Part shown: in pieces, positions 1 to 64,000 of the stretch
Layout: every line of letters starts with the position of its first letter
How positions within the stretch are numbered: the stretch's first letter is position 1
Assembly: GCF_007753265.1 (NCBI RefSeq)
Contig: NZ_CP036349.1
Coordinates: forward strand, 558,001 to 622,000
Direction of reading: 5' to 3'
Origin: Botrimarina mediterranea
Lineage (GTDB): Bacteria; Planctomycetota; Planctomycetia; Pirellulales; Lacipirellulaceae
Length of the DNA: 64,000 bases
Made by a program: the position numbers and the translations under genes
The notes under the pieces: model-generated
Database searches by the model: none
The model's input: only the letters and a program-made list of their open reading frames with translations
Told to the model about the DNA's origin: nothing

Positions 1-20
1 CCCCCGATTAACATCGGGGG
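1..20. terminator. Hairpin at window edge, possible terminator of the PIN/TRAM gene
   Basis: CCCCCGAT-taac-ATCGGGGG is a perfect 8-bp stem with a four-base loop, 21 bases past the end of the minus-strand PIN/TRAM gene. The same CGATTAACATCG core recurs near 41911-41922, so this may equally be one end of that repeat family, cut by the window edge. No U-tract is visible inside the window. Confidence 0.45.
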
Positions 21-40
21 CTCACGGTCACTCGGTGACG

Positions 41-1117
41 CTACGCTGAATCCGCGTGCTGAGCTTCGCCGTTTTCGGGCTTCGATGGCGCCGCTTTCGC
101 CACCGAGCGGTCGAACTTCGCGAAGACCATCCGCCCCGCGTTGGTTTGCAGGACGCTCGTGACGAGCGCCGTCACTTGTTCGCCGAGGTGTTGGCGGCCG
201 TTCTCGATGACGACCATCGTGCCGTCTTCGAGGTAGCCGACGCCCTGGTGCGTCTCTTCGCCCGGCTTCATGACGCGCACCGTGACCTCTTCGCCCGGCA
301 GGAAGATCGGCTTGAGGGAGTTCGCCAACTCGTTAAGATTCACGACGCCGACGTTCTGGACCTTCGCCACCTTGTTGAGGTTGAAGTCGTTGGTGACAAC
401 CTTGCCGTCGAGGTGCTTGGCGAGCAGCACCAGCTTCTGGTCCACCGGCTGCCCCTCGAACTCGGGCAGATCGCGGTCGAAGATCACCATGTCGATTTGC
501 TTGTCGCTCCGCAGGCGGTTGAGCACGTCGAGGCCGCGGCGGCCGCGGTTGCGGCGGAGCTTGTCGCTGCTGTCGGCGATGGTCTGCAACTCGGCGATGA
601 CGAACTGCGGCATCACCAGCTGCGACTCGAGGACGCGCGTCTCGACCACGTCGGCGATGCGGCCGTCGATGATCACGCTCGTGTCGAGAATCAGCGGCGT
701 GTTGCCCTTCGCCTTGCGCTGGAACTCGACGTAGGGAATGATAAAGCGGAAGTCGTCCTTCGTCTGCAGCAGGACGCTCGTGCACGTGTAGCAGAGCGCG
801 AGACCCAGGACCATCGGCACGTAGGTCGCGAGCAGCGTCCCCTCCTCGGGGAGGACCGGCGTTAGTGCGAGCTTGACGATGTACGTCAGGAACAGGCCGA
901 TGATCAGGCCGAAGTAGACGGCCGTGATAACCTCGATACGCTTGCGGCGGATGAGGACGTCGATCACCAGCACGGCGACGGCGACCACCACCACCAAGCC
1001 GAACGCCAGCGGCGGCAGGTTGGGCGGGTACTTCGGCAACAGTTCCGAGCTGGCGATCTGAATGCCGAGGCCCACCGCGACCATCAGGAAGACCAGCCTG
1101 AGGATGATCAGGGCCAT
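41..1117 (-). CDS. Membrane-anchored PIN/TRAM domain protein, YacL-like
   Basis: 358 aa. About four hydrophobic N-terminal segments (residues 1-20, 35-55, 63-85, 95-117) are followed by a PIN nuclease domain (about 140-265) and a TRAM domain (about 270-335). The PIN acidic residues are visible: D145 in LILDTSVI, E176 in FVIAELQ, D226 and D244 in VVTNDFN. The family is membrane-bound with a cytoplasmic PIN-TRAM part and is presumed to act on RNA; the physiological substrate is not known. A divergent, non-overlapping 158-bp gap separates it from the dGTPase-like gene end. Family assignment is firm; function is by family only. Confidence 0.93.
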   Translation of the reverse strand: MALIILRLVFLMVAVGLGIQIASSELLPKYPPNLPPLAFGLVVVVAVAVLVIDVLIRRKRIEVITAVYFGLIIGLFLTYIVKLALTPVLPEEGTLLATYVPMVLGLALCYTCTSVLLQTKDDFRFIIPYVEFQRKAKGNTPLILDTSVIIDGRIADVVETRVLESQLVMPQFVIAELQTIADSSDKLRRNRGRRGLDVLNRLRSDKQIDMVIFDRDLPEFEGQPVDQKLVLLAKHLDGKVVTNDFNLNKVAKVQNVGVVNLNELANSLKPIFLPGEEVTVRVMKPGEETHQGVGYLEDGTMVVIENGRQHLGEQVTALVTSVLQTNAGRMVFAKFDRSVAKAAPSKPENGEAQHADSA

Positions 1118-1248
1118 CGTGGGCTTGGGTCGGTGTGAGGGTCGGGAACGGTTCGGGACTGGGTCTTTAGTCTACAGGGCCGGCGGCTCAGTTACACCGA
1201 ACCCCGCCCGCCGTGAGTGGACCCGCCCCGCCCCTTTGGCCGTAGGAC

Positions 1249-1264
1249 CGCGCCAGATGGCGCG
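1249..1264. repeat. Short perfect palindrome downstream of the dGTPase-like gene
   Basis: CGCGCCA-GA-TGGCGCG, a 7-bp stem, lies 12 bases after the stop of the minus-strand dGTPase-like gene. It could form part of a terminator, but no U-run follows it. Confidence 0.35.
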
Positions 1265-1275
1265 ACCGGCCCCGC

Positions 1276-2412
1276 TCAAGCCGGTCGCCAGGCTTCCAGG
1301 ACGGCCCGGTCGGTCAGCGTCGCCACGTAGTCGCCCGCCGCCCGCGGCAGCGAGTCCTCCGCCGCGATCGCCGCGAACGGCGCCGGCAACGTCTCGGGCG
1401 CCTTCATCGAGTGAGCGAAGCAGTACTCCAACGCCGCGGTCGCCTCGGCCCGGTGACCAAGCACCGAGGGGTGCCGGTAGACCGCGCGGAAGAGGAATGA
1501 CTCGAGTTCCAGCTTCTGCTCAGCCATAGCGTCCGAGTGCCGGGCGATGACGCCGGCCGCTCGCAATGTTTCGACCGAGTCGATCCCCCGTCCCTCGATC
1601 GCCTGCGTGACCATGGTAAAGAGGTCGTTCACTTGTCGATCGATTAACTCGTGCACCGTCGCGCGGCGGAGGTCGGCGTCGCTGAGCGCCGTGTAGCGCT
1701 GCCGCATCTTGTCGGCCGACTCGCGCCACAGCGTGATCGTGTCGAGCTCGCCGAGCGTGAGCAACCCGAGTTCGAGCGCGTCGTCCGCGTCGTGTGAGTC
1801 GTAAGCGATGCTGTCGGCGGCGTCCACAACCTGCACCTCAAGGAGCGGCGTCTCGGCATCAATCGGCTGGGGTTCGAGCTGCTCGATGCTCCGTGCGGGC
1901 TTCGTGGCGCGGCGGCGCTGGCCATCGAGCACCTCGGCCGTGAGGTTGAGCCCCGGGCGATCCGGGTAACGGCGTTCGAGCAGCGTGAAGAGCCGCACGG
2001 CTTGGGCGTTGTGATTGAAGCCGCCGACGCCGCGCAGCAGCTCATCGAGCACCGCCTCGCCCGCATGCCCAAACGGCGGGTGCCCCACGTCGTGCGCCAG
2101 TGCGAGCGTTTCGACGAGGTCCTCATTGATCCGCAGCGCCCGAGCGATCGTCCGTGCGACGGAAGTCACCTCTAGCGTGTGCGTCAATCGCGAGCGGTGG
2201 TAGTCGCCACGGCCTTCGCCCAACTCGCGCGTAAAGACCTGTGTCTTGTGCGACAGCCGCCGGAAGGCCGAGCTGTGCGTGATCCGATCGCGGTCGCGCT
2301 GATAAGGCGACCGGTAGGGATGGTCCTTCTCCGCCACCGCCCTACCCGCCGAGTCGGCCGCGTGCATCGCGTAAGGCGCGAGCAGCAGTCGTTCACGCTC
2401 GACGTAGTTCAT
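1276..2412 (-). CDS. Deoxyguanosinetriphosphate triphosphohydrolase-like protein (HD hydrolase)
   Basis: 378 aa from the ATG at 2412. The frame stays open upstream to 2697, but that stretch is a MITE-like repeat and has no family similarity, so the ATG giving MNYVERERLL is preferred. N-terminal signature SSAFRRLSHKTQVF is typical of bacterial dGTPase-like proteins, followed by the HD metal site: H78 in RLTHTLEV, H107-D108 in LALAHDVGHPPFGH, and H134 in GFNHNAQ. The family hydrolyses dNTP to deoxynucleoside and triphosphate. Length fits the short dGTPase-like class rather than E. coli Dgt (about 500 aa), so substrate preference is uncertain. Confidence 0.93.
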   Translation of the reverse strand: MNYVERERLLLAPYAMHAADSAGRAVAEKDHPYRSPYQRDRDRITHSSAFRRLSHKTQVFTRELGEGRGDYHRSRLTHTLEVTSVARTIARALRINEDLVETLALAHDVGHPPFGHAGEAVLDELLRGVGGFNHNAQAVRLFTLLERRYPDRPGLNLTAEVLDGQRRRATKPARSIEQLEPQPIDAETPLLEVQVVDAADSIAYDSHDADDALELGLLTLGELDTITLWRESADKMRQRYTALSDADLRRATVHELIDRQVNDLFTMVTQAIEGRGIDSVETLRAAGVIARHSDAMAEQKLELESFLFRAVYRHPSVLGHRAEATAALEYCFAHSMKAPETLPAPFAAIAAEDSLPRAAGDYVATLTDRAVLEAWRPA

Positions 2413-2430
2413 CTCTTGGGGCTGGATTAA

Positions 2431-2688
2431 GGAAAGGAGATAGGGGGATGTTGGTGATAGAGGGGATCGCAAGCGGAGCCTTGAGCGTAGCTCTACAGGA
2501 AGGTTTGAATTGGTGGAAGCCGGGCGAGGATTGGTAGAGATGGATCGCCAACCGCGCAGCGGCTGGCGTTTTATCGCTAGTTGGCAATTGGCGCGACTAA
2601 ACGCGTCAATACGGCATGAAATAGGTGTTGGCTGAATCGCCCGCCTGCGATCCCCTCTATCACCAACCTCCCCCTTATCTCCCTTTCC
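2431..2688. mobile_element. MITE-like element with about 45-bp terminal inverted repeats
   Basis: Left end (GGAAAGGAGATAGGGGGATG, continuing through GTTGGTGATAGAGGGGATCGCA to about 2475) is mirrored on the right from about 2645 to 2688 with only small indels. The roughly 165-bp core codes for nothing convincing. It fills the space between the dGTPase-like start and the HIT stop. A relative with the same outer motif is at about 8966-9272. I see no clear target-site duplication. Confidence 0.6.
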
Positions 2689-2693
2689 TAGAA

Positions 2694-3239
2694 TCATCTC
2701 ACCAAGCAGTCGCGCACGATCTCCCAGGCGGCTTCGAGGGACTGGGGGATGACGCGGACGCCGGCCAGCGTCGGCATGAAGTTGTGGTCGCCCGGCCAGC
2801 GGGGGACGAGGTGCCAGTGGAGGTGTCCGGGGACGCCGGCGCCGGCGATGGCGCCGAGGTTGAGGCCGATGTTGAAACCCTGGGCTCCAATGCCCGCTGA
2901 GAGGCTCTCCGTGAGCCGTGTGAGCGTCCGGATCGCCGCCAAGTGTTCGGCGTCGGTCAGTTCAGCAAGCGTCGCGGCGTGCCGCCTGGGGCTCACCAGC
3001 ACGTGACAATTGCTGTACGGGTAGCGGTTCAAAACGGTGACGACGTGCTCGTCCCGCGCGGCGACTAGGAGCGAGCTATCGGCGGTCGCGTCGTCGTAGT
3101 TCGCAGCCGCTTGGCAGAGGAAGCAACGCTGGTCGGCGCCCGTGATCCACGACGACGGCGCCGGCGGCGCGTCGGCGGCTTCGGTCCCCTTGATGTATCC
3201 CAGCCGCCAAGGGGCCCAGAGGCGATCGTTGTCGTGCAT
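2694..3239 (-). CDS. HIT family protein (Ap4A phosphorylase/hydrolase-like)
   Basis: 181 aa. The histidine triad is GHLHWHLVPRW, with H139, H141 and H143. An N-terminal CFLC pair (39-42) is followed by a YSNCHVLVSPRRH strand-turn typical of the branch of HIT proteins annotated as Ap4A phosphorylase-like. These enzymes attack nucleoside phosphoanhydride bonds through the central histidine. The zinc-type partner cysteines are only partly visible. Its stop codon lies directly beside the end of the repeat at 2431-2688. Family is certain, exact substrate is not. Confidence 0.92.
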   Translation of the reverse strand: MHDNDRLWAPWRLGYIKGTEAADAPPAPSSWITGADQRCFLCQAAANYDDATADSSLLVAARDEHVVTVLNRYPYSNCHVLVSPRRHAATLAELTDAEHLAAIRTLTRLTESLSAGIGAQGFNIGLNLGAIAGAGVPGHLHWHLVPRWPGDHNFMPTLAGVRVIPQSLEAAWEIVRDCLVR

Positions 3240-3284
3240 ACCGCAGTCACCTTAAGTCCATTCTGTGGGAGCGATCCGCGACTT

Positions 3285-3371
3285 GTGGGAGGCGTCTCCA
3301 GACGCCGATTACGCGCACCATGCCGATTCGGATTGGATGCCGTAATCGGGGTCTGGAGACCCCTCCTACAG
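3285..3371. repeat. Double-hairpin repeat, copy A
   Basis: Left arm hairpin GGCGTCT-CC-AGACGCC, about 36-base centre, right arm hairpin GGGGTCT-GG-AGACCCC, bounded by GTGGGAG and CTCCTACAG. The two arms are also inverted repeats of each other except for one C/G pair swapped in the right arm. It lies between the HIT gene start and the end of the next minus-strand gene. Confidence 0.85.
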
Positions 3372-3385
3372 TTGTCGGTGTTGGG

Positions 3386-3940
3386 TTATTTCTTCCGCAG
3401 TGTCGCGATCACTTCACGAAACCGCTTAGCTCCCGTTTCCACCGTCTTCTCCGGCCCGATCAGCTTGAAGAAATAAACGCCCTCGCCTTTCGTCTCGACG
3501 ATCGCGCCGACGAGGCGGTAGTCGGGGCGCTCGACCTTGGGGCCGAATGGGCCGCGCGGGCTGTCGAGGTAGGTTCCTGAGAGATCGACCAGCGTCGCCG
3601 GCATGCCGTTGATGTCGAGCTTCTCGGTCTTCGCGGCGGAGCGGTCGGCGCCCCCTTCGGTCCCTCGGAACTGGCCGACCCAGCGGGCGATGTTTGCCTG
3701 GACGCTGCCGCCCGCCGCCATGATCGTCAGCCGCGCGGCGCCTTCCGCCTTGCCGTCCGGCGCGGGGACGGCGAGCTCATGCTCAATGATCCGATTGGCG
3801 GGCTCGACCGACTTCCACCCGGCCGGCGCTGTGAAGATGAGCGCGCCGTCAGCGAGCGCGACCTCGCGCGGCGCCTTGTCATCGGCGACCGCCACGGAAG
3901 CAACAAGGCACAGCAGGGCGACACAAGCGGTTCGGATCAT
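3386..3940 (-). CDS. Secreted hypothetical protein
   Basis: 184 aa with a clear Sec signal peptide (MIRTACVALLCLVASVAVA, cleavage likely before DDKAP). The mature part is a mixed alpha/beta domain with GPKVERPDYRLVGAIVETKG and ends FREVIATLRKK. I do not recognise a named family; similar small secreted proteins with a repeated beta-sheet pattern are common in planctomycetes. It is followed 17 bases upstream by the end of the GYF-domain gene and could be cotranscribed with it. Probably periplasmic or extracellular. Confidence 0.8.
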   Translation of the reverse strand: MIRTACVALLCLVASVAVADDKAPREVALADGALIFTAPAGWKSVEPANRIIEHELAVPAPDGKAEGAARLTIMAAGGSVQANIARWVGQFRGTEGGADRSAAKTEKLDINGMPATLVDLSGTYLDSPRGPFGPKVERPDYRLVGAIVETKGEGVYFFKLIGPEKTVETGAKRFREVIATLRKK

Positions 3941-3957
3941 CGTGATATCTCGGTGGA

Positions 3958-4701
3958 CTAGATTGGTGAGTAACGACGGGCCTGTGGCGCCATTCTACGG
4001 GCCTGTGAAGCAGGCGGCGCAGTAGCTTCCTCGCTGCTGTTGGTCATCGTCGCGATGACCAACAGCCCGGTGAGCACCACGCACACCAACGCCAGCGCGA
4101 TCGTGATGATCCGGCGGCGTTTCGCCTGCTGCCGTTTTCGTAACGTATAGGCCGTCGATGGCGGGACGGGCCGAGAGGGCTTGATGGTGGGCGTCGGCGC
4201 CGGCGTCGGCGTTTCCGCCGGGGCCGGGGACGGGGCCGGGGACTGCGACGCGGTCGGGGCGGGCGGTGGGAGCGTGGCGCCGGGAGCCGGCAACGGGGGA
4301 GGCTCCGTTGGGGCGCCGGGGAGCGGCGCCGGGAGGTCGGCGTTGGGGGCGTCGGCACGCCGCCAGTCGGGCCAGCCGGTGCGCCACACCAGCGTGTCGG
4401 GTGTCACCCGGCCGGCGGCGATCCACTGGGCGAAGACCGCCGGCACGGTGGGGCCGTACTGCTCGCCGCCGGCACGGGCCATCCGCCACTCGACGGCGGG
4501 CTCGCTAGCGACCCCCGCGGGAGGGGGTGAGGTGGGCTGGGCCGGAACCGGCTCGGGGGGCGGCCCCCCCTCGGTCGGTGGGGCCGGCGGCGCCGGCACG
4601 TCGAAGTCCGCCCCGCAGGTGGGGCACTTCCCCCGTTTGCCCGCCAGCTTGTCTTTGACCCGTAGGGAGTGACCGTTGGGGCAGGCGCAAAGGATTGGCA
4701 T
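3958..4701 (-). CDS. GYF-like (DUF4339) domain membrane protein
   Basis: 247 aa from the ATG at 4701, which gives MPILCACPNGHSLRVKDK; the open frame further upstream to 4803 has no family character. Order of parts: a CPNGH...CPTCG zinc-ribbon-like start (about 6-30), a proline-rich spacer, a GYF-like domain with EQYGPTVPAVFAQWIAAG and WRTGWPDWRRA (about 75-120), a long Pro/Ala/Thr-rich linker and one C-terminal membrane span (ITIALALVCVVLTGLLVIA). Such proteins sit in the inner membrane with the GYF part probably binding proline-rich partners. Role unknown. Confidence 0.85.
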   Translation of the reverse strand: MPILCACPNGHSLRVKDKLAGKRGKCPTCGADFDVPAPPAPPTEGGPPPEPVPAQPTSPPPAGVASEPAVEWRMARAGGEQYGPTVPAVFAQWIAAGRVTPDTLVWRTGWPDWRRADAPNADLPAPLPGAPTEPPPLPAPGATLPPPAPTASQSPAPSPAPAETPTPAPTPTIKPSRPVPPSTAYTLRKRQQAKRRRIITIALALVCVVLTGLLVIATMTNSSEEATAPPASQARRMAPQARRYSPI

Positions 4702-4988
4702 AGCGTTGCGGCAGAATAGGGGCGTCGGTAGCTGTAGGTTATGTCGCTGGGGCGGTTTGTGCCGCCCCCGCTGTCGATTTTGCCGCCGGAAACCCCCGTA
4801 CAAAACTATCGCTTTTCAAGGTTCTTCCCTAGACTGCTACTTGCGCTACAGTCTCCCACCCCCCGGCGGCAACGGCGCCAAAGGGCTCGCTGTGGCGGCC
4901 TCGTCACGTTTCCCATGACACCCATTTGCTGATTGGCCCGGCCCCGCCGATGGTTCGGCAAAAGCCACCCAGAGTGAGTCAACGCAAC

Positions 4989-5621
4989 ATGAGCTCTCGA
5001 CCCAACGACGACTACGGCGACGACGCCCCCCTCGAAATCGCGATGGTCGGCGACCTGACCGACTCCGAGGCTGACCTCACCGACCGCCTGCTGGGCGTCG
5101 CCCCGGGCGAAGAGTGCACCATCTACTTCGACTCGCCGGGCGGCAGCCCCTACTGCGCGATGTCGCTGATGTCGCTCATCAAGCTCCGCCGCCTCAAGGC
5201 GACCGGCATCGTCACCGGTGAGTGCTCCAGCGCCACGCTCTGGCCCTTCGCCGCTTGCGAACGCCGGATCGTCACCCCCTACAGCGTGCTCTTGTTCCAC
5301 CCCATGCGGTGGCAGAGCGAAGAGAACGTCGGCCTCGCCGAGGCAGCCGAGTGGGCCCGCCACTTCGGCGACCTCGAACAACAGATGGACGAACTGCTCG
5401 CCCAGATGTTCGGCGTCGATAAGAAACTGATGGACGAGTGGATCAACCCCGGCAAGTACGTGACGGGCCGTGAGATCGCCGAAGCGGGGATCGCCGAGAT
5501 CGTCGAGTTCTCCGACTTGGCGAAGCTCTGCCCGACCGGCGGCCCCGACCTCCGCGTCGCCGACGCCGCGGCTGCCGCCCGGCAAAAGAGCCGGCGCCCC
5601 GCCGCCCGCCGCGGCAACTAA
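4989..5621 (+). CDS. ClpP-like serine protease homologue
   Basis: 210 aa from the ATG at 4989; a TTG at 4926 would add 21 residues with no family similarity. The ClpP/crotonase fold is visible: IYFDSPGGSPYCAMSL (oxyanion loop), nucleophile region TGECSSATL (S81), and LLFHPM (H104). The position where ClpP has its catalytic aspartate (the D of RD in ERD-type motifs) reads NPGKYVTGREIAEAG here, so the third triad residue seems absent. It may be a ClpR-like non-catalytic subunit or use another acid. No ClpX/ClpA gene is adjacent. Followed closely by a lipoprotein gene on the same strand. Confidence 0.85.
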   Translation: MSSRPNDDYGDDAPLEIAMVGDLTDSEADLTDRLLGVAPGEECTIYFDSPGGSPYCAMSLMSLIKLRRLKATGIVTGECSSATLWPFAACERRIVTPYSVLLFHPMRWQSEENVGLAEAAEWARHFGDLEQQMDELLAQMFGVDKKLMDEWINPGKYVTGREIAEAGIAEIVEFSDLAKLCPTGGPDLRVADAAAAARQKSRRPAARRGN

Positions 5622-5670
5622 GCGTCGCGGCGCCGAGCGGCAGCGTCACGAGCACAGGAAGGCTCCTCCG

Positions 5671-6909
5671 ATGCGCGCGAAACATCGCCCCTTGCTCGCT
5701 GCCCTCTGGGTGGCCGCGATCGCCGGCTGCGGCGGCCCGACCTTCGAAGAACGAGTCCGCGCCATCGCGACCCCCAACGGCGCGCTCAACTCCGCCGACC
5801 CCGAGCTCCCCAAGCTCATCCGCGCGGTCGAACAGCAACGCGGTCTGCCGTTGCAACTCTCCGGGACGGTCGCCACTTCCGGCGAGATCAACACGGCCAA
5901 GGCGCTGGCGGCGATCTACAACCCCGCGCTTCACGTGAAGTTGGCGCCGACGGTTGCCGAGTTGCTGCTCCCCACGGCCGCGCCGAAGGAACGCCACAAG
6001 TTCCTCGAAGAGCACCGGCAGCTGGTTAAGCGCACCGCCGACGCGGCCGACCTGCCCCGCTGTGTTTTCGAGATCGGTCACGAGCTGGGCTTCTTTGCGT
6101 CGATGTACTATCTCGACGACGCCTCGATGGCGGTGCGGCTGCTGTTGCTGCGATCGCTCGACGCCGCGGCGAAGAAAGACCGACCCGCGGCGCTCGCCGA
6201 CGTGCTCCGCGCGCTGCGCGTCAGCCACGCGTTGTCGCGCGAACGCCGCGTCGAAGCCCGCGTGCTGGCCGCTTCGCTGCGTTACGAGTCGCTCGACTTG
6301 ACGACCGAGTACTTCAGCACGGGCCTCTGGCGCCGCCACGAGGCCGACCAGCTGTACGGCGCGCTCCGTGAGCAGCTGACCGACTGGCCCGCCGACTCCA
6401 GGATGCTCATCGGCGAACGGGCGACCGTGATCCACGCCTACGAGGCGCTCCGCGCAGGGATGCTGCAACGCATCGTGACGCTCGAAGAACGCCGCCGGCT
6501 TGGCGATCGCATCAAGGCGTTGGAATCGGCGACGCGCGCCGAGCTGGACGCCGACGAGGCCCGCTACCTGCGGGCCATGCAGCGCTTGATCATTGCGTCC
6601 GAGTCGCCTTACCCACGCCGCGCGGCGGACATCGGCGCCGCGATGACGGAGATCAACTCGACGCCCACGCTCTTCGCCGCCACGCTGTTCGCGAAGGATT
6701 TGCCGGCCGCAATCGAAACCGCGGCGCTCGACCGAGCGACCGTCGAGGCGTGGACGCTCGCGCTAGCCGCCGCCGCCGAGCTCATCCCCCCGCCGTTTGG
6801 AGAGAGCCCGCTCACGGGCAAGCCGTTCGATGTCGACCAGGGCGCCGAGCGCATCACGGTGTACGACGGCAAAGAAGCGCTCGTGAGTCTGCCGCTCTTA
6901 TTGCAGTAG
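5671..6909 (+). CDS. Lipoprotein of unknown function
   Basis: 412 aa from the ATG at 5671, chosen because it gives a lipoprotein signal (MRAKHRPLLAALWVAAIAGC, lipobox AIAGC); the frame upstream overlaps the ClpP-like gene. The mature protein is alpha-helical with many Arg/Asp/Glu/Leu heptads and no motif I recognise. It begins 49 bases after the ClpP-like gene, so the two may share a transcript. A GGTCCGC palindrome overlaps its stop codon. Probably anchored in the outer or inner membrane. Confidence 0.82.
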   Translation: MRAKHRPLLAALWVAAIAGCGGPTFEERVRAIATPNGALNSADPELPKLIRAVEQQRGLPLQLSGTVATSGEINTAKALAAIYNPALHVKLAPTVAELLLPTAAPKERHKFLEEHRQLVKRTADAADLPRCVFEIGHELGFFASMYYLDDASMAVRLLLLRSLDAAAKKDRPAALADVLRALRVSHALSRERRVEARVLAASLRYESLDLTTEYFSTGLWRRHEADQLYGALREQLTDWPADSRMLIGERATVIHAYEALRAGMLQRIVTLEERRRLGDRIKALESATRAELDADEARYLRAMQRLIIASESPYPRRAADIGAAMTEINSTPTLFAATLFAKDLPAAIETAALDRATVEAWTLALAAAAELIPPPFGESPLTGKPFDVDQGAERITVYDGKEALVSLPLLLQ

Positions 6910-6927
6910 GGTCCGCTGGCGGACCCT
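6908..6927. terminator. GGTCCGC palindrome at the stop of the lipoprotein gene
   Basis: AGGGTCCGC-TG-GCGGACCCT has perfect 9-bp arms and begins inside the TAG stop. The same GGTCCG palindrome occurs at 10545-10561 and 10615-10631, and degenerate at about 8182. Placement just after genes suggests a terminator-like or REP role. Confidence 0.5.
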
Positions 6928-6966
6928 ACAAAGGGAGCCCTATAGCGTACTTTATTTTGCTGTAGC

Positions 6967-7162
6967 GTCTCGCGCAGAGACGCAGAGACGCCGAGGGTAG
7001 GCAGCGAAGACTCACGCCAAGCCGCCAAGGCGCAAAGACAAGGTCGTTGAGAAATGAGCGTAGCCGCTAACGATCGCACAGCAACGCGTTCTTTGCGGCT
7101 TGACGCCTTTGCGTGAGTCTTGGAGGCATCCAACTCTGCGTCTCTGCGTCTCTGCGCGAGAC
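6967..7162. repeat. Long inverted repeat (GTCTCGCGCAGAGACG type)
   Basis: Outer arms at 6967-6991 and 7138-7162 are a perfect 25-bp inverted repeat built from AGAGACGC units. Inside, a second imperfect pair, AAGACTCACGCCAAGCC against GGCTTGACGC...GCGTGAGTCTT, is at about 7008-7038 and 7095-7122. No coding potential. The remaining bases to 7225 hold nothing I recognise. Confidence 0.7.
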
Positions 7163-7225
7163 TTCCCCACGTTGCTCCGTGGATCCGAGCGAGGCTAGAA
7201 ACGCTACGGCCAAGTGAAGCACGCT

Positions 7226-8083
7226 CTAGCGTTCTGAATCGCCGGCGTTCTCTGGCTCGCTTTGCGCGTCATACGCCGCGCCGAGAACACACGCTTCGAT
7301 GCGGCCCTCGGCGTCGATGACGATCGTGCAAGGGAGCCCTGGCAGTCGGAATTGCTTCGACGCTTCGTAACCACCCCACACAAACTCGCCCCCAGTCCAG
7401 CCTCGCGATTCGACGGTCTTGCGGGCGGTTTCGATCTTGTCGTCAATGCTCACCAAGAGGACACGAGCAGCGACCGCATGCTCCTCAGGAACGTCTGACG
7501 GTGATCCATAGGCGTCATCGATACCACGGAGGCAGGGGCGGCATCCGGTTGACCAGAACTTGAGAACCACCATTGTTCCGTCGAGAGAGGCGAGCGAAAG
7601 TGTTGCGTCGGATTCAAGATTCCTAAACTCAACTAGTGGCGGCGCTTCAGCACCTACCGGCAGCGGGTCTTGGCCGAGTACGAGCAGTTCTTCGATACTG
7701 CCACGGACAAGGCGGATCACACGCTCCGTCTCACCGTTGACGGAAATAACCGTGAGACGAATCTCCGTACCGACGCGACCACGGATGAGTGATGACATGT
7801 CGCCCAAATCCTTGCCTGCTAGACCTACAGGCGTCGCCTCTCCTTCGGCGATAGCGACAATTTCGTCGCCGGCTTGCAAGGACCCTTCCTCAGACGCCGG
7901 CGTATTCGGCAACACACGGACGACGAAACCCTTCCCTGCTTTCTCCCGAAGATGCACTCCGATCCCCGCGACTTCGGGCTGATCGGGCGACTTTGCCATC
8001 AACGTATCCGCGGTCGTTGGGGTCGCGGTTACTTCACCACCGAACGCGATGACGGCTGCGATGAGAGATTCGTTTCCAAGCAT
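7226..8083 (-). CDS. PDZ-thioredoxin fold protein (TlpA/AhpC-like)
   Basis: 285 aa from the ATG at 8083; the frame extends upstream to 8590 but over the next gene's opposite reading. N-terminal hydrophobic stretch (about 5-22) may be a weak signal. A PDZ domain follows (about 35-115: GIGVHLREKAGKGFVVRVL, NTPASEEGSLQAGDEIVAI). Then a thioredoxin domain (about 130-275) with the redox pair in FWSTGCRPCLRG and a cis-proline in GLPCTIVID. The CxxC is CRPC. Likely envelope-located thiol oxidoreductase whose PDZ part binds a substrate; target unknown. Confidence 0.87.
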   Translation of the reverse strand: MLGNESLIAAVIAFGGEVTATPTTADTLMAKSPDQPEVAGIGVHLREKAGKGFVVRVLPNTPASEEGSLQAGDEIVAIAEGEATPVGLAGKDLGDMSSLIRGRVGTEIRLTVISVNGETERVIRLVRGSIEELLVLGQDPLPVGAEAPPLVEFRNLESDATLSLASLDGTMVVLKFWSTGCRPCLRGIDDAYGSPSDVPEEHAVAARVLLVSIDDKIETARKTVESRGWTGGEFVWGGYEASKQFRLPGLPCTIVIDAEGRIEACVLGAAYDAQSEPENAGDSER

Positions 8084-8199
8084 GTAACGGCTCCTGGGTG
8101 CGTCATTCCATGGCGCCCGCTGTGCAGACCGTTCGTTGGAATCGCCGTGACGAGTTGGGTGGAGGTGCGAGCCGTCAACCACGGTCCGCCAAGCGGGCC

Positions 8200-8880
8200 C
8201 TACGTTGTCAGCGGCGGCGGGTCGTCGGCGAGGTCCGCTAGCGCCGCGGCGATCGTTTCGTCGCTCGCTTGGCCGGGCAGCACGATCGCGGCGAGGCGGA
8301 TGCGGCGGATGACGCCCTTCTCGAGGAATGGCGGCGAGACGCGCAGGCGGCAGGCGTCGTCGCTGGTGTCGAGCACGCATTCCTCGGCGTCGCTCGGGTG
8401 GGGCGTGACGAGGATCGTTACGCCGTCGGCCAGATCGAGCCGGCAGACGTCTTCTTTCCAAAGCCGCGCCGTCGCGGTGGGGACGCTCGTCTGCACGGAC
8501 AGATCGGGGCGCGTGTCGAGCAGGTCGGTTTGCAGTGAGACGCTCAGTGTCGCGGCCACCGCGCCGTCGGCGAGCGGCTTGGCCGACCAATACAGCTGGG
8601 TGCGGAACGGGAACGCCTCGGTCTCGGCGTGCGTCGTCACGTGGTCGGCGCCGCGGACATACGACTCATATGCCGGCGGCAGGGGGCCGGCGGGCGTCTC
8701 GACGGTCAGCAGCTTGGCGAGCAGCGGCGTGTCGTTAAACGCCAAAGCTTCTAGCCCCGCCACGCCGTCCGACGACAGGACGCCGTGCAAGGCGCCACAC
8801 CGGAGTTCAACCCGTTCGCCGGCCTGTCGGGCGTCGCCGAGGCACCAGATCGCTTCACTAGTTTTCGTTCCGTCGCTCAT
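8200..8880 (-). CDS. Hypothetical protein
   Basis: 226 aa from the ATG at 8880 (a GTG directly before it is possible). No signal peptide or membrane span. Beta-rich with LRCGALHGVLSSDGVAGLEAL and ATLSVSLQTDLLDTRPDLSV, which resembles a beta-sandwich of the carbohydrate-active type, but I cannot name a family. It contains four or five cysteines, unusual for a cytosolic protein of this size. 116 bases upstream of the PDZ-thioredoxin gene, same strand. Confidence 0.72.
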   Translation of the reverse strand: MSDGTKTSEAIWCLGDARQAGERVELRCGALHGVLSSDGVAGLEALAFNDTPLLAKLLTVETPAGPLPPAYESYVRGADHVTTHAETEAFPFRTQLYWSAKPLADGAVAATLSVSLQTDLLDTRPDLSVQTSVPTATARLWKEDVCRLDLADGVTILVTPHPSDAEECVLDTSDDACRLRVSPPFLEKGVIRRIRLAAIVLPGQASDETIAAALADLADDPPPLTT

Positions 8881-8965
8881 CACGTCCTCTCTCGCACCGT
8901 GGAATCAACAAGCAGCATCCTAGCAGCATTTCGCGCGTCGACGACTTGGAGAACCGTGCCGAGGG

Positions 8966-9272
8966 GAAGGAGATCGGGGGGATGGAGGCGAGCCGGGAGC
9001 GTCACACGATTATGCAACGGCTAACGCTTCTTCGATTGAACTACCGACCCCACTTCTCACTGCTAGCCCTTGAATGATCCTGGTGAGCGACCGGAGTGAA
9101 GCGGATTCAAATGATCTCTGCCGTGTGCCTGCCGCACTCCGGTCGCTCACGTTCCCGGCTCGCCTAGACACGGGGTGGGTGGGGGTATCTCTACGGCTCG
9201 CGCTACCCTTCGCTCGAAGCATCGCTTGCGATCCCCCCGATCACCAAACATCCCCCTATCTCCTTCTCCTGA
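8966..9272. mobile_element. MITE-like composite with nested inverted repeats
   Basis: Outer ends AAGGAGATCGGGGGGATG (about 8967-8984) and CCCCCTATCTCCTTCTCC (about 9255-9272) are inverted relative to each other and related to the ends of the element at 2431-2688. Inside sits another inverted pair, GAGCGACCGGAGTG (9086-9099) and CACTCCGGTCGCTC (9136-9149), of the same family as the perfect palindrome at 13289-13366. No coding potential. Confidence 0.5.
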
Positions 9273-9363
9273 ACTCCGCTTCCTAACGGGCGCGGCTCAA
9301 CAGGGGCGCAGCTGGAATCAATGAAGTCCGCTGCGGGGGTCTCGCAAGATGGCGTGAGACCAA

Positions 9364-9513
9364 TAAAAAACCCCGCCGCACACCCGAGGGTGCAACGACG
9401 GGGCCGGAACAGAGAAGAGGCCGTCGCTATCGGAACCGGGGATGATCAGGATTAGGCAATCGCCTCCCGCTGATGGGCGGGAATAATCCTCAGCCACGAC
9501 TCTCCTGTAACCA
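9364..9513 (-). ncRNA. Candidate structured small RNA with its own promoter and terminator
   Basis: Read on the minus strand: a sigma70-like promoter (9520-9547), a transcript with a long stem closed by AGGATTA/TAATCCT around a CCCGC/GCGGG inner hairpin (about 9448-9493), then a strong hairpin (CCCCG...CGGGG, 9371-9403) followed directly by TTTTTT (9365-9370), a classical intrinsic terminator. About 150 nt. It does not match 6S, SRP, tmRNA or RNase P signatures I know. An alternative is a short leader peptide reading from a GTG in the same span. Confidence 0.45.
9365..9403 (-). terminator. Intrinsic terminator of the candidate small RNA
   Basis: GC-rich stem CCCCGTCG...CGGCGGGG with an inner CACCC-TC-GGGTG hairpin, followed on the minus strand by six U residues and UAUU. 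The nearest downstream minus gene starts almost 500 bases away, so this ends a separate transcript. Confidence 0.7.
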
Positions 9514-9519
9514 CACGTA

Positions 9520-9547
9520 ATCCTAACAAAGCCGCAACCCGTGTCCA
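9520..9547 (-). promoter_or_regulatory. Predicted sigma70-type promoter of the candidate small RNA
   Basis: Minus strand: -35 TGGACA (9542-9547), 16-base spacer, -10 TAGGAT (9520-9525). Start expected near 9513. Confidence 0.45.
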
Positions 9548-9732
9548 GCTTTTTGTCACGCGCCGGGACGAAAAGCTGCGAAATGTCTGGAGAGAGACTC
9601 AGACTAGGCAAAAGGGTCGGGCAACCGCCGGGTTGACCTCGCCGCCAGGGCCGCGAAGCTGGGCTATTACTAGGCTTCCGCCGCTGACGCCCCGCTTTCG
9701 TCGCCGACGCCCCGTCGCCAACCCGGTCCGAC

Positions 9733-10533
9733 ATGTCCGAGACGCCCGCTCCCTACGATCCCGCCGCCCTCCGCTTGCTGGCGATGGAGGCGGCCCTTGC
9801 CGGCGGCCGGACACTGCTGGCGTGGCGGGACAAGTTCACAACCCGGGAGAAAGGCCCGGCCGACCTAGTGACCGACGCCGACATCGCCGCTCAGCGGGCG
9901 GTGCGTGAGGTGCTGCTCGGCGCCAGGCCCGACGACGCGTTCGTCGGCGAGGAGAGCCCCGCCGGCGCGCCAGAAGACCGTGGGGGCCGCGTCTGCTGGA
10001 TTGTCGATCCGCTCGACGGCACGACGAACTATGTCCACGGCTTCCCGATGTTCGCCACCAGCGTCGGCGTGGTCTTCGATGGCGAACTGGTCGCTGGGGC
10101 GATCTACGACCCGGTGAGCGACGAGATGTTCTCCGCGGCGAAGGGCGGCGGGGCGTTCCTCGGCGAGGCGCCGATCCACGTCACCGAGGCGGCGGAGCTG
10201 GGCGAGTCACTCGTCGCGGTGAGCCTGCCGCCACGGGTCGATATCGATTCGCCCGACCTGCGGGCGTTCGTCGCGGTGGTCGAAGCGAGCCGGGCGGTGC
10301 GTCGGACGGGTTCCGCGGCGCTGAACCTGGCGTATGTCGCCGCCGGCAGGCTCGACGCCCACTGGGCATTCTCGATCTACCCGTGGGACGCCGCCGCCGG
10401 GGTGTTGATCTGCCAAGAGGCGGGCGCCGTCGTCACCGACTGCGCGGGCCAACCCTTCGACGTTTGGAAAGCCGACTACCTCGTCGCCGCGACGAACTCG
10501 CTGCACCGCGACGTGCTCCAGCGGCTGCGGTAG
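9733..10533 (+). CDS. suhB: Inositol-1-monophosphatase family protein
   Basis: 266 aa. Metal-binding signatures of the lithium-sensitive phosphatase family are complete: E73-E74 in VGEESPAG, D92-P-L-D95-G-T in IVDPLDGTTNYVHGFP, and the C-terminal WDAAAGVLICQEAGA. The enzyme hydrolyses inositol phosphates or related sugar phosphates with Mg2+. Length is usual for the family. It stands alone; the promoter must lie in the 9548-9732 gap, close to and opposite the candidate small RNA. The symbol is by family; substrate is not proven. Confidence 0.92.
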   Translation: MSETPAPYDPAALRLLAMEAALAGGRTLLAWRDKFTTREKGPADLVTDADIAAQRAVREVLLGARPDDAFVGEESPAGAPEDRGGRVCWIVDPLDGTTNYVHGFPMFATSVGVVFDGELVAGAIYDPVSDEMFSAAKGGGAFLGEAPIHVTEAAELGESLVAVSLPPRVDIDSPDLRAFVAVVEASRAVRRTGSAALNLAYVAAGRLDAHWAFSIYPWDAAAGVLICQEAGAVVTDCAGQPFDVWKADYLVAATNSLHRDVLQRLR

Positions 10534-10544
10534 ACGGTTGGTGG

Positions 10545-10631
10545 GGTCCGCTGGTCGGACCGCCCGGCAGATTCTCCGTGGCGGATCGGCTGAACACTCC
10601 AAACCGCCAACCATGGTCCGCACAGCGGACC
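10545..10631. repeat. Pair of GGTCCG palindromes after suhB
   Basis: GGTCCG-ctggt-CGGACC at 10545-10561 and GGTCCGC-ACA-GCGGACC at 10615-10631. Same family as the palindrome at 6908-6927. They may end the suhB transcript. Confidence 0.5.
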
Positions 10632-10796
10632 CTGCAAAACGTTGGGCTTTTGGCGACACCCCCTGAGACGATCCAGAAGGCCGTTTACAGCATCCCTACC
10701 CCTAGGTGGGCAAAAGTATCAAAGGCGGCGCAAGACGCGTCACAAGGGCCCTCTACGGCCGCCTAAACGCATGTCCACGGCGTCGTCACCCGGTCA

Positions 10797-10920
10797 CCTT
10801 CAGAGAACGTCTGAGCCGCGGGCGGAAGCCCTCGGTGTGGCGCGGGGGCCCGCTTCCCTTCAATGGGCTCGCGCCCACGGCTCCGACCGCCGCTGAGGGT
10901 CGCGTCTCCTGAGCGGGATA
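10797..10920 (+). ncRNA. Possible structured RNA element
   Basis: The region folds on paper as a rod: TCAGAGAACG pairs with CGCGTCTCCTGA (one bulge), then GAGCCG (10811-10816) with CGGCTC, enclosing GC-rich inner hairpins, leaving an asymmetric bulge. No recognised family motif and no clear promoter, and GC-rich sequence folds easily, so support is weak. The rest of the 391-bp gap 10534-10924 holds the GGTCCG palindromes and nothing else I recognise. Confidence 0.2.
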
Positions 10921-10924
10921 CGAC

Positions 10925-11488
10925 TCAGTGCAGGCCATCGCGGGCGAAGGTCGTAGGCACGATGTCCTCGACGATCCGGCCTAGCTCGTCCTGCGTGCGA
11001 CGCTGGCCGACCGAGTGCCAGGCGCCGACGTCCTGCAGCTCGGGCATGATCTCAACGACCTGCTGCTCAAGCATCTCCGCCATCCGCGACACGGCCGGCG
11101 AAGCCTTCAACTCGCCCAATGCCTTGACGGTCTTCATCAGCCGCAGCCACTTCGCCCGCTTCAGGATGGGCTCGCTCAGCGGGGCGTTGTTGTCCACCAG
11201 CAGGTCGACCAGCGGCACTTCCAGCGCCTTCTGCCAGCGGGCCAGGTCGCTGAGCGTGAGGTTCGTGTCGGGTCGCTCTTCGCGGCGGACCTGTTCCATC
11301 GGCACGCCCATCCGCCGGGCCGCGCTGCGGACCGAGACGCCCTGTTGCTGCCGCACCTCGGCGATGCGGTGACAGCGAACGGGCCGCTTGGGAGCCCCAT
11401 TGCGCTCCTGTCGGCGGGGCAGAGCGCCGCCGCTGGTGGGTCCGGGGCAGAAGTGCGTGTTCATCACGAAGTCGTCGGCAACGCTCAT
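10925..11488 (-). CDS. Helix-turn-helix domain protein
   Basis: 187 aa. Residues about 38-90 read as an XRE-like HTH: RCHRIAEVRQQQGVSVRSAA, RRMGVPMEQVRREER, and ALEVPLVDLLVDNN. The C-terminal half is helical (KWLRLMKTVKALGELK) without a recognised domain. Unlike most XRE proteins it has about 35 residues before the HTH. A strong SD (AAGGAGG, seven bases before ATG) and a plausible sigma70 promoter 95-122 bases upstream support this start. Probably a DNA-binding regulator; target unknown. Confidence 0.8.
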   Translation of the reverse strand: MSVADDFVMNTHFCPGPTSGGALPRRQERNGAPKRPVRCHRIAEVRQQQGVSVRSAARRMGVPMEQVRREERPDTNLTLSDLARWQKALEVPLVDLLVDNNAPLSEPILKRAKWLRLMKTVKALGELKASPAVSRMAEMLEQQVVEIMPELQDVGAWHSVGQRRTQDELGRIVEDIVPTTFARDGLH

Positions 11489-11582
11489 CGTATGCCTCCT
11501 TCCTCTTCCGGTTCCGCGCTCTTGAGAGAAGGTCTTGAAGCAGGGCCCGCGGAATGGCCAAGCTTCTCGCCAGTGCGATTGA

Positions 11583-11610
11583 ATCGTAGGGTCGCACCGA
11601 CCGTCGTCAA
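11583..11610 (-). promoter_or_regulatory. Predicted sigma70-type promoter of the HTH gene
   Basis: Minus strand: -35 TTGACG (11605-11610), 16-base spacer, -10 TACGAT (11583-11588). About 95 bases upstream of the ATG, leaving a leader of about 90 nt that ends in AAGGAGG. Confidence 0.45.
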
Positions 11611-11751
11611 CACCGTAAGTCGTTACAGAAAAACATCTTACGGATGCAATAATTTCCGCTAGGCAGAATGCGACAAGGCGCCCAGTTACCCCTGTGCTAC
11701 AAACCGCGGGGGTGTGCCGTATCGCTACGCGCAGGTGTATGAAAAGAGCGC

Positions 11752-11778
11752 GGTAAAATTTTCGTCAACAATTTTACC
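11752..11778. promoter_or_regulatory. AT-rich perfect inverted repeat, possible operator
   Basis: GGTAAAATT-ttcgtcaac-AATTTTACC: perfect 9-bp arms with a nine-base spacer in an otherwise GC-rich genome. It lies in the 508-bp gap between the HTH gene start and the end of the GT2 gene, 264 bases upstream of the HTH ATG. The low GC and dyad symmetry fit a regulator site better than a terminator. Nothing else is recognised in 11611-11996. Confidence 0.4.
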
Positions 11779-11996
11779 GAAGAGAGACTCTCGCCCCCGC
11801 GCAGCCCTGTCTCGACGTCACGACGGCGGTCAGCGACCCGAGTCACCATTGAGCCGCGCCCGTCAGGAAGCAGAGCCGAACAAACCGGACGCTAAGGCGT
11901 GCCGGCTGATTCCTGTCGCCTAGCCCCGTATCAGCCGCGGGGCTTTAGCCCCCGGTTCAGCGGCGTCAATCGCTCTCAATCGCCACGTAACGCGAC

Positions 11997-12647
11997 TCAC
12001 TCACCCAGGGCGAAGTCGGCGAGTGAGCCCAGCACGTTGGCCCGGGGGAGCGGCGGGATGATCCCCACGCCACGCTTCGCCGGCCGTGGCGACGAGGCGT
12101 CGTCTGCGCGGAGATTGGCGTCCCGTTGAGCGGCCTCGGCCGTGGCGGCGGGAGCGGGCGTCGCCGCGGGCTCGCTGTTCTCGCTACGCTGGAAGCCCCA
12201 CAGGCGGCGGTGGGCCGCTTCCATCGCGGGCTGCGTCATCGACGGCCGGCGGAGGTCGGCGAACGACACGCCATCGCGTCCGCCCTCGGCGCTACGCACG
12301 GCGCCGAGCACCTGCTGTTGCCGCCAGATCAGCCGCAGTTGATTGGGGTTCACCCGCGACGATCCGTCGTGGACGATCACCACGTCCGAGCGGATGCTGG
12401 CCCGCACCTCACGCAGCGTCTCTTGCAGCGACTGCCGCCGCGAACGCCGCAGCACCCGCACCTGTCGGTACTCACGAGACATCTCCGAGGCGGTCTCGAA
12501 CGAGTCGTCCGTCGAGGCGTCATCGACCACGAGGACCTCGACGTCGGAGGTCAACTCGGCGGCCGCGTCGAGCACGTCGAGGATATCGCGACGGAGCGAA
12601 CGCTCCGCGTTATGGACCGGCAGGACGACGGTAAGGGAGGACTGCAC
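11997..12647 (-). CDS. Short family 2 glycosyltransferase-like protein
   Basis: 216 aa from a GTG at 12647; the upstream open frame to 13187 lies opposite hisI and has no similarity. N-terminal GT-A nucleotide-binding half is clear: SLTVVLPVHNAERSLRRDIL, VEVLVVDDASTDDS, and a DXD-like IVHDGSS at about 92. After about 130 residues the usual acceptor half is missing; instead there is a Pro/Ala-rich tail ending LADFALGE. Only half a normal GT2 enzyme, so it may be inactive, regulatory or a decayed gene. Confidence 0.75.
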   Translation of the reverse strand: MQSSLTVVLPVHNAERSLRRDILDVLDAAAELTSDVEVLVVDDASTDDSFETASEMSREYRQVRVLRRSRRQSLQETLREVRASIRSDVVIVHDGSSRVNPNQLRLIWRQQQVLGAVRSAEGGRDGVSFADLRRPSMTQPAMEAAHRRLWGFQRSENSEPAATPAPAATAEAAQRDANLRADDASSPRPAKRGVGIIPPLPRANVLGSLADFALGE

Positions 12648-12856
12648 GTCGCGGGCTCCGACGAAAGGACAGGGAGGATTGCTAGCATGGTTGATCGGCG
12701 CACCCCGTGGACAATTTCGAATCAACCCGCGAGTCTTCCGGTTACGCCTGCCCGCGCCGGTGGCGGCGGCTAGCCGGATTGGTCCGGCAGCGCCTATCGC
12801 GCGGGCCGCAGGCGCCTCACAGCCCTCCCGAGCCGCCCTGCAACGCTTCCGAGACG

Positions 12857-13249
12857 ATGCCCGAGCCCGAACAACCGACCGAACCCGCGTTCGCCGATGA
12901 CCAGACGCTGCTCCCGGCGATCGCCCAGGACGCCGCGACAGGCCGCGTGCTGATGCTCGCCTACATGAACCGCGAGGCGTATCAAGAGACGCTCCGCACG
13001 GGCCGGGCGGTCTACTACAGCCGCAGCCGCCAGGGCCTGTGGCGGAAGGGCGACACCAGCGGCCACCACCAGCAGGTCCGCCGCCTCCTGGTGGATTGCG
13101 ACCGCGACACGATCCTCCTGGAGGTGGATCAACTCGGCCCGGGGGCTTGCCACAACGGCTACGAAAGCTGCTTCTATCGCGAAGCAACGGCCGAAGGCCT
13201 GCGCGTCGTCGCGGAGCGGACGTTTGATCCGGAAGTGACGTACGGGTGA
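12857..13249 (+). CDS. hisI: Phosphoribosyl-AMP cyclohydrolase
   Basis: 130 aa from the ATG at 12857 ([10 protein letters not shown]). Third step from the PRPP side of histidine synthesis: opens the adenine ring of PR-AMP to give ProFAR. Family landmarks: [35 protein letters not shown], the Mg site VDCDRD and the zinc cysteines in [12 protein letters not shown]. Length matches the monofunctional enzyme without the HisE part. No other his gene is nearby, so histidine genes are scattered here. Divergent from the short GT2 gene. Confidence 0.96.
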
Positions 13250-13288
13250 GCAGGGGTCAGTAGTCAGTAATCAGGAAGCGAGAGTTTA

Positions 13289-13366
13289 GGCGAGCCGTGA
13301 GCGTCAGCGACCGGAGGTGAAGTTGGTACCCGCCACAACTCCGGTCGCTGACGCTCACGGCTCGCC
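13289..13366. repeat. Perfect 28-bp inverted repeat (GGCGAGCCGTGAGCGTC type)
   Basis: Arms 13289-13316 and 13339-13366 are identical in inverse over 28 bases, with a 22-base loop. Relatives lie at 9086-9170, 17072-17186, 30229-30256, 51571-51604, 51651-51687 and 63284-63316. Sits between hisI and the RidA gene and could fold into a very stable hairpin after the hisI stop. Confidence 0.8.
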
Positions 13367-13461
13367 ACTCTACTGACTAGTGACTGCCCGCCCTGCGATC
13401 ACTTATTCGCTGCCGTAACGCTCCCACCACCCACCGACTTCCCACCAAGAGGGCCCCACCC

Positions 13462-13926
13462 ATGTCCATCGAATCGCGTCTCAACGAACTCGGCATCGTC
13501 CTCCCTGAAGCGCCGCAGGTGCTGGGTCTCTATAAGACCGTGCTTGTGGTGGACGGACTTGCCTACACCTCAGGCCATGGGCCGCTGCAAGCGGAGGGGG
13601 GCTTTGTGTGTGGCAAGCTCGGCGTGGACCTGGACGCCGACGCCGGCGCTGCGGCGGCGCGGCTGGTGGGCATCGCGATGCTCGCTTCGCTGAAGGCGGA
13701 GCTAGGGAGCCTCGACCGTATCGAGCGTCTCGTGCGGACGCTGGGCCTCGTGAACTCGGCGCCCGACTTCACCGCGCACCCGGCGGTCATCAACGGCTTC
13801 AGCGAGTTGATGAAGCAAGTCTTCGGCGACGACGCGGGCGTCGGCGCGCGGAGCGCGTTCGGCGCCGGGGCGTTGCCTGCGGGATGGGCCGTTGAGGTCG
13901 AGGCCGTGTTCCAACTGAAGAAGTGA
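13462..13926 (+). CDS. RidA family protein
   Basis: 154 aa. YjgF/YER057c/UK114 fold, slightly longer than the 130-residue RidA core and of the subgroup with SGHGPL and a PAGWAVEVEAVFQ end. RidA proteins deaminate reactive enamine/imine intermediates, but the catalytic arginine region reads ARSAFGAGALPAGW, so the arginine of ARSAF may be the equivalent. Single gene, followed by a TTAGCCCCCGGTCA palindrome between it and a convergent gene. Confidence 0.9.
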   Translation: MSIESRLNELGIVLPEAPQVLGLYKTVLVVDGLAYTSGHGPLQAEGGFVCGKLGVDLDADAGAAAARLVGIAMLASLKAELGSLDRIERLVRTLGLVNSAPDFTAHPAVINGFSELMKQVFGDDAGVGARSAFGAGALPAGWAVEVEAVFQLKK

Positions 13927-13971
13927 GCCATTCGTCGGCTCGACTTCGCATTGAACCCCCGGTCATTGCCT

Positions 13972-14000
13972 TTAGCCCCCGGTCATTGACCGGGGGCTAA
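13972..14000. terminator. TTAGCCCCCGGTCA palindrome between convergent genes
   Basis: A 14-base arm TTAGCCCCCGGTCA and its inverse around one central base, preceded by a half copy at 13954-13968. It separates the + strand RidA gene from the - strand gene ending at 14018, so it can act on both transcripts. Other copies: 36695-36723, 47786-47814, 63361-63388. Confidence 0.65.
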
Positions 14001-14017
14001 GTGAGCGGCTTCAACGT

Positions 14018-15259
14018 TCAAGCCTTCGACAACGCCAGCGTCCGCGGCTCGACGGCGACCTTCGCGCGGGGCGTCTCGGTGGGGAACGCGCCGTCGTGAT
14101 GGAACGTCTTGTTGCCACCGGTGCGGGTTGATTCGCCGAGGGCCTCGTCGAGGTAACGCATCACCTGGTCGCGGTCGTGGCCCTTGCGGGCGTCGGCGAA
14201 CGCGCAGGTGACTGTCGCGCGGACCTCTTGTTCGCCGAACGCGAACGTGGTGGCCTCAACCTGTTGGCGCAGCTGCTCGACTCGCTCGAGCGCTTGGTCG
14301 TAGACATCCCCTTCGAGGAGCATCATCGCCGGATGGCCGGGGACAAAGGTTTGGCCCGGGTCCAAGAGCTCCTTGGCGATAGCGCCGATTGATTCTTCCA
14401 GGGCGAGCGTCAGCGCTTCGTCGGGCTCGGAGTCGGTCAGCGCATCGACCCGCACGACGGCGACGTGGCTCACCGCGTCGTCCTGCGCTTCGGCGAGCAA
14501 CGATTCGAGGTGATCGAACAAGCGATCAATCTCGTCCGTGTGGGGGTCGTGATCGGCCGTCTCGCTCGTCTCGGGATCGGGGGCGTCGAGTTCGGCCGCC
14601 TCGGTGACGGTCTTCTCGGCGACGATGGCGACTTCGGAGAGCGTCTCCGACTTGTCGACGAGCTTCTGCCGTGTCTCTTCGTTCTCGAGGCCGCTTTCGA
14701 TGAGGTCGTCGATCTCGTGGCTGATCGCCTCGACCTCGGTGACCCCGGTGGTGACCGCTTCTCGAGTCGCGCTGGCCGCTGTATCGCCGGCGGCTCCGAG
14801 TTCGTCGAGCTTTTTGATCGCCTCGCCGGCCTCTTCGAGGTAGTCGTGGTTCGCCTCTTGGAGTTTCGTCGCGCTCGCGCCGAACTTCTCCGGGTCTTCC
14901 TGGTTGAGTTTCAACTCGACGCTGGCGCTGTTGAGCTTCTCACGGAAGTCCCTGAGGCTCGCCATCACGTTGACGGCGCTCGAGTCGACCGCGGACGGAG
15001 CGGGCGTTGAGGCTTCTGCTGCCGGAGCTGGCGTCGGCTCGGCAACTGGAGTCGTCTCGGTGACGGGCGTTGGCGTCGCGACGGGCGACGGCGCGGCCCG
15101 GCTCAGCGGTGCGGCGTCGTCGATGTCGGCGATCACCGGCTTCTCGTCGCGTTGCGGCAAGAGCTGCATCAACGACGACAGACCGATCCCGGCGCCGAGG
15201 GCGTAGCCCACCGCGAGGTTCAGGACCGCGACGAATAGCACAAACAGCAGGATGCCCAT
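14018..15259 (-). CDS. Membrane protein with degenerate GGDEF-like domain
   Basis: 413 aa. One or two N-terminal membrane spans (1-35), a Pro/Thr/Ala-rich disordered stretch (50-95), a helical region probably forming coiled coils (95-235), then about 160 residues that follow the layout of a diguanylate cyclase: VAVVRVDALTD, FVPGHPAMMLLEGD where a GGDEF loop is expected, ALERVEQLRQQVEAT, VRATVTCAFADAR, and VMRYLDEALGESTRTGGNK matching the ADEALY-AK-GRN helix. The GGDEF signature and its metal residues are missing, so it should not make c-di-GMP. May be a receptor or scaffold. Confidence 0.72.
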   Translation of the reverse strand: MGILLFVLFVAVLNLAVGYALGAGIGLSSLMQLLPQRDEKPVIADIDDAAPLSRAAPSPVATPTPVTETTPVAEPTPAPAAEASTPAPSAVDSSAVNVMASLRDFREKLNSASVELKLNQEDPEKFGASATKLQEANHDYLEEAGEAIKKLDELGAAGDTAASATREAVTTGVTEVEAISHEIDDLIESGLENEETRQKLVDKSETLSEVAIVAEKTVTEAAELDAPDPETSETADHDPHTDEIDRLFDHLESLLAEAQDDAVSHVAVVRVDALTDSEPDEALTLALEESIGAIAKELLDPGQTFVPGHPAMMLLEGDVYDQALERVEQLRQQVEATTFAFGEQEVRATVTCAFADARKGHDRDQVMRYLDEALGESTRTGGNKTFHHDGAFPTETPRAKVAVEPRTLALSKA

Positions 15260-15436
15260 GAGGCCTTGGCCGATAGGAGGGAGTGACGCCTCTAATCAGC
15301 GACAAGCGTAGGTCACGGGTGGCGGCGAAGCGACCAGGTTGTAGGACCGCCGCTGGGATGATTGTGCGGGTTGTAGGAGTCCTTCTCCCCCAGAGGGGGA
15401 AGGGATCAATCGCATCGCGATCAGAGGGTTCTCGAA

Positions 15437-16861
15437 CTACTTCGCCCCAAGCCGTCGCAGCGCTGCGACGAACTCGGGCGATGCGGCGTCGAGCGTCAGC
15501 ACCTCGGTGCGGCCGCCGGGTTCGTCGGCGCGGATGAGGACGACGACTTCCGACTTCTCGCCGCGCGAGACGATCTCGCTCAGCGTAGCGCGCTCGCCGG
15601 TGGTGAGCGCGGATTCGTCCGGCGCGGTGAGGGCGTTCTGGCCGCGGATCACTGGAGTGCGTTCGACGGGCGTGAGGTCACGAGACGCCGAAGCGAACGC
15701 CGGAACCGGCGGTTGCGTTGCAGCGACAACGGGCGTCGGGGCTGGAGCCTCGACGGGCGCCGACGGCTGCGGGTTGCGGTAGAGGTCGCTGAGGCCGATG
15801 CGGTCGAGCTGGGCGTGGATCGACGCCAGCCCGGCGTAGATCCCTTCATTGGCGGGTTCGTCGGCGAAGTTGCAGACGCCGATCAATTCGCCCGCCGCGT
15901 TGAACAAGCCGCCGCCGCTGCGTCCCTGGACCGGGGCGCCGGAGGATTCGATGTTCGGCGGGCCGTCGTAGCGATTGAGGTCGACGATCTGGCTCTCACG
16001 CACGGTCGGATCGGCGCCCAGGTCACAGCCGACGCTCCGTACCGGCGCGCCGACTTGCAAGTCGCCGGGCGACATCGCGACAGGGCTCGAAGGAACCGCG
16101 ACGCTTGGGCGGATCGCGACGAGGGCCACGTCGGCGTCGAAGTCGTGGCTGATCAATTGACCCTCGACCTTCTCGGCGACACGCACCGCGCCGGTGGCCG
16201 TGTCGAAGAGTTCAATCGAGATCTTGCCCGCGGGGTCGATCGGCTTGCCGTCGGGCCCGCGGAAGAGGTGAGCGCAAGTGACGACCAGCGCCTCGCCGCT
16301 ACGGGCGTCGATGATCGTGCCGGTGCCGAACGAGCGGCCATTCGGTTCGACGATCGTGAACCGCACGGTGGTCGAGAGCAGCTTGGCGTTTGCCCCAGAG
16401 ACCGGTCCCGATTGCGGCTGCGGAGCGCCGAACTCACGGTTGGCCATCGCGTACGAGTTCTCACGCCCCGAGACCGGCGCAAAGGTGTGCTTCGGCGCGG
16501 CGGCGGGTTGCTGTTGCTGTTGCGAGGCGCCCGACACGAGTTGCTTCAGCGACTCGTACTGCGTGGCGCCGACGATGCGGCCCACTTCGCGGCCGTTCGC
16601 GACGGCGACGAACGTCGGGTAGCTGTCGATCCGTAGCTGCGCGGCGAGCTGTGTTTCGCGCGAGCCATCGACGCGGCGGACGCGGACGCCCTCGGCTTCG
16701 AGCCGCTCGACCGTGGGCGCCATGGCGCGGCACGGCCCGCAGGTCGGCAGATAGAAATCGAGTAACTCGATTTCTTGAGCCGACGCACTCGTAGCGAGCG
16801 CAAGGCAGAGGACGAGCGCAAGGCTCTGGGTAAATGACGAGACGAACCTTCGAGTGACCAT
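15437..16861 (-). CDS. Secreted thioredoxin-trypsin-like protease fusion
   Basis: 474 aa from the ATG at 16861. An AAGGAGG lies seven bases before this ATG but only one base before the alternative ATG at 16867, which decides the start. Signal peptide 1-28 (ALATSASAQ). Thioredoxin domain 30-110 with CGPC at 41-44. Gln/Pro linker to about 165. Trypsin-like domain 165-355 with the full triad: H198 in VTCAHLF, D244 in FDADVALV, S315 in QGRSGGGLF. A Pro-rich tail follows. Likely periplasmic; may link redox state to proteolysis. This domain order is unusual to me. Confidence 0.88.
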   Translation of the reverse strand: MVTRRFVSSFTQSLALVLCLALATSASAQEIELLDFYLPTCGPCRAMAPTVERLEAEGVRVRRVDGSRETQLAAQLRIDSYPTFVAVANGREVGRIVGATQYESLKQLVSGASQQQQQPAAAPKHTFAPVSGRENSYAMANREFGAPQPQSGPVSGANAKLLSTTVRFTIVEPNGRSFGTGTIIDARSGEALVVTCAHLFRGPDGKPIDPAGKISIELFDTATGAVRVAEKVEGQLISHDFDADVALVAIRPSVAVPSSPVAMSPGDLQVGAPVRSVGCDLGADPTVRESQIVDLNRYDGPPNIESSGAPVQGRSGGGLFNAAGELIGVCNFADEPANEGIYAGLASIHAQLDRIGLSDLYRNPQPSAPVEAPAPTPVVAATQPPVPAFASASRDLTPVERTPVIRGQNALTAPDESALTTGERATLSEIVSRGEKSEVVVLIRADEPGGRTEVLTLDAASPEFVAALRRLGAK

Positions 16862-17293
16862 CCGCATCCCTCCTTGGACGACGTGGTCTGGCGGCGAGTG
16901 AGTGGACCGACGACCACGAGCGAGCGCCGCATCCTGCGACGAGAAAAACTCGTGGTTTGCGCTGGTCGCCAATCTTTGGCGACCTGGGCAAGTCAGTCAG
17001 CTCGGCAAATTTGTTCCAGTCCGGTAATTGTTACAACCTCAAAACTTCAAACCTGCTAGCACGGCTGGCGGCCGTCGTGGCGAGCCGGCGACGTTAGTCG
17101 TCGGAGTTTTTAGCGAGTTTGGCTCAAGTCGCTGGTACCCGCTGCACTCCGGGGACGGACGTCTCCCGGCTCGCCGTCACTTGGTTGCACTTGGCGTGCC
17201 AGAGGGGCCGCTGGCGGTCGGGTCGTGGGGACGACGCTACGCCGATAGAATGCCGGCCACGCTCTTGCTGTCACCGCCCACCGCCCGCCGTAA
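16862..17293. other. Intergenic region with repeat remnants
   Basis: 432 bp between divergent genes. It should hold the promoters of the thioredoxin-protease gene (minus) and metG (plus), which I cannot assign with confidence. At 17072-17186 there is an imperfect inverted pair of the GGCGAGCCG / CGGCTCGCC family. No coding potential. Confidence 0.4.
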
Positions 17294-19402
17294 ATGCCCG
17301 CAGAATCCCCTGTTAAGCGCCGCTTGCTCGTCACTTCGGCCCTGCCGTACGCCAACGGCCCGATCCACATCGGGCACCTCGTGGAGTACCTGCAGACCGA
17401 CATCTGGGTCCGCTTCCAGAAGCTCACCGGCAACCGCTGCGTCTACGTCTGCGCCGACGACACGCACGGCACGGCGATCATGATCCGCGCCCGACAGGAG
17501 GGTCGTACGGAGGTCGAGATGATCGCCGACATGCAGCGCCAGCACGAGGCGGACTTTGCGGATTTCCTGATCGAGTTCGACAACTACGGCAGCACCAACA
17601 GCCCCGAGAACGAGCGGCTGTGCGGCGAGCTGTGGAAATCGATCCGCGAGGCGGGCCTCGTCAAAGAGGAAGAAGTGCAGCAGCTGTTCGACCCCGAAGC
17701 GGGAACGTTCCTGGCGGACCGTTTCGTCCGCGGCACGTGCCCCAAGTGCGGCGCGACGGACCAGCCCGGCGACAACTGCAGCAGCTGCGGCAGCGCCTAC
17801 ACGCCGGCCGATCTCGTCGACCCGCGCAGCACGCTCAGCGGCGCGACGCCCGAGCTACGCGCGGCGCCCCACTTGTTCATCGAACTGGAAAAGCTACACG
17901 CCTTCTTGCGCGAATGGGTCGAGACGGCCGACGCGTTGCAGCCCGAGATCGCCAACTACTTGAAGGGGCACTTCCTCGGCCCCAAGGAGAAACCGCTAGA
18001 GCTGCGTGACTGGGACGTGAGCCGGCCGGCGCCCTACTTCGGTTTCGAGATCCCCGACGCGCCGGGCAACTACTGGTACGTCTGGTTCGACGCGCCGATC
18101 GGTTACATCGCCAGCACGCAGCAATGGTGCGACAAGAACGGTGAGCAGCTCGACGATTGGTGGAAGAGCCCTGAGTGCGAAGTCCACCATTTCATCGGCA
18201 AGGACATCACCTACTTCCACACGCTCTTCTGGCCCGGCATGCTGAAGACGGCGGGACTCTCGCTGCCAACGAAGGTCCACATCCACGGCTTCCTCACCGT
18301 GGACGGCGAGAAGATGTCGAAGAGCAAGGGGACGTTCGTCGATGCGCGGACGTACCTCAAGCACCTCGACCCGCAGTGGCTGCGATACTATTACGCGTCG
18401 AAGCTCTCGAGCCGCGTCGACGATTTCGACCTGACGCTCGACGACTTTGTCACGAAGGTGAACACCGACCTCGTTGGTAAGGTGGTGAACCTCGCCAGCC
18501 GCGCGGCGAAGTTTGTCGAGAAGACGGGGCTGTCGGAAGAGTACCCCGATGACGGCGGGCTCTTCGAGCAAGCCGCCAAGGCCGGCGCCGAGATCGCCGC
18601 GGCGTACGAGCGCTGCGATTACTCACAAGCTATGCGGCTGGTGCTTGCCTGCGCGGACCGGGCGAACCCGTTCGTTGAGAACGAGAAGCCGTGGGAACTA
18701 CGCAAGGACCCCGCCAACTCACAGCGGGTGCAGGATGTCTGCACGATCGCGCTGAACTTGTTTAGGCAGATCGCCGTTTACCTGGCGCCGGTCCTGCCAA
18801 AACTCGCGCAGCAGGCGGGCGAGCTGCTCAATGAACCGATTACCTCTTGGGACCAATCGCAAACGCCGCTCGTCGGCACGCCGGTCGCCAAGTTCCAACA
18901 CCTGATGCAACGCGTCGAAACCGAGAAGGTCCAAGCGATGATTGACGAAACGAAAGCGAGTTCTGCTGCTCCGGAGGCTGCCGCCGCCGGCTTAGAAGTC
19001 AACGACGGTCTTGCGGCCGCGTTGGCGAAGTACGACGACGGGCCCGAGCCGCTCGCCGCCGAGCCGCTCGCCGAGGACTGCGTCTACGATGATTTCATGA
19101 AGGTCGACCTGCGCATCGCCCGGGTCGTGGAAGCGAACCACGTCGAGGGCGCCGATAAGCTGCTGCAGCTGACGCTGTCGCTCGGCGGCGGCGAGACTCG
19201 CAACGTCTTCGCCGGCATCAAGAAGGCATATAAGCCAGAGGACCTAGTGGGCCGCCTCGTGATGTACGTGGCGAACCTCGCGCCGCGGAAGATGAAGTTC
19301 GGCGTCAGCACCGGCATGGTCGCCGCCAGCGGCCCCGGCGGCGAAGAGGTCTTTTTGCTGTCGCCCGACAGCGGCGCAAAGCCGGGGCAGCGAGTACACT
19401 AG
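17294..19402 (+). CDS. metG: Methionyl-tRNA synthetase
   Basis: 702 aa. Class I synthetase charging tRNA-Met. HIGH motif at 25-28 ([14 protein letters not shown]), KMSKSKGTF at about 340, and a zinc knuckle with CPKCG...CSSCG (about 149-167). The anticodon-binding helical domain covers about 400-560. After a low-complexity Ala linker (about 555-605), a C-terminal EMAP/Trbp111-like tRNA-binding domain follows (610-702: [20 protein letters not shown]). The size matches dimeric bacterial MetRS with C-terminal domain. Followed 39 bases later by a Uma2 gene. Confidence 0.98.
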
Positions 19403-19441
19403 GGGTAGCGGATTTCTACGACCCAACCGTCGGCAACTGCC

Positions 19442-20113
19442 ATGCTCACACCGACCTTCGGTTACGCCAACGACTTCGACCCTGCCCTCGTGCCCCGCAT
19501 GAAGGCAGGCGATCCGGAGTATGCCTGGGAATTGGTGACCATGTTTCCTGTGCAAGGAGAGTGGTCCGAGGAAGAGTATTTAGCACTAACCGACTCGACC
19601 AATCGGCTGATCGAATTCACCGACGGCACAGTGGAGTTTCTGCCGATGCCGACATTTCTCCACCAAGTCTTGCTTGCAGAGCTGCTACGGTTTTTCACTG
19701 CCTATGCTGACAAGCACGATCCCGCATGGGTGCTTCCCGCCGGGCTTCGGGTTCGCGCTCCGGAGAAGAAGTTCCGCGAGCCCGACCTCGTTTACCTAAG
19801 AAAGGCGTCGAAGAGTTTTAAGGGTGATCGTTATGTCGATGGTGCTGATCTAGTTGTCGAGATTGTGAGCCCCGATGACCGTAGCATCATAAGAGACTAC
19901 CGTGAGAAGGTCGCCATCTACGCGGCCGTTGGCATCACTGAGTATTGGATCGTCGATCCGCAGGAATCGAAGATCACCGTCCTGACGCTCCCCGAGGGCA
20001 AGAGCGTGTACGCCGAGCACGGCATATTCCGCCCCGGCGAGACGGCGACCTCGAAGCTGCTCGATGGCTTTGTCGTCGACGTGAAGGCGTGCTTCGACGC
20101 GGCGAAGGCGTGA
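19442..20113 (+). CDS. Uma2 family (DUF820) nuclease-like protein
   Basis: 223 aa. PD-(D/E)XK fold of the Uma2 family: LPMPTFLHQVLLAELLRFF, then FREPDLVYLRKAS (catalytic D), ADLVVEIVSPDDRS (catalytic E), and the YREKVAIYAAVGITEYWIVD helix-strand with its lysine. Uma2 proteins are abundant in cyanobacteria and planctomycetes; most have no known function and are thought to be mobile or defence-associated endonucleases. N-terminal 45 residues are an extra extension. Confidence 0.9.
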   Translation: MLTPTFGYANDFDPALVPRMKAGDPEYAWELVTMFPVQGEWSEEEYLALTDSTNRLIEFTDGTVEFLPMPTFLHQVLLAELLRFFTAYADKHDPAWVLPAGLRVRAPEKKFREPDLVYLRKASKSFKGDRYVDGADLVVEIVSPDDRSIIRDYREKVAIYAAVGITEYWIVDPQESKITVLTLPEGKSVYAEHGIFRPGETATSKLLDGFVVDVKACFDAAKA

Positions 20114-20168
20114 GGCGTTCAGAACTGTTGGCCGCTGATTCTAATTCCAGCGAAAGTGGGCGCAACCG

Positions 20169-20660
20169 ATGGACACTCACGATGTGACGACAGTGTCCTC
20201 GACAGACTCTCACTCGCTACCGCAGAAGAATCCGCGAAACGCAATTTGGTTTGGGGTTATAGCAGGTGTAGCTGCGGCAGTCTCAAGCGTCGCGGGTTCA
20301 TGGGTTGTCCGAAGCTTGCCCGCCAGTGCAGCCAAGATTGACCTCGAACTTGCCAAAGCAGCAGATGCAATCAATCGGACTTTGCCTACCTTCGTGGATA
20401 AGTGGACGCGCCTGGACGCCACGATGGCGGCTCCAGGTAAGGAACTGGTCTACCGCTACACTTTAGTAACCAATGGGCCGGTCGAAGGCGTCTTTCCGGA
20501 CAAGGGCCGATTCGTTGAAATGGTGAAGGAACGCAGTCAGAACAACTACCGAAATTCAAGTGACATGGAGTGCTACCGGCAATCCGGCGTTACCCTGGTC
20601 TACGTTTATTTCGACGAAGAAGGGAATGAGTACGCCAAGTTTAAGATTCGACCGGAGTAG
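20169..20660 (+). CDS. Hypothetical single-pass membrane protein
   Basis: 163 aa. One membrane span (about 24-48: NAIWFGVIAGVAAAVSSVAG) with a short cytoplasmic N-terminus and a 110-residue outer domain. The outer part (PGKELVYRYTLVTN, VTLVYVYFDEEGNEYAKF) is a pattern shared by small bacterial proteins of unknown function. Base composition is visibly less GC-rich than the neighbours, so it may be acquired. It starts 55 bases after the Uma2 gene, same strand. Confidence 0.75.
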   Translation: MDTHDVTTVSSTDSHSLPQKNPRNAIWFGVIAGVAAAVSSVAGSWVVRSLPASAAKIDLELAKAADAINRTLPTFVDKWTRLDATMAAPGKELVYRYTLVTNGPVEGVFPDKGRFVEMVKERSQNNYRNSSDMECYRQSGVTLVYVYFDEEGNEYAKFKIRPE

Positions 20661-20672
20661 TGTCGTACGGGC

Positions 20673-21074
20673 TCACTCCACCGCGTGCTCGCGCAGCTCT
20701 TCCAACGTTGCAAACTCGAGCGACGAGATGTGGCACGCCGCCAGCACCACCGGGGGCGCCATGCCGGCGTCGTAGGCTTCTTTCCAACGCGCGGCGCAGA
20801 GACACCACCGGTCGCCGGCGACGAGGCCCGGGAACTCGTACTCGGGGACCGGCGTGCTGAGGTCGTTGCCGCGCTCGCGGCTGAACTCGAGAAACTCGGG
20901 CGTCATCTGCGCGCAGACGGTGTGGATGCCGACATCGCTGGCGCCGGTGCGGCAGAAGCCGTCACGGTAGAAGCCCGTCACCGGGCCTTCGTTGGGATTA
21001 GCGCAGCACGGCTTTAGCGGTTCGCCCAACACGTTCTTCGGCTGGGTGTTGCGGCCAGAGGCGGGAGTGCTCAT
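20673..21074 (-). CDS. DUF2237 family protein
   Basis: 133 aa. Typical features are NVLGEPLKPCCANP, TGFYRDGFC, HTVCAQMTPEFLEFS, and GDRWCLCAARWKEA. The conserved cysteines of the family are all present. Function unknown. Its ATG overlaps the TGA of the upstream PLC-like gene in an ATGA arrangement (21071-21074), so the two are probably translationally coupled. Confidence 0.92.
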   Translation of the reverse strand: MSTPASGRNTQPKNVLGEPLKPCCANPNEGPVTGFYRDGFCRTGASDVGIHTVCAQMTPEFLEFSRERGNDLSTPVPEYEFPGLVAGDRWCLCAARWKEAYDAGMAPPVVLAACHISSLEFATLEELREHAVE

Positions 21075-22219
21075 GGGCTCGAAGCGGGTGGGTCACTAGC
21101 GGCGGGGTCGCTAGCAGGAGTCTTGGTGGCGGTCACGGGATTGCGACGCACGTACGCGCCGCCCTCGAAGGCCACACTATACCCGGTTCCGAGCCGCTCG
21201 TCCGGAAGGGGGTAGTCGGTGCTGATGACCTGCGCGCCGCAGACCCTTGACGCGTCGAAGCGTGAGTGGTCGCCCGCGCGGGCCTCGGCCGTCTCGGCGT
21301 CGGCGCGGGTGCGGACGAGATAACCTTGCTCGACCCGTTGGCGAATGGCCTGGCCGTCGCGCAGCGGGTCGTTGATGATCAGCACCGCCGCTTCGGGAGT
21401 CCCCGGTTCCGAAGTGGTGAATAGCGCGCGACCGCACAGAGAAGGGTGGCCGTCAACGTAATCCCGCCGCTTCATGCCGCCTTCGTCGATCACGAAAAGG
21501 AATTGCCCGCGTACGTCATCCACCCTGGGCCAGCCGCGATCACGAATCGCCGCTGCAAGCGTCTCGGCGTCGCCGCGCACGAGGTCGGGCGTAATCAACC
21601 GATCTTCGCTGAGCCCTTCGCGGATCGTTTCGTCAAGGCGATCGAGCGCCGCGGCGCCGAACGGCGCCGGTTCGGTGGCGTTGGGGAACGGAGCCGGCTG
21701 GTCGTTGAGGTTCATCGTGACGATGACCGGCAGGTGTCCGGCGTTCCGCTGCGACCATTCGCGTAGCTCGACGAGCGCGTCGTCGAGCGTCGCGCAGTTG
21801 CTGCGGAAGTCGACGTCGGTGACGTGCAGCACCTTGAAGCCCGGCGTCTGCATCTTGCGATCGGCGTTGTACGGCGCGGGCTCGAAGCCCATCCGTCGTT
21901 GAAGCTCTAGGCCTTGAGGCGCGGCGTAACGCCCGCCGTCGGGGTCGTCGAAGAGATCGAGCTCTAATGCCCGCAGGCCCAGGTCGAGCTGCTCACTGAG
22001 CGGCGGGTGGGCGTAGTCGAGCGCGCGGGCGTCCCCGTTGGCCAACGACATCAGCCGCAGCAGCGGCGCGTCGATCGCTTGCTTGTAGCTGTTGTGCGAG
22101 CCAATCACCTGCAACTGATTCAGCCGCAGGCCGCTCGTGTCGAACGGCTCGCGCGCGAAGCCGATCCCACAGGCGAAGATTGCTATCGCGGCGGCGAACG
22201 TTCTGGATGCCAATGTCAT
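21071..22219 (-). CDS. Secreted PLC-like phosphodiesterase (Ca2+-dependent PI-PLC family)
   Basis: 382 aa from the ATG at 22219. Signal peptide MTLASRTFAAAIAIFACGIG, cleavage near FAR. TIM-barrel landmarks of the PI-PLC-like family: LNQLQVIGSHNSYKQ (first catalytic His at about 41), GLRALELDLFDDPDGG (metal/acid residues), KVLHVTDVDFRSNC (second His), and PVIVTMNLNDQP. Likely acts on phospholipids or a phosphodiester outside the cytoplasm. Overlaps the next gene by four bases. Confidence 0.87.
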   Translation of the reverse strand: MTLASRTFAAAIAIFACGIGFAREPFDTSGLRLNQLQVIGSHNSYKQAIDAPLLRLMSLANGDARALDYAHPPLSEQLDLGLRALELDLFDDPDGGRYAAPQGLELQRRMGFEPAPYNADRKMQTPGFKVLHVTDVDFRSNCATLDDALVELREWSQRNAGHLPVIVTMNLNDQPAPFPNATEPAPFGAAALDRLDETIREGLSEDRLITPDLVRGDAETLAAAIRDRGWPRVDDVRGQFLFVIDEGGMKRRDYVDGHPSLCGRALFTTSEPGTPEAAVLIINDPLRDGQAIRQRVEQGYLVRTRADAETAEARAGDHSRFDASRVCGAQVISTDYPLPDERLGTGYSVAFEGGAYVRRNPVTATKTPASDPAASDPPASSP

Positions 22220-22340
22220 GCAGCGGATGAAGTGGAGCCTGTCTTGTAGGTCAGGCGGCGCCCGACGCCCCACCACCCTAATCGACAGTGCCGCAGCGTT
22301 GAACTCTCCGACACGACAGATGACGGCTCGATGGCGGCGC

Positions 22341-22409
22341 CACCCGCGGCTAGCGCCGACGGCTCCGTAGCTGGCTTGCATCGTGAGCCGTCGTCGCTAG
22401 CCGCGGGTG
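22341..22409. repeat. Inverted repeat (CACCCGCGGCTAGCGCCGAC type)
   Basis: Left arm 22341-22365, right arm 22385-22409, 24 of 25 bases paired. Single arms of the same consensus are at 36855-36879 and 51511-51535. It lies between the PLC-like gene start and the end of the next minus-strand gene. Confidence 0.7.
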
Positions 22410-22423
22410 ACTCACCGGGCGGC

Positions 22424-22780
22424 TCACTCGCCGAAGAGCGCGAGGACCTCTAGGGCCGCGAAGCCGAGCGTCAGCCGCTCGCTGACCGACTGCTGGCTGC
22501 GACGCCAGCGCGACTGCGCTCGATCGACGTAGTGGCGACGTGTCTCGTCGAGCAAATCGGCGTCGACCTCGCGGCTCGTCTCACGCCAAAGCTTGCGGAG
22601 CGCTTCGAGCGCCGCGGCGTCGCCCGACAGAGCGGCGAACACCGTGTCGTCGAGCCGTTCGAGGCTTTCGAGCGACTCGCACGGGATCTGTCTGCCCCCC
22701 GCCGTCACGACGTGCGAACCACACACCGGCCCGGCGGGCTGGGTGGGGAGCGTACGGCGATTTAGCGTGGCGGCGACCAT
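22424..22780 (-). CDS. Small hypothetical protein
   Basis: 118 aa. N-terminus has PVCGSHVVTAGGRQIPC, with two cysteines, then a helical half rich in Arg and Glu (SREVDADLLDETRRHYVDRA). No signal peptide or span. Not recognised. Its upstream neighbour is a coiled-coil gene in the same direction, 139 bases away. Confidence 0.65.
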   Translation of the reverse strand: MVAATLNRRTLPTQPAGPVCGSHVVTAGGRQIPCESLESLERLDDTVFAALSGDAAALEALRKLWRETSREVDADLLDETRRHYVDRAQSRWRRSQQSVSERLTLGFAALEVLALFGE

Positions 22781-22919
22781 GATCGGGACGGCGGTGAGAG
22801 GGTGGTCCGGGATGGCGAGGGAGTCGAGGAAGGAACTTGAGTTCAGGGGAATGACAACCTAGGACCGCAATCGGGTTCGCGCGGTCCCGGGGCCTGAAAT
22901 TGCGGAAACCGCGGCGCCG

Positions 22920-23516
22920 TTAATTGTGGCGCAACCGGGCGAATCGCTCGGCGACGTGCTCGACGGCGGCGAAGTCGGGCAGCGGCTCACCGCCGTCGGC
23001 TCCTGCCATCAGATCGCCGTCATCATTCGTCAGGGCTTCGTCATACGAGAGGGGCCCGTCGGGTGCGGGCGCGTCCGTACGACACTCTTCCGCCATCGGC
23101 TCTGCCAAGAGCGGCTCGTCATCGCCGATCTCGCGCAGCTCGGCCGCCAAGCGGTTGTTGGCGGCCTGCATACGCAACAGCTCTTCGGTCCGGTCGAGCA
23201 GCAGTTGCTCCAGCTCGGTGACGCGGTCGCGGGCGAGCTTGAGGTCGTGCTCGAGCCGTCGGCGGCGGGCGTCGGCGGCCTGTTCCTTGGCGGTGGCGTC
23301 GCGGCGGGCCTCGGCCTCGGCCGCTTCAGCGGCGGCGATCCGGTCGGCCCACTCGCTGAGCTGCCCGACGGCTTGTTCCAGCGGTTCCAGCAGCCGTTGC
23401 AGGTCCTCGGCGCGGCCCGCCTCGGCGCGGGCCCAGTCGTCAACGAGTTCGCGCAGGGGTTCATCAACCGGCGCTTCGATCGTGGCTACGGACATCGCCG
23501 TCGGGGGCCAATCCAT
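22920..23516 (-). CDS. Coiled-coil hypothetical protein
   Basis: 198 aa (or 191 aa from the ATG at 23495). Residues 25-130 form a near-continuous coiled coil rich in Ala, Glu, Arg (LEHDLKLARDRVTELEQLLL). The C-terminal third is acidic and disordered. No recognised domain. Could be a structural or scaffold protein. Confidence 0.65.
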   Translation of the reverse strand: MDWPPTAMSVATIEAPVDEPLRELVDDWARAEAGRAEDLQRLLEPLEQAVGQLSEWADRIAAAEAAEAEARRDATAKEQAADARRRRLEHDLKLARDRVTELEQLLLDRTEELLRMQAANNRLAAELREIGDDEPLLAEPMAEECRTDAPAPDGPLSYDEALTNDDGDLMAGADGGEPLPDFAAVEHVAERFARLRHN

Positions 23517-23794
23517 GGAGATAAGGGGCGTCCCCTACCGCCTACGGGACGCTTCGCATCTAAAAACTACGTCGCGGTTTGCGAAGAGGTCGGGCTTTTG
23601 AGTGCGGGTCCTTCGTTATCGGGGATTCAAAGGATTGGGTTGTGCGGGTTGGAGGGGTGGTTCGTTGCGCACCGCGGGCTTCGGCCCGCGGCTGAGACCC
23701 AATCGGTCGGGGTGTTGAACGGCGATTCGCCGACCAGTGCGACACGTCGCAGCCGGGGGCGGCCGCCCCTGGTGCGCCGCGAACCGTATCCAGT

Positions 23795-24553
23795 TCAATC
23801 CTCTTCCACCGCTCGCAGCCGCGGCAGGAACATCGGCACGCGTCGTTGGTATCCCTCGTAGACGTCGCCGAAGTGGGCCACGAGGTCCCGCTCTTCGATC
23901 ATCGCCGCGACAACCATGTAGAGCGTCAGCACGCCGGCGAACAACAGGTGGCCGACCGTCATCGTCGGCGTCGCCCAGAACGCGATCGCCCAGCCGATGT
24001 AGAGCGGGTGACGCACCCGGCTGTAGAGTAGCGGCTCGTGGAACGGCAACGCCGTGTACTCGCGGCCGCGGAGGTGCAGCCACACCTGCCGCAGGCCGAA
24101 CAGGTCGAAGTGGTTGATGAGCAGGCTCACCAGCGGCACCATCGCCCAGCCCATCGCGAACAGGGTCCAACCGAGAGCGCGGGCGGAGGGGTTCGCCACG
24201 TCCCAGACGATCATGTCGATCGGCCGCCATAGCGCCATGACGACGACCGTCACGAGGCTCGACGCCAACACATAGGTGCTGCGTTCGATCTCTTGCGGAA
24301 CGATCCGCGTCCAGGCCCGTTTGAACGCCGGCCGCGCCATCACCGAGTGCTGCACGGCGAACAGGCCCAGCAAGGCGACGTCCCAGGCGACGGCGAACGC
24401 CGTCAGGGGCCCGGCGCCCGAGTCGATCGTCTTCACCGAATCACGCCATCCGGCGGGGACGAGGTTGCCGACGAAGACCGCCATGTAGTTGTAAACGGCC
24501 ATGAACAGCAGGTAGCAGCCCACTCCGTACGCAAAGTAAATCCAACGTTTCAT
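23795..24553 (-). CDS. mddA: Methanethiol S-methyltransferase-like membrane protein
   Basis: 252 aa from the ATG at 24553. Five or six membrane spans. NnrU/ICMT-like family; the RVRHPLYIGWAIAFWATPTM signature, AVQHSVMARPAFKRAW, and ALPFHEPLLYSRVRHP match the MddA branch, which makes dimethyl sulfide from methanethiol with SAM. EERDL near the end is the typical SAM-binding Glu-Arg pair. Divergent from a TetR gene over a tandem operator, suggesting TetR control. Enzyme identity rests on motif recall, so the paralogous isoprenylcysteine methyltransferase-like group is the alternative. Confidence 0.82.
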   Translation of the reverse strand: MKRWIYFAYGVGCYLLFMAVYNYMAVFVGNLVPAGWRDSVKTIDSGAGPLTAFAVAWDVALLGLFAVQHSVMARPAFKRAWTRIVPQEIERSTYVLASSLVTVVVMALWRPIDMIVWDVANPSARALGWTLFAMGWAMVPLVSLLINHFDLFGLRQVWLHLRGREYTALPFHEPLLYSRVRHPLYIGWAIAFWATPTMTVGHLLFAGVLTLYMVVAAMIEERDLVAHFGDVYEGYQRRVPMFLPRLRAVEED

Positions 24554-24664
24554 CGTGCCTCTCGCCTGACTTCGGGGGATCGCGGTTCTCGTTCCGAGCG
24601 ACGCCACGCGGCGCCGGGAAAGGTTTAAGCGGCGGAATTTACGCCTTGTTACTGGAGGCCGAGA

Positions 24665-24704
24665 GTGGACTTCGGGTACACCTTGGGTGGACTTGAAGTA
24701 CACC
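24665..24704. promoter_or_regulatory. Tandem operator for the TetR regulator
   Basis: Two copies of GTGGACTT-NNN-GTACACC at 24665-24682 and 24687-24704, 22 bp apart centre to centre (two helical turns). Each copy has imperfect dyad symmetry (GTGgAC...GTaCAC). They lie 21 bases before the tetR ATG and 112 bases upstream of the divergent mddA start. Confidence 0.6.
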
Positions 24705-24725
24705 CCCCCGCCGGGACGGCCCGCC

Positions 24726-25304
24726 ATGCCCGCCACGACCCGCGAAAAGCTCGCCGACGCCGCCCTGCGACGCTTCTACCGCGACGGGTTCCGCAATGTC
24801 GGCATCGACCAGGTCCTCGCCGATGTCGGCATCAGCAAGACCGCGTTCTACAAGCACTTTGAGTGCAAGGAAGACCTCGTGCTGCTGGGCCTCGAGCGGC
24901 ACGACATCGAGGCCCAGGAGATGTTCGACCGCGTCACGCGCGAGGTCGGCGGGCCGACCGCGCTAGGCCGGCTCTACGCGCTCTTCGATGTGGTGGAGCA
25001 GATCATCGGCGACGAAGAATTTCACGGCTGTGTCTTCGTCAACGTCGCGATCGAGTTCCCCCTGCCCCACGACCCGGCCCACGTCGCCGCCGCCAATAGC
25101 AAACGGGCGGTCGAAAAGATGGTGGGCGACTTAGCGACCGAAGCGGGCGCCGACGACCCCGCCGCGCTCGCGCACGAGTTGTGCCTGATCATGGAGGGCG
25201 CTTACGTCACCCGCAGCGTCGGCTGCGAGGGGGACACCATCTCTGCGGCGCGACGGCTGGCGCGATTGGCGATCAAGAGCCGCTGCGGCGCATGTCCCCA
25301 GTAG
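24726..25304 (+). CDS. TetR/AcrR family transcriptional regulator
   Basis: 192 aa from the ATG at 24726. N-terminal HTH (about 5-50): TREKLADAALRRFYRDGF, VGIDQVLADVGISKTAFYKH. The ligand domain includes GCVFVNVAIEFP, a pattern seen in TetR proteins of the thiol- and electrophile-responsive type, and several cysteines. The start at 24687 would run through the operator and is disfavoured. Probably represses itself and mddA. Confidence 0.92.
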   Translation: MPATTREKLADAALRRFYRDGFRNVGIDQVLADVGISKTAFYKHFECKEDLVLLGLERHDIEAQEMFDRVTREVGGPTALGRLYALFDVVEQIIGDEEFHGCVFVNVAIEFPLPHDPAHVAAANSKRAVEKMVGDLATEAGADDPAALAHELCLIMEGAYVTRSVGCEGDTISAARRLARLAIKSRCGACPQ

Positions 25305-25305
25305 C

Positions 25306-26145
25306 ATGTCGCCAGCAGAGTGGTTTGCGACGCACCGTATCCTCGGACTGCGCCATTCGTGGGAGTCCGCAACCCCATGTGGGGAGACACCCCCCACGCC
25401 ATTGTTTACCCTGCAGCTCATCGGCACGGATGATCAGGCGTACGAGTCCCAGGACGGTGGCATGGCGGCGGAGAACCTTTTAAACACAAGCCTCATTGAT
25501 TCCCACCTGATGCGCGAGGCCCCGTGGTCCGAGGGGCACGGCGCCGCTCCGGGCCATCTCGGTGGCGGGATGCTTTACTACGCCCTCACGCACCTGCTGT
25601 GTGCGAAACGCTGCGTGTGCATCGGCTCGGGCGGTGGGTTCGTCCCGCGGTTGATGCGGCAAGCGCAACGAGACCTGCTGCGAGCTGGCGTCCTCGAAGA
25701 GGCCGAGACGCACCTCATCGACGCCAACCTCCCTCAGAGCGGCTGGGGGAGCCCGCACTGGCTCGACGATGATTCGTTCTTCCGCCGGCAGTTCCCCGAC
25801 GTGACGCTTCACCTGCGTCGTTCGGACGAGGCCCTGCCGTCGTTTGCCCCGGGTTCGGTGGACTACGTGCACGTCGATGGCGACCACAGCTACGGAGGCT
25901 GCCGGCGCGATTTCGAGTTGAGCCTGCCGCTGCTGACTGAGCGAGGCGTCATCACGCTGCATGACACGTCGCTGCACGAGCAAGAGCGGAGCTGCGGCGT
26001 CCATCGTGTCGTCAACGAGCTGCGTCGATCCCGTCGCATCGACGTGATCGACCTGCCGCTGGTCGGTCGGGGCGTCGCGATCGTGCGGCCACGGCCCCGT
26101 CAGGTGGGGAGAGTCCGTCGGTTCTTCAGCAAACTGAAGCCGTAG
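25306..26145 (+). CDS. Class I SAM-dependent methyltransferase-like protein
   Basis: 279 aa. Rossmann methyltransferase of the Methyltransf_24 type: CVCIGSGGGFVPRLMRQAQ, HLIDANLP, SVDYVHVDGDHSYGGCRRDF, GVITLHDTSLH. The first 40 residues are encoded by a palindrome (about 25357-25400, CGTGGG...CCCACG), so the true start may be the ATG at 25462, giving 227 aa. It begins one base after the TetR stop. Substrate unknown; similar enzymes work on sugars of cell-surface polymers. Confidence 0.8.
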   Translation: MSPAEWFATHRILGLRHSWESATPCGETPPTPLFTLQLIGTDDQAYESQDGGMAAENLLNTSLIDSHLMREAPWSEGHGAAPGHLGGGMLYYALTHLLCAKRCVCIGSGGGFVPRLMRQAQRDLLRAGVLEEAETHLIDANLPQSGWGSPHWLDDDSFFRRQFPDVTLHLRRSDEALPSFAPGSVDYVHVDGDHSYGGCRRDFELSLPLLTERGVITLHDTSLHEQERSCGVHRVVNELRRSRRIDVIDLPLVGRGVAIVRPRPRQVGRVRRFFSKLKP

Positions 26146-26215
26146 CCTCCGAGCGACAGCGTAGCCGAGCCATTAGCGCTGAGGGAGCCAGATTCGTGCC
26201 GCTCGTATCGGTGAT

Positions 26216-26743
26216 CTACGGGACGGGCGCCTCCGCCACGGGTCGCCGCCGTAGGAAGAGCATCGCGATCGCTGACACAAGCATCCCCAGGACAAACGCC
26301 GTGATTGCGGACGACACCGCGTAGTTCGAGAGCGTGAAGTAGTCCCGCGCCTGCGCCTCGAACTGGGCGATCTGTTCGGCGCTCGCGCCATGGGCGGCGA
26401 AATGCTCGCGCGTTTGCTGCGCCATGTACTCGGGCCACTCGGGATGCACCACCTTGAAGTAGCCGACCTGCGCGACGACCGCCATCACCGCCGAAGCCAA
26501 CGCCGCAACGGCGCCGAACAACACGCCCGACAGGTAGCCGCGCTGAGGGTCTCTCCGCTTAGCGCTCCGCAGGGCGAGCACGAACCCGATGCACGTCAGC
26601 AGCAGCCAGACGGTCATGAAGACCTGAAAGACGGCGATGCCATTGGTGTGAAGTCCGAGGTAGTAGGCGGCGTACAACCAGACGAGATTCACCAGCCCGA
26701 TAGCGGCGCCCCAGTCCAGGGCGTGAAAAAGGTCGCGTCGCAT
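26216..26743 (-). CDS. DUF4199-like membrane protein
   Basis: 175 aa from the ATG at 26743, which has GGAGGTCC six bases upstream. Four membrane spans (about 10-32, 38-58, 72-94, 140-162). The loop after span three (PEWPEYMAQQTREHFAAHG) is the variable hydrophilic part typical of DUF4199 proteins. Function unknown. Confidence 0.8.
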   Translation of the reverse strand: MRRDLFHALDWGAAIGLVNLVWLYAAYYLGLHTNGIAVFQVFMTVWLLLTCIGFVLALRSAKRRDPQRGYLSGVLFGAVAALASAVMAVVAQVGYFKVVHPEWPEYMAQQTREHFAAHGASAEQIAQFEAQARDYFTLSNYAVSSAITAFVLGMLVSAIAMLFLRRRPVAEAPVP

Positions 26744-27169
26744 CCGAAGGACCTCCGAGCGGCACATGAGAGAAAGTTGATGAGAAGGTTGGCGGCAAGC
26801 CCTTGGGTGGACCCGGCCGAGCGCCATGCTCACACCCGATAGGGGATGAGCATGGGAAGTGGAGAAATCTGTCGATCCTGGTTCACATGCCCATCCGCTG
26901 CGCGTGTGGGCATGGCGCCCGGCTTCATCCGACACTTGAAGAAACGTGCGTATTCGTCCGCATAACTGCCTGCCACGAATGGAAATGGGAATCTACGTGA
27001 CATCGACGAACAACTTCGGCCAGGAATAATAGGATGGCACGTTAGCAACCCTAAGTGTCGCTATCACTGTTATTGGCGGGATGTGCTTCGACACGCCCCC
27101 TCCGTACCGGCTGCATGCTGCCGACCCCCTCCGTACCGGCTGCATGCTGCCGAGAAGGCCCATAGTTCC
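26744..27169. other. 426-bp intergenic region with a 29-bp tandem duplication
   Basis: Contains a 29-bp unit (starting CCCCCTCCGTACCGGCTGCA) repeated exactly twice at 27096-27124 and 27125-27153, ending 16 bases before the start codon of the PEP-CTERM gene. A promoter for that gene should lie here, but I cannot assign one. The remainder is less GC-rich than average. Confidence 0.6.
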
Positions 27170-28459
27170 ATGACGTACTACTATTCCTCGCTTGCGTTTC
27201 TATTCGTAGCTTCGTCGGCATTTTCGCAGAGTAGCGAATGGATGCGACCGCTAGGAACGAATACCGACGACTTTTCGTACGGAATCGCAATCGATAGCGA
27301 CGGGAACGTCTTCGTAACGGGTAACACCAAAGGCGACTTCGACGGCTTCGCTGGCCCGTCAGACAAGGCATTTGTCGCCCGATACAACAGCTCAGGTGAG
27401 CTCCTATGGGTCGACCAGCTCGGGGCAAGCGCTCGCTATTTTGGGAAAGATATCGCGGTCGGCCCTAATGGCGGTGTGTACATCGTTGGAAATAGCTTTG
27501 ATTCGACGCTACCAGAGTATGCTGGCTCGTCCGACGCCTTCGTCATGCAATACGACAGCGACGGTAATCGAGGCTGGTCGAGGGCGATCGGGTCTTCTAG
27601 CGGCGACTCGGCAGAGGCTATTGCTATCGATGGACTAGGGAGTCTCTACATGGTGGGGAATAAAAATGGCGACGGGTTTATCGCCAAGTTGGGCCTCACT
27701 GGTGACCTGCTTTGGGAAAACCAGTTTAACAAGTATAGCGACTACCAGCCGGAAACTTTCTACGAGGTTGCTACGACTAACGAGGGTGGAGTGGTCGCTG
27801 CCGGCAATGCTCAGGACGATTTCAGTGCAGCCACCCAACCTTTTTTAGTCAAATACAGCAGCGCTGGCGATGTTGAATGGGAGAAACGTCTTGGGGATGA
27901 CGGATACGCGGAATTGGGGACCATTACTGGAATGGCCGCTAGTCTATCGGGCGACTTCTATGTGACCGGCACCGACTACGGGACGCTCGACGTACGAACA
28001 GGCGAATATGTTGGCGGGACCGCATTCCTGAGCAAGTACTCGTCGGACGGTCGGATCGAATGGATGCATCCACTAGATGACTTACCTGCAGCAATTGAAA
28101 CGGACCAAAATGGCGGCTTACTTGTGACCGGCGTCAGCTTGATCCCCCGCCCCTATAGCTCTTATGTAACAGATGCATTTGTGAGTCTATACGATGAGGC
28201 GGGCGACCTTATATGGAAAAAAGTTCTGTCTACGACAGTTGGCGACTATACGGCGGACCTAGCGACAAATGGCCGCGGTCTGGTCTATGTGGCAGGCACA
28301 CTAAACGGCGGAATTGGAAGGGATCGAACAAGGGACTCAAACGCCTTCGTAGCGAAAACGGTGGTTCCAACGACCGTTCCAGAACCGGGCTTCGGCGTCA
28401 TTCTTATAACGTTGTCTACAATTACCTTGCTGGTTGCTAGGCGAACTATCCGTGTTTAA
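27170..28459 (+). CDS. SBBP beta-propeller protein with PEP-CTERM sorting signal
   Basis: 429 aa from the ATG at 27170. Signal peptide MTYYYSSLAFLFVASSAFSQ. At least six repeats of about 45-60 residues, each with the pattern AIDSDGNVFVTGNT...FVARYNSSGELLWV, as in SBBP beta-propellers. C-terminus TTVPEPGFGVILITLSTI... with ARR is a PEP-CTERM anchor (VPEP, hydrophobic span, basic tail), processed by an exosortase. GC content is visibly lower (near 50%) than the neighbours, so this gene is probably acquired. Likely surface-associated. Confidence 0.9.
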   Translation: MTYYYSSLAFLFVASSAFSQSSEWMRPLGTNTDDFSYGIAIDSDGNVFVTGNTKGDFDGFAGPSDKAFVARYNSSGELLWVDQLGASARYFGKDIAVGPNGGVYIVGNSFDSTLPEYAGSSDAFVMQYDSDGNRGWSRAIGSSSGDSAEAIAIDGLGSLYMVGNKNGDGFIAKLGLTGDLLWENQFNKYSDYQPETFYEVATTNEGGVVAAGNAQDDFSAATQPFLVKYSSAGDVEWEKRLGDDGYAELGTITGMAASLSGDFYVTGTDYGTLDVRTGEYVGGTAFLSKYSSDGRIEWMHPLDDLPAAIETDQNGGLLVTGVSLIPRPYSSYVTDAFVSLYDEAGDLIWKKVLSTTVGDYTADLATNGRGLVYVAGTLNGGIGRDRTRDSNAFVAKTVVPTTVPEPGFGVILITLSTITLLVARRTIRV

Positions 28460-28466
28460 CTTGAGG

Positions 28467-30137
28467 TCACCCCTCCGCCCCCCGCAGCCCCACCAGCTTT
28501 TGCCGCAGCGTCGCCACCTGCCGCTCCAACTCCGTCTGTTCGATTCGCACGCGGTCGAGAATCTTCTCGCTCGAGGACTTGATCGACTCGGCGGGGACGC
28601 GGATTTTGTCGAGGCTTTGCGCTGACTTCTCGATCGCGTTGATCGCTCGGTCGATCGCTTCGACGTCGATGTCTTCGCGGGCGTCGCCGCGGTGTTGTTC
28701 GACCACGCAGGCGCGGGCGATCTCGATCGCCGCCAGCAGGTACGGGTCGGTCGACTGGTCCTCGGCGTCCCAGATCACCAGCAGGTCTTGGCCGAAGCGG
28801 GCGAGGGGCTTGGCGGATTCGGGCGCGGTCTGGCGGCTCCACACGAAGACGCCGAAGTCGGCGCCGCGGTTCTTGCGGGCCGTCTCGAGTTCGTCGATCG
28901 CATTGGCGGGCGTGTAGCCGCGGGCCTCTTTCGCCTCGAAGACGATCCGCGCGCCGGGCGCCGGCGTCTCGGGGCCGAGCCGCAGCACGGCGTCGCCCAC
29001 CTTGCAGTTTTTGACGAGGCCCGTCGTCGCGCCGGTCACCTCGCAGAGGTCGCCGCGCTGGTCGGCCTGCGTGGCGAGGAACGCCAGCACGGCGCCCTCG
29101 AACTCGTGCCCGTGCTCGGGGCTCACGGCGGCGGACTCGCGCTTCTGCACGAGCCTCCCCAGCGCGACGCTCACTTCTTCTTGGAACTTGGCGTTCGATT
29201 CGACGTGGGCGCCGAGGATCGTCAGCAGCTCGCGCTTCAGCCGCGACAGGCCCGACTCGTCGTTGTCGAGCGAGAACTCGCTGGTGATCGTCCGCTGCGC
29301 GCGATCGACGTTCCGCACCAGCCGGCTGAGGGCCGAGTCTTCCTTGTCGAGCGAGAACTCCTTGACGACGTTGTCGATCTTGTCGCCGAGCCCCTTTTGC
29401 AAGTCGCCGTGCCGGCAGGTGAGCTCATCCACCAATCGCTTCAACGCGCTCTGCGGGTTGTCGAGCGAGAACTCGCGCAGCACGTGGTCGCGTTGCGAGC
29501 GGAGTTGCTCGTCAACCGTCTTCTGCAAGCGAGCGAAGAGACCGGTCGATTGGTCGGGGTCGAGCTGCCGCATCAGCGGGCTGTCGCGGCCGAGCTGCGT
29601 GGCGAGCAGGCGGGCGAGCGGCGAGCCGTCGCCGTGCAGTTGGGTGCGGAGGAGCGTGGCGAGCTCGCCGTCGGCGCTGACGAGGCGTTCGACGCGCTCG
29701 GCGAGCCGGCCGCTCTTGGGGTCGAAGTACTCCTTGAGGACCGCGGCGGTCTGCTGGTTGGAATGGTCGGCGTGCGCGGTGAGCGCGTCCTTGAGTTGGG
29801 CGAGCAGCTTCTCGCTGGCGGCGCCCAGCTGCTCCGCATCGAGCCGGCTCGACGCGTGCCGCAGCGCCGCGACGCCGATCCGGAGCGCGTCGGCCGCGAA
29901 CTCGTCGCGCCGGCGCCCCTCGGGCTGCGCCAACAGCGCGGCGATGACCGCCGGATCTCTGAGAATGAGATTTAGCGGTAGGAACGGCGGAATTTCACCG
30001 GGTGTCCAACCAAAAGAGCCGTCGTCGAGGGCGGTGTCGTCGTCGTTCGGCCCGTCGGCCCCGTTGCCGGGAGCGTCGGGACCAAAGGGAAAGGCGTGCT
30101 GGGCTTTGGGCGGCATCGGGGGGGCTCCTTGCGTCAA
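28467..30137 (-). CDS. PD-(D/E)XK nuclease-like protein with EFSLD repeats
   Basis: 556 aa. N-terminal 60 residues are Asp/Gly-rich; 90-245 are helical; then three near-copies of the motif E-F-S-L-D-(4)-A/G-L-x-R-L (at about 222, 263 and 289) separated by 26-41 residues; about 360-485 form a restriction-endonuclease-like domain: HEFEGAVLAFLATQ (helix E), KVGDAVLRL, RIVFEAKEARGY (D...EXK active site), DFGVFVWSRQTAP, DLLVIWDAED. The C-terminus is coiled coil. Similar in layout to DUF2130 proteins. Target unknown. Confidence 0.85.
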   Translation of the reverse strand: MTQGAPPMPPKAQHAFPFGPDAPGNGADGPNDDDTALDDGSFGWTPGEIPPFLPLNLILRDPAVIAALLAQPEGRRRDEFAADALRIGVAALRHASSRLDAEQLGAASEKLLAQLKDALTAHADHSNQQTAAVLKEYFDPKSGRLAERVERLVSADGELATLLRTQLHGDGSPLARLLATQLGRDSPLMRQLDPDQSTGLFARLQKTVDEQLRSQRDHVLREFSLDNPQSALKRLVDELTCRHGDLQKGLGDKIDNVVKEFSLDKEDSALSRLVRNVDRAQRTITSEFSLDNDESGLSRLKRELLTILGAHVESNAKFQEEVSVALGRLVQKRESAAVSPEHGHEFEGAVLAFLATQADQRGDLCEVTGATTGLVKNCKVGDAVLRLGPETPAPGARIVFEAKEARGYTPANAIDELETARKNRGADFGVFVWSRQTAPESAKPLARFGQDLLVIWDAEDQSTDPYLLAAIEIARACVVEQHRGDAREDIDVEAIDRAINAIEKSAQSLDKIRVPAESIKSSSEKILDRVRIEQTELERQVATLRQKLVGLRGAEG

Positions 30138-30425
30138 CCGGCGGCGCAGTGGTTATGTGTACAGGGGTAGTTTTGCAAGTTGAGGGACGGGGGGCTAGGG
30201 ACGGGGGACGAGGGGAGAAGCTTTAGGCGAGCCGGGAGCGTCAGCGACCGGAGGGACTGCGTTGTCCGTTTCCTTGGACTCACTTGGCAAGTGGACCTCG
30301 CACCGGTGTCAGTACACGAAGCGGCAGGTAGGGCTCAAGCGTTTCACCCTCCCCTAACCCCTCCCTGAAAGGGAGGCAAAAAAGATCCCTCGTCCCCCGT
30401 CCCTATCCCCTCGTCCCTCCCACAT

Positions 30426-31313
30426 TCACGTCGCCTCGCTCACCACGCGCGCCGTCCGCCAGCGGCGGTCGGCTCCGGCCGCTACCGCTCCGGCGGTGAC
30501 GACGAACAACGCGGCGGCGTAGAACGGCGCAGCGGGTTGTTCGCCCAGCACCGCCCACGCCAAGAGGCCGGCGAAGAGGAACTGCGACATGTTGACGATC
30601 GCCACCACCTGGCCGCGGAGCACACGCATCGCTTGATTGAGCAGCGAGTGCCCGATGATCGTCGGCAGCAGCGCCAGCAGCAGCACCCACGGGGCCTCGG
30701 CCTGCCAATCGCTCGGCCAGCGCTCGCCAACTAACGGCGCGATGATCAAAGCCGCCAATGCTGCGAACGCGTACAGCGGCGTCACGTAGAGCATCGTCGT
30801 GGGGTGGTGGCGGAACTTGCGCCCTAGCACCAGGTAGAGCGCGAAGAGGAGCATCGAGCCGAAGCAGACGAGGTCGCCGTAGAAGGTCTCGGGCGCGAGC
30901 CGATAGTCGGCGACGAACATGATCGCCAACCCGACCGAGGCGAGCAGCGTGGCGGCGATCTCGCGGCGCGTGACGCGCTCGCCCGACAGCGCGGCGAGGA
31001 GGAACGGCGTGGCGATCGGCGTGAGGTTCACCACGAGCGAACCGTTGGTGGCGAGCGTCATCCGCGCGCCGTTGATCCAACTGATGAAGTGCGCCGTCAG
31101 CACGAGCCCCGGGATAGCCGAGTCACGCAAGTGGGTCCAGTTGAGTTGCGCCCGGTGACGCCGCCAATCGCGGAACGCCCACGGCGAGAGAAACAGCGCC
31201 GCGATCGCCAGCCGCAGGCCGGTCAAGAGGACGGGCTCGACGTGCGAGAGCTTGATCCACAACACCGAGGTGGAACAAGCGAGGCAACCGGCGAGCAGGG
31301 CGAGGTGGGGCAC
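30426..31313 (-). CDS. EamA/DMT family transporter
   Basis: 295 aa from a GTG start at 31313 (no better codon nearby). Ten predicted membrane spans in two five-span halves, each with an EamA pattern: HFISWINGARMTLATNGSLV and VNLTPIATPFLLAALSGERV in the first; HSLLNQAMRVLRGQVVAIVN and MSQFLFAGLLAWAVLGEQP in the second. A drug/metabolite exporter by family; cargo unknown. Confidence 0.9.
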   Translation of the reverse strand: MPHLALLAGCLACSTSVLWIKLSHVEPVLLTGLRLAIAALFLSPWAFRDWRRHRAQLNWTHLRDSAIPGLVLTAHFISWINGARMTLATNGSLVVNLTPIATPFLLAALSGERVTRREIAATLLASVGLAIMFVADYRLAPETFYGDLVCFGSMLLFALYLVLGRKFRHHPTTMLYVTPLYAFAALAALIIAPLVGERWPSDWQAEAPWVLLLALLPTIIGHSLLNQAMRVLRGQVVAIVNMSQFLFAGLLAWAVLGEQPAAPFYAAALFVVTAGAVAAGADRRWRTARVVSEAT

Positions 31314-31577
31314 GCCGAGTAGCGTAGCGACGGCGGGCCGCCGCCGGTATCCGGCACAAGGTCGCGGAGCATTCGCTCGGCGGTTGGCGGAGGTGTCGAA
31401 AGCCGCGACACCGCCTGTCGCGCAGAGCGACGCGTCGTGGGTCCGCGATAACCGGCGCCGCTAACGGCCCGCTTTCATGGCGTCCCGCCGCCGTCCTCAG
31501 CGGCCTGTATGTCTACAATGACGGCGAGGCGCCGAAGGACTTTTGACCGAAGAAGCGATTTACCTTGAGGCCAGATT
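31314..31577. other. Intergenic stretch before repeat copy B
   Basis: About 264 bp without a convincing gene. It should carry promoters for the divergent DMT gene and the prenyltransferase-like gene; none is clear. GC-rich short inverted repeats are present, but none belongs to the families listed here. Confidence 0.3.
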
Positions 31578-31662
31578 GTGGGAGGGGTCTCCTGACCCCG
31601 ATTACGCGCTCCATTCCGTTTCGGAGTGGACACCGTCATCGGCGTCTGGAGACGCCTCCCAC
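31578..31662. repeat. Double-hairpin repeat, copy B
   Basis: Left arm GGGGTC-TCCT-GACCCC, right arm GGCGTCT-GG-AGACGCC, framed by GTGGGAG and CTCCCAC. Here the left arm carries the swapped C/G pair. It lies 35 bases before the start of the prenyltransferase-like gene, so it is in the 5' leader or promoter region. Confidence 0.85.
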
Positions 31663-31697
31663 CGTTCACCAATCTCACCCAATTGGAAATATCAGAT

Positions 31698-32825
31698 ATG
31701 AATCGATCCCTCTGCTCCTTGCTGATTGGCGTTGCGTTACTCGCTTCCACACCGTCAGCCTTTGCTCAGAAGGAAGCGGCTTCTTCGGAGCGAGCCGCGA
31801 AGGTTAAGGCGATCGCCGACGACGCCTTCACGTTTCTGCGCGAGCAGGGACAGGACAAGAGCGGGGCGTTCACGCCTCAGATGGGGTCGGGCATCACTTC
31901 GCTGGTGGTGACCGCGGCGCTGCGGCACGGCCGGCCCGTCGATGACCCGCTGGTGGCCGACGGCCTTAAGGCGATCGTGGCGAGCATCCAGGACGACGGC
32001 GGCATCTACGGCAACGGGCGCCTCAAGAACTACGAAACGTGCGTGGCGATCACGTGCCTCGCCGAGGCGAACAAGGCGGCGGGCGATGGCCGCTACGACG
32101 AAGCGCTCGAGAACGCCGAGGCGTTCGTGCGCGGCCTACAAATCGGCTCCGACGGCGCCGTGGGCCCCGAAGACCCCGAGTACGGCGGCGTCGGCTACAG
32201 CGGCCGCGAACGGCCCGACCTGTCGAACACGGCTTATCTCATCAGCGCCCTGCACTCCGTCGGCGCCGAAGGCGACGACCCGGCGATGCAGCGCGCGCTG
32301 GCGTTCGTGTCGCGTTGCCAGAACCTCGACGCGCAGTGGAACGACACCCCGTTCGCCGGCAAAGTAGACGACGGCGGCTTCTACTACGTGATCCCCACCG
32401 AAGCGGTCGATCCGTCCGAAGACGAGCGCTACACCGCCAACGGCGGGCTGCGGAGCTACGGCTCGATGACCTACTCGGGCTTCAAGAGCCTGGTCTACGC
32501 CGGCCTCAAGAAGGACGACCCCCGCGCGAAGGCGGCGCTCGACTGGATCGGCAAGCACTACACGCTTGAGAACAACCCCGGCCAAGGGGACGCCGGCCTC
32601 TACTACTACTACAACACGTTCGGCGTGGCGCTGGCGGCGTCGGATCTCGAAGAGATCACAACCGACGGCGGTGAGTCGCACAACTGGCGCGATGATCTGG
32701 TCGCCGAACTCGGTGAGCGGCAGAAGGAGAACGGATCGTGGGTGAGCACCAACCGACAGTGGTTCGAGAACGATCCGAATCTCTGCACGGCGTTCGCGCT
32801 ATTGGCGCTTTCGTATTGTGACTGA
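31698..32825 (+). CDS. Secreted prenyltransferase/terpene cyclase-like repeat protein
   Basis: 375 aa from the ATG at 31698. Signal peptide MNRSLCSLLIGVALLASTPS, cleavage near AFAQ. The mature part is an alpha/alpha barrel with repeats of the type GSGITSLVVTAALRHG, NYETCVAITCLAEANK, LSNTAYLISALHSVG, and TAFALLALSYC, as in squalene cyclase and prenyltransferase beta-subunits. The DXDD or metal motifs of those enzymes are not obvious, so it is likely a binding or structural barrel. Overlaps the next gene's start by eight bases. Confidence 0.88.
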   Translation: MNRSLCSLLIGVALLASTPSAFAQKEAASSERAAKVKAIADDAFTFLREQGQDKSGAFTPQMGSGITSLVVTAALRHGRPVDDPLVADGLKAIVASIQDDGGIYGNGRLKNYETCVAITCLAEANKAAGDGRYDEALENAEAFVRGLQIGSDGAVGPEDPEYGGVGYSGRERPDLSNTAYLISALHSVGAEGDDPAMQRALAFVSRCQNLDAQWNDTPFAGKVDDGGFYYVIPTEAVDPSEDERYTANGGLRSYGSMTYSGFKSLVYAGLKKDDPRAKAALDWIGKHYTLENNPGQGDAGLYYYYNTFGVALAASDLEEITTDGGESHNWRDDLVAELGERQKENGSWVSTNRQWFENDPNLCTAFALLALSYCD

Positions 32826-33603
32826 GTCGCTCGATACTCCGCCTCCTGACGGGCGCGGCTCAAACGCCACGGTAGGGTCGCCGGCTCGGTGGGGTCGGTT
32901 GGCGCCAGCGCTGAACTCATTGCTCTTGGTTGTTGGCGCGGTCTGGCTGTGGTCATCGCCGGCTTCTTACCAGACGGTTGAGCGGCTGGCCCTGTCGTCG
33001 CCTGGGGGCCTCCGTACGGCGACGGATTGGTGGGTGGCGATTGGAGTCGTCTTGGCCGCTGCGACGCTTCTGGCGACCGCCTGGGGCCTCCTGAGGGGCT
33101 CTCCGCGGCAGCGCTCGATCGCTGGATATCTAACGTTCACGGCGCTCGTTGGCGGGTGGCTGGCGCTGGTGACGGGGTGGGAGGCCGTTTATGACTGGGG
33201 TCAAGCGCGGCGGGTGCTGGCGGACCTCCCGGCGTTCGAGGCGGTCGCCCAGCGGCTCGACGCCGATTGGCCCACGGACGACGGCACGGCCGAGGGCTTC
33301 GGGCCCTTCATGGCGTACCCCAAGGGGAGGCCGACGTGTCTTCTTCTGCTTGGCCAAGCAAAACCGCCCGGCGGATCGCTCCAGGTGAGTGCGGTCGAGC
33401 GCTCGGACGGCGCGGTGCGGTTCGAGCTATCGGGCGCCGAGCGGCCGGCCTGGGTCGTTTGGCGGGCGGAGGACGCCCCCGCCGCGGCGTTCGCCAGCGG
33501 CCTGGGCGGCGAGTACGCCGTCGCCAGCCAGCGGCGGCTCGCTCCCCACTGGTGGCTGGTCCGGTATAAACTGATGAGAGCTTCGCCCGACCCGTCCGGT
33601 TAG
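32818..33603 (+). CDS. Hypothetical membrane protein
   Basis: 261 aa from a GTG inside the end of the previous gene (eight-base overlap, frame +1). Three hydrophobic spans (about 37-55, 66-86, 97-115), then a 140-residue soluble domain with PTCLLLLGQAKPPGGS and FELSGAERPAWVVW. Not recognised. Located between a secreted barrel protein and a VWA membrane protein, all in the same direction, so probably one transcript. Confidence 0.72.
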   Translation: MTESLDTPPPDGRGSNATVGSPARWGRLAPALNSLLLVVGAVWLWSSPASYQTVERLALSSPGGLRTATDWWVAIGVVLAAATLLATAWGLLRGSPRQRSIAGYLTFTALVGGWLALVTGWEAVYDWGQARRVLADLPAFEAVAQRLDADWPTDDGTAEGFGPFMAYPKGRPTCLLLLGQAKPPGGSLQVSAVERSDGAVRFELSGAERPAWVVWRAEDAPAAAFASGLGGEYAVASQRRLAPHWWLVRYKLMRASPDPSG

Positions 33604-33628
33604 AGGCCCGTCCGTCCCGAGGAATGTG

Positions 33629-36600
33629 ATGCGGCTAGCAGTCGATTACCCTTACTGGCTGCTAGCGCTCGGTTTGGCGCCGCTGTTGGTCTTAGCGGCG
33701 CGGCGTTCGCTGTCGGGCCTCGACCGCTGGCGTTCGCGCGTCGCGCTCTTGTTGCGGCTGCTGGTCCTCACGGCGGTGGTGCTCGCACTCGCGGGCGCCC
33801 GGTTCGATCGGGAGAGCAAGGCGGTCAACGTCGCCTATCTGCTCGACCAGTCGGAGAGCATCCCCGCCGAGACGCGCGAGCGGATGCGGCGGCTGGTGAT
33901 CGACAACATCGACCAGCGCCGCCACGCCGACACGGGCGACCGGGCCGCGGTCGTCGTCTTCGGCCGCAAGGCGGTCGTCGAGTACCCGCCGGTCGATTAC
34001 ACGCCGGCGCTTGCGCGGATCGAGAGCTCCGTTGATGCGACCGCGACCGACGTCGCCGACGCCGTACGTGTCGCCGACCGCATCTTGCCGCGCGACGCGG
34101 CGCGGCGGGTGGTCCTCGTGTCGGACGGCAACGAGAACCTCGGCGCCGCCGCGCGCGAAGCGGCCGCGGCCGCCGAGGGCGGACTCAGCATCGACGTGAT
34201 CGCGGCGCCGGTCGATAGCTCGGCCGACATCGCCGTCGAAAGCGTCTACGCCCCGACCGTCGCCAGCCGCGACCAGCCGTTCGACGTGCGGGTGGTCCTC
34301 GCCAACCGCTCGCCGTCGTCGCAGGCCGCCGGGAAGTTGCGGGTGGTGCGTCGCGCCGGCGCTACCGAAGAGGTGATCTCCGAGTCACCAGTAACCTTGC
34401 CGCCGGGCAAGCGCGTCTTCACGATCCGCCAAGAGCCCGATTCGGCCGACTTCTACACGTATGAGGCGCGGTTCGTCCCGAACAACCCGCGCGCCGACGC
34501 CCACGCCCGCAACAACGTGGCGGCGGGCTTCGTCGATGTCCGCGGCCCGGGGCGTGTGCTGTTGATTGAAGACCACAGCCACCAAGGCGAGTTCGATCGG
34601 CTCGTCGAAGGGCTCCGCCGAGAAGGGCTCGAGGTCATCGTCGAACCGTCGAACGCGACGTTCGCCTCGCTAGCCGAGTTACAGCGCTTCGATACGGTGC
34701 TGTTGGCGAACCTGCCGCGCACCAGCGACGACGCCGGCTCGCTGTTTGCAACGCTCACCGACCCGCAGGTCGAGATGCTGGTCCGCAACACCGAGCAGAT
34801 GGGCTGCGGCCTGGTGATGATCGGCGGCGGCCGCGCGCTGGGCGCCGGCGGCTGGGCCGACACGGCGCTCGAGAAGGCGATGCCGGTCGACTTCCGGATC
34901 AAGAACCTCAAGGTGATGCCGACCGGAGCGCTGGCGCTGGTGATCGACAAGTCGGGCTCGATGGACGGCGAGAAGATGGTGCTCGCCCGCGCGGCCGCGC
35001 ACGAGGCGATCCGCGTCCTCGGGCCGCGCGACTACGTTTCGATCGTGGCGTTCGATGACGGCGTCAGCAGCGTCGTGCCGATCGCCCGCGTCGGCGACGG
35101 CCAGCAAGCGCGGCGACGCGTCCAGCAGCTCGCCGCCAGCGGCGGCACCAACCTGCTGCCCGGCATGGAGGCGGCGCGGCGCGAGCTGCGCAAAGCGACC
35201 GACGCCAGCGCCCGGCACATGATCGTTCTCACCGACGGCCAAACGCCTCCCGAGGGGATCGAGCAGCTCGCCGCCCGGCTCAAGCGCGACGACAAGACGA
35301 CCGTCACGGCCGTCGCGGTCGGTCCCGACGCCGACGGCAGGCTCCTCGACGCGATCGCCAAACGCGGCGGCGGCAAGTTCTACTCGGTGCGGAACCCGCG
35401 CGCCGTGCCACGGATCTTCATGCGCGAGGCGATGCGCGTCGCGATGCCGGTGGTGAAGCCGCTCAGCCCGCCGCGGTCGCCACAGCGCGTGTTCGAACAC
35501 GAGATCCTCTCGGGCGTCAGCGGCGGCTTCCCCGCGATCAGCGGCTTTGTGCAGACAACCGTCAAGGAGAGCTCGCTGGTCGATGTGCTGCTGCGTTCGC
35601 CCGAGCCGAAGCTCGCCGCCAACGCGACGGTGCTGGCGACGTGGAACTACGGCCTCGGCAAGACGGCGGTCTTCGCAACCGACGCCGGCCACGACTGGGC
35701 CAACTCGTGGACGGGCTGGGAGCACTACGACCGGTTCTTCGCGCAGCTGGTGCGCTGGTCGATGCGGCCCACCGGCGGCGAGGACGACTACCTGCTGACG
35801 ACCGAAGAGTCGGGTGACGTGACGCGCGTCATCGTGGACGCCATCGGCGACGATTCGCGCGAAGCGGAGCTCGACCTGGCGACGGGGTACGCGTCGGGCC
35901 CCGGCGGCGAGTCGGTCCCGTTCACGTTGCGGCAGACGGCGCCCGGGCGGGTGGTCGGCGAGTTCGCCACCGGCGCGCCGGGCGTCTACTTCCTGACGGT
36001 GACGCCGCGTGTCGGCGGGCCGACGCTCCGCGCGGGCGTCGCGGTCAGCCGGTCGGCGGAGTATGAGGACAAAGAAGTCAACGTCCCGCTGCTGACCCGG
36101 CTCGCCGAGTACGCCCCGCCGCGGGGCGACGCGGGCCGGCTCGTGGGCGGCGAGGCGCCGCTGCCGTTCGTCACCGCCGCGGGCGACGAAGCGGCGCGCG
36201 AGCTCGATCCCTTCCGCCGCGACATGCCGCCGGTCGTCCACTCGCAAGAGGCGTGGCCGCTGATGGTGCTGCTGGCGAGCGTGCTGTTCGTCGGCGACGT
36301 CGCGTGGCGGCGGCTACGGATCAACCCGTTTGGTTTTCTCGGCGCGTTGCGGAGCCGCCTGCGACGCACGCAAGTCGAAGCGACGGCGCCGACACTCGAG
36401 CGCCTGCACAGCCGCAAGCAAGCGGTGCGCGAGGGCTACGCCGCCCAGCGGGCGTCCGACGGAGAGGCGCCCACGGGCGCGAGTCCCGTCGCCGAACTCA
36501 AACAGCCGAGCGGCGCGTCGAAGCCCAGGCCGCCCGCCCAGCCCAGCCCCTCGATCGCCCGCGATAAGGCGCCCGACGAAGAGGCGGGCTACACGTCGCG

Positions 36601-36667
36601 ACTGCTCGCCGCCAAGCGCGCCGCGACGAAGCAGTCGAACGACGACGACAAGAAGAACCGTTCGTAG
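33629..36667 (+). CDS. Large VWA and glutamine-amidotransferase-like membrane protein
   Basis: 1012 aa from the ATG at 33629 (GTG at 33626 is also possible). Two N-terminal spans (about 10-26, 42-58) and a C-terminal span near 875 (PLMVLLASVLFVGDVAW). Between them: a first VWA (AYLLDQSESIPAET, at about 72-80), a beta-sandwich, a GATase1-like fold (LLIEDHSHQGEFDRLVE), and a second VWA with an intact MIDAS (VIDKSGSMDGEKM at about 437, GTNLLPG, VLTDGQ). The order is common in planctomycetes and related to BatA-type proteins. The C-terminal 130 residues are charged and disordered. Confidence 0.93.
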   Translation: MRLAVDYPYWLLALGLAPLLVLAARRSLSGLDRWRSRVALLLRLLVLTAVVLALAGARFDRESKAVNVAYLLDQSESIPAETRERMRRLVIDNIDQRRHADTGDRAAVVVFGRKAVVEYPPVDYTPALARIESSVDATATDVADAVRVADRILPRDAARRVVLVSDGNENLGAAAREAAAAAEGGLSIDVIAAPVDSSADIAVESVYAPTVASRDQPFDVRVVLANRSPSSQAAGKLRVVRRAGATEEVISESPVTLPPGKRVFTIRQEPDSADFYTYEARFVPNNPRADAHARNNVAAGFVDVRGPGRVLLIEDHSHQGEFDRLVEGLRREGLEVIVEPSNATFASLAELQRFDTVLLANLPRTSDDAGSLFATLTDPQVEMLVRNTEQMGCGLVMIGGGRALGAGGWADTALEKAMPVDFRIKNLKVMPTGALALVIDKSGSMDGEKMVLARAAAHEAIRVLGPRDYVSIVAFDDGVSSVVPIARVGDGQQARRRVQQLAASGGTNLLPGMEAARRELRKATDASARHMIVLTDGQTPPEGIEQLAARLKRDDKTTVTAVAVGPDADGRLLDAIAKRGGGKFYSVRNPRAVPRIFMREAMRVAMPVVKPLSPPRSPQRVFEHEILSGVSGGFPAISGFVQTTVKESSLVDVLLRSPEPKLAANATVLATWNYGLGKTAVFATDAGHDWANSWTGWEHYDRFFAQLVRWSMRPTGGEDDYLLTTEESGDVTRVIVDAIGDDSREAELDLATGYASGPGGESVPFTLRQTAPGRVVGEFATGAPGVYFLTVTPRVGGPTLRAGVAVSRSAEYEDKEVNVPLLTRLAEYAPPRGDAGRLVGGEAPLPFVTAAGDEAARELDPFRRDMPPVVHSQEAWPLMVLLASVLFVGDVAWRRLRINPFGFLGALRSRLRRTQVEATAPTLERLHSRKQAVREGYAAQRASDGEAPTGASPVAELKQPSGASKPRPPAQPSPSIARDKAPDEEAGYTSRLLAAKRAATKQSNDDDKKNRS

Positions 36668-36694
36668 CCTAATCGACGAATCGTGAACGCGGAC

Positions 36695-36723
36695 TTAGCC
36701 CCCGGTCATTGACCGGGGGCTAA
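36695..36723. terminator. TTAGCCCCCGGTCA palindrome between convergent genes
   Basis: Same 29-base palindrome as at 13972-14000, 27 bases after the VWA stop and between it and the end of the minus-strand ECF42 cluster. Position fits a bidirectional terminator. Confidence 0.65.
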
Positions 36724-36730
36724 GTGGCCT

Positions 36731-36840
36731 CAGACCCGCGCCAGATCGCCCAGGATGCGTTCTAACGAGCGATTACGCGTCGGGTGGACAAATGTATCGA
36801 CCGCGGGGTTGGCGAGAAATGCAAGCCATTGATCAGGCCC
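36731..36840. repeat. Dispersed 110-bp repeat, copy 1
   Basis: Shares the exact 28-base start CAGACCCGCGCCAGATCGCC... plus several later blocks (TCTAACG, GTGGAC-AATGTATCGA, CAAGCCATTGA) with 61873-61980. Short blocks drift while spacing is kept, so it is a diverged repeat family. No coding signal in either copy. Confidence 0.7.
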
Positions 36841-36877
36841 CCCCGTGCGGGGGTCACCCGTGGCTAGCGCCGGCGGC

Positions 36878-37237
36878 TCATTTTAGTGGCGGCAAGCCTT
36901 CTAACTCAAACACGGGCCGCACCTCGATTGTCCCCTTCTTTGCGGGCGGGATCTTGCTGGCAAAGTCGAGCGCTTCTTCCATGCTCTCGACATCGATGAC
37001 GTAGTAGCCGCCGAGTTGTTCGGTCGTCTCAGCGAACGGGCCGGTGGTGACGAGGCGCTCGCCACCACGCACTCGGACGCTGCGCGCCGTCGCCACGGGG
37101 TGCAGCGGCGACGCCGCCAGGAACTTGCCCTGCTCGGCAAGCTCATGGCACATCGCCTGCGACTCGGCCATGCAGGCGTCGCGTTCTTCTTCGGTCCAAG
37201 TCGATTCGGTACCGTAAACCAGCAGCATGAATTTCAT
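36878..37237 (-). CDS. YciI/DGPF family protein (paralogue 1)
   Basis: 119 aa. Ferredoxin-like alpha/beta barrel of the YciI-related DGPF group: MKFMLLVYGTESTWTEEE, VTTGPFAETTEQLGGYYVID, FASKIPPAKKGTIEVRPV. Catalytic function unproved; the group is strongly linked with ECF42 sigma factors. Last gene of the minus-strand set; preceded by repeat copy C. Confidence 0.93.
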   Translation of the reverse strand: MKFMLLVYGTESTWTEEERDACMAESQAMCHELAEQGKFLAASPLHPVATARSVRVRGGERLVTTGPFAETTEQLGGYYVIDVESMEEALDFASKIPPAKKGTIEVRPVFELEGLPPLK

Positions 37238-37283
37238 GGGAAGATCGATTGCTAGGACGCGTTAGAAAGAACGTGACTCTTCT

Positions 37284-37370
37284 GTGGGAGGCGTCTCCAG
37301 ACGCCGATTACGGTGTCCATGCCGGTAGAGCGTGGTGCGCGTCATCGGGGTCTGGAGGCGCCCCTCCCAC
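37284..37370. repeat. Double-hairpin repeat, copy C
   Basis: Left arm GGCGTCT-CC-AGACGCC, right arm GGGGTCTGGAGGCGCCCC (imperfect), framed by GTGGGAG and CTCCCAC. It sits between two cluster genes on the minus strand and would be in the transcript. Confidence 0.83.
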
Positions 37371-37416
37371 AGTTTATCAAAGGAGACCCCTCTCGCCGTT
37401 TATCAAACCCGTTTGC

Positions 37417-37917
37417 TCACCCGGCGAACGCCGCTTCGAGCGCCGCCTTGTCGAGTTTCTTCATCCCGAATAGCGCCGCCATCATCCGCGCGGTCTTGTC
37501 GGCGTCGGGGCTGGTCATCATCTCGGCGATGCACTTGGGCGCCACCTGCCACGACAGGCCGTACTTGTCCTTGAGCCAACCGCATTGCTGGGCGGCCGGA
37601 TCGCCTCCGGCGGAGAGCCTGTCCCAGAAGTGATCGATTTCTTCCTGCGTGTCGCACATGATCTGTAGCGAGACCGCCTCGTTGAACTTGAAGATCGGCC
37701 CGCCGTTGAGCGCCGTCATCTTCTGGCCGTCGAGCGCGAACTCGACCGTCAGCACCGTGCCGGGCTCTTTGCCGTGGAACTCGCGGCCGACCTCGCTGTA
37801 ACGTGAGACGGCGGTGATCTCGCTGTTGGGGAAGACCTGCGTGTAGAACGCCGCCGCCTCTTCGGCTTGGTTGTCGAACCACAGGCAGGGGACGATCGGG
37901 GTTTTGGTGATCGGCAT
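37417..37917 (-). CDS. VOC family protein (PhnB-like)
   Basis: 166 aa. PhnB/3-demethylubiquinone-methyltransferase-like VOC fold: PCLWFDNQAEEAAAFYTQVF, LTVEFALDGQKMTALNGGP, and HFWDRLSAGGD, AQQCGWLKDKYGLSWQVAP. Members occur with DGPF genes in ECF42 clusters. Metal ligands not certain. 168 bp and a repeat copy separate it from the DUF899 gene. Confidence 0.92.
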   Translation of the reverse strand: MPITKTPIVPCLWFDNQAEEAAAFYTQVFPNSEITAVSRYSEVGREFHGKEPGTVLTVEFALDGQKMTALNGGPIFKFNEAVSLQIMCDTQEEIDHFWDRLSAGGDPAAQQCGWLKDKYGLSWQVAPKCIAEMMTSPDADKTARMMAALFGMKKLDKAALEAAFAG

Positions 37918-37972
37918 GGTCGTCGGTACGTGGTTGAGAATCGGTTCAGGGGCTACCCGCGGCGTCCTCTAG

Positions 37973-38057
37973 GTGGGAGGCGTCTCCAGACGCCGATGAC
38001 GCGCCCCATTGTCGAACGGCATGGACACCGTAGTCGGGGTCGGGAGACCCCTCCCAC
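37973..38057. repeat. Double-hairpin repeat, copy D
   Basis: Left arm GGCGTCT-CC-AGACGCC; right arm GGGGTC-GGGA-GACCCC. Outer GTGGGAG/CTCCCAC. Lies between the VOC and DUF899 genes of the ECF42 cluster. Confidence 0.85.
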
Positions 38058-38085
38058 AGTTGATCCCACAGTTGAGAACCAAGGC

Positions 38086-38823
38086 TCATCCGTAGGTTGG
38101 CTTTTGCGGCCAGCCTGCAGGCGAGTCCTCGAAGTCTTCTTGCCGGCCGTAGGGGGTTTGGTCGAGCAAGCGGTACGAGTCGGTGAGGCCTTCTACGCCG
38201 CGGGCGTAGGTCGAGTTGGTGTGGTAGACCTCGCCGTCGAGATCGAAGAAGACGCTCAGACCGTGCGACTCACCCTGCATGAACCAGGGCTCTTCGCCTT
38301 TACGTGAGTCGAGTTCCTTCTCGCTGCGGTAGTTGTATTCCAGCGGCACGACGGTCCGATCGAGCGACACGTGGAATTCGTAGTTGAAGGGACTGCCGAA
38401 CGACGAGTACCACGGCAGCGTCCAACCATTCAGATCGCGGTAGGCCTCGAGCTTCGCCAGCGGCGCCCGCGAGACGAGGGCCATCGTCGTGTCACGCTTA
38501 GCGAGCATCGACAAGTCGCCGAGCCCGTTGACGAAGCCCGTGCAGCCGGGGCAGCCCTTCTCCCACTCGGGATCGAACATGAAGTGATAGATAATCAGCT
38601 GCCGCCGCCCCGCCAACAGGTCGAGCAGCGTCGCCTCGCCCTCGGGCCCGTCGAATCGATAGTCCTTCTCGATCTTCACCATCGGCAGCCGGCGACGCTG
38701 GGCGTTGACACGGTCGTACTGCGCGGTGAGCGCCTTCTCGGCCTCGAGTAACTCGCGGCGGCTTGCCAGCCACTCGGCGCGCGTGGCGATGGGCGGATGC
38801 GGGATGGTGGCTGTCGTGCTCAT
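38086..38823 (-). CDS. DUF899 family thioredoxin-like protein
   Basis: 245 aa from the ATG at 38823. Thioredoxin-fold DUF899: [19 protein letters not shown], then [15 protein letters not shown] with a CPGC pair, [38 protein letters not shown], and [19 protein letters not shown] redox role is likely. Starts four bases after the stop of the upstream small membrane gene, so cotranscribed. Confidence 0.93.
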
Positions 38824-38827
38824 GTTC

Positions 38828-39121
38828 TTACGTTGAGGTGGAATGTTTGGCAGGGGAAGCGGTGCGGCGTAGGCGTCGCCGAATTGCGGCAACGACAAGC
38901 CACGTTAGAGCGAGGAGGCACACGCCAATGGCGCCGGTCCTCAGGTACGCCGCCGCCGTGAGCGACATGCCCAGCCCTGTCAGCACGGCGACGTAGGCCA
39001 CAACGCACGCGGGGCACTTCGGCATGACGGCCAGCGCCACCGTCGGTGCCAACCACGCGACGCCGCTGACCCAGCGACGGCGCGTCGAGTTCTTCCGGCA
39101 TTGGCACGGGCAAGCACGCAT
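38828..39121 (-). CDS. Small membrane protein with a CPAC motif
   Basis: 97 aa. Cys-rich N-terminus [10 protein letters not shown], then two membrane spans (about 18-50 and 62-80) with [14 protein letters not shown] in the first. Arg-rich C-terminus. The Cys-Pro-Ala-Cys inside a span is seen in small MerC/MerT-like or disulfide proteins; family not assigned. Between YciI and DUF899 genes with 4 and 15 bp spacing. Confidence 0.75.
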
Positions 39122-39136
39122 CGTCGGCTCCGGTGA

Positions 39137-39565
39137 TTAGGCGCCCATCGCGTCGGTCTTCGCGCGGATCACGTCTTCTTGTTCGCGCAGTTCTTCGGTC
39201 ATCGCGTCGCCGAAGTCGTCCATCTCGAAGACGGGTCGGACCTCGATCTCCGAGTCTTCGATCATCGGGTTGGGGCACTGCTTAACCCAGTCGATCGCCT
39301 CTTCCATCGACGCGACCTTCCACATCCAGAACCCGGCGACGAGCTCCTTCGTCTCGGCGAACGGACCGTCCGTGACGACGCGGTCCTTGCCGCTGAACAG
39401 CACCCGCGCCCCTTCGGAGCTGGGCTTGAGCCCCTCGCCGGCGAGCATCACGCCCGCCTCGACGAGCCGCTCGTTGAACGCGCCCATTGCGGTGAGCAAC
39501 TCCGTGCTCGGCATCTCGCCCGCTTCGGATGATTTGGAGGCTTTGACCAAGACCATGACCCGCAT
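39137..39565 (-). CDS. YciI/DGPF family protein (paralogue 2)
   Basis: 142 aa. MRVMVLVKASKSSEAG start, [20 protein letters not shown], and IDWVKQCPNPMIEDSEIEVRPV. Slightly longer than paralogue 1, with a C-terminal helix after the DGPF core (ELREQEDVIRAKTDAMGA). AGGAGT lies ten bases upstream of the ATG. Confidence 0.93.
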   Translation of the reverse strand: MRVMVLVKASKSSEAGEMPSTELLTAMGAFNERLVEAGVMLAGEGLKPSSEGARVLFSGKDRVVTDGPFAETKELVAGFWMWKVASMEEAIDWVKQCPNPMIEDSEIEVRPVFEMDDFGDAMTEELREQEDVIRAKTDAMGA

Positions 39566-39603
39566 GGTGTGGACTCCTGGTTACAGGGATAGAAGGTGAA
39601 AAT

Positions 39604-39688
39604 GTGGGAGGCGTCTCCAGACGCCGATTACGGTCTCTTGGCCGTATCGGCGTGGTGCGCGTAATCGGCGTCTGGAGACGCCTCCCAC
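39604..39688. repeat. Double-hairpin repeat, copy E
   Basis: Both arms of C type: GGCGTCT-CC-AGACGCC left, GGCGTCT-GG-AGACGCC right; the full 29-base arms pair nearly perfectly. Between the second and third YciI genes. Confidence 0.87.
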
Positions 39689-39711
39689 AAACCGTTTGAA
39701 CGCGAGCCGGC

Positions 39712-40050
39712 TTAGATCTCTTCGATCGCCCGGACCTCGACGGTCCCGACCTTTGCCGACGGGAAGCGGCTGGCGATGTCGATCGCTTCTTCGATCGTGT
39801 CCACATCGACCAGCACGTAGCCGCCGAGTTGTTCTTTTGTTTCAGCGAATGGCCCGTCGCTCACGACCCGCAGGCCATCGCGGACGCGCAGGCTCTTGGC
39901 CGTCTCGACGGGGTAGAGCGGCGTGCCACTGACGAACTGCCCCTTCGCATGGATCTCGTTACACAGCGCCACCGCGTTGCGTTGTTCGACTTTCAGATCG
40001 TCGTCGCTGAACGCGTCTTCGGCGTTGTACATGAGAAGCAAGAACTTCAT
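39712..40050 (-). CDS. YciI/DGPF family protein (paralogue 3)
   Basis: 112 aa. [61 protein letters not shown] overlaps the TGA of the upstream YciI gene (40047-40050, ATGA), so translation is coupled. Confidence 0.94.
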
Positions 40051-40481
40051 CGCTCCACCTCCGCCGCTTGTGGCGCCGCTTGCGGCTTAGCCTGCGTAGC
40101 AAACGTTTTATTGCGTTCGGCAACCAGAGCGTTGATCGACTCATCGGCGGGCCGGATCTCGAAGGGCCCCATCCGTGCGCCGGGGTGATTCGACATCAGC
40201 GAGATCGCGTGGTTCATGTCGCGGGCTTCGAGAAGCAGGATGCCGCCGAGGTGCTCCTTGGTCTCGGCGTAGGGCCCGTCGCAGACCGTCACCTTGCCCG
40301 CTTCGGGGCGGAGGGTGACGGCGCTCGTGGCGCCCTCGAGCGCCTCGCCGCCGAGGAAGTGCCCGCCGCGACGCAGCTCGTCGTCGTAGGCGAAGCACTC
40401 CTCCATCATCGCCAGCTGCTGGGACTCGGGGATCGCGGCGAAGGTCGCCTCGTCGAGATACCCCATACAGACGAACTTCAT
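40047..40481 (-). CDS. YciI/DGPF family protein (paralogue 4)
   Basis: 144 aa from the ATG at 40481. [20 protein letters not shown] is a distinct N-terminal type, followed by [20 protein letters not shown] and [19 protein letters not shown]; a Gln/Ala tail ends the protein. Note DGPY in place of DGPF. 47 bases after the upstream VOC gene. Confidence 0.93.
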
Positions 40482-40528
40482 CGGGAACACTCCTTGTGGG
40501 TGAGTGATGAGAGAACGAGGCGGCTTGC

Positions 40529-40999
40529 TCAGCTCTGTTGGAAAGCAGAGTTCATGCCCGCCATCATCTCTTCCGGCGTCAGGTCCTTTATGTGCGTCGC
40601 GAGCGCCCATTGATGGCCGAACGGATCGACGACAACCGCATACCGATCGCCCCAGAACATGTCCTGCGGCGGCACGAGCACCGTGGCGCCGGCGTCGGTC
40701 GCCTGCTTCACGGCGGCGTCGCAGTCGGCGACGTAACGGTGCAGGCCCACCGGCGTGCCGCCGAGCGTCTTGGCCGATCGTGACGCCCCTTCGCAGTACT
40801 CGGGGAAGTCGTCGGCGAGCATGAAGAGCGAATCGCCGATCGTCATTTCGGCGTGCATCAGCCGCCCGTCGGGCCCCGGCATCCGGCAGTGCTCAACGGC
40901 GCCGAAGGCCGCCTTGTAAAAGTCGATCGCCGCGCTGGCGTGGTTGAGAACAAGGTGCGGAGTGATGCCCGAGCGGCCCAGAGGGATGGGTTGAGTCAT
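40529..40999 (-). CDS. VOC family protein (glyoxalase-like)
   Basis: 156 aa from the ATG at 40999. [77 protein letters not shown]: a PhnB-like VOC with the DPFGH metal/active-site end. 101 bases after the DUF1579 gene. A short direct repeat (GTTGGAGGTTGGAAGTTG) lies in the leader. Confidence 0.92.
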
Positions 41000-41100
41000 G
41001 GTATTTGGAAGTTGGAGGTTGGAAGTTGTAGGGTGGGTCGTGACCCACCGCGCCAATCGATCGGTGAGGAAGTGGGTAGTGATCGAATCGATCCATGGTC

Positions 41101-41682
41101 TCACTTGCGGCGGTACTCGATCATCATCCCTTTGGTCCACTTGCCGTCTTTGCCCTGCACGGACGACGTGAACACCTTGTGGTCGGGGCCTTTCAGCTCA
41201 AGCACTTCTTCGAAATTGCTCAGCTCGCCGGGGTTCATTGGGCAGTGGCCCTTGGTGCGGAGCGTCAGCTTCTTCTTCGACGCGTCGAGTTCGCCCTCGT
41301 AGACCCATAGGTAGCCCGAAACGGAATCGACCCACGTGCCGACGTACTTGCCCTTCTCGGGGTCGTAGCCGAGGGTCTGAACGCCGGTGAACGGCTGCCC
41401 CGCGAACTCGCCCTGGTTCTCGGCGACGGTCCAGAACTCGCCGATCTGGCGGACGTGCTCGGACCCCTGGGAGGTCGTCTCCTGGCCTTCCATGTAGACA
41501 TGGACCTCGCTCGACCAGTCGCCGACGAGCTGCTCGAGCCAACGGTGCTCGGCCTGAGGCTCGGGCATCGCCATTTCTTCTTGTTGAGCCATCGCGGGCG
41601 CCGTGAGGGCGAACGCCGTGAGGGCGAACGCCGTGAGGGCGAACACGGTGAGGAGGCCGAAAGCAGTCGTGAAACGTCTCAT
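41101..41682 (-). CDS. Secreted DUF1579 family protein
   Basis: 193 aa from the ATG at 41682. Signal peptide with the sequence ALTAF repeated (FALTAFALTAFALTAPAMAQ), coded by three exact 15-bp units at 41600-41644. Mature domain DUF1579: HRWLEQLVGDWSSEVHVYME, GYDPEKGKYVGTWVDS, LRTKGHCPMNPGELSN. First gene of the cluster and preceded by the ECF42-type promoter. Confidence 0.9.
   Translation of the reverse strand: MRRFTTAFGLLTVFALTAFALTAFALTAPAMAQQEEMAMPEPQAEHRWLEQLVGDWSSEVHVYMEGQETTSQGSEHVRQIGEFWTVAENQGEFAGQPFTGVQTLGYDPEKGKYVGTWVDSVSGYLWVYEGELDASKKKLTLRTKGHCPMNPGELSNFEEVLELKGPDHKVFTSSVQGKDGKWTKGMMIEYRRK
41600..41644. repeat. Three 15-bp tandem repeats in a signal-peptide region
   Basis: GCCGTGAGGGCGAAC three times in a row, then a partial copy. 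On the coding (minus) strand each unit encodes five hydrophobic residues (ALTAF type). Copy number changes would lengthen or shorten the signal peptide in frame. Confidence 0.85.
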
Positions 41683-41748
41683 GATTTCTCTCCAATAGTG
41701 AGGAAAAGTGCAGATTACGGGCGACAAATTTGCGTCGAACACCCAGTT

Positions 41749-41775
41749 GTCGAATGGGTCCCATGCAAATCGACA
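41749..41775 (-). promoter_or_regulatory. Predicted ECF42-dependent promoter
   Basis: Minus strand: -35 TGTCGA (41770-41775), 17-base spacer, -10 CGAC (41749-41752). This matches the ECF42 consensus as I recall it (TGTCGA and CGA/TC). The expected start is about 60 bases before the DUF1579 ATG. It lies downstream of the ECF42 gene itself. Confidence 0.65.
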
Positions 41776-41852
41776 GGGCCCGGATAAGTTTTTCGAGAAA
41801 AGTCCAAAGCGTCGAAAAAGCCTGCGGAACCCCAGCCTCTCTTGAAAGAAAA

Positions 41853-41929
41853 GGCGAGCCCCCGATGTCAATCGGGGGTGGGAAGCAAGTACCCGGGTTC
41901 CACCCACGATTAACATCGTGGGCTCGCCA
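41853..41929. terminator. Double hairpin after the ECF42 gene
   Basis: GGCGAGCCCCCGATGTCA-ATCGGGGG, a short linker, then CCCACGATTAACATCGTGGG-CTCGCC. The GGCGAGCCC/GGGCTCGCC ends also pair with each other. The unit ends right at the sigma gene's stop and can terminate or attenuate its transcript. The core CGATTAACATCG recurs at 6-15. Confidence 0.6.
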
Positions 41930-41930
41930 G

Positions 41931-43193
41931 TCACTTTGAAGCTTCTGCCAACTCGTCGATCCGCCGTTGCAAGAACCGCCGCTCCGGCGCCTGCTTCGCC
42001 AACGCGAGCGCTTGGCGGTACGCGGCCGCGGCTTCGCCATGGCGACCTAATCGACGCAGCAAGTCCGCCCGTGCGGCGTGCGTCAGGTGGTAGTCCACCA
42101 AGTCGCCGCGCTCGACCAGGGAATCGATGATCGCCAGGCCCTGCTCGGCGCCGTCACGCATCGCGACGGCGACGGCGCGGTTCAGCTCAACGATCGGCAG
42201 CGGCTCGCCACGCAGCAGCACGTCGTACAGGGCGACGATCTGCGACCAGTCGGTCGCGGCAGCGCTCGGCGCCGCGGCGTGCACTGCGGAGATCGCCGCC
42301 TGTATCGTGTACGCGCCGAAGCGCCGTGTCGCCAACGCGCGTTCGACGAGTTGGTTTCCCTCTTCGATAAGGGCGGCGTCCCATTGCGAGCGGTCTTGGT
42401 CTTCGAGCAGCACGAGGTCGCCGTTGTCGTCCGTCCGCGCCGCGTGCCGCGACTCGTGCAGCAGCATCAACGCCACGAGGCCGATCACTTCGGGATCGGG
42501 CAGCAACTCCAGCAGCAGTCGGCCGAGACGGATGGCTTCGTGCGACAGCTCCTGGCGGACCGCCGAGTCGCCGTGCGACGCCGAATAACCCTCATTGAAC
42601 ACGAGGTAGATCACGCTCAGCACCGAGTCGATCCGGGCGGGGAGCTCGGCGAGCGTTGGCGCCTCGTAGGGAATCTTCTCGTCGCGGATCTTCGCCTTGC
42701 CACGGACGATCCGCTGCGCGATCGTCGGCGTGGTGGTGAGGAACGCGCTGGCGACTTCCTCGGTGCGCAGCCCGCACACTTCTCGGAGCGTCAGCGCGAC
42801 GCGCGTCTCGGGCGTCAACGCCGGGTGGCAGCAAGTGAAAACCAGCCGCAACTGGTCGTCGTTGAAGCGGGCCTCGTCGAGTTCTTCGGGGTTGAAGCTC
42901 AATTGCTCGAGCTGCTGCGCGATCTCCCCGGCGGCCGCGTCGAAGCGTGTGCGGCGGCGGATCGTGTCGATCGCTTTGAACCGCCCCGTCGAGACGAGCC
43001 ACGCCCGGGGGTTCTTCGGCACGCCCTCGGCGGCCCACTGCGTCATGGCCGACGCGAACGCCTCGTGCATCGCGTCCTCGGCGAGGTCGAAGTCGCCGAG
43101 CAAGCGGATCAGCGTCGCGAAGACCCGCCGCGACTCACGCCGATAGACATCGGCGACCGCGGCTTCGAGGGCGGCGCTGGGGGGGAGGGACAT
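41931..43193 (-). CDS. ECF42 RNA polymerase sigma factor
   Basis: 420 aa from the ATG at 43193. Sigma region 2 (ESRRVFATLIRLLGDFDLAE, DAMHEAFASAMTQWAAEGVP, NPRAWLVSTGRFKAIDTIRR), region 4 (LRLVFTCCHPALTPETRVAL, TLREVCGLRTEEVASAFLTT), then the roughly 220-residue helical, TPR-like extension of the ECF42 (DUF6596) group: VLSVIYLVFNEGYSASHG, ALATRRFGAYTIQAAISAVH, LPIVELNRAVAVAMRDG. ECF42 lacks an anti-sigma factor; the C-terminal extension is needed for its activity. Its neighbours include four DGPF genes, the hallmark target. Confidence 0.95.
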   Translation of the reverse strand: MSLPPSAALEAAVADVYRRESRRVFATLIRLLGDFDLAEDAMHEAFASAMTQWAAEGVPKNPRAWLVSTGRFKAIDTIRRRTRFDAAAGEIAQQLEQLSFNPEELDEARFNDDQLRLVFTCCHPALTPETRVALTLREVCGLRTEEVASAFLTTTPTIAQRIVRGKAKIRDEKIPYEAPTLAELPARIDSVLSVIYLVFNEGYSASHGDSAVRQELSHEAIRLGRLLLELLPDPEVIGLVALMLLHESRHAARTDDNGDLVLLEDQDRSQWDAALIEEGNQLVERALATRRFGAYTIQAAISAVHAAAPSAAATDWSQIVALYDVLLRGEPLPIVELNRAVAVAMRDGAEQGLAIIDSLVERGDLVDYHLTHAARADLLRRLGRHGEAAAAYRQALALAKQAPERRFLQRRIDELAEASK

Positions 43194-43318
43194 GGCGGCC
43201 AGACGCGGGGCGGTTTGGATTGCCCCGAGTTTAAGCCCCCGGCAGCCGCGTCGCCACGAGGGCGAGAGGCTAGATCGATGCCAGCAGTCTGTCACTCTGT
43301 GGTCAGCGGTCACCTCTA

Positions 43319-43401
43319 TAGGAGGCGTCTCTGACGCCGATTACGCGCACCACACCGTGTTCGGCCAGGAGACCGTAATCGGCGTCGGAGACGCCTCCTG
43401 C
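43319..43401. repeat. Double-hairpin repeat, copy F
   Basis: Shorter arm loops: GGCGTC-TCT-GACGCC and GGCGTC-GGA-GACGCC. Between the ECF42 start and the end of the LTD/CotH gene. Confidence 0.83.
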
Positions 43402-43411
43402 AATGAAACTG

Positions 43412-46400
43412 CTAACCAGCCACCGTCTTTCGCCACGCGGCTCTAACGCCAGCCATCGATTCAGGGCGTTCAGCCGTTGTGGCTTCCTCACTCTTCAACG
43501 GCGTAATGTCGGAGCGTTCGGCGTCTCGTGCAGTCATCGCGCTGAGTAGTAGCAGTGCTTGATCGCTCGCCGATTCACTGATTGCAAACGCTTGACGCGT
43601 GACGGGCGCGAAGCGACTGCGAATCGGCGTCGCAGTAATGTTTATTAGCGGCGTGACATCGTCAAAAGTATCCGGCCCTGCTTCGACTGCGAACGCTTCG
43701 TCCGTCGCTGGCGTCACAGGTTCGCCGGTCGCGACTGCGGCTTGCTTGACGAGCGCGACGGTCGGCGGCGTCAGGTTGTCGCGCCAGACGGTGTAGTCGG
43801 CGGCGTCGATGCGGCCGTCGCCGTTGCCGTCGGCGCCCATGAAGGGCGTCACGGTCGCGCCGTAGCTGGTGCGCCACACGAGGTGGTCGGCCTGTTCGAC
43901 GACGCCGTTGCGGTCGTAATCGCCCGGCAGGTCGCCGCTCGCTCCGGGGCTGCCGCCGATCGCAAAGCTCGCACGCCAGTTGGCGGGGTCGTCGTACGGA
44001 TCGTCCGCGACCAGCGCCGGGTCGGCGGCGTCCATGTCGAAAGGCCCAATGTATTCCAGCGAAGGCCCGTCACCGTCCGGCGCCGCGGGCCAGCCTGGGA
44101 GGTTGCTATCGCCGTAGACGAACGACTGGATCAACTCACCAACCGGGCCCCGCAGCGAGATGGTCTCGCCCTCGTTTGCGAGGCTTCCCGAGAACACGCC
44201 CAGCGCCACGTTCGTCACGCCAGGGTAAGCAGCAGCAAACGCGGATTGATCTGCAACGACGACGACCCGCGCGCCCGGCGCAAGCGAACCGCCGGTGAAG
44301 TCGTAGCCCCCTGCTGAAAAGCCTTCCAGCCGGAAGCCGGTGAGGTCGATCGTCTCGGCGCCGAAGTTCAGCAGCTCGATGAACTCGGTCGGATCACCCG
44401 AACCGGGCGGGTTGTACATCACCTCGACAACACGCAACGCCGGCGGATCGGTGAGCGTGAACGTCGCGTCAATCAACGGGCTCCAATCGGCGCCGTTCTT
44501 TACGCGCGCGAGCACTCGCAGTGGCGTCGTGACATCGACAACGATCGGGCCAGCGCCACTCAGAGCCGAAGGGTTCGTCGCGCCGCCGGCGAGCCTTGGG
44601 TCACTGCCGTCGAGGGTGTAGTAAATCTGCGACCCCCCCGGCGAGCCCGAGGGGAGCGAAAGCGTGAGGTCGTAGCCCCCCGTCACGGCGCCGCCGTACT
44701 GGCTCAGCATCGGAGCCGCGAGCGGCACGAGCCAGCCGGCATTCGCAAACTGCGTCAACACCGTCTCGGTGCGGTTAACGAAGAAGTCGGCGATGACGGC
44801 GTTGTTCACCGCCAAGAAGTCGGCCTGCGTGTACGGGTCATTCTCATTGCGGTTGTCGCCCCACCGCGCGGACTCGCCGAGGATCGCCTCGGTGATCTCA
44901 TCGATGCGTGCCTGATAGACCGACTGCGCCGCCGTGTTCGTCAGCACGCCGCCGTTCTGCATCAGCGCCTGCACGCGGTCGGCGAACCGAAGGCGGTATT
45001 CGGTGTTGCCGATGAGGTTCTTGTGGATCGACGTGGGCGCCTCGAAGTCGTCCTTCGTGGTGAGATCGACAAACTGGGTGAACGCGTCTCCGTTGTCGGT
45101 CGTCGGGAAGGCGTGCTCCTGGTCCCAGGCGTGGAAGCGCCAAAGGCCGCCGTTGCGATCGCGCGTGGCGTACCAGTTGTTGTGCGACCAGTCCGCGGCG
45201 TTACCGCCGTAATAGTGCACGATCATGTAGTCGATGTACTGATCGACATCGAGTTGCTGCGTGACGGCGTTGTAGGCCGTGCTACTCGCCGGGTTGTTCT
45301 GCACCGCTTGAGTCGCGTCGAGAAGCGCCGAGAACCGGTCTTCCGCGGCGACGCCGCCCGAGACCCACGTGAACTCGTGGTTCACGTCTTGGTTGGCGTG
45401 CTTGACGACGTCGTAGTCGTCCTTGTCGCCGCCGTAGTACGCGGCCGCAAACGAGTCGTCGGGTCGTTCGTGGAGATTGTAGAGGCCCCAGTACATGCCG
45501 TTGAGGTAGAGATGGACGTACTCGCCATGCGGCGCGCCTTGACCCGACGCTAGGTTCTGGAGGTCGGAGATCGCTTGGTCGGTGACGAATCGAGCGTAGT
45601 CGCGCTGGATCGGGTTGGCGTGGTGCCACGCGTAGTTGAACATCGCGTCGAGGATCAGCGTGTCGAACTCGGTGGTCGCTCCCTCGCCGAAGACCGCGTC
45701 GGCGAAGACTGGGTAGTTCAACTCTGTTGGCCCGTAGGGAAATTTGAACTTCACCTGCATCGACAACTTGTCCGAGTTCCAACGCAGCGTGCTGGAATGG
45801 CCCTGAGTCTCGACGCCCACGTCGGTCTGGAACTGGTCGCCGGCGGAGTTGGGATCGAAGTACTCGAACGACGCGCCGCGTTCGTTCGACGATCCGTGGA
45901 TGTAAATCCCCTGCGGCTGCGGAGCGACGTTGGAACCGGCGGGGAACGTGCCGGGCTGGGGCGTCCCGCCGAAGAGGTCGTCCCAGTTCATCACCAGCGA
46001 AACGGTGGGGATCGACTTCAGGGCATCCTTCAGTGCCGCCTGGTTGCCGTTGACGACATCGGGGTCCATCTCCCAGTCGGACTCGTCATCGAGGTTGTAG
46101 CCCGACGCGTTGTCGGCGTCCCCCTTGTCGTGCCCCCACGTCGCGTAGGGCTGAGTGACATCCGCCGCGCTCTGCTGGAGGACGTCGTCGAGGAAGAGGT
46201 AGGTCTGCGTATCGACGTTCGTTGAGACCCATCCCCCCTTGTAAGCGATGGCGCGTAGCGTGGTCGTGGAAGCGATGTTGATCGGCCCGGTGTAGAGCAC
46301 GCCATTGTTGGGCGTCGGCATACTCCCGTCGGTCGTGTAGCGGATCGACGCGCTGGCCGTAGCGGTGGTGATCTCGACCGGGAACGCCGCGTCGAAGAAG

Positions 46401-47608
46401 CCGCGATCGACCGAGAACTTGGTGTCGGCGACGAAGCCTTCCGCGACGACGCCGTTCACCGCTCCGGGGCTGGGGGTTGGCAGGTAGCCGATGGCCGTGG
46501 CGCCCGTCGCGCGGGTCGTCTTCAGCACCGGCTCGACTAGCAGGTCTTGGCGGTTGGCGTTGTTCGACGAAGAACTCGTGCTGTTCACCACGTGGAACGC
46601 CAACACGTTCGTCCCTTCGATCAGCGACGGCAGGTAAGCCGACAGGTCGAACGAAGCGATATCGAGCGTCTCACCGAGGCGATTCGCGGCGCCTGACGAA
46701 GAGCTCGACCCCATCTGGTTGCCGGCGGAAGAGTCCCACTGCGGCTGCGGCCGGATGAAGTCTTCGGCGAAGTTCGCTCGGGCGATCTCCCGGCCGTTGA
46801 GGTAGGCAATGAAACCGTCGTCGAAGCGCAGGTCGAGCTCCAGCGACGTGAGCTGCGCGGCGCCTTCGACATCGAAATTGAACCGTACGTAAGCCGTCGT
46901 CTGCGTAGTGGACATTTCGCCGGCGGTAAGCGTCCGACCGATGAACGGCGCCAGATTGACGCCGTCCGAGTTGCGGTCGAAGCCGACCGAGCGCGTCCCC
47001 GAGAGCCACGCGGCATCGTTGAAGCCAGGTTCTCGCCAGTGGTCGTCGATCGCGGCGTTCTCGCCCGTCGGCACGTGCGCGCGCAGCGGCGTGCCGACGC
47101 CGATGAGCGTCTCTTGCGGCTGCGTGGTCGGGAGCACGCCGACGCCATAGGCGGCGTCGGGTTCTTGGGCCGGGTAATCGAGATAGGCGTCCACGACCGT
47201 CACGCCGTTGGGCGCCACGAGCAGCACGTCCTCGCCGGCGTTATTGAGCGAGAAGTTGGTGTGCAGTTCGCCGCTCGCTAGGTCCTTACCCGAGGCGAAC
47301 ACCACCAGCCGCTCACCGGCCGCCAGTGTGACGCCGGCGGGGATCTGCCACTTGGCGGGCGTTACCGCGTCGTCGGACAGGTAGTAGCCGCCGAGGTCGA
47401 CGACGCTGGCGCCGGTGTTAGCGATCTCGATCCAGTCCTGCCGCTGGCCGTCGAGGTCGCGGATGCCGCTTTCGTTGTCGGCGACGAACTCCGATAGCAC
47501 CACCGCCATCAGGTGACGGGGTTCGAGCGTCTCGACTCGCGGCTGAAAGCTGCGGAGAGCGGATCGTCGCGGCGCCTTGATGAGCCGCGGGGAGCAAGGC
47601 AGTCGCAT
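43412..47608 (-). CDS. Giant secreted CotH/lamin-tail protein with dockerin
   Basis: 1398 aa from the ATG at 47608. N-terminus has the planctomycete LEPRHLMA sorting-type motif (RVETLEPRHLMA). Then lamin tail domain (LTD) 1 (VVLSEFVADNESGIRDLDGQ), a galactose-binding-like sandwich (WREPGFNDAAWLSGTRSVGF), a chitobiase-type beta-sandwich (IRYTTDGSMPTPNNG), a CotH kinase-like domain (about 530-890: EYVHLYLNGMYWGLYNLHER), a second LTD (LRVVEVMYNPPGSGDPTEFI), and a dockerin type I pair (DYDRNGVVEQADHLVWR, DGNGDGRIDAADYTVWRDNL). Likely cell surface or matrix protein. Confidence 0.95.
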   Translation of the reverse strand: MRLPCSPRLIKAPRRSALRSFQPRVETLEPRHLMAVVLSEFVADNESGIRDLDGQRQDWIEIANTGASVVDLGGYYLSDDAVTPAKWQIPAGVTLAAGERLVVFASGKDLASGELHTNFSLNNAGEDVLLVAPNGVTVVDAYLDYPAQEPDAAYGVGVLPTTQPQETLIGVGTPLRAHVPTGENAAIDDHWREPGFNDAAWLSGTRSVGFDRNSDGVNLAPFIGRTLTAGEMSTTQTTAYVRFNFDVEGAAQLTSLELDLRFDDGFIAYLNGREIARANFAEDFIRPQPQWDSSAGNQMGSSSSSGAANRLGETLDIASFDLSAYLPSLIEGTNVLAFHVVNSTSSSSNNANRQDLLVEPVLKTTRATGATAIGYLPTPSPGAVNGVVAEGFVADTKFSVDRGFFDAAFPVEITTATASASIRYTTDGSMPTPNNGVLYTGPINIASTTTLRAIAYKGGWVSTNVDTQTYLFLDDVLQQSAADVTQPYATWGHDKGDADNASGYNLDDESDWEMDPDVVNGNQAALKDALKSIPTVSLVMNWDDLFGGTPQPGTFPAGSNVAPQPQGIYIHGSSNERGASFEYFDPNSAGDQFQTDVGVETQGHSSTLRWNSDKLSMQVKFKFPYGPTELNYPVFADAVFGEGATTEFDTLILDAMFNYAWHHANPIQRDYARFVTDQAISDLQNLASGQGAPHGEYVHLYLNGMYWGLYNLHERPDDSFAAAYYGGDKDDYDVVKHANQDVNHEFTWVSGGVAAEDRFSALLDATQAVQNNPASSTAYNAVTQQLDVDQYIDYMIVHYYGGNAADWSHNNWYATRDRNGGLWRFHAWDQEHAFPTTDNGDAFTQFVDLTTKDDFEAPTSIHKNLIGNTEYRLRFADRVQALMQNGGVLTNTAAQSVYQARIDEITEAILGESARWGDNRNENDPYTQADFLAVNNAVIADFFVNRTETVLTQFANAGWLVPLAAPMLSQYGGAVTGGYDLTLSLPSGSPGGSQIYYTLDGSDPRLAGGATNPSALSGAGPIVVDVTTPLRVLARVKNGADWSPLIDATFTLTDPPALRVVEVMYNPPGSGDPTEFIELLNFGAETIDLTGFRLEGFSAGGYDFTGGSLAPGARVVVVADQSAFAAAYPGVTNVALGVFSGSLANEGETISLRGPVGELIQSFVYGDSNLPGWPAAPDGDGPSLEYIGPFDMDAADPALVADDPYDDPANWRASFAIGGSPGASGDLPGDYDRNGVVEQADHLVWRTSYGATVTPFMGADGNGDGRIDAADYTVWRDNLTPPTVALVKQAAVATGEPVTPATDEAFAVEAGPDTFDDVTPLINITATPIRSRFAPVTRQAFAISESASDQALLLLSAMTARDAERSDITPLKSEEATTAERPESMAGVRAAWRKTVAG

Positions 47609-47785
47609 TGCGAGAAGAGCGTCGGTGGGTGCGGAAGAGGACTCGGGGCAGACGGCCCCGGCGCGCCAGGTAGCCTTGGAGAACAAGGCTCCGATTCCAA
47701 TCTAATCGCCCGCTCCGGCCGTGACCCGCCCCCCGCCGCCCCGTTTTGAGTCGCTCTATCCATTTAGCCCTCAGTCCCTATCTAT

Positions 47786-47814
47786 TTAGCCCCCGGTCAA
47801 TGACCGGGGGCTAA
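47786..47814. terminator. TTAGCCCCCGGTCA palindrome, copy with A centre
   Basis: 29-base palindrome beginning 20 bases after the CMD stop (minus strand); a degenerate half copy lies at about 47764-47776. Consistent with a terminator for the CMD transcript. Confidence 0.6.
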
Positions 47815-47833
47815 ATAGACTTTTCCCATTCGT

Positions 47834-48298
47834 TCAATGCGTCGCGCCCTCCGGTTGGTAATCCCCCGGCGTCTTCCGCGAGCCGATGCTGATGCGGTTC
47901 CAGGTGTTGATTGCCGCGATTACCCACAGAAGGTCCTCGAGTTCTTGAGCGTCGAAATGTTCGTGGGCGCGCTCGATTGCCGCTTCGGGCGCCGGCTTGT
48001 CGGCGAGACGCGTCAGCTCTTCGGCGAGTAGAAGTCCCGCCCGTTCGCGCTCGCTGTAGTACGGGCACTCACGCCAGGCCGGCAGGCTGTAGAGCCGCTG
48101 CTCGGTCTCGCCTGCCGCGCGGGCGTCCTTCCAGTGCATGTCGATGCAGAACGCGCAGCCGTTGATCTGCGAGACACGTTGTTTGATCAGCTCACGCAGC
48201 GAGAGCTCGATGCGGCCCTTGCCGATCGCGCGCTCGAGGCTGAGCATGCCGCGGTAGGCGTCGCTGGGCGCCGGGGCGGTTGTGGTGGTGGCGCTCAT
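47834..48298 (-). CDS. Carboxymuconolactone decarboxylase family protein (AhpD-like)
   Basis: 154 aa from the ATG at 48298, with AAGGAG nine bases upstream. LRELIKQRVSQINGCAFCID, MHWKDARAAGETEQRLYSLP, then ERERAGLLLAEELTRL. The CXXC (CAFC) and following His match AhpD-like peroxidatic chemistry. This is the standard partner of ECF41 sigma factors, and the gene has an exact ECF41 promoter in front. Likely protects against an oxidant or electrophile. Confidence 0.95.
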   Translation of the reverse strand: MSATTTTAPAPSDAYRGMLSLERAIGKGRIELSLRELIKQRVSQINGCAFCIDMHWKDARAAGETEQRLYSLPAWRECPYYSERERAGLLLAEELTRLADKPAPEAAIERAHEHFDAQELEDLLWVIAAINTWNRISIGSRKTPGDYQPEGATH

Positions 48299-48364
48299 CT
48301 CTCTTCTCCTTGTTCCATCGGTTGATGTCCTCTCACGGGAAAAGTCCCGCATTTCAACAACAAG

Positions 48365-48391
48365 GACGATCGAGCGGCCCGGCCTGTGACA
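48365..48391 (-). promoter_or_regulatory. Predicted ECF41-dependent promoter
   Basis: Minus strand: TGTCACA (48385-48391), exactly 16 bases, CGTC (48365-48368). This is the published-type ECF41 consensus, 67 bases before the CMD start codon. Seven plus four exact bases at the correct spacing, in front of the expected target gene. Confidence 0.9.
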
Positions 48392-48415
48392 GGCGGGAGA
48401 AAAATCCATCGGATT

Positions 48416-48499
48416 GTAGGAGGCGTCTCCAGACGCCGATTTCGCGCACCATGCCATTGCGGAATGGATACCGTAATCGGCGTCGGAGACGCCTCCTAC
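48416..48499. repeat. Double-hairpin repeat, copy G
   Basis: Left arm GGCGTCT-CC-AGACGCC, right arm GGCGTC-GGA-GACGCC, outer GTAGGAG/CTCCTAC. Between the ECF41 gene's stop and the CMD promoter. Confidence 0.85.
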
Positions 48500-48514
48500 A
48501 GATTGCGCGCGGGA

Positions 48515-49363
48515 TCAATCGATCTGCACCAGCGACCAACGCGTCAACTTGTCCGGGTTGACGGTGATGTAGATGGCTTTCACGCACTGTTCGATGCGGA
48601 GCGAGAGCACGATCGCGACGGCGCCCTCCTGTAAGAAAACGACGCCCGGCTCGCCGTTGACCATCGTCGATCGCATCTCGAGGTTTGGCTGCTTCTTGTG
48701 GAAGACGCCGGCCAAGAATTTGGCGGCCCGCTCGGCGCCCTGGATCACGACCCGCGCAGCCGTCACCTTGCCGCCACCGTCGGAGTGGATCTCGACGTCG
48801 GGCGCCAGCAGTTGTTCCACGAGCTTCACGTCGCCCGATCGGCACGCCGCCATAAATCGCTCGGTGAGCCCCTCGGCCTCCTTCGGATCGGGACGGAACC
48901 GCGGCGCCGCGTCGCCGAGCCGCGTCTTCGCGCGGCTGACGATCTGGCGAGCGTTCGCTTCGGACTTGCCGAGGACGTCGGCGATCTCGGCGTACTCGTA
49001 GTCGAAGACCGTCCGCAAAACGAACGCCGCCCGCTCGGTCGGCGACAAGCGTTCGAGCATCAGCAGGAAGCCCAGGCTCAGCGACTCTTCAAGCGCTTGG
49101 CTACGACCGCCCGTCGAAGTGTCGATCGGTTCGGGTACCCACGGGCCGATGTAAGTCTGGCGACGCTTGGCGGCGCGCAGCTGGTCGATGCACCGGTGCG
49201 TGGTCGCTCTAACGAGGAACCCTTCCGGTGAGGCGACCTCCGCCGTGTTGTGCAGGCGCAAGAACGCGTCTTGCACGGCGTCCTCGGCGTCGACGACGCT
49301 CCCCAGCATCCGGTAGGCCACCGACATCAGGCGGGGCCGGAGTTCTTGCAGGGCGTCGGACAT
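48515..49363 (-). CDS. ECF41 RNA polymerase sigma factor with SnoaL-like domain
   Basis: 282 aa from the ATG at 49363 (a TTG at 49381 adds six residues). Sigma2: LRPRLMSVAYRMLGSVVDAE, DAVQDAFLRLHN; linker YIGPWVPEP, the ECF41 WLPEP-type signature; sigma4: RLSPTERAAFVLRTVFDYEY, IADVLGKSEANARQIVSRAK. C-terminal SnoaL-like domain (about 165-275) with the group's DGGGK box and NPDKL end. No anti-sigma factor: the fused domain controls activity. Lies upstream of its presumed target, the CMD gene. Confidence 0.96.
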   Translation of the reverse strand: MSDALQELRPRLMSVAYRMLGSVVDAEDAVQDAFLRLHNTAEVASPEGFLVRATTHRCIDQLRAAKRRQTYIGPWVPEPIDTSTGGRSQALEESLSLGFLLMLERLSPTERAAFVLRTVFDYEYAEIADVLGKSEANARQIVSRAKTRLGDAAPRFRPDPKEAEGLTERFMAACRSGDVKLVEQLLAPDVEIHSDGGGKVTAARVVIQGAERAAKFLAGVFHKKQPNLEMRSTMVNGEPGVVFLQEGAVAIVLSLRIEQCVKAIYITVNPDKLTRWSLVQID

Positions 49364-49454
49364 CGCGGGCGTGCCAGCCAACGGAGCAGGGATTTAACGC
49401 CCCGTTATACCCGTCCCTAGCGACGTCGAGCGACCCGCCTCGCCTCCCACCGAT

Positions 49455-50486
49455 CTAGACCGCGAAGCCGTGCTGCTTGCGGTGGTACGGCCCATCGAAC
49501 TCTTTGGAGGTCTTGAACAGTTCGTAACGGCCGTCGGCGGCGACGTCCTTGGTCTTCGCCAGGATCGCCGATTGCTCGTCGGCCGACAGCGGCTTGAAGT
49601 GGCGAGCCACTTTGAGTGCCTGATCGAGGTCGCGGTCGTTGAGCATGCCGGTCACGACCGAGGCGACGGGTTGCGACAGCGCGAAGTGGAGGCACTCCTC
49701 GCCCGTCACGACGCCCGAGCGGGGCAGCTTGCCGTTGCCGCCCCCCATGCACTTCATGCCGATGACGCCCGTGCCGACTTTGTTGCACTCGGTCGCAACC
49801 TTGTGCAGGAAGCTGCGGAAGTGGTAGTCGCAGACGTTGATCGGCATCTGGGCGGACGCCCACTGCTGCGGCTTGCCCAGCATCTTGAGGTGGATGCTGG
49901 GGTCCTTGTGGCCGGTGAAGCCGATATGCTTCACCTTGCCGGCCTGCTGGGCTTCGAGGGCGGCGCGGATGCCTCCCTTGTCGAAGACCCAGTCGGGGTC
50001 GTTGTCGTAGACCATCTCGTGGAACTGCCACAGGTCGATGTGGTCGGTCCGCAGCCGCTTGAGGCTTTCGTCGAGTTGCTTTTTCGCGCCCTCATAATCG
50101 CGGTCGCAGACCTTGGTCATGAGGAACACCCGATCGCGGCGGTCCTCGATCCCCTTGCCCATCAGCTCTTCGCTGTAGCCCTCGTGGTAGTCCCAGGCGT
50201 TGTCGAGGAAGGTGACGCCTTCGTCGATCGCGCGGTGCATCAGACGGATGGCGTCGTCTTCGTCCTTCTTGCCGACCTGCCCGATGTGATGGCCGCCGAG
50301 CGAAACGATCGACACTTCCGCGCCGCTCTTGCCAAGCGGCCGCTTCGGGACGCCTGCGCCCGTATCGCGCTGCTGGGCGAAGACGTCGTCGGCCATCGCT
50401 AGGATCGCCCCGGTGGCGAGGCTCGTCTTAACGCCCAGCTTCAAGAACTCGCGGCGGTCGCTAGCGGAATCAAATGGCGAGGGCAT
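49455..50486 (-). CDS. Aldo/keto reductase with Tat-type signal
   Basis: 343 aa. N-terminal Tat-like signal SASDRREFLKLGVKTSLATG, then ADDVFAQQ. The AKR barrel follows: RPLGKSGAEVSIVSLGGHHI, GVTFLDNAWDYHEG (catalytic D, Y), VFLMTKVCDRDYE (catalytic K), RLRTDHIDLWQFHEM (catalytic H), and GVIGMKCMGGGN. All four AKR active-site residues are visible. Probably exported folded, NADPH-dependent or with another donor; substrate unknown. Confidence 0.93.
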   Translation of the reverse strand: MPSPFDSASDRREFLKLGVKTSLATGAILAMADDVFAQQRDTGAGVPKRPLGKSGAEVSIVSLGGHHIGQVGKKDEDDAIRLMHRAIDEGVTFLDNAWDYHEGYSEELMGKGIEDRRDRVFLMTKVCDRDYEGAKKQLDESLKRLRTDHIDLWQFHEMVYDNDPDWVFDKGGIRAALEAQQAGKVKHIGFTGHKDPSIHLKMLGKPQQWASAQMPINVCDYHFRSFLHKVATECNKVGTGVIGMKCMGGGNGKLPRSGVVTGEECLHFALSQPVASVVTGMLNDRDLDQALKVARHFKPLSADEQSAILAKTKDVAADGRYELFKTSKEFDGPYHRKQHGFAV

Positions 50487-50634
50487 CGCGGGGCTCCATT
50501 GAAGACGTAGGGCGAAGCAAAACGCCTGACCGCCGCCGAGACAGCCCGGCGGGCAAGCGGCCTGATCGTACGCGCAGCAGCCACTGGCGGCCGCGTAAAG
50601 CGTTCTTGACGGGGTTGGGGCAAACCCCGCGCCG

Positions 50635-51369
50635 TCAGGCGTCGGCGGCCGCTTCCTTCTTCGCCTTCAGTCGCTCCCGCTTGCGGGCTTGGTTCGTCGC
50701 CAGCCGCCACTGCAACAGCTGGATTAGCGTCGCGAAGCCCATCGGCAGGTACATGTACGCTTTCGGCACCTCGATGTGGAACGCCTCCATCACCAACACG
50801 ACGCCGATCGTCACGAGGAACGACAGCGCGAGGATCTTGAACGTCGGATTCTTGATGACGAACTCGCCGATCGGCCCCGCCGCGAACATGAGCACGACGA
50901 ACGACAGAATCACCGCCGCCCAAATAACGTACATGTTATCGGTGAGCCCCACGGCCGTAATCACCGAGTCGAGGGCGAACACCAAGTCGAGCGCCACAAT
51001 CATCGCGATCGCCGACCAGAACGCTCCCTTCGGCGAAGCGCGGTCCTCGCCGTGGTGCTCGATCATCTCGACGGTGTGATGGATCTCTCGCACCGCCTTC
51101 CAGAGCAAGAACCCACCGCCCGCCAACAGAATCAGGTCGTGGACCGACATGCCATTGATGACGTCGCCCTCAAGCTGAAGGATAAACCCGAACCCGGCGA
51201 CCATCGCCAGCCGCGCCACCAGCGCCAGCCCTAGCCCCAAGATTCGCGCCACCTTCCGCTGCGCTTCGGGCAGCTTCGAGACAATGATCGTGATGACGAC
51301 GATGTTGTCGACGCCCAGCACCAGTTCGAGCGCGAGGAGCAAAAGCAGCGTGCCGAGATAGTCGGGCAT
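50635..51369 (-). CDS. TerC family membrane protein
   Basis: 244 aa. Seven spans. Conserved metal residues in ALELVLGVDNIVVITIIVSK and in AMIVALDLVFALDSVITAVG. The TerC group is tied to metal-ion (Mn2+) efflux or metal loading of exported enzymes; the tellurite link is historical. The C-terminal tail is Lys/Arg/Ala-rich. 148 bases precede the AKR gene on the same strand. Confidence 0.94.
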   Translation of the reverse strand: MPDYLGTLLLLLALELVLGVDNIVVITIIVSKLPEAQRKVARILGLGLALVARLAMVAGFGFILQLEGDVINGMSVHDLILLAGGGFLLWKAVREIHHTVEMIEHHGEDRASPKGAFWSAIAMIVALDLVFALDSVITAVGLTDNMYVIWAAVILSFVVLMFAAGPIGEFVIKNPTFKILALSFLVTIGVVLVMEAFHIEVPKAYMYLPMGFATLIQLLQWRLATNQARKRERLKAKKEAAADA

Positions 51370-51510
51370 GATCGGTGGGGCGGAGATGGGGGCGAATCGG
51401 GCGCAGGATGAAGCCAGCCGCCAGATGGTAAGCGAAGACAGGCCCCCTTCCCAAGAGAGCTAGCGGGCCCAAGAGAGCAAAGCCGGCGCCGGTCGCCCCG
51501 CGACCACAAG

Positions 51511-51687
51511 AGCCGTCGGCGCTAGCGGCGGGTGACGTCTGGAGGCGGCCATGTATTCCCTTCACAACCGAACTCCGGGAGCTAACGCTTTCCGGCTCGC
51601 ATGAAGTCGATCGCGGAGGGCAGCGCCGAACGGTCCGCCCCACCGACGCGGCCGCCTGCGAGCCGGGAAGCGTCGGCTCCCGGAGGG
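51511..51687. repeat. Mixed repeat remnants upstream of terC
   Basis: 51511-51535 is one arm of the CACCCGCGGCTAGCG family (inverted); about 51571-51604 and 51651-51687 carry CTCCGGGAGC...CCGGCTCGC and GCGAGCCGGGAAGCGTCGGC fragments of the GGCGAGCCG family, facing each other. The 341-bp gap 51370-51710 holds no gene that I can support. Confidence 0.55.
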
Positions 51688-51710
51688 CGCTAGGGCAACG
51701 CGTCGCCCGC

Positions 51711-52853
51711 TCACTTCCTTAAATACCGCGCACACGCCTCCACAATCCGCTGAGCGGATTGCCCGTCCCCATACGGGTTCGAAGCCTCCGCCATCGCGCG
51801 GTACGCGGCTTCGTCGCTGAGCAGCTCCGCCACGCCCGCCACGATTTTGTCGGCGAACGGGCCTACTAGCCGCACCGTGCCGGCCGCGACGCCTTCGGGG
51901 CGTTCGGTCGTGTCGCGCATCACGAGGACCGGCTTGCCAAGGCTGGGCGCCTCTTCTTGCACGCCGCCCGAGTCGGTCAGCACCACGCGGCTCGCGGCCA
52001 AGAGCGCGACGAACTCGCTGTACGGCTGCGGCGGCAACAGCCGCACGTTCGTCAGATTGCCGAGCCGTGCGTGGACGACTTCTTGAACGTTCGGGTTGAG
52101 GTGGACCGGGTAGACGAACTTCGTGTCGGTGAACCGTGCAGCGAGCGTCGCGATCGCCTCGCAGATCTGTTCGAAGCCCGTCCCAAAGTTCTCGCGGCGG
52201 TGGCCGGTGACGAGGACCATCGGCCCCTCGAAGAGGTCGGCGCCGCCGACACTACACAGCGTCTTCCGGAGCTCAACGCCGACGGCGGGGTCTTCTTGAC
52301 GACGCTGCTCCATCTTCAGCGCGTCGATCACCGTGTTGCCAGTGACGATCACCGACGCTGGGTCGATGTGTTCGCGGAGCAGGTTGTCGCGCGACTCGTT
52401 GGTGGGCGCGAAGTGCAGGGCGGCGAGCTGCGTCGTGAGCAGGCGGTTGCCCTCCTCGGGGAAGGGCGATTGCAGGTTGCCGGTCCGCAGGCCCGCCTCG
52501 ACGTGCCCGACCGGCACGCGGCGGTAGAACGCGGCCAGGGCCCCGGTGAGCACCGTGGAGGTGTCGCCCTGAACGAGCACGAGCTTCGGGTCGAGCGCCA
52601 CCAGGGCGTCGTCGATCGCGGTGAGCAGCCGAGCGGTGAGCGACGCCAGCGATTGATTCGGCTGCATCACCGCCAGGTCACGATCAACCCGCAGGCCGAA
52701 CAGGGAGATCACCTGATCGATGAGCTCGCGGTGCTGCCCCGTGTTGACGACGAGTGGCTCGAACCGGTCGTCGGCCTCCAGAGCGGCGATGACGGGGGCG
52801 AGCTTGATCGCCTCGGGGCGGGTGCCCATCAGGACGAGCGTGCGGTGCTTCAT
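51711..52853 (-). CDS. wecB: UDP-N-acetylglucosamine 2-epimerase (non-hydrolysing)
   Basis: 380 aa from the ATG at 52853. Epimerises UDP-GlcNAc to UDP-ManNAc. Landmarks: VLMGTRPEAIKLAPVIAALE, QHRELIDQVISLFGL, LVQGDTSTVLTGALAAFYRR, VGHVEAGLRTGNLQSPFPEE, VTGHRRENFG, and LTDSGGVQEEAPSLGKPVLV. Catalytic D, E and H positions are kept. Divergent from the polysaccharide cluster. Together with the dehydrogenase at 56668 it could supply UDP-ManNAcA. Confidence 0.96.
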   Translation of the reverse strand: MKHRTLVLMGTRPEAIKLAPVIAALEADDRFEPLVVNTGQHRELIDQVISLFGLRVDRDLAVMQPNQSLASLTARLLTAIDDALVALDPKLVLVQGDTSTVLTGALAAFYRRVPVGHVEAGLRTGNLQSPFPEEGNRLLTTQLAALHFAPTNESRDNLLREHIDPASVIVTGNTVIDALKMEQRRQEDPAVGVELRKTLCSVGGADLFEGPMVLVTGHRRENFGTGFEQICEAIATLAARFTDTKFVYPVHLNPNVQEVVHARLGNLTNVRLLPPQPYSEFVALLAASRVVLTDSGGVQEEAPSLGKPVLVMRDTTERPEGVAAGTVRLVGPFADKIVAGVAELLSDEAAYRAMAEASNPYGDGQSAQRIVEACARYLRK

Positions 52854-53119
52854 GGCGGTCGTGGGGGAGGGAGGGGCCCCCAAGTCTAACCCAACGCCGG
52901 ACGCTGCTGGGGCCTCGTGGAGAAGGTTTCGCTTGGGCCGGATGTGCGGGCTGGGCCGGCTGGGGCGTCCTCGGCAGGGGTCCCCGCCGCCGGGGTTCCG
53001 TTGCGGGACGTGCGGGAGCGGGGGAGAATGGAACTCGCTTAGCGGCCGGCTCGTCCTATGGCGGCTCTCGCGCACCGTCTCTCTCGCCTTTCCCCCGTCT
53101 ATCGCCGGCGTCGCTTACG
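52854..53119. other. Divergent intergenic region of the polysaccharide locus
   Basis: 266 bp between wecB (minus) and the flippase (plus), so it must carry both promoters. I cannot identify convincing -35/-10 pairs, operator repeats or JUMPstart-like motif. Confidence 0.3.
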
Positions 53120-54637
53120 TTGAACCAAGCCAACCTCCTGCTGCTAAATACCGGCGCCACTTTCGCCCGGATGGCGGCGAGTGTGGTGCTTGGTCTGTGG
53201 ACGACGAGGATTGCCTACCAGGAATTGGGTCGCGAAGGCTTCGGCGCCTATGCGGCGGCGCTGGCGGTGGTGATGCTGCTCCCGGTGCTGCTTGAAGCGT
53301 TCAGCTCCAGCGCCCAGCGGCACATCGCCTACGCGATTGGCGCGGCGGACGCCGACGAAGTCCACAAGGTCTCCGGCACCTTCGTGACGCTCTCATTGGC
53401 TGCGGCGGCTGTTTTCGCGGCTGTAATCTTCACGGCAGCGCCGTTGTTATCCGCGCCTCTGCAAGCAGCGCCTCCGCACGCCGATCGACTGTCGGCAGCG
53501 TTGGTCTGGATCGGCGTCATGACGTCCTTCGTCATCGCCCAAGCTCCTTACAGGTCCTACCTCATCGCGCGACAGTCAATTGCCCTCTTGACCGGCTTCG
53601 AGATGCTGGAATCGATCGCCCGATTCGGCGCGGCGGCGATGCTGCTGTGGAAGGTAGGGCCGACGATTGTCGACTACGCCCGGTACACGACTATCGCGGT
53701 CGGGATTCCGACTATGTTCGTTTTGGCTTGGTGCACAATCCGCTACTCTGCTTGCCGCCCGACAACGCCGACACGCGTCGGTCTCATTGCGGCTATGGGG
53801 GCATGGATAACCCTGGGATTGGCCGGATGGAAACTCCGCACCCAGGGCGTGCAAGTCGCAATCAATACGCTGTACGGCGCCGCGGAGACGGCGAGCTACA
53901 ACGTTGGTCTGCAGCTTGCACTCTACCAAAACAACCTTAGCTCGGCCGTTTACAGGGCTGTTCGGCCTGCGACGATCTCGGCCCAAGGGCGAGGGAAGAC
54001 CCAGCATGTGCGGCAGTTGGCGATTAGTTCCAGCAAGCTGATCTCGATCGGAACCTTAATCGCCGCCGGCCCGCTGCTGTTTGAGACGCGTACGATCTTG
54101 ACCTATTGGATCGGCGAAGCGCCCGACGACATGGTCACCATGGCGCGATTATTGGTCGGCTGGATTGCGTTAAAAGACCTTTCGATAGGACACCTAACGG
54201 CGATCCATGCCGACGGCCGCGTTGCGCGCCACGAGGCATTGGTGCTTGGCATCGATCTTGTCGCCCTCACGGCAGGGTGTGCGGCGGCAATCTCTGGCGC
54301 GCCGGTATGGGTACTGCCGATGGCCGCCATGCTGGCAGTAATCGGGCATGGCGTTATGCGGGTGATGCTGTATTCCGACGTCGCCGCGTTGACGCCTCGC
54401 GACTGGGCCTCTTCAGTCCTTGCTCCATGGGCCTCAGTTGCCGCCGGCGTCGCCATCGTGTCGGCATTGCTGATTGGTCTGCTTGAGCCAACTGTAACAC
54501 GTCTGGTGTTAGTTGTGGCAGGCACTGCCTTGGTCTCGGCCTTTATGACGTACATCGTAGTATTCGATGCCGAAGAGCGCCGCCGCCTGTGGGAAGCTGT
54601 CCAGGGCGCGCGCCGACGGCTGAGCGGAATTTCTTGA
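53120..54637 (+). CDS. Wzx-type polysaccharide flippase
   Basis: 505 aa from a TTG at 53120 (MNQANLLLLNTGATFARMAA); the next ATG at 53171 would cut into the first membrane span. About 12-14 spans. Typical MATE/MOP polysaccharide transporter start (GLWTTRIAYQELGREGFGAY). Moves lipid-linked repeat units across the inner membrane. First gene of the + strand cluster; nine predicted cotranscribed features follow with short gaps. Confidence 0.88.
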   Translation: MNQANLLLLNTGATFARMAASVVLGLWTTRIAYQELGREGFGAYAAALAVVMLLPVLLEAFSSSAQRHIAYAIGAADADEVHKVSGTFVTLSLAAAAVFAAVIFTAAPLLSAPLQAAPPHADRLSAALVWIGVMTSFVIAQAPYRSYLIARQSIALLTGFEMLESIARFGAAAMLLWKVGPTIVDYARYTTIAVGIPTMFVLAWCTIRYSACRPTTPTRVGLIAAMGAWITLGLAGWKLRTQGVQVAINTLYGAAETASYNVGLQLALYQNNLSSAVYRAVRPATISAQGRGKTQHVRQLAISSSKLISIGTLIAAGPLLFETRTILTYWIGEAPDDMVTMARLLVGWIALKDLSIGHLTAIHADGRVARHEALVLGIDLVALTAGCAAAISGAPVWVLPMAAMLAVIGHGVMRVMLYSDVAALTPRDWASSVLAPWASVAAGVAIVSALLIGLLEPTVTRLVLVVAGTALVSAFMTYIVVFDAEERRRLWEAVQGARRRLSGIS

Positions 54638-54657
54638 CACCGACTCCATACGGGCAG

Positions 54658-55638
54658 ATGCAATCAGCCAAGCTACTGAACTCGTTGGTCGAGACGCTAA
54701 ACCCCTATGCGGGACGGCCGGTTTATCTTGACCGACTCCACGGCAATCATGGCGACGCTCTCATTGTCATGGGGGCCGAGCAGGCATGCCGGCGCGCCGG
54801 TTGCCGCATTGTCGATACGCCGGAGGAAGCGGACGCAATTTTCGTCGTGGGCGGCGCTGGCCTGTCGTCGGTCTGGGGAGGCGCCTACTGCGAGCTCGAG
54901 CGCTACTACGAAGGGAGCCTCGCCGCGAAGCCGCTCGTCATCTTCCCGAGCACGCTCTCGTTCGAAGCATCTGACTTCGTGGATCGCATTAACCACCGTC
55001 CAGGCGCCACAGTTCTCTTCGCGCGGGAACGCCCGTCGCTCGAGCGAGCGCAGGCAGTCGCCTGGGGGCCGCGCGTGCTGCTCGGGTTGGATGACGACAC
55101 GGCGTTCCATCTCAGGGACACCGACTGGCTGCAGTCGCTGAAGAGCCGCACCCGGGCGCGACATCTGTTGATCGTAGAACGCCGTGACGCCGAATCCCTT
55201 GGCGGCCAGCCGGAAGCGACGGTGCGGGCCCCCTCGACGCTCAAGCGGCTGGCTCCAATGTGGCTGAAACGCCGGGTGAAGCTTTCGTCTCATATGCGTA
55301 GCCGCACCGACACGTCATTTTACCGTTGGGCGGTCGAAGAATCGGAGCGATCGCTCGGTATTTCCCCAAAGGATGTTCCCGTTGTGCCGATCGATATCAG
55401 TCAACAGAGCATCGTGTCGTTCGACCGATTTCTCAGCCTGATCACCGATGCCGCCGCCGTTGTCACCACCCGGTTGCACGTCGGGATCCTCGCGGCGTTG
55501 CTCGACAAGCCAACGGTCATGGTCGGCGGCGATCGCAAGTACGCAAAAATCAGTGGAATCTATCAGCAATCGATGACCGAAATGGACTGCGTACGCTACT
55601 TCGACAATCCTCTCGACCCAGAGGAGAAGTCGGCGTAG
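54658..55638 (+). CDS. Polysaccharide pyruvyl transferase family protein
   Basis: 326 aa from the ATG at 54658, 20 bases after the flippase stop. GT-B-like fold of the PssK/CsaB family: LDRLHGNHGDALIVMGAEQA, ADAIFVVGGAGLSSVWGGAY, VLFARERPSLERAQAV, and AAVVTTRLHVGILAALLDKP, then VMVGGDRKYAKISGIYQQ. It would add a pyruvate ketal to a sugar of the repeat unit, from phosphoenolpyruvate. Confidence 0.9.
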   Translation: MQSAKLLNSLVETLNPYAGRPVYLDRLHGNHGDALIVMGAEQACRRAGCRIVDTPEEADAIFVVGGAGLSSVWGGAYCELERYYEGSLAAKPLVIFPSTLSFEASDFVDRINHRPGATVLFARERPSLERAQAVAWGPRVLLGLDDDTAFHLRDTDWLQSLKSRTRARHLLIVERRDAESLGGQPEATVRAPSTLKRLAPMWLKRRVKLSSHMRSRTDTSFYRWAVEESERSLGISPKDVPVVPIDISQQSIVSFDRFLSLITDAAAVVTTRLHVGILAALLDKPTVMVGGDRKYAKISGIYQQSMTEMDCVRYFDNPLDPEEKSA

Positions 55639-55655
55639 CGATCGCCGCTCAACCC

Positions 55656-56558
55656 ATGATTGGATCACCGAGCGTCACCGTCCTCGTCACCACCTACAAC
55701 CGCAAGGCCGAGATCGGCTGTTGCCTCGACTCGGTGCTGCGCCAGGATTACCCGTGCGAGGTGCTCGTTCTCGACGACGCGTCGAGCGACGGCACGATGG
55801 AATACGTACACGAGCACTACCCCCAGGTGCGTATCGACCGCGTCGAAAAGAACGTCGGTCTGATCGGGCAGCGTACCCGCGGCGGGCAACTCGCAACGGG
55901 CGACATCGTCATTTCAATCGACGACGACATCGAGCTGATGGCAAACGACACCGTGTCTCGCGTTGTCGCCGCCTTTGACGCGCCAGATATCGCAGCGGTC
56001 ACGTTCCCGAGCATCGACGTGCGTAAGGGACCGCGAGTGCTCTCCGATCCGCCGAGTGATGATCGGCGTTACGCGACGGCCGAGTACCGTGGCGGCGTCG
56101 TGGCGATGCGTCGCGACGTTTTCAATCGGCTCGGCGGCTACGACGCTCGATTGTACCGACAGGGCGAGGAGATGGACCTTGCCATCCGCCTCTACGCCGC
56201 AGGCTACGTCGTCGCGATGGCGCAAGCGACGCCGGTTCATCACTACGAGGCGCCACACCCGATGAAATCGACCGCCGTCTACTACCGGGCTCGGAACACC
56301 ATGTTGTTCTGCTGGTGGCGTTTACCTTGGCGATCGATCCCGCTGTACGTCGTCGTTAGGACTTGGAACCTGCTGAAGCTCGGACTGAGAATTGGTTTCC
56401 CTCTGACGACGCTCCGCGGAATTGCCGCGGGGCACTGGCTAGGGCTCACCGACCTGGCGAGTCGCCAAGCCCCCTCGCAGAAGGTCTTCAAGACCTTCGA
56501 GTGGCTCCGCCGGGGCGGGCCTCAGCCGCTGGACGAGGTTCGCCGCCGATTGGCGTGA
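55656..56558 (+). CDS. Family 2 glycosyltransferase
   Basis: 300 aa from the ATG at 55656, 17 bases after the preceding stop. GT-A: SVTVLVTTYNRKAEIGCCLD, VLVLDDASSDGTMEYVH, DXD-like SIDDDIEL at about 90, and ED-type acceptor-site signature RQGEEMDLAIRLYAAGYVVA. C-terminus has two weak hydrophobic helices. Acts on the cytoplasmic face, adding one sugar of the repeat unit. Confidence 0.94.
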   Translation: MIGSPSVTVLVTTYNRKAEIGCCLDSVLRQDYPCEVLVLDDASSDGTMEYVHEHYPQVRIDRVEKNVGLIGQRTRGGQLATGDIVISIDDDIELMANDTVSRVVAAFDAPDIAAVTFPSIDVRKGPRVLSDPPSDDRRYATAEYRGGVVAMRRDVFNRLGGYDARLYRQGEEMDLAIRLYAAGYVVAMAQATPVHHYEAPHPMKSTAVYYRARNTMLFCWWRLPWRSIPLYVVVRTWNLLKLGLRIGFPLTTLRGIAAGHWLGLTDLASRQAPSQKVFKTFEWLRRGGPQPLDEVRRRLA

Positions 56559-56667
56559 CTCTCCCCAGGACCACCCTCCAACGCTCGCTAGTTCGATCAC
56601 CGACTGCCCCGATACAGTAAACGGACACGATACCGTCAACGGCATCTCCCCTTCCTTGCAGGCCAAC

Positions 56668-58005
56668 ATGACCGCCGCCGTTTCCCAAGCCGATCAGCTC
56701 GAAAAGAAGATCCAGTCCAAAGAAGCCCGGGTCGGCATCATCGGCCTGGGCTACGTCGGGCTGCCGCTCATCAACGCCTATGTCGAGTCGGGCTACTCGG
56801 CGATGGGCTACGACGTCGATCCGAAGAAGATCGAGAAGCTCAACCGCGGCGAGACCTACATCGCCCACATCCGCCCGCAGATTATTCGGGGCTGGCTCGA
56901 TAAGGGACGCTTCGAGGCGACGGCCGACATGAAGCGGCTTTCCGAGTCGGACGTGCTACTCATCTGCGTGCCGACGCCGCTGTCGGAAAGCCGCGACCCG
57001 GACCTCAAGTATGTCGAGTCCACCGCCGAGGCGATCTCCGCCGCGCTGCGGCCGGGCCAGCTCGTGATCCTCGAGAGCACAACCTATCCCGGCACGACGC
57101 GCGACGTGGTCGTGCCGATCCTCGACAAGTCGGGCCTCAAGCTCGGCGTGGACTACTTCGTCGCGTACAGCCCCGAGCGTGAAGACCCCGGCAATAAGGA
57201 CTTCTCGACCAGCACCATCCCAAAGGTCGTGGGCGGCATGGACGAGACGTGCCTCAAGCTCGCCGACCTGTTCTACCAGCAAGCGATGACCAAGACGGTC
57301 CCCGTCTCAAGTTGCGAGATCGCCGAGGCCTGCAAGATCCTCGAGAACACCTATCGCAGCGTCAACATCGCGATGGTGAACGAGCTGAAGATGATCTACG
57401 ACCGTCTGGGCATCGATGTCTGGGAGGTCATCAACGCGGCAAAGACCAAGCCCTTCGGCTTCCAGGCGTTCTATCCCGGACCGGGCCTCGGCGGGCACTG
57501 CATCCCGATCGACCCGTTCTATCTCTCGTGGGTCGCCCGCAAGCACGAGCTGCCGGCGAAGTTCATCGAACTCTCCGGCGAGATCAACTCCTCGATGCCC
57601 GCGTACGTCGTGACACGCGTCGGCGAGGCGCTCAACAGCGTCGGCAAGCCGATCAAGGGAAGCAAGGTCGGCGTCTTAGGCGTCGCCTACAAGAAAGACA
57701 TCGACGACCCGCGCGAGAGTCCCGCTTACAAGGTGATGGAGCTGCTGCACGCGCGTGGCGCCGACCTCAGCTACTGCGACCCGCAGATTCCCACGCTCCC
57801 CGACGCCCGACGCTACAACGTGCTGCCGCTCGAAGCGCAACCGTATTCGCCCGAGTATCTCAAGTCGCTCGACTGCGCGGTGGTGGTGACCGACCACACG
57901 GCCTTCGACCCGCAGGTGCTGGTGGATTCGGCGCAGTTGATCGTTGACACTCGCAACGTGACGGCCGGAGTTACGGCGCCGGCGGGCCGGGTCTGGAAGG
58001 CATGA
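56668..58005 (+). CDS. UDP-N-acetylhexosamine 6-dehydrogenase (WbpA/WecC-like)
   Basis: 445 aa from the ATG at 56668. N-terminal Rossmann (VGIIGLGYVGLPLINAYVES), catalytic centre GPGLGGHCIPIDPFYLSW with the active cysteine, C-terminal UDP-binding half with GVAYKKDIDDPRESPAYKVM. Oxidises the C6 hydroxyl of a UDP-sugar to the uronic acid with NAD. The WecB gene nearby suggests UDP-ManNAc as substrate, but UDP-GlcNAc is possible. Its TGA overlaps the ATG of the next gene (58002-58005). Confidence 0.95.
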   Translation: MTAAVSQADQLEKKIQSKEARVGIIGLGYVGLPLINAYVESGYSAMGYDVDPKKIEKLNRGETYIAHIRPQIIRGWLDKGRFEATADMKRLSESDVLLICVPTPLSESRDPDLKYVESTAEAISAALRPGQLVILESTTYPGTTRDVVVPILDKSGLKLGVDYFVAYSPEREDPGNKDFSTSTIPKVVGGMDETCLKLADLFYQQAMTKTVPVSSCEIAEACKILENTYRSVNIAMVNELKMIYDRLGIDVWEVINAAKTKPFGFQAFYPGPGLGGHCIPIDPFYLSWVARKHELPAKFIELSGEINSSMPAYVVTRVGEALNSVGKPIKGSKVGVLGVAYKKDIDDPRESPAYKVMELLHARGADLSYCDPQIPTLPDARRYNVLPLEAQPYSPEYLKSLDCAVVVTDHTAFDPQVLVDSAQLIVDTRNVTAGVTAPAGRVWKA

Positions 58006-59183
58006 CGACCCCCGATGACAAGACGACCGGCGTTCCGATCAGAACAATCGTCGTCCAGCCGACGCTGGCGTCGTACCGTGTAGCGGTCTATCGCGAGCTA
58101 GCGGCGCGGCCGCAGATCGACCTTCGTGTCTGGTACGGCGAGCAGAAGGCGATCCGCAACGCGACGCCGGACGGCTTCGCCGCTGAGTTCAAGCCGATCC
58201 GCACCTGGAGCCTCGCCGGCCAAGAAGTGCTGTGGCACGCCGCGCAGATCGAGGCCGCCATCCGCGACGACGCGGACGCGATCGTCCTCGGCTGGAACGC
58301 CCGCTACTTGTCGCTGGCGCCAGCGCTGCGGCGGGCTCGCCGTGCGGGGAAGTCGGTCGTTCTGTGGGGGCATGGCGTCTCCAAGCGGGACAATTTCCTC
58401 CGCCGCTGGAACCGCAATCGGATGACGCGTAACGCCACGGCGCTGCTCTTCTACGACGACGTGAACGCCCAAGCCGCAATCGACTACGGCGTCCCAGCGG
58501 ATCGGGTCTTCGTAGCGCCTAACGCCCTCGACCAGACAGCGATCAGCGCCGCCCGCGAGTACTGGCTAGCGCGTCCCGACGAACTCGCCGCGTTCCAACA
58601 AGCGCAGGGCGTCGCCGGGCGCAAGGTGCTGCTGTTCGTGAGCCGGCTGACGCCTGAGAACCGCTTGGACCTGCTCATCGAAGCGGTTCGCCTCTTGAAG
58701 GGGGAGCACCCCGACGTGCTGGCGGTGCTGGTTGGTGGTGGGGCCGAAGAGGAGCGGGTGCGCGGCCTTATTCGTGAGGCGGGCGTCGAACACCACTTCC
58801 AACTCGTCGGGCCGATCTACGATCAGCACGAACTGGCGCCGTGGTTTCTGACCGCGGAGGCGTTCGCCTACCCGTCGACTATCGGGCTGAGTCTGTTGCA
58901 CGCCTTTGGCTACGGGTTGCCGGTGGTGACCAACGACAACCTGACGGGCCACGGCCCGGAGATCGTCGCCTTCCAGCCCGACCCCGAGCGTCCCGAAGCC
59001 AACGGGTTGGCGTACAGGACGGAAGACCCGGCGGACTTCGCCGCGAAGCTGGGCCGACTTCTCGACGATCGATCGTTGCGAGACCACCTAGGCGAGGGGG
59101 CCTACCGGACGGTCGAACAGAAGTACAACGTCCGGAATATGGTGGACGGGATGGTCGCAGCGATCGAGCGGGGGATGTCGTGA
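58002..59183 (+). CDS. Family 4 glycosyltransferase
   Basis: 393 aa. GT-B: acceptor half with VVLWGHGVSKRDNFLRRW, donor half with RKVLLFVSRLTPENRLDLLI, HFQLVGPIYDQHELAPWFLT, and AFAYPSTIGLSLLHAFGYGL. The EX7E-type C-terminal signature is partly visible (PSTIGLSLLHA with G-L-S in place of E-x-F), as in some GT4 branches. ATGA coupling to the dehydrogenase. Confidence 0.92.
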   Translation: MTTPDDKTTGVPIRTIVVQPTLASYRVAVYRELAARPQIDLRVWYGEQKAIRNATPDGFAAEFKPIRTWSLAGQEVLWHAAQIEAAIRDDADAIVLGWNARYLSLAPALRRARRAGKSVVLWGHGVSKRDNFLRRWNRNRMTRNATALLFYDDVNAQAAIDYGVPADRVFVAPNALDQTAISAAREYWLARPDELAAFQQAQGVAGRKVLLFVSRLTPENRLDLLIEAVRLLKGEHPDVLAVLVGGGAEEERVRGLIREAGVEHHFQLVGPIYDQHELAPWFLTAEAFAYPSTIGLSLLHAFGYGLPVVTNDNLTGHGPEIVAFQPDPERPEANGLAYRTEDPADFAAKLGRLLDDRSLRDHLGEGAYRTVEQKYNVRNMVDGMVAAIERGMS

Positions 59184-59305
59184 AGGAGGGTTGGGAACCC
59201 CAAGCCCCGTTCAAGCGTCTCAAACCGAATCCGAGCGCCCGCCGTCTCCTGGGCTAGACTCAGCTAGACCCCCGCCGCCGACCCGCGGCAGCCCGCGATA
59301 AGCCG

Positions 59306-60736
59306 ATGAACGCCCAAGACAAACTCCTGTACGTCTTCAGCGCCGCGTTCGCGGTGGTCATCGCCCTGATGATCATCGTGCCGATCGTGCGGCGGAAGAG
59401 CGACATCTTCACGGCCTGGAACTTCTTCCTGGTCGGGGCCTTCGTCTTCAACGGCATGTCGGGCTTGAGCGCTGCGACGTTTCAAGAGTACTTGCCGTCT
59501 TTGTCGCGCAGCACCTACCTGCTGTATTACCTCGGAGTGGTGTTGTTCTATGGCACGGCTTCGCTCACGTACTACGCCTTTAAGGCGCCCCGGCGGCTGG
59601 CCGGGAATACGTTGTTGAATTGGCCCGAGATCTCCTCGGTCACTGCGCCGCTGATCGCAATTGGGCTGATGTCGTTGATCGTGGGCATCATTGTGCCGAT
59701 CCCGATCCCGTTCATCGGCCAGTTGATGATGCAGTTCAGCCTTGTGGCGCCGGCAATTGCTGTTGCGGTACTAACGGTGGCGTGGTTTCGCGACCGCACC
59801 AACATGCTGCTACTCGCGATGCTGATCATGGCGATCCCGGTGGCGGTGGGCGCCTCGGTGGCGGTCGGAGGCTCGCGGCGATACCTGATGAGTATGCTCG
59901 CCGCGGTGCCGGTCTCGATGTACTGGGTCTGGCTGCGATACAAGCCAACTTCGCAAATCCTGACGACCGTTGGCGTCGCGATCGCCGTCGTCGTGCCAGT
60001 CCTTGCGGGCTATGGCGCCGTGCGGCATGCGGACCTCTCCGAAAAGACCAACGCGGTGGATCGCGCCCGCTTGGTGTTGATGGCGCTCCCCAACGCCATC
60101 AAGAAGGGCGGGTCGTCCGAGGGATTTATGGGGCAGGACTCCGTCGAGTGCGCGCTGTCAGTGATACAGCTTTTGAACGACGGCTCACGACAGATGGAGG
60201 TCGAGCCCCTCGCCTCGCTGTGGCTGATGGTCACCAACCCGATCCCACGATCGATGTGGGAAGAAAAGCCCGAGAGCGTCGGTCTGCACCTCGTCAATTA
60301 CTTCGGCCTCCGCGGAACGACCGCTAATCTCGGGCTGAACGTCGTTGGCCAGTGCTACTACGACGGCGGGATTCCAGTGCTGATCCTCTACGCCGTTATG
60401 ATGGGGGCATTCCTTCGCTACTACGACGAACTGCTTGTGCGCCGTCCAGGAAACCCTCTCCTTATCGGAGGGCTCGTCGCGATGAGCTCGCAGCTCATCG
60501 GTTGGACTCGCGGCTGCATCGGACTCATGGGGATGCAGATCGTCCAATCCGTGATCCTCGTGCTCTTAACGGCCTGGATTGCGCGGATGGTGTTCGGAAC
60601 GAAGCTGATCTATCCCCGCACCGGTCACATCGCGGACTACCCGATTCTTCGCTCCGCTAAAGATTGGCAGCGCTGGATGGGCTCCTACTCTGGCGTCGCG
60701 CCCGGCGCAGGCCGCCAGACTTTGCAAGCGGACTGA
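59306..60736 (+). CDS. O-antigen polymerase-like membrane protein
   Basis: 476 aa. About 10-12 spans with a large outer loop (about 230-350: LSEKTNAVDRARLVLMALPN, MEVEPLASLWLMVTNPIPRS, MWEEKPESVG). Fits the layout of Wzy-like polymerases, which have low sequence conservation. Genes before it supply sugar, flippase and transferases, so a polymerase is the missing role. No Wzz-like chain-length gene in the window. Confidence 0.82.
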   Translation: MNAQDKLLYVFSAAFAVVIALMIIVPIVRRKSDIFTAWNFFLVGAFVFNGMSGLSAATFQEYLPSLSRSTYLLYYLGVVLFYGTASLTYYAFKAPRRLAGNTLLNWPEISSVTAPLIAIGLMSLIVGIIVPIPIPFIGQLMMQFSLVAPAIAVAVLTVAWFRDRTNMLLLAMLIMAIPVAVGASVAVGGSRRYLMSMLAAVPVSMYWVWLRYKPTSQILTTVGVAIAVVVPVLAGYGAVRHADLSEKTNAVDRARLVLMALPNAIKKGGSSEGFMGQDSVECALSVIQLLNDGSRQMEVEPLASLWLMVTNPIPRSMWEEKPESVGLHLVNYFGLRGTTANLGLNVVGQCYYDGGIPVLILYAVMMGAFLRYYDELLVRRPGNPLLIGGLVAMSSQLIGWTRGCIGLMGMQIVQSVILVLLTAWIARMVFGTKLIYPRTGHIADYPILRSAKDWQRWMGSYSGVAPGAGRQTLQAD

Positions 60737-60765
60737 CGCCCTAGAGCAGCGAGGCGGCCTCCGCC

Positions 60766-61383
60766 TCAACCAGCCTTCCGCTGCGTCTTGTACAACTGCG
60801 GGTTGAGCGTCGGGTCGTTGTACATCTTCATCTGGCGGTAGACCCGCAACCGCTTGCTGCCGGCGAAGATGTCGCCCAAGAGCTCTTGCAGCGAGTTCGA
60901 CAGGTCGGCCCGTTGCAGCACGCAGCGCTGCCGCTTCGGCTCGACTCTTGAGAGGTGCTCCTCGGTCGCGTCGGGGCGGGCCAGCTCTTCTTCCATGTGG
61001 AAGACGCGGAGCGACATGATCGACAGCCGGTCCATCGCCGAGCCGGGCGTCTCGGTGTTCAGCGGCGCCGACTCGGGGGCGGCAACGCCTTGCGACTCGA
61101 GCATCTCGAGCAGCGTCTCGTCGATGCGCTCGATCCAGTCGTTGCGGCGTTGATTGAAGCCGTCGATGTTCCGCTTCACCTGCGCGATCTGGGCGTCGGT
61201 GACGTCCGTCCGCCGAGCGATGTCCTCTTCGTGCCAAAGCTGAAAATTGTACTGGTGCTGCTGGCAGACCACGCCCAACAGGCCCGTGTAAGGATTGTCG
61301 AGCGGCTGGCCGTGCCAACGCTCAACGGCGTCGGCGTGAAGCTGCAGGACCTGGCGGACGATCGTGGCGCTATCGAGAGGCAT
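60766..61383 (-). CDS. DUF4254 family protein
   Basis: 205 aa from the ATG at 61383. All-helical: QLHADAVERWHGQPLDNPYT, GLLGVVCQQHQYNFQLWHEE, RRNDWIERIDETLLEMLE, DRLSIMSLRVFHMEEEL. DUF4254 proteins occur beside glycosyltransferase or LPS genes in Bacteroidetes and planctomycetes. Function unknown. Convergent with the polymerase-like gene (29 bases between ends). Confidence 0.93.
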   Translation of the reverse strand: MPLDSATIVRQVLQLHADAVERWHGQPLDNPYTGLLGVVCQQHQYNFQLWHEEDIARRTDVTDAQIAQVKRNIDGFNQRRNDWIERIDETLLEMLESQGVAAPESAPLNTETPGSAMDRLSIMSLRVFHMEEELARPDATEEHLSRVEPKRQRCVLQRADLSNSLQELLGDIFAGSKRLRVYRQMKMYNDPTLNPQLYKTQRKAG

Positions 61384-61522
61384 GTCGGAATCCTTTCCGG
61401 AGAGCGGTTGCGGGGCGCAGACCTTACGCCGAAGAGGCGATTTACGACAAGACGAAAGGGGAATGGCGAATGGGAAATGACGGTAGCCAAGCATTCCCCT
61501 TTCGCCTTTCCGCTTTCCCCTT

Positions 61523-61807
61523 TCAGATCACCGGCGTCGCCCCCGCCGGCGGCGTCCCCTTTCCCGCGCGCACGTACTCGCCGCGGCCGCTAGCATGCTC
61601 GGCGGCGTCGGGTAGTTCTGCCTCGGCCTTTGCCTTGTGCGCCTCGAAGAGCTTCACCAGAAGCTTGCGGCACCACCCGCAGCCCGTCCCCGCGCCGTAG
61701 CAATCCGCTAGCTGCGACGGCGCCGCCGGCCGCTCAAGCCGCAGGTAGTTCTCGACCTTCCGCCGGGTGACGTGGAAGCAGAGGCAGAGCTCGTCGTCGG
61801 GATTCAA
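61523..61807 (-). CDS. BFD-like [2Fe-2S] protein
   Basis: 94 aa from a TTG at 61807; no ATG is available in frame before the cysteine motif. ELCLCFHVTRRKVENYLRLE...GAGTGCGWCRKLLVKLFEA: the C-X-C...C-X2-C arrangement of bacterioferritin-associated ferredoxin-like domains. The C-terminal 35 residues are disordered. Likely an electron donor for iron release or a redox partner. Confidence 0.85.
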   Translation of the reverse strand: MNPDDELCLCFHVTRRKVENYLRLERPAAPSQLADCYGAGTGCGWCRKLLVKLFEAHKAKAEAELPDAAEHASGRGEYVRAGKGTPPAGATPVI

Positions 61808-61872
61808 GGCGATTTCAGATTGGGGATTTCGGATGGCGGAATGAGTGACGGCTTCGCTGAGATGCTCCCCCT

Positions 61873-61980
61873 CAGACCCGCGCCAGATCGCCCAGGATGC
61901 AATCTAACGCACGATCTCGACCTGAGTGGACGAATGTATCGATCCGTTGGCCGGTCGCAAATTCAAGCCATTGAGCAAGC
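61873..61980. repeat. Dispersed 110-bp repeat, copy 2
   Basis: Second copy of the sequence at 36731-36840 (same exact 28-base start, same order of later blocks). It lies between the BFD-like gene start and the M20 peptidase end, both minus strand. Confidence 0.7.
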
Positions 61981-62041
61981 GATGGCCCCCCGTGGCGTCG
62001 GAGCCACCAGTGCGTCCCTGTTGGACTCGCCCCACCAAACT

Positions 62042-63229
62042 TCACTGCCCCGTCGCCAGCCGCCACGCCACCTGCCGCGACAATTGGTATTCAGCGATGT
62101 TCAGCGTCTCGTCCACGGTATGGATGTCGTGCTGGCCCGTGCCGAGGGTGATCGTCGGGATGCCGTTAGAGGTGATCCAGTTGGCGTCGAGCCCGCCATT
62201 GGAGATCGCCCGCCGCGGTTCGGCGCCAGTGCTGCGGAGGACGCGTTCCAATTCTATCAACGACGGGTCTTCATCCGGCAGTCGGAACGATTCGTAGACC
62301 GCGCCGCCGGTGAAAGTAACCGACCCGCGGCGGCCCTCGCTGCTGACAACCTTGTCCACCGCCCGCAGGAACGCCGCCTCGATCGCCGCGACGATCTGGG
62401 CGCGGAAGCCGGGGAGGTGGCTGCGGGCCTCGATGTGCAGCTTGGCGTGTTCGGCGACGACGTTCGTGGCGACGCCTGCCTCGACGGTGCCGATGTTGCA
62501 GGTCCCGGTCTGATCTCCCTTCACGACCAAGCCGTGCCAGCCGTTCTCTACGAGGTCGGCAATAGCGATCGAGGCGATCGCCACGGCGCTGACGCCTTTC
62601 TCCGGCGCGATGCCGGCGTGGCTCGGGTAGCCCTGGACGTGGACCCACATCCGGTAGCCCCCGGTGGCGCCGATGAGCAGCTTCGCGGGGTCGCCGCCGT
62701 CGAAGTTGAACGAGTGGGCGGGCTCCCCCAGCAGGCTCGTATCGACGTGTTTGGCCCCGTGCAGCCCCCCCTCTTCCTGGACGGTCCAGAGGAACGTTAG
62801 CGGCGGATGCGGCGCGCCGCTCCGCAAGAGGGCCATCGCCGTGGTGAGCAGCACCGCCGTCCCCGAGCGGTCGTCGGCCCCCAGGCCCGTCGTCGGATCG
62901 GCCGAGCGGACGAGGTTGCCTTCGACGGTTGGCTGGCTCCCGAGGCACACCGGGACCGTGTCGGTGTGGGCCATGAGCAACCGCCGCGGTCCGAGCGCCG
63001 GGTCGCCCTCCAGGCGTAGGATGCCGTTGCCGATGCCGCCGCCCAGTTCGCTGCGTTGGTTGGCGTGATCGAAGATCAGCGGGTCGGGCCCGGCGCCGGC
63101 CTCGGTGAGCTTGCGGCCCACAAACTCCATCACGCCCATTTCCTCCCCGCCGCGGCCGCGGATGGCCATCAGCTGGCAGACGAGGTCGAGGGCTTCGGCG
63201 TCGGAAACGGCGAGTTCTTGGGTGCTCAT
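62042..63229 (-). CDS. M20 family metallopeptidase (peptidase T-like)
   Basis: 395 aa. LLMAHTDTVPVCLG (first zinc His and Asp), GLGADDRSGTAVLLT (bridging Asp), FLWTVQEEGGLHGAKHV (catalytic Glu and zinc Glu), FNFDGGDP (third zinc Asp), and GLDANWITSNGIPTITLGTG...HTVDE (C-terminal zinc His). All co-catalytic metal ligands are seen. A cytosolic di- or tripeptidase by family. Confidence 0.95.
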   Translation of the reverse strand: MSTQELAVSDAEALDLVCQLMAIRGRGGEEMGVMEFVGRKLTEAGAGPDPLIFDHANQRSELGGGIGNGILRLEGDPALGPRRLLMAHTDTVPVCLGSQPTVEGNLVRSADPTTGLGADDRSGTAVLLTTAMALLRSGAPHPPLTFLWTVQEEGGLHGAKHVDTSLLGEPAHSFNFDGGDPAKLLIGATGGYRMWVHVQGYPSHAGIAPEKGVSAVAIASIAIADLVENGWHGLVVKGDQTGTCNIGTVEAGVATNVVAEHAKLHIEARSHLPGFRAQIVAAIEAAFLRAVDKVVSSEGRRGSVTFTGGAVYESFRLPDEDPSLIELERVLRSTGAEPRRAISNGGLDANWITSNGIPTITLGTGQHDIHTVDETLNIAEYQLSRQVAWRLATGQ

Positions 63230-63283
63230 AGGGGCCTATTGGACCGCAGGGCGGCGGTTGTGCGAACCCCGGCTCGGTGCGGC

Positions 63284-63316
63284 GCGTCACTCCGGTCGCC
63301 GACGCTCCCGGCTCGC
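63284..63316. repeat. GGCGAGCCG family fragment upstream of trpG
   Basis: CACTCCGGTCGCCGACGCTC followed by CCGGCTCGCC, a single arm of the family seen as a perfect palindrome at 13289-13366. Confidence 0.6.
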
Positions 63317-63360
63317 CATCCCCGCCGCGACGGATTCTACTGAAAGGCCGCCACTCCCAT

Positions 63361-63388
63361 TTAGCCCCCGGTCAATGACCGAGGGCCA
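63361..63388. repeat. TTAGCCCCCGGTCA palindrome upstream of trpG
   Basis: One arm is diverged (GACCGAGGGCCA). Unlike the other copies it lies between divergent genes, 49 bases before the trpG start, so a terminator role is unlikely here. Confidence 0.6.
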
Positions 63389-63437
63389 GATACGATCGGG
63401 GGCCAATGACGCCCTCCGCGCCGTACACGAGACGCCC

Positions 63438-64000
63438 ATGCTCCTGGTCATCGACAACTACGACTCGTTCACGTTCAACCTCGTCCAGCGGTTCGGCGAG
63501 ATCGACCCGCAGATCGACGTGCGGGTGGTGCGGAATGACGAATACTCGATCGACGAGCTCGTGGAGATGAACCCCGAGCGGGTCGTCGTGTCGCCGGGCC
63601 CCTGCACGCCGACCGAGGCGGGCGTCTCGGTCGAGGCGATCCACCGCTTTGGCGGTCGCGTGCCGGTGCTAGGCGTCTGCCTGGGGCACCAGTCGATCGG
63701 TCAGGCCTTGGGGGGCAAGGTGGTCCGCGCCGGCCGCCTGATGCACGGCAAGACCGACCAGATCCACCACGAAGGGGGCGTGCTTCTTGAGGGCCTCGAG
63801 AACCCTTTCCAAGCGACGCGCTATCACAGCCTCGTGATCCAGCCCGACACGTTGCCGGATTGCCTCCGCACGACAGCGTGGACCGAAGACCCCGCCGCGA
63901 AGGGCGGCGTTGAACGCGTCATCATGGCCGTCGAACACCGCGACTGGCCGCTCTACGGCGTGCAGTTCCACCCCGAGAGCTTCTTGACCTACCAAGGGAC
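63438..64000 (+). CDS. trpG: Anthranilate/aminodeoxychorismate synthase glutamine amidotransferase (3' end beyond window)
   Basis: At least 187 aa from the ATG at 63438; no stop before the window ends. Class I amidotransferase: MLLVIDNYDSFTFNLVQRFG, VVVSPGPCTPTEAG, nucleophile in LGVCLGHQSIGQALGG (C), and VQFHPES (H, E of the triad). Gives ammonia from glutamine to TrpE or PabB. Whether it is trpG or pabA cannot be told without the partner. Confidence 0.93.
   Translation, partial: MLLVIDNYDSFTFNLVQRFGEIDPQIDVRVVRNDEYSIDELVEMNPERVVVSPGPCTPTEAGVSVEAIHRFGGRVPVLGVCLGHQSIGQALGGKVVRAGRLMHGKTDQIHHEGGVLLEGLENPFQATRYHSLVIQPDTLPDCLRTTAWTEDPAAKGGVERVIMAVEHRDWPLYGVQFHPESFLTYQG

Follow-up and report, generated by a model that had tools for sequence, protein, structure and literature searches.

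The seven short double-hairpin repeats found in a 64,000-nucleotide stretch of the Botrimarina mediterranea chromosome (the window; the genome, of 5.87 Mb, is labelled G000) are REPINs, in which two GTAG/GTGG-headed REPs are set in inverted order, and represent a real pattern of an element kind that is already known. Taken as a whole, they are very probably best explained as RAYT-linked REPINs, whose arms are recognised as single-stranded hairpins in which the third pair of the stem is free to vary.

The two REPs of an element have their heads facing outward and are separated by a short spacer, giving a length of 83-90 nt across 115 extracted copies. Each REP consists of a GTGG or GTAG head followed by a GC-rich palindrome with a 6-7-bp stem and a loop of TCC or TCCN, and between both REPs lies a core of ~41 nt, within which a third small hairpin is possible. 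The base immediately outside the ends (position -1) is a near-invariant T, present on 222 of the 230 element sides of the 115 copies; the head is preceded by CT on 100 of these 230 sides (43%, against a background of 5.7%) and by TT on 41%. Across the 5.87-Mb genome GTRGGAGGSGTCTCC is found 154+150 times (control 0), and the full palindromic frame GTRGGAGG-N60..78-CCTCCYAC, referred to here as the strict pattern, has 133 matches (control 0). All seven copies reported in the window by the first-pass annotation are found where it had placed them, with the strand of a copy taken as the orientation in which the RAYT-start-like half of the core comes first:

3285-3369, plus strand: REPIN copy A, C-type arm (hairpin 3291-3306) and G-type arm (3348-3363)
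31578-31662, plus strand: REPIN copy B, G-type arm (31584-31599) and C-type arm (31641-31656)
37284-37370, minus strand: REPIN copy C, C-type arm (37290-37305) and imperfect G-type arm with a 2-nt insertion (37347-37364)
37973-38057, plus strand: REPIN copy D, C-type arm (37979-37994) and G-type arm (38036-38051)
39604-39688, minus strand: REPIN copy E, both arms C-type (39610-39625 and 39667-39682)
43319-43401, plus strand: REPIN copy F, short C-type arms (43324-43338 and 43381-43395), outer heads decayed
48416-48499, plus strand: REPIN copy G, long C-type arm (48422-48437) and short C-type arm (48479-48493)

Two details have changed. The start of copy A stands but its strict end is at 3369, with the AG that follows belonging to the flank, and the unlike arms described for copies A, B and D are indeed present but are not confined to these three, as copy C is also unlike-armed, making four, albeit with an imperfect G-type arm. 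Copy F is absent from the strict-pattern matches because its outer heads have decayed (TAGG.../...CTGC); it was aligned for the arm statistics and lies outside the 115-copy set used for arm typing.

The link to a RAYT/TnpA-REP-like enzyme that had been suggested is borne out, since the RAYT of this genome lies in a unit ended by the same arm type. The gene occupies the leuS-glgC junction as part of a 564-bp unit with a REPIN-type arm, GTAGGAGGCGTCTCCGACGCCGATTACG, at both ends, and this short arm type is present on both sides in 18 of the 115 REPINs. The encoded protein scores 114.6 bits against the curated REP-associated model NF047646 of NCBIfam (cut-off 80), matches Pfam Y1_Tnp and gives a profile match to the solved TnpA-REP 4er8 with an E value of 1.5e-8, while the HxH motif and Tyr132 are invariant among five orthologues. 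Identification as an IS200/IS605 transposon was rejected, with a score of 21.4 bits falling below the IS200 equivalog cut-off of 55 and the gene not being multi-copy. G000 contains a single copy at high identity, no second armed copy was found among the Y1 loci read in this genome, and homologues of leuS and glgC flank the gene in G000, G007, G009, G003 and G034, which makes this a fixed syntenic site. REPINs carrying the short arm type of the RAYT were expected to be the youngest, but are not measurably younger than the others (4.27 versus 5.20 core differences, p = 0.39).

Among relatives, all four genomes with a GTRGGAGG-armed RAYT are rich in REPINs (G000 133, G007 80, G009 42 and G034 99). 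In five genomes where the leuS-glgC junction is empty no REPINs were found, either by pattern (G008, G001 and G024) or by model (G039 and G010). Five other empty-junction genomes do have REPINs, as strict matches in G013 (26), G028 (111), G033 (19) and G042 (21) and as model hits in G020 (20). No armed RAYT was found in the loci read in these five, and none of the Y1 genes detected there with a PF01797 or P0001 search is closely flanked by both arms, with one Y1 gene of G028 having a single head ~350 bp away. G003 has a RAYT with one decayed arm, yet contains 0 strict REPINs.

What is it, then, that is kept in these elements, the pairing within each arm or the pairing between the two? An alignment of 60 copies shows pairing in 97.8% of the within-arm cells, and changes at the third stem pair, which toggles between C-G and G-C, are compensated within the arm concerned. 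Within-arm covariation is 0.140 compared with 0.045 after shuffling, and there are 46 compensated cells compared with 19.2, values that are reached by 0 of 500 shuffles in either case. Between the arms the corresponding figures are 0.064 versus 0.042 (reached by 1 of 500 shuffles) and 28 versus 19.2 cells (2 of 500). Conservation of the arms as local hairpins, as proposed, is thus upheld by covariation that is stronger within than between them, with two of the five within-arm measures (double-change pairs and further pair types) not exceeding the shuffles. The C/G type of the two long arms is near-independent: the 86 elements in which both arms are long and clean comprise 24 C/C, 26 G/G and 36 mixed (Fisher p = 0.195).

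We infer that recognition, cleavage and mobilisation are all performed by this RAYT, which most likely recognises the arms individually, each in the form of a single-stranded hairpin. After binding the arm in this form and cleaving at the head, the enzyme would bring the arm pair, by copying or moving it, to new sites that are mostly intergenic. Its recognition would extend to the head, the loop and most of the stem, and at the third stem pair only to the pairing and not to the identity of the bases. Reading of the arm as a single-stranded hairpin would thus keep the pairing and leave the identity of the third pair free, and the latter would therefore flip between C-G and G-C separately in each arm, generating like- and unlike-armed REPINs. 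For the S. maltophilia enzyme, the cleavage experiments covered in part of PMC8266576 describe a mid-stem mismatch that affected or almost eliminated cleavage and the complementing of blocks of stem bases that was not drastic for it.

Compensation would need neither selection nor a transposase if template switching during replication perfected imperfect arms, as in quasi-palindrome correction. Short hairpins are known substrates for template switching, which fits such hairpin-templated repair, and the toggling pair is broken in only 7 of 230 arms. The same process, however, should also homogenise the two arms with each other through the long inverted repeat that they form, yet the long arms are near-independent, and in the relative G028 unlike arms persist in all 24 scorable elements (a further 8 of 32 could not be scored), with 0 like-armed ones observed against ~10.6 expected for independent arms. 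Like arms do exceed expectation among all scorable elements in G000 (70 versus 54.9), G007 (20 versus 12.1) and G009 (15 versus 11.4), an excess that arises partly through short-arm lineages and leaves room for some templated repair. Repair of this type accounts for neither the copy number nor the matching ends of the RAYT unit, and it is unlikely to be the explanation.

A role at the RNA level, with transcript hairpins acting as an mRNA stabiliser, a terminator or a regulator of neighbours such as the ECF42 operon, relates to where the copies are placed. A home-made gene finder shows 95 of the 115 copies touching no predicted gene and 14 overlapping a gene edge by at most 60 nt; 6 are contained entirely in the 5' portion of a longest-start ORF, the true start of which may be further downstream. 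The description of all window copies as intergenic is therefore nearly right, holding for most of them but not for B and G, which overlap the 5' ends of longest-start ORFs (31626-32825 by 37 nt and 47834-48457 by 42 nt, respectively). The ECF neighbourhood that had been pointed out is real, with an ECF sigma gene with DUF6596 at 41934-43313, four YCII genes and DUF899. There are 6 strict copies in the window compared with a mean of 1.57 per 64 kb over the fully listed first 2.78 Mb, where, of 44 fixed bins, the one with most copies (again 6) is at 576-640 kb and shares part of its length with the window; the densest sliding 64 kb has 8 and the overall variance/mean is 1.13. The window is thus a local high point within a near-Poisson spread of REPINs, along which no strand bias is visible when the chromosome is taken as four quarters, and the ECF link looks incidental. 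Intervals between divergent genes contain few of the copies (9 of 115, compared with a share of 98 in 554 among gaps of 20 nt or longer) and folding, with DNA parameters, is strong, both of which would suit an RNA element, the former being likewise in line with the RAYT-linked reading. Against this, the window has no Rfam match at gathering scores, the long palindrome can be read on both strands, the copies are spread genome-wide and the RAYT unit has the same ends. No support was found for a specific ECF42-operon or RNA-level role, which we regard as very unlikely, and the REPINs may have a secondary effect on transcripts.

The first-pass annotation had taken the local hairpins, and not the long cruciform, to be what appears to be kept; a reading in which the long hairpin is no real option is not supported. 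When the window copies except C (six in all) were folded as DNA together with three others, the minimum-energy structure was the long hairpin in 9 of 9, including the three with mixed arms, in which it is predicted to be weaker (-25 to -35 versus -36 to -43 kcal/mol), and 93.9% of between-arm cells still pair, slightly above the shuffles. These observations would fit a long cruciform or BIME-like site (for gyrase or nucleoid proteins, for example) as the selected form with the local hairpins incidental, but such a site is highly improbable given that covariation is stronger within the arms and that unlike arms occur often, in 36 of 86 long-armed elements, and are the only scorable form in G028.

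For the RAYT-linked REPIN with arms read as hairpins there is the further matter of its origin. The start codon of the RAYT sits within a REPIN half, and in 104 of the 115 copies this start region is preserved at 10 or more of 12 bases. The start-side match is 10.8 of 12, where the best of 924 interior control windows gives 7.6; the stop-side match is weak, at 5.7 of 12, and is reached by 17 of the 924. In G009 0 of 18 REPINs reach 10 of the 12 bases. The kept start region suggests that these REPINs may be trimmed RAYT units, and it is possible, which we put forward tentatively, that the REPINs of the B. mediterranea and Botrimarina colliarenosi lineage are internal-deletion derivatives of such a unit. 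The RAYT unit would then be a 564-566-bp REPIN stretched by the ORF, with the start codon in one half and the last codons and stop in the other, and the miniature copies would have retained the start-codon region. No partial RAYT deletions, with arms 95-900 bp apart, were found in the G000 stretches examined: of six units with this spacing one is the RAYT unit itself, another is a REPIN of 372 bp that a different repeat splits, and the remaining four are REPINs accompanied by an additional head or neighbour. Bertels and Rainey (PMC3116915) describe how REPINs evolved as an unknown and suggest as one possibility that REPINs derived from the ends of an IS200-like ancestor. This idea becomes testable here because the RAYT start codon is embedded in a REPIN half and, if true, the derivation would connect REPINs directly, at the sequence level, with the RAYT/IS200-like ancestor from which their origin has been proposed but not proven.

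The system adds a well-populated REPIN-RAYT pair in a planctomycete family, with copies numerous enough to tell within-arm compensation from arm-to-arm pairing. In common with IS200/IS605 elements such as IS608 (described partly in sections of PMC8266576) it has an HUH/Y1 enzyme, hairpin ends and a compact unit, but unlike them its RAYT is below the IS200 equivalog cut-off (21.4 versus 55) and is at one leuS-glgC site. Compensated and unlike-armed REPs are already described. As in the Stenotrophomonas GTAG REPs covered in parts of PMC2817692, PMC3686654 and PMC8266576, there is a GT(A/G)G head and a GC-rich palindrome interrupted by 2-4 bases, and REPs flanking orthologous RAYTs vary but stay palindromic and inverted; here, however, the stem sequence is another one and its third pair toggles within the population of one genome. 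Sections of PMC3733652 report GTAG/CGTC REPs in Planctomycetes as well as head-outward GTAG HH heterodimers with REPs that differ in stem or loop (P. aeruginosa GTAG-24 and S. maltophilia hybrids). The present elements resemble these as head-outward dimers with two differing REPs, but like- and unlike-armed forms are mixed in one genome while the scorable elements of G028 are only unlike, which offers a natural test of why REP heterodimers persist. The Pseudomonas fluorescens SBW25 REPINs, as set out in portions of PMC3116915, share the inverted REP doublet with a spacer, the many extragenic copies and the matched RAYT with the same REP beside the gene. The present system differs from them in its planctomycete host, in its core of ~41 nt and in the position of the RAYT start codon inside a REPIN half, which is the less usual feature.

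All seven double-hairpin copies recorded by the first-pass annotation are present on direct reading of the window, and the repeat is a real feature of a known kind, the REPIN, in which two inverted REPs (the arms, each a short hairpin) surround a core of about 41 nt. Across the genome of B. mediterranea (G000; 5.87 Mb, one contig, the window being C1:558001-622000) the strict pattern GTRGGAGG-N60..78-CCTCCYAC gives 133 matches, against 0 for a reversed-pattern control. The sample of 115 full copies, with about 18 strict matches left out, ranges from 83 to 90 nt in length, 58 copies being of 85 nt and 26 of 86 nt. The interest of the family lies in its clean statistics, in the unlike arms found in a relative (G028) and in a possible relic of a RAYT, the REP-associated Y1 transposase, within the core.

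The 230 arms include 76 exact copies of GGCGTCTCCAGACGCC, 75 of GGGGTCTCCAGACCCC and 36 of a short form, GGCGTCTCCGACGCC, and the third stem pair, which toggles between C-G (C-type) and G-C (G-type), is broken in 7. Sixty copies were aligned: 56 are every second one from a set of 111 extracted copies that are 83-86 nt long, and the other four are the remaining window copies. Within the arms 97.8% of cells are paired (shuffled mean 91.3), 46 cells are compensated (19.2) and covariation is 0.140 (0.045), values reached by 0 of 500 shuffles, a test in which kinship among sequences can by itself put values above all shuffles; within-arm double-change pairs and further pair types show no excess over shuffles in this alignment. 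Between the arms the corresponding values are 93.9% (92.0), 28 (19.2) and 0.064 (0.042), reached by 2, 2 and 1 of 500 shuffles, with 19/60 and 22/59 cells unpaired at the two toggling columns. Where both arms are clean and long (86 REPINs), 24 are C/C, 26 G/G and 36 mixed (Fisher p = 0.195). The proposal that the local hairpins are kept is supported by the within-arm against the between-arm statistics, but its companion, that the long hairpin is no real option, is not, since folding predictions for the single strand give the long hairpin in all nine copies tested.

Arms were also scored as like or unlike over both variable stem pairs, the expected number of like pairs being that for independent arms. 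B. mediterranea has 70 like and 36 unlike among 115 REPINs (54.9 like expected), an excess due mostly to 18 short/short copies; B. colliarenosi (G007) has 20 and 5 among 30 (12.1), and a third family genome (G009) 15 and 3 among 18 (11.4). G028 has 0 like and 24 unlike (10.6 expected), from 34 matches minus two overlapping duplicates, of which 8 of the 32 REPINs were not scorable. Each of the 24 combines a GGCGTC arm with an unlike one, GGCCTC in 21, and among the G028 loci read no Y1 gene has both arms close beside it. Taken with the pairing statistics, these counts show that each arm is kept as a hairpin in its own right and that the like/unlike balance varies by lineage.

PF01797 identifies five Y1 genes in B. 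mediterranea, and a search with the RAYT protein (P0001) two more, weak ones. The RAYT itself is as follows.

C1:939718-940221, RAYT gene (P0001, 168 aa), on the basis of NF047646

The gene fills a 564-bp unit whose two ends share 28 identical bases, among them a whole REPIN arm and GATTACG. Beyond these come two differing bases, after which the repeat resumes through CACCAT, so that the ATG lies inside one end; the other holds the last codons and TAA. Units of the same kind occur in G007 (566 bp), G009 (566 bp, one loop base distinguishing its arms) and G034 (565 bp), with an arm version that differs per genome. The G034 ORF, as read from sequence, has a GTG start and a different start region. 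All five orthologues, including that of G003, end in LDREWWP and lie between leuS and glgC (neighbours by Pfam in B. mediterranea, by blastp in the other four). In ten other family members leuS ends at most 1.5 kb from glgC with no RAYT-like stretch, the G039 junction giving a single chance-level match (E 0.09). Another B. mediterranea Y1 gene (C1:1304099-1304461), bounded by its own inverted GTAGGTCAGGCTGTGCCTGACGCCCC-type ends as read by eye, is apparently another REPtron/TIRtron type.

Inside the arm and GATTACG of the RAYT unit, the 12 start-side bases (CGCACCATGCCG) agree with their REPIN counterparts at a mean of 10.8/12, compared with a maximum of 7.6 among 924 control windows from the interior of the unit; 104 of the 115 REPINs match at 10 or more, and 56 keep the ATG itself. 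The stop-side match is 5.7/12, equalled or beaten by 17 of the 924 windows. At least 10/12 is reached by 12/30 REPINs in B. colliarenosi and 0/18 in G009, and a start-like core pattern occurs in three of 43 genomes (G000 73, G007 21, G034 1). These counts establish a start-side core common to REPINs and RAYT in two Botrimarina genomes. On one reading the REPINs derive from the RAYT unit through internal deletion; on another, a REPIN captured the RAYT ORF. No partial deletion of the unit occurs in the B. mediterranea stretches examined.

A REPIN covariance model, under stricter filters and with up to 105 matches per genome listed, matches 18 of the 43 family genomes. A two-armed RAYT at leuS-glgC accompanies REPINs in G000, G007, G009 and G034, and an empty junction goes with no REPIN in G008, G001 and G024 (strict pattern) and in G039 and G010 (covariance model). 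Yet REPINs accompany an empty junction in G013 (26), G028 (111), G033 (19) and G042 (21) by the strict pattern and in G020 (20) by the covariance model, where none of the Y1 genes found by PF01797 or P0001 has both arms close beside it, and G003 has a RAYT with one decayed arm and no strict REPIN. The co-occurrence is therefore a partial match. G003, which has no strict match to this REPIN type, also carries six IS200-like Y1 genes (L246, L255, L265, L274 and two more places), whose equal score of 149.6 bits suggests that they are probably a multi-copy true IS.

Of the 230 sides, 222 have a T directly before the REPIN head; the dinucleotide is CT on 100, TT on 95 and AT on 25. A home-made codon-usage gene finder places 95 of the 115 copies clear of any predicted gene, while 14 overlap a gene edge by at most 60 nt and six fall within the 5' portion of longest-start ORFs; nine copies are in gaps between divergent genes, and such gaps make up 98 of the 554 that are 20 nt or longer. 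In the first 2.78 Mb, where all matches are listed (68 copies), counts per 64 kb have a variance/mean of 1.13; the window has 6 copies and the richest sliding 64 kb has 8; the largest gap there is 472 kb without a strict REPIN (about 2.19-2.67 Mb). One REPIN (C1:172927-173298) is interrupted by a palindromic repeat of another kind, about 290 bp long, which has copies of 91-93% identity in at least four other places (L073, L077/L094, L035, L176/L097) and is a second miniature repeat family, unrelated to the REPIN. At 36878-43313 of the window, four YCII genes and DUF899, 3-dmu-9_3-mt and DUF1579 genes adjoin an ECF sigma factor with DUF6596, which we take to be ECF42-like.

Searches of the open-access literature gave no account of Botrimarina REPINs, of the start region of a RAYT within a REPIN core, or of internal deletion in connection with REPIN and RAYT. 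Such repeats are reported in Planctomycetes, and transposase genes overlapped by flanking repeats are marked in a figure (PMC3733652); REPs without a tnpA-REP gene have earlier instances (PMC6006769). The RAYT probably recognises each arm separately, in its folded single-stranded form; cleavage by the S. maltophilia enzyme is affected or almost eliminated by a mid-stem mismatch (PMC8266576). REPs beside orthologous RAYTs change in sequence as their palindromic and inverted nature stays (PMC2817692), and heterodimers whose two REPs differ in stem or loop have been described, with possible protection from enzymatic removal suggested (PMC3733652), so that the compensated and the unlike arms are both instances of known behaviour.
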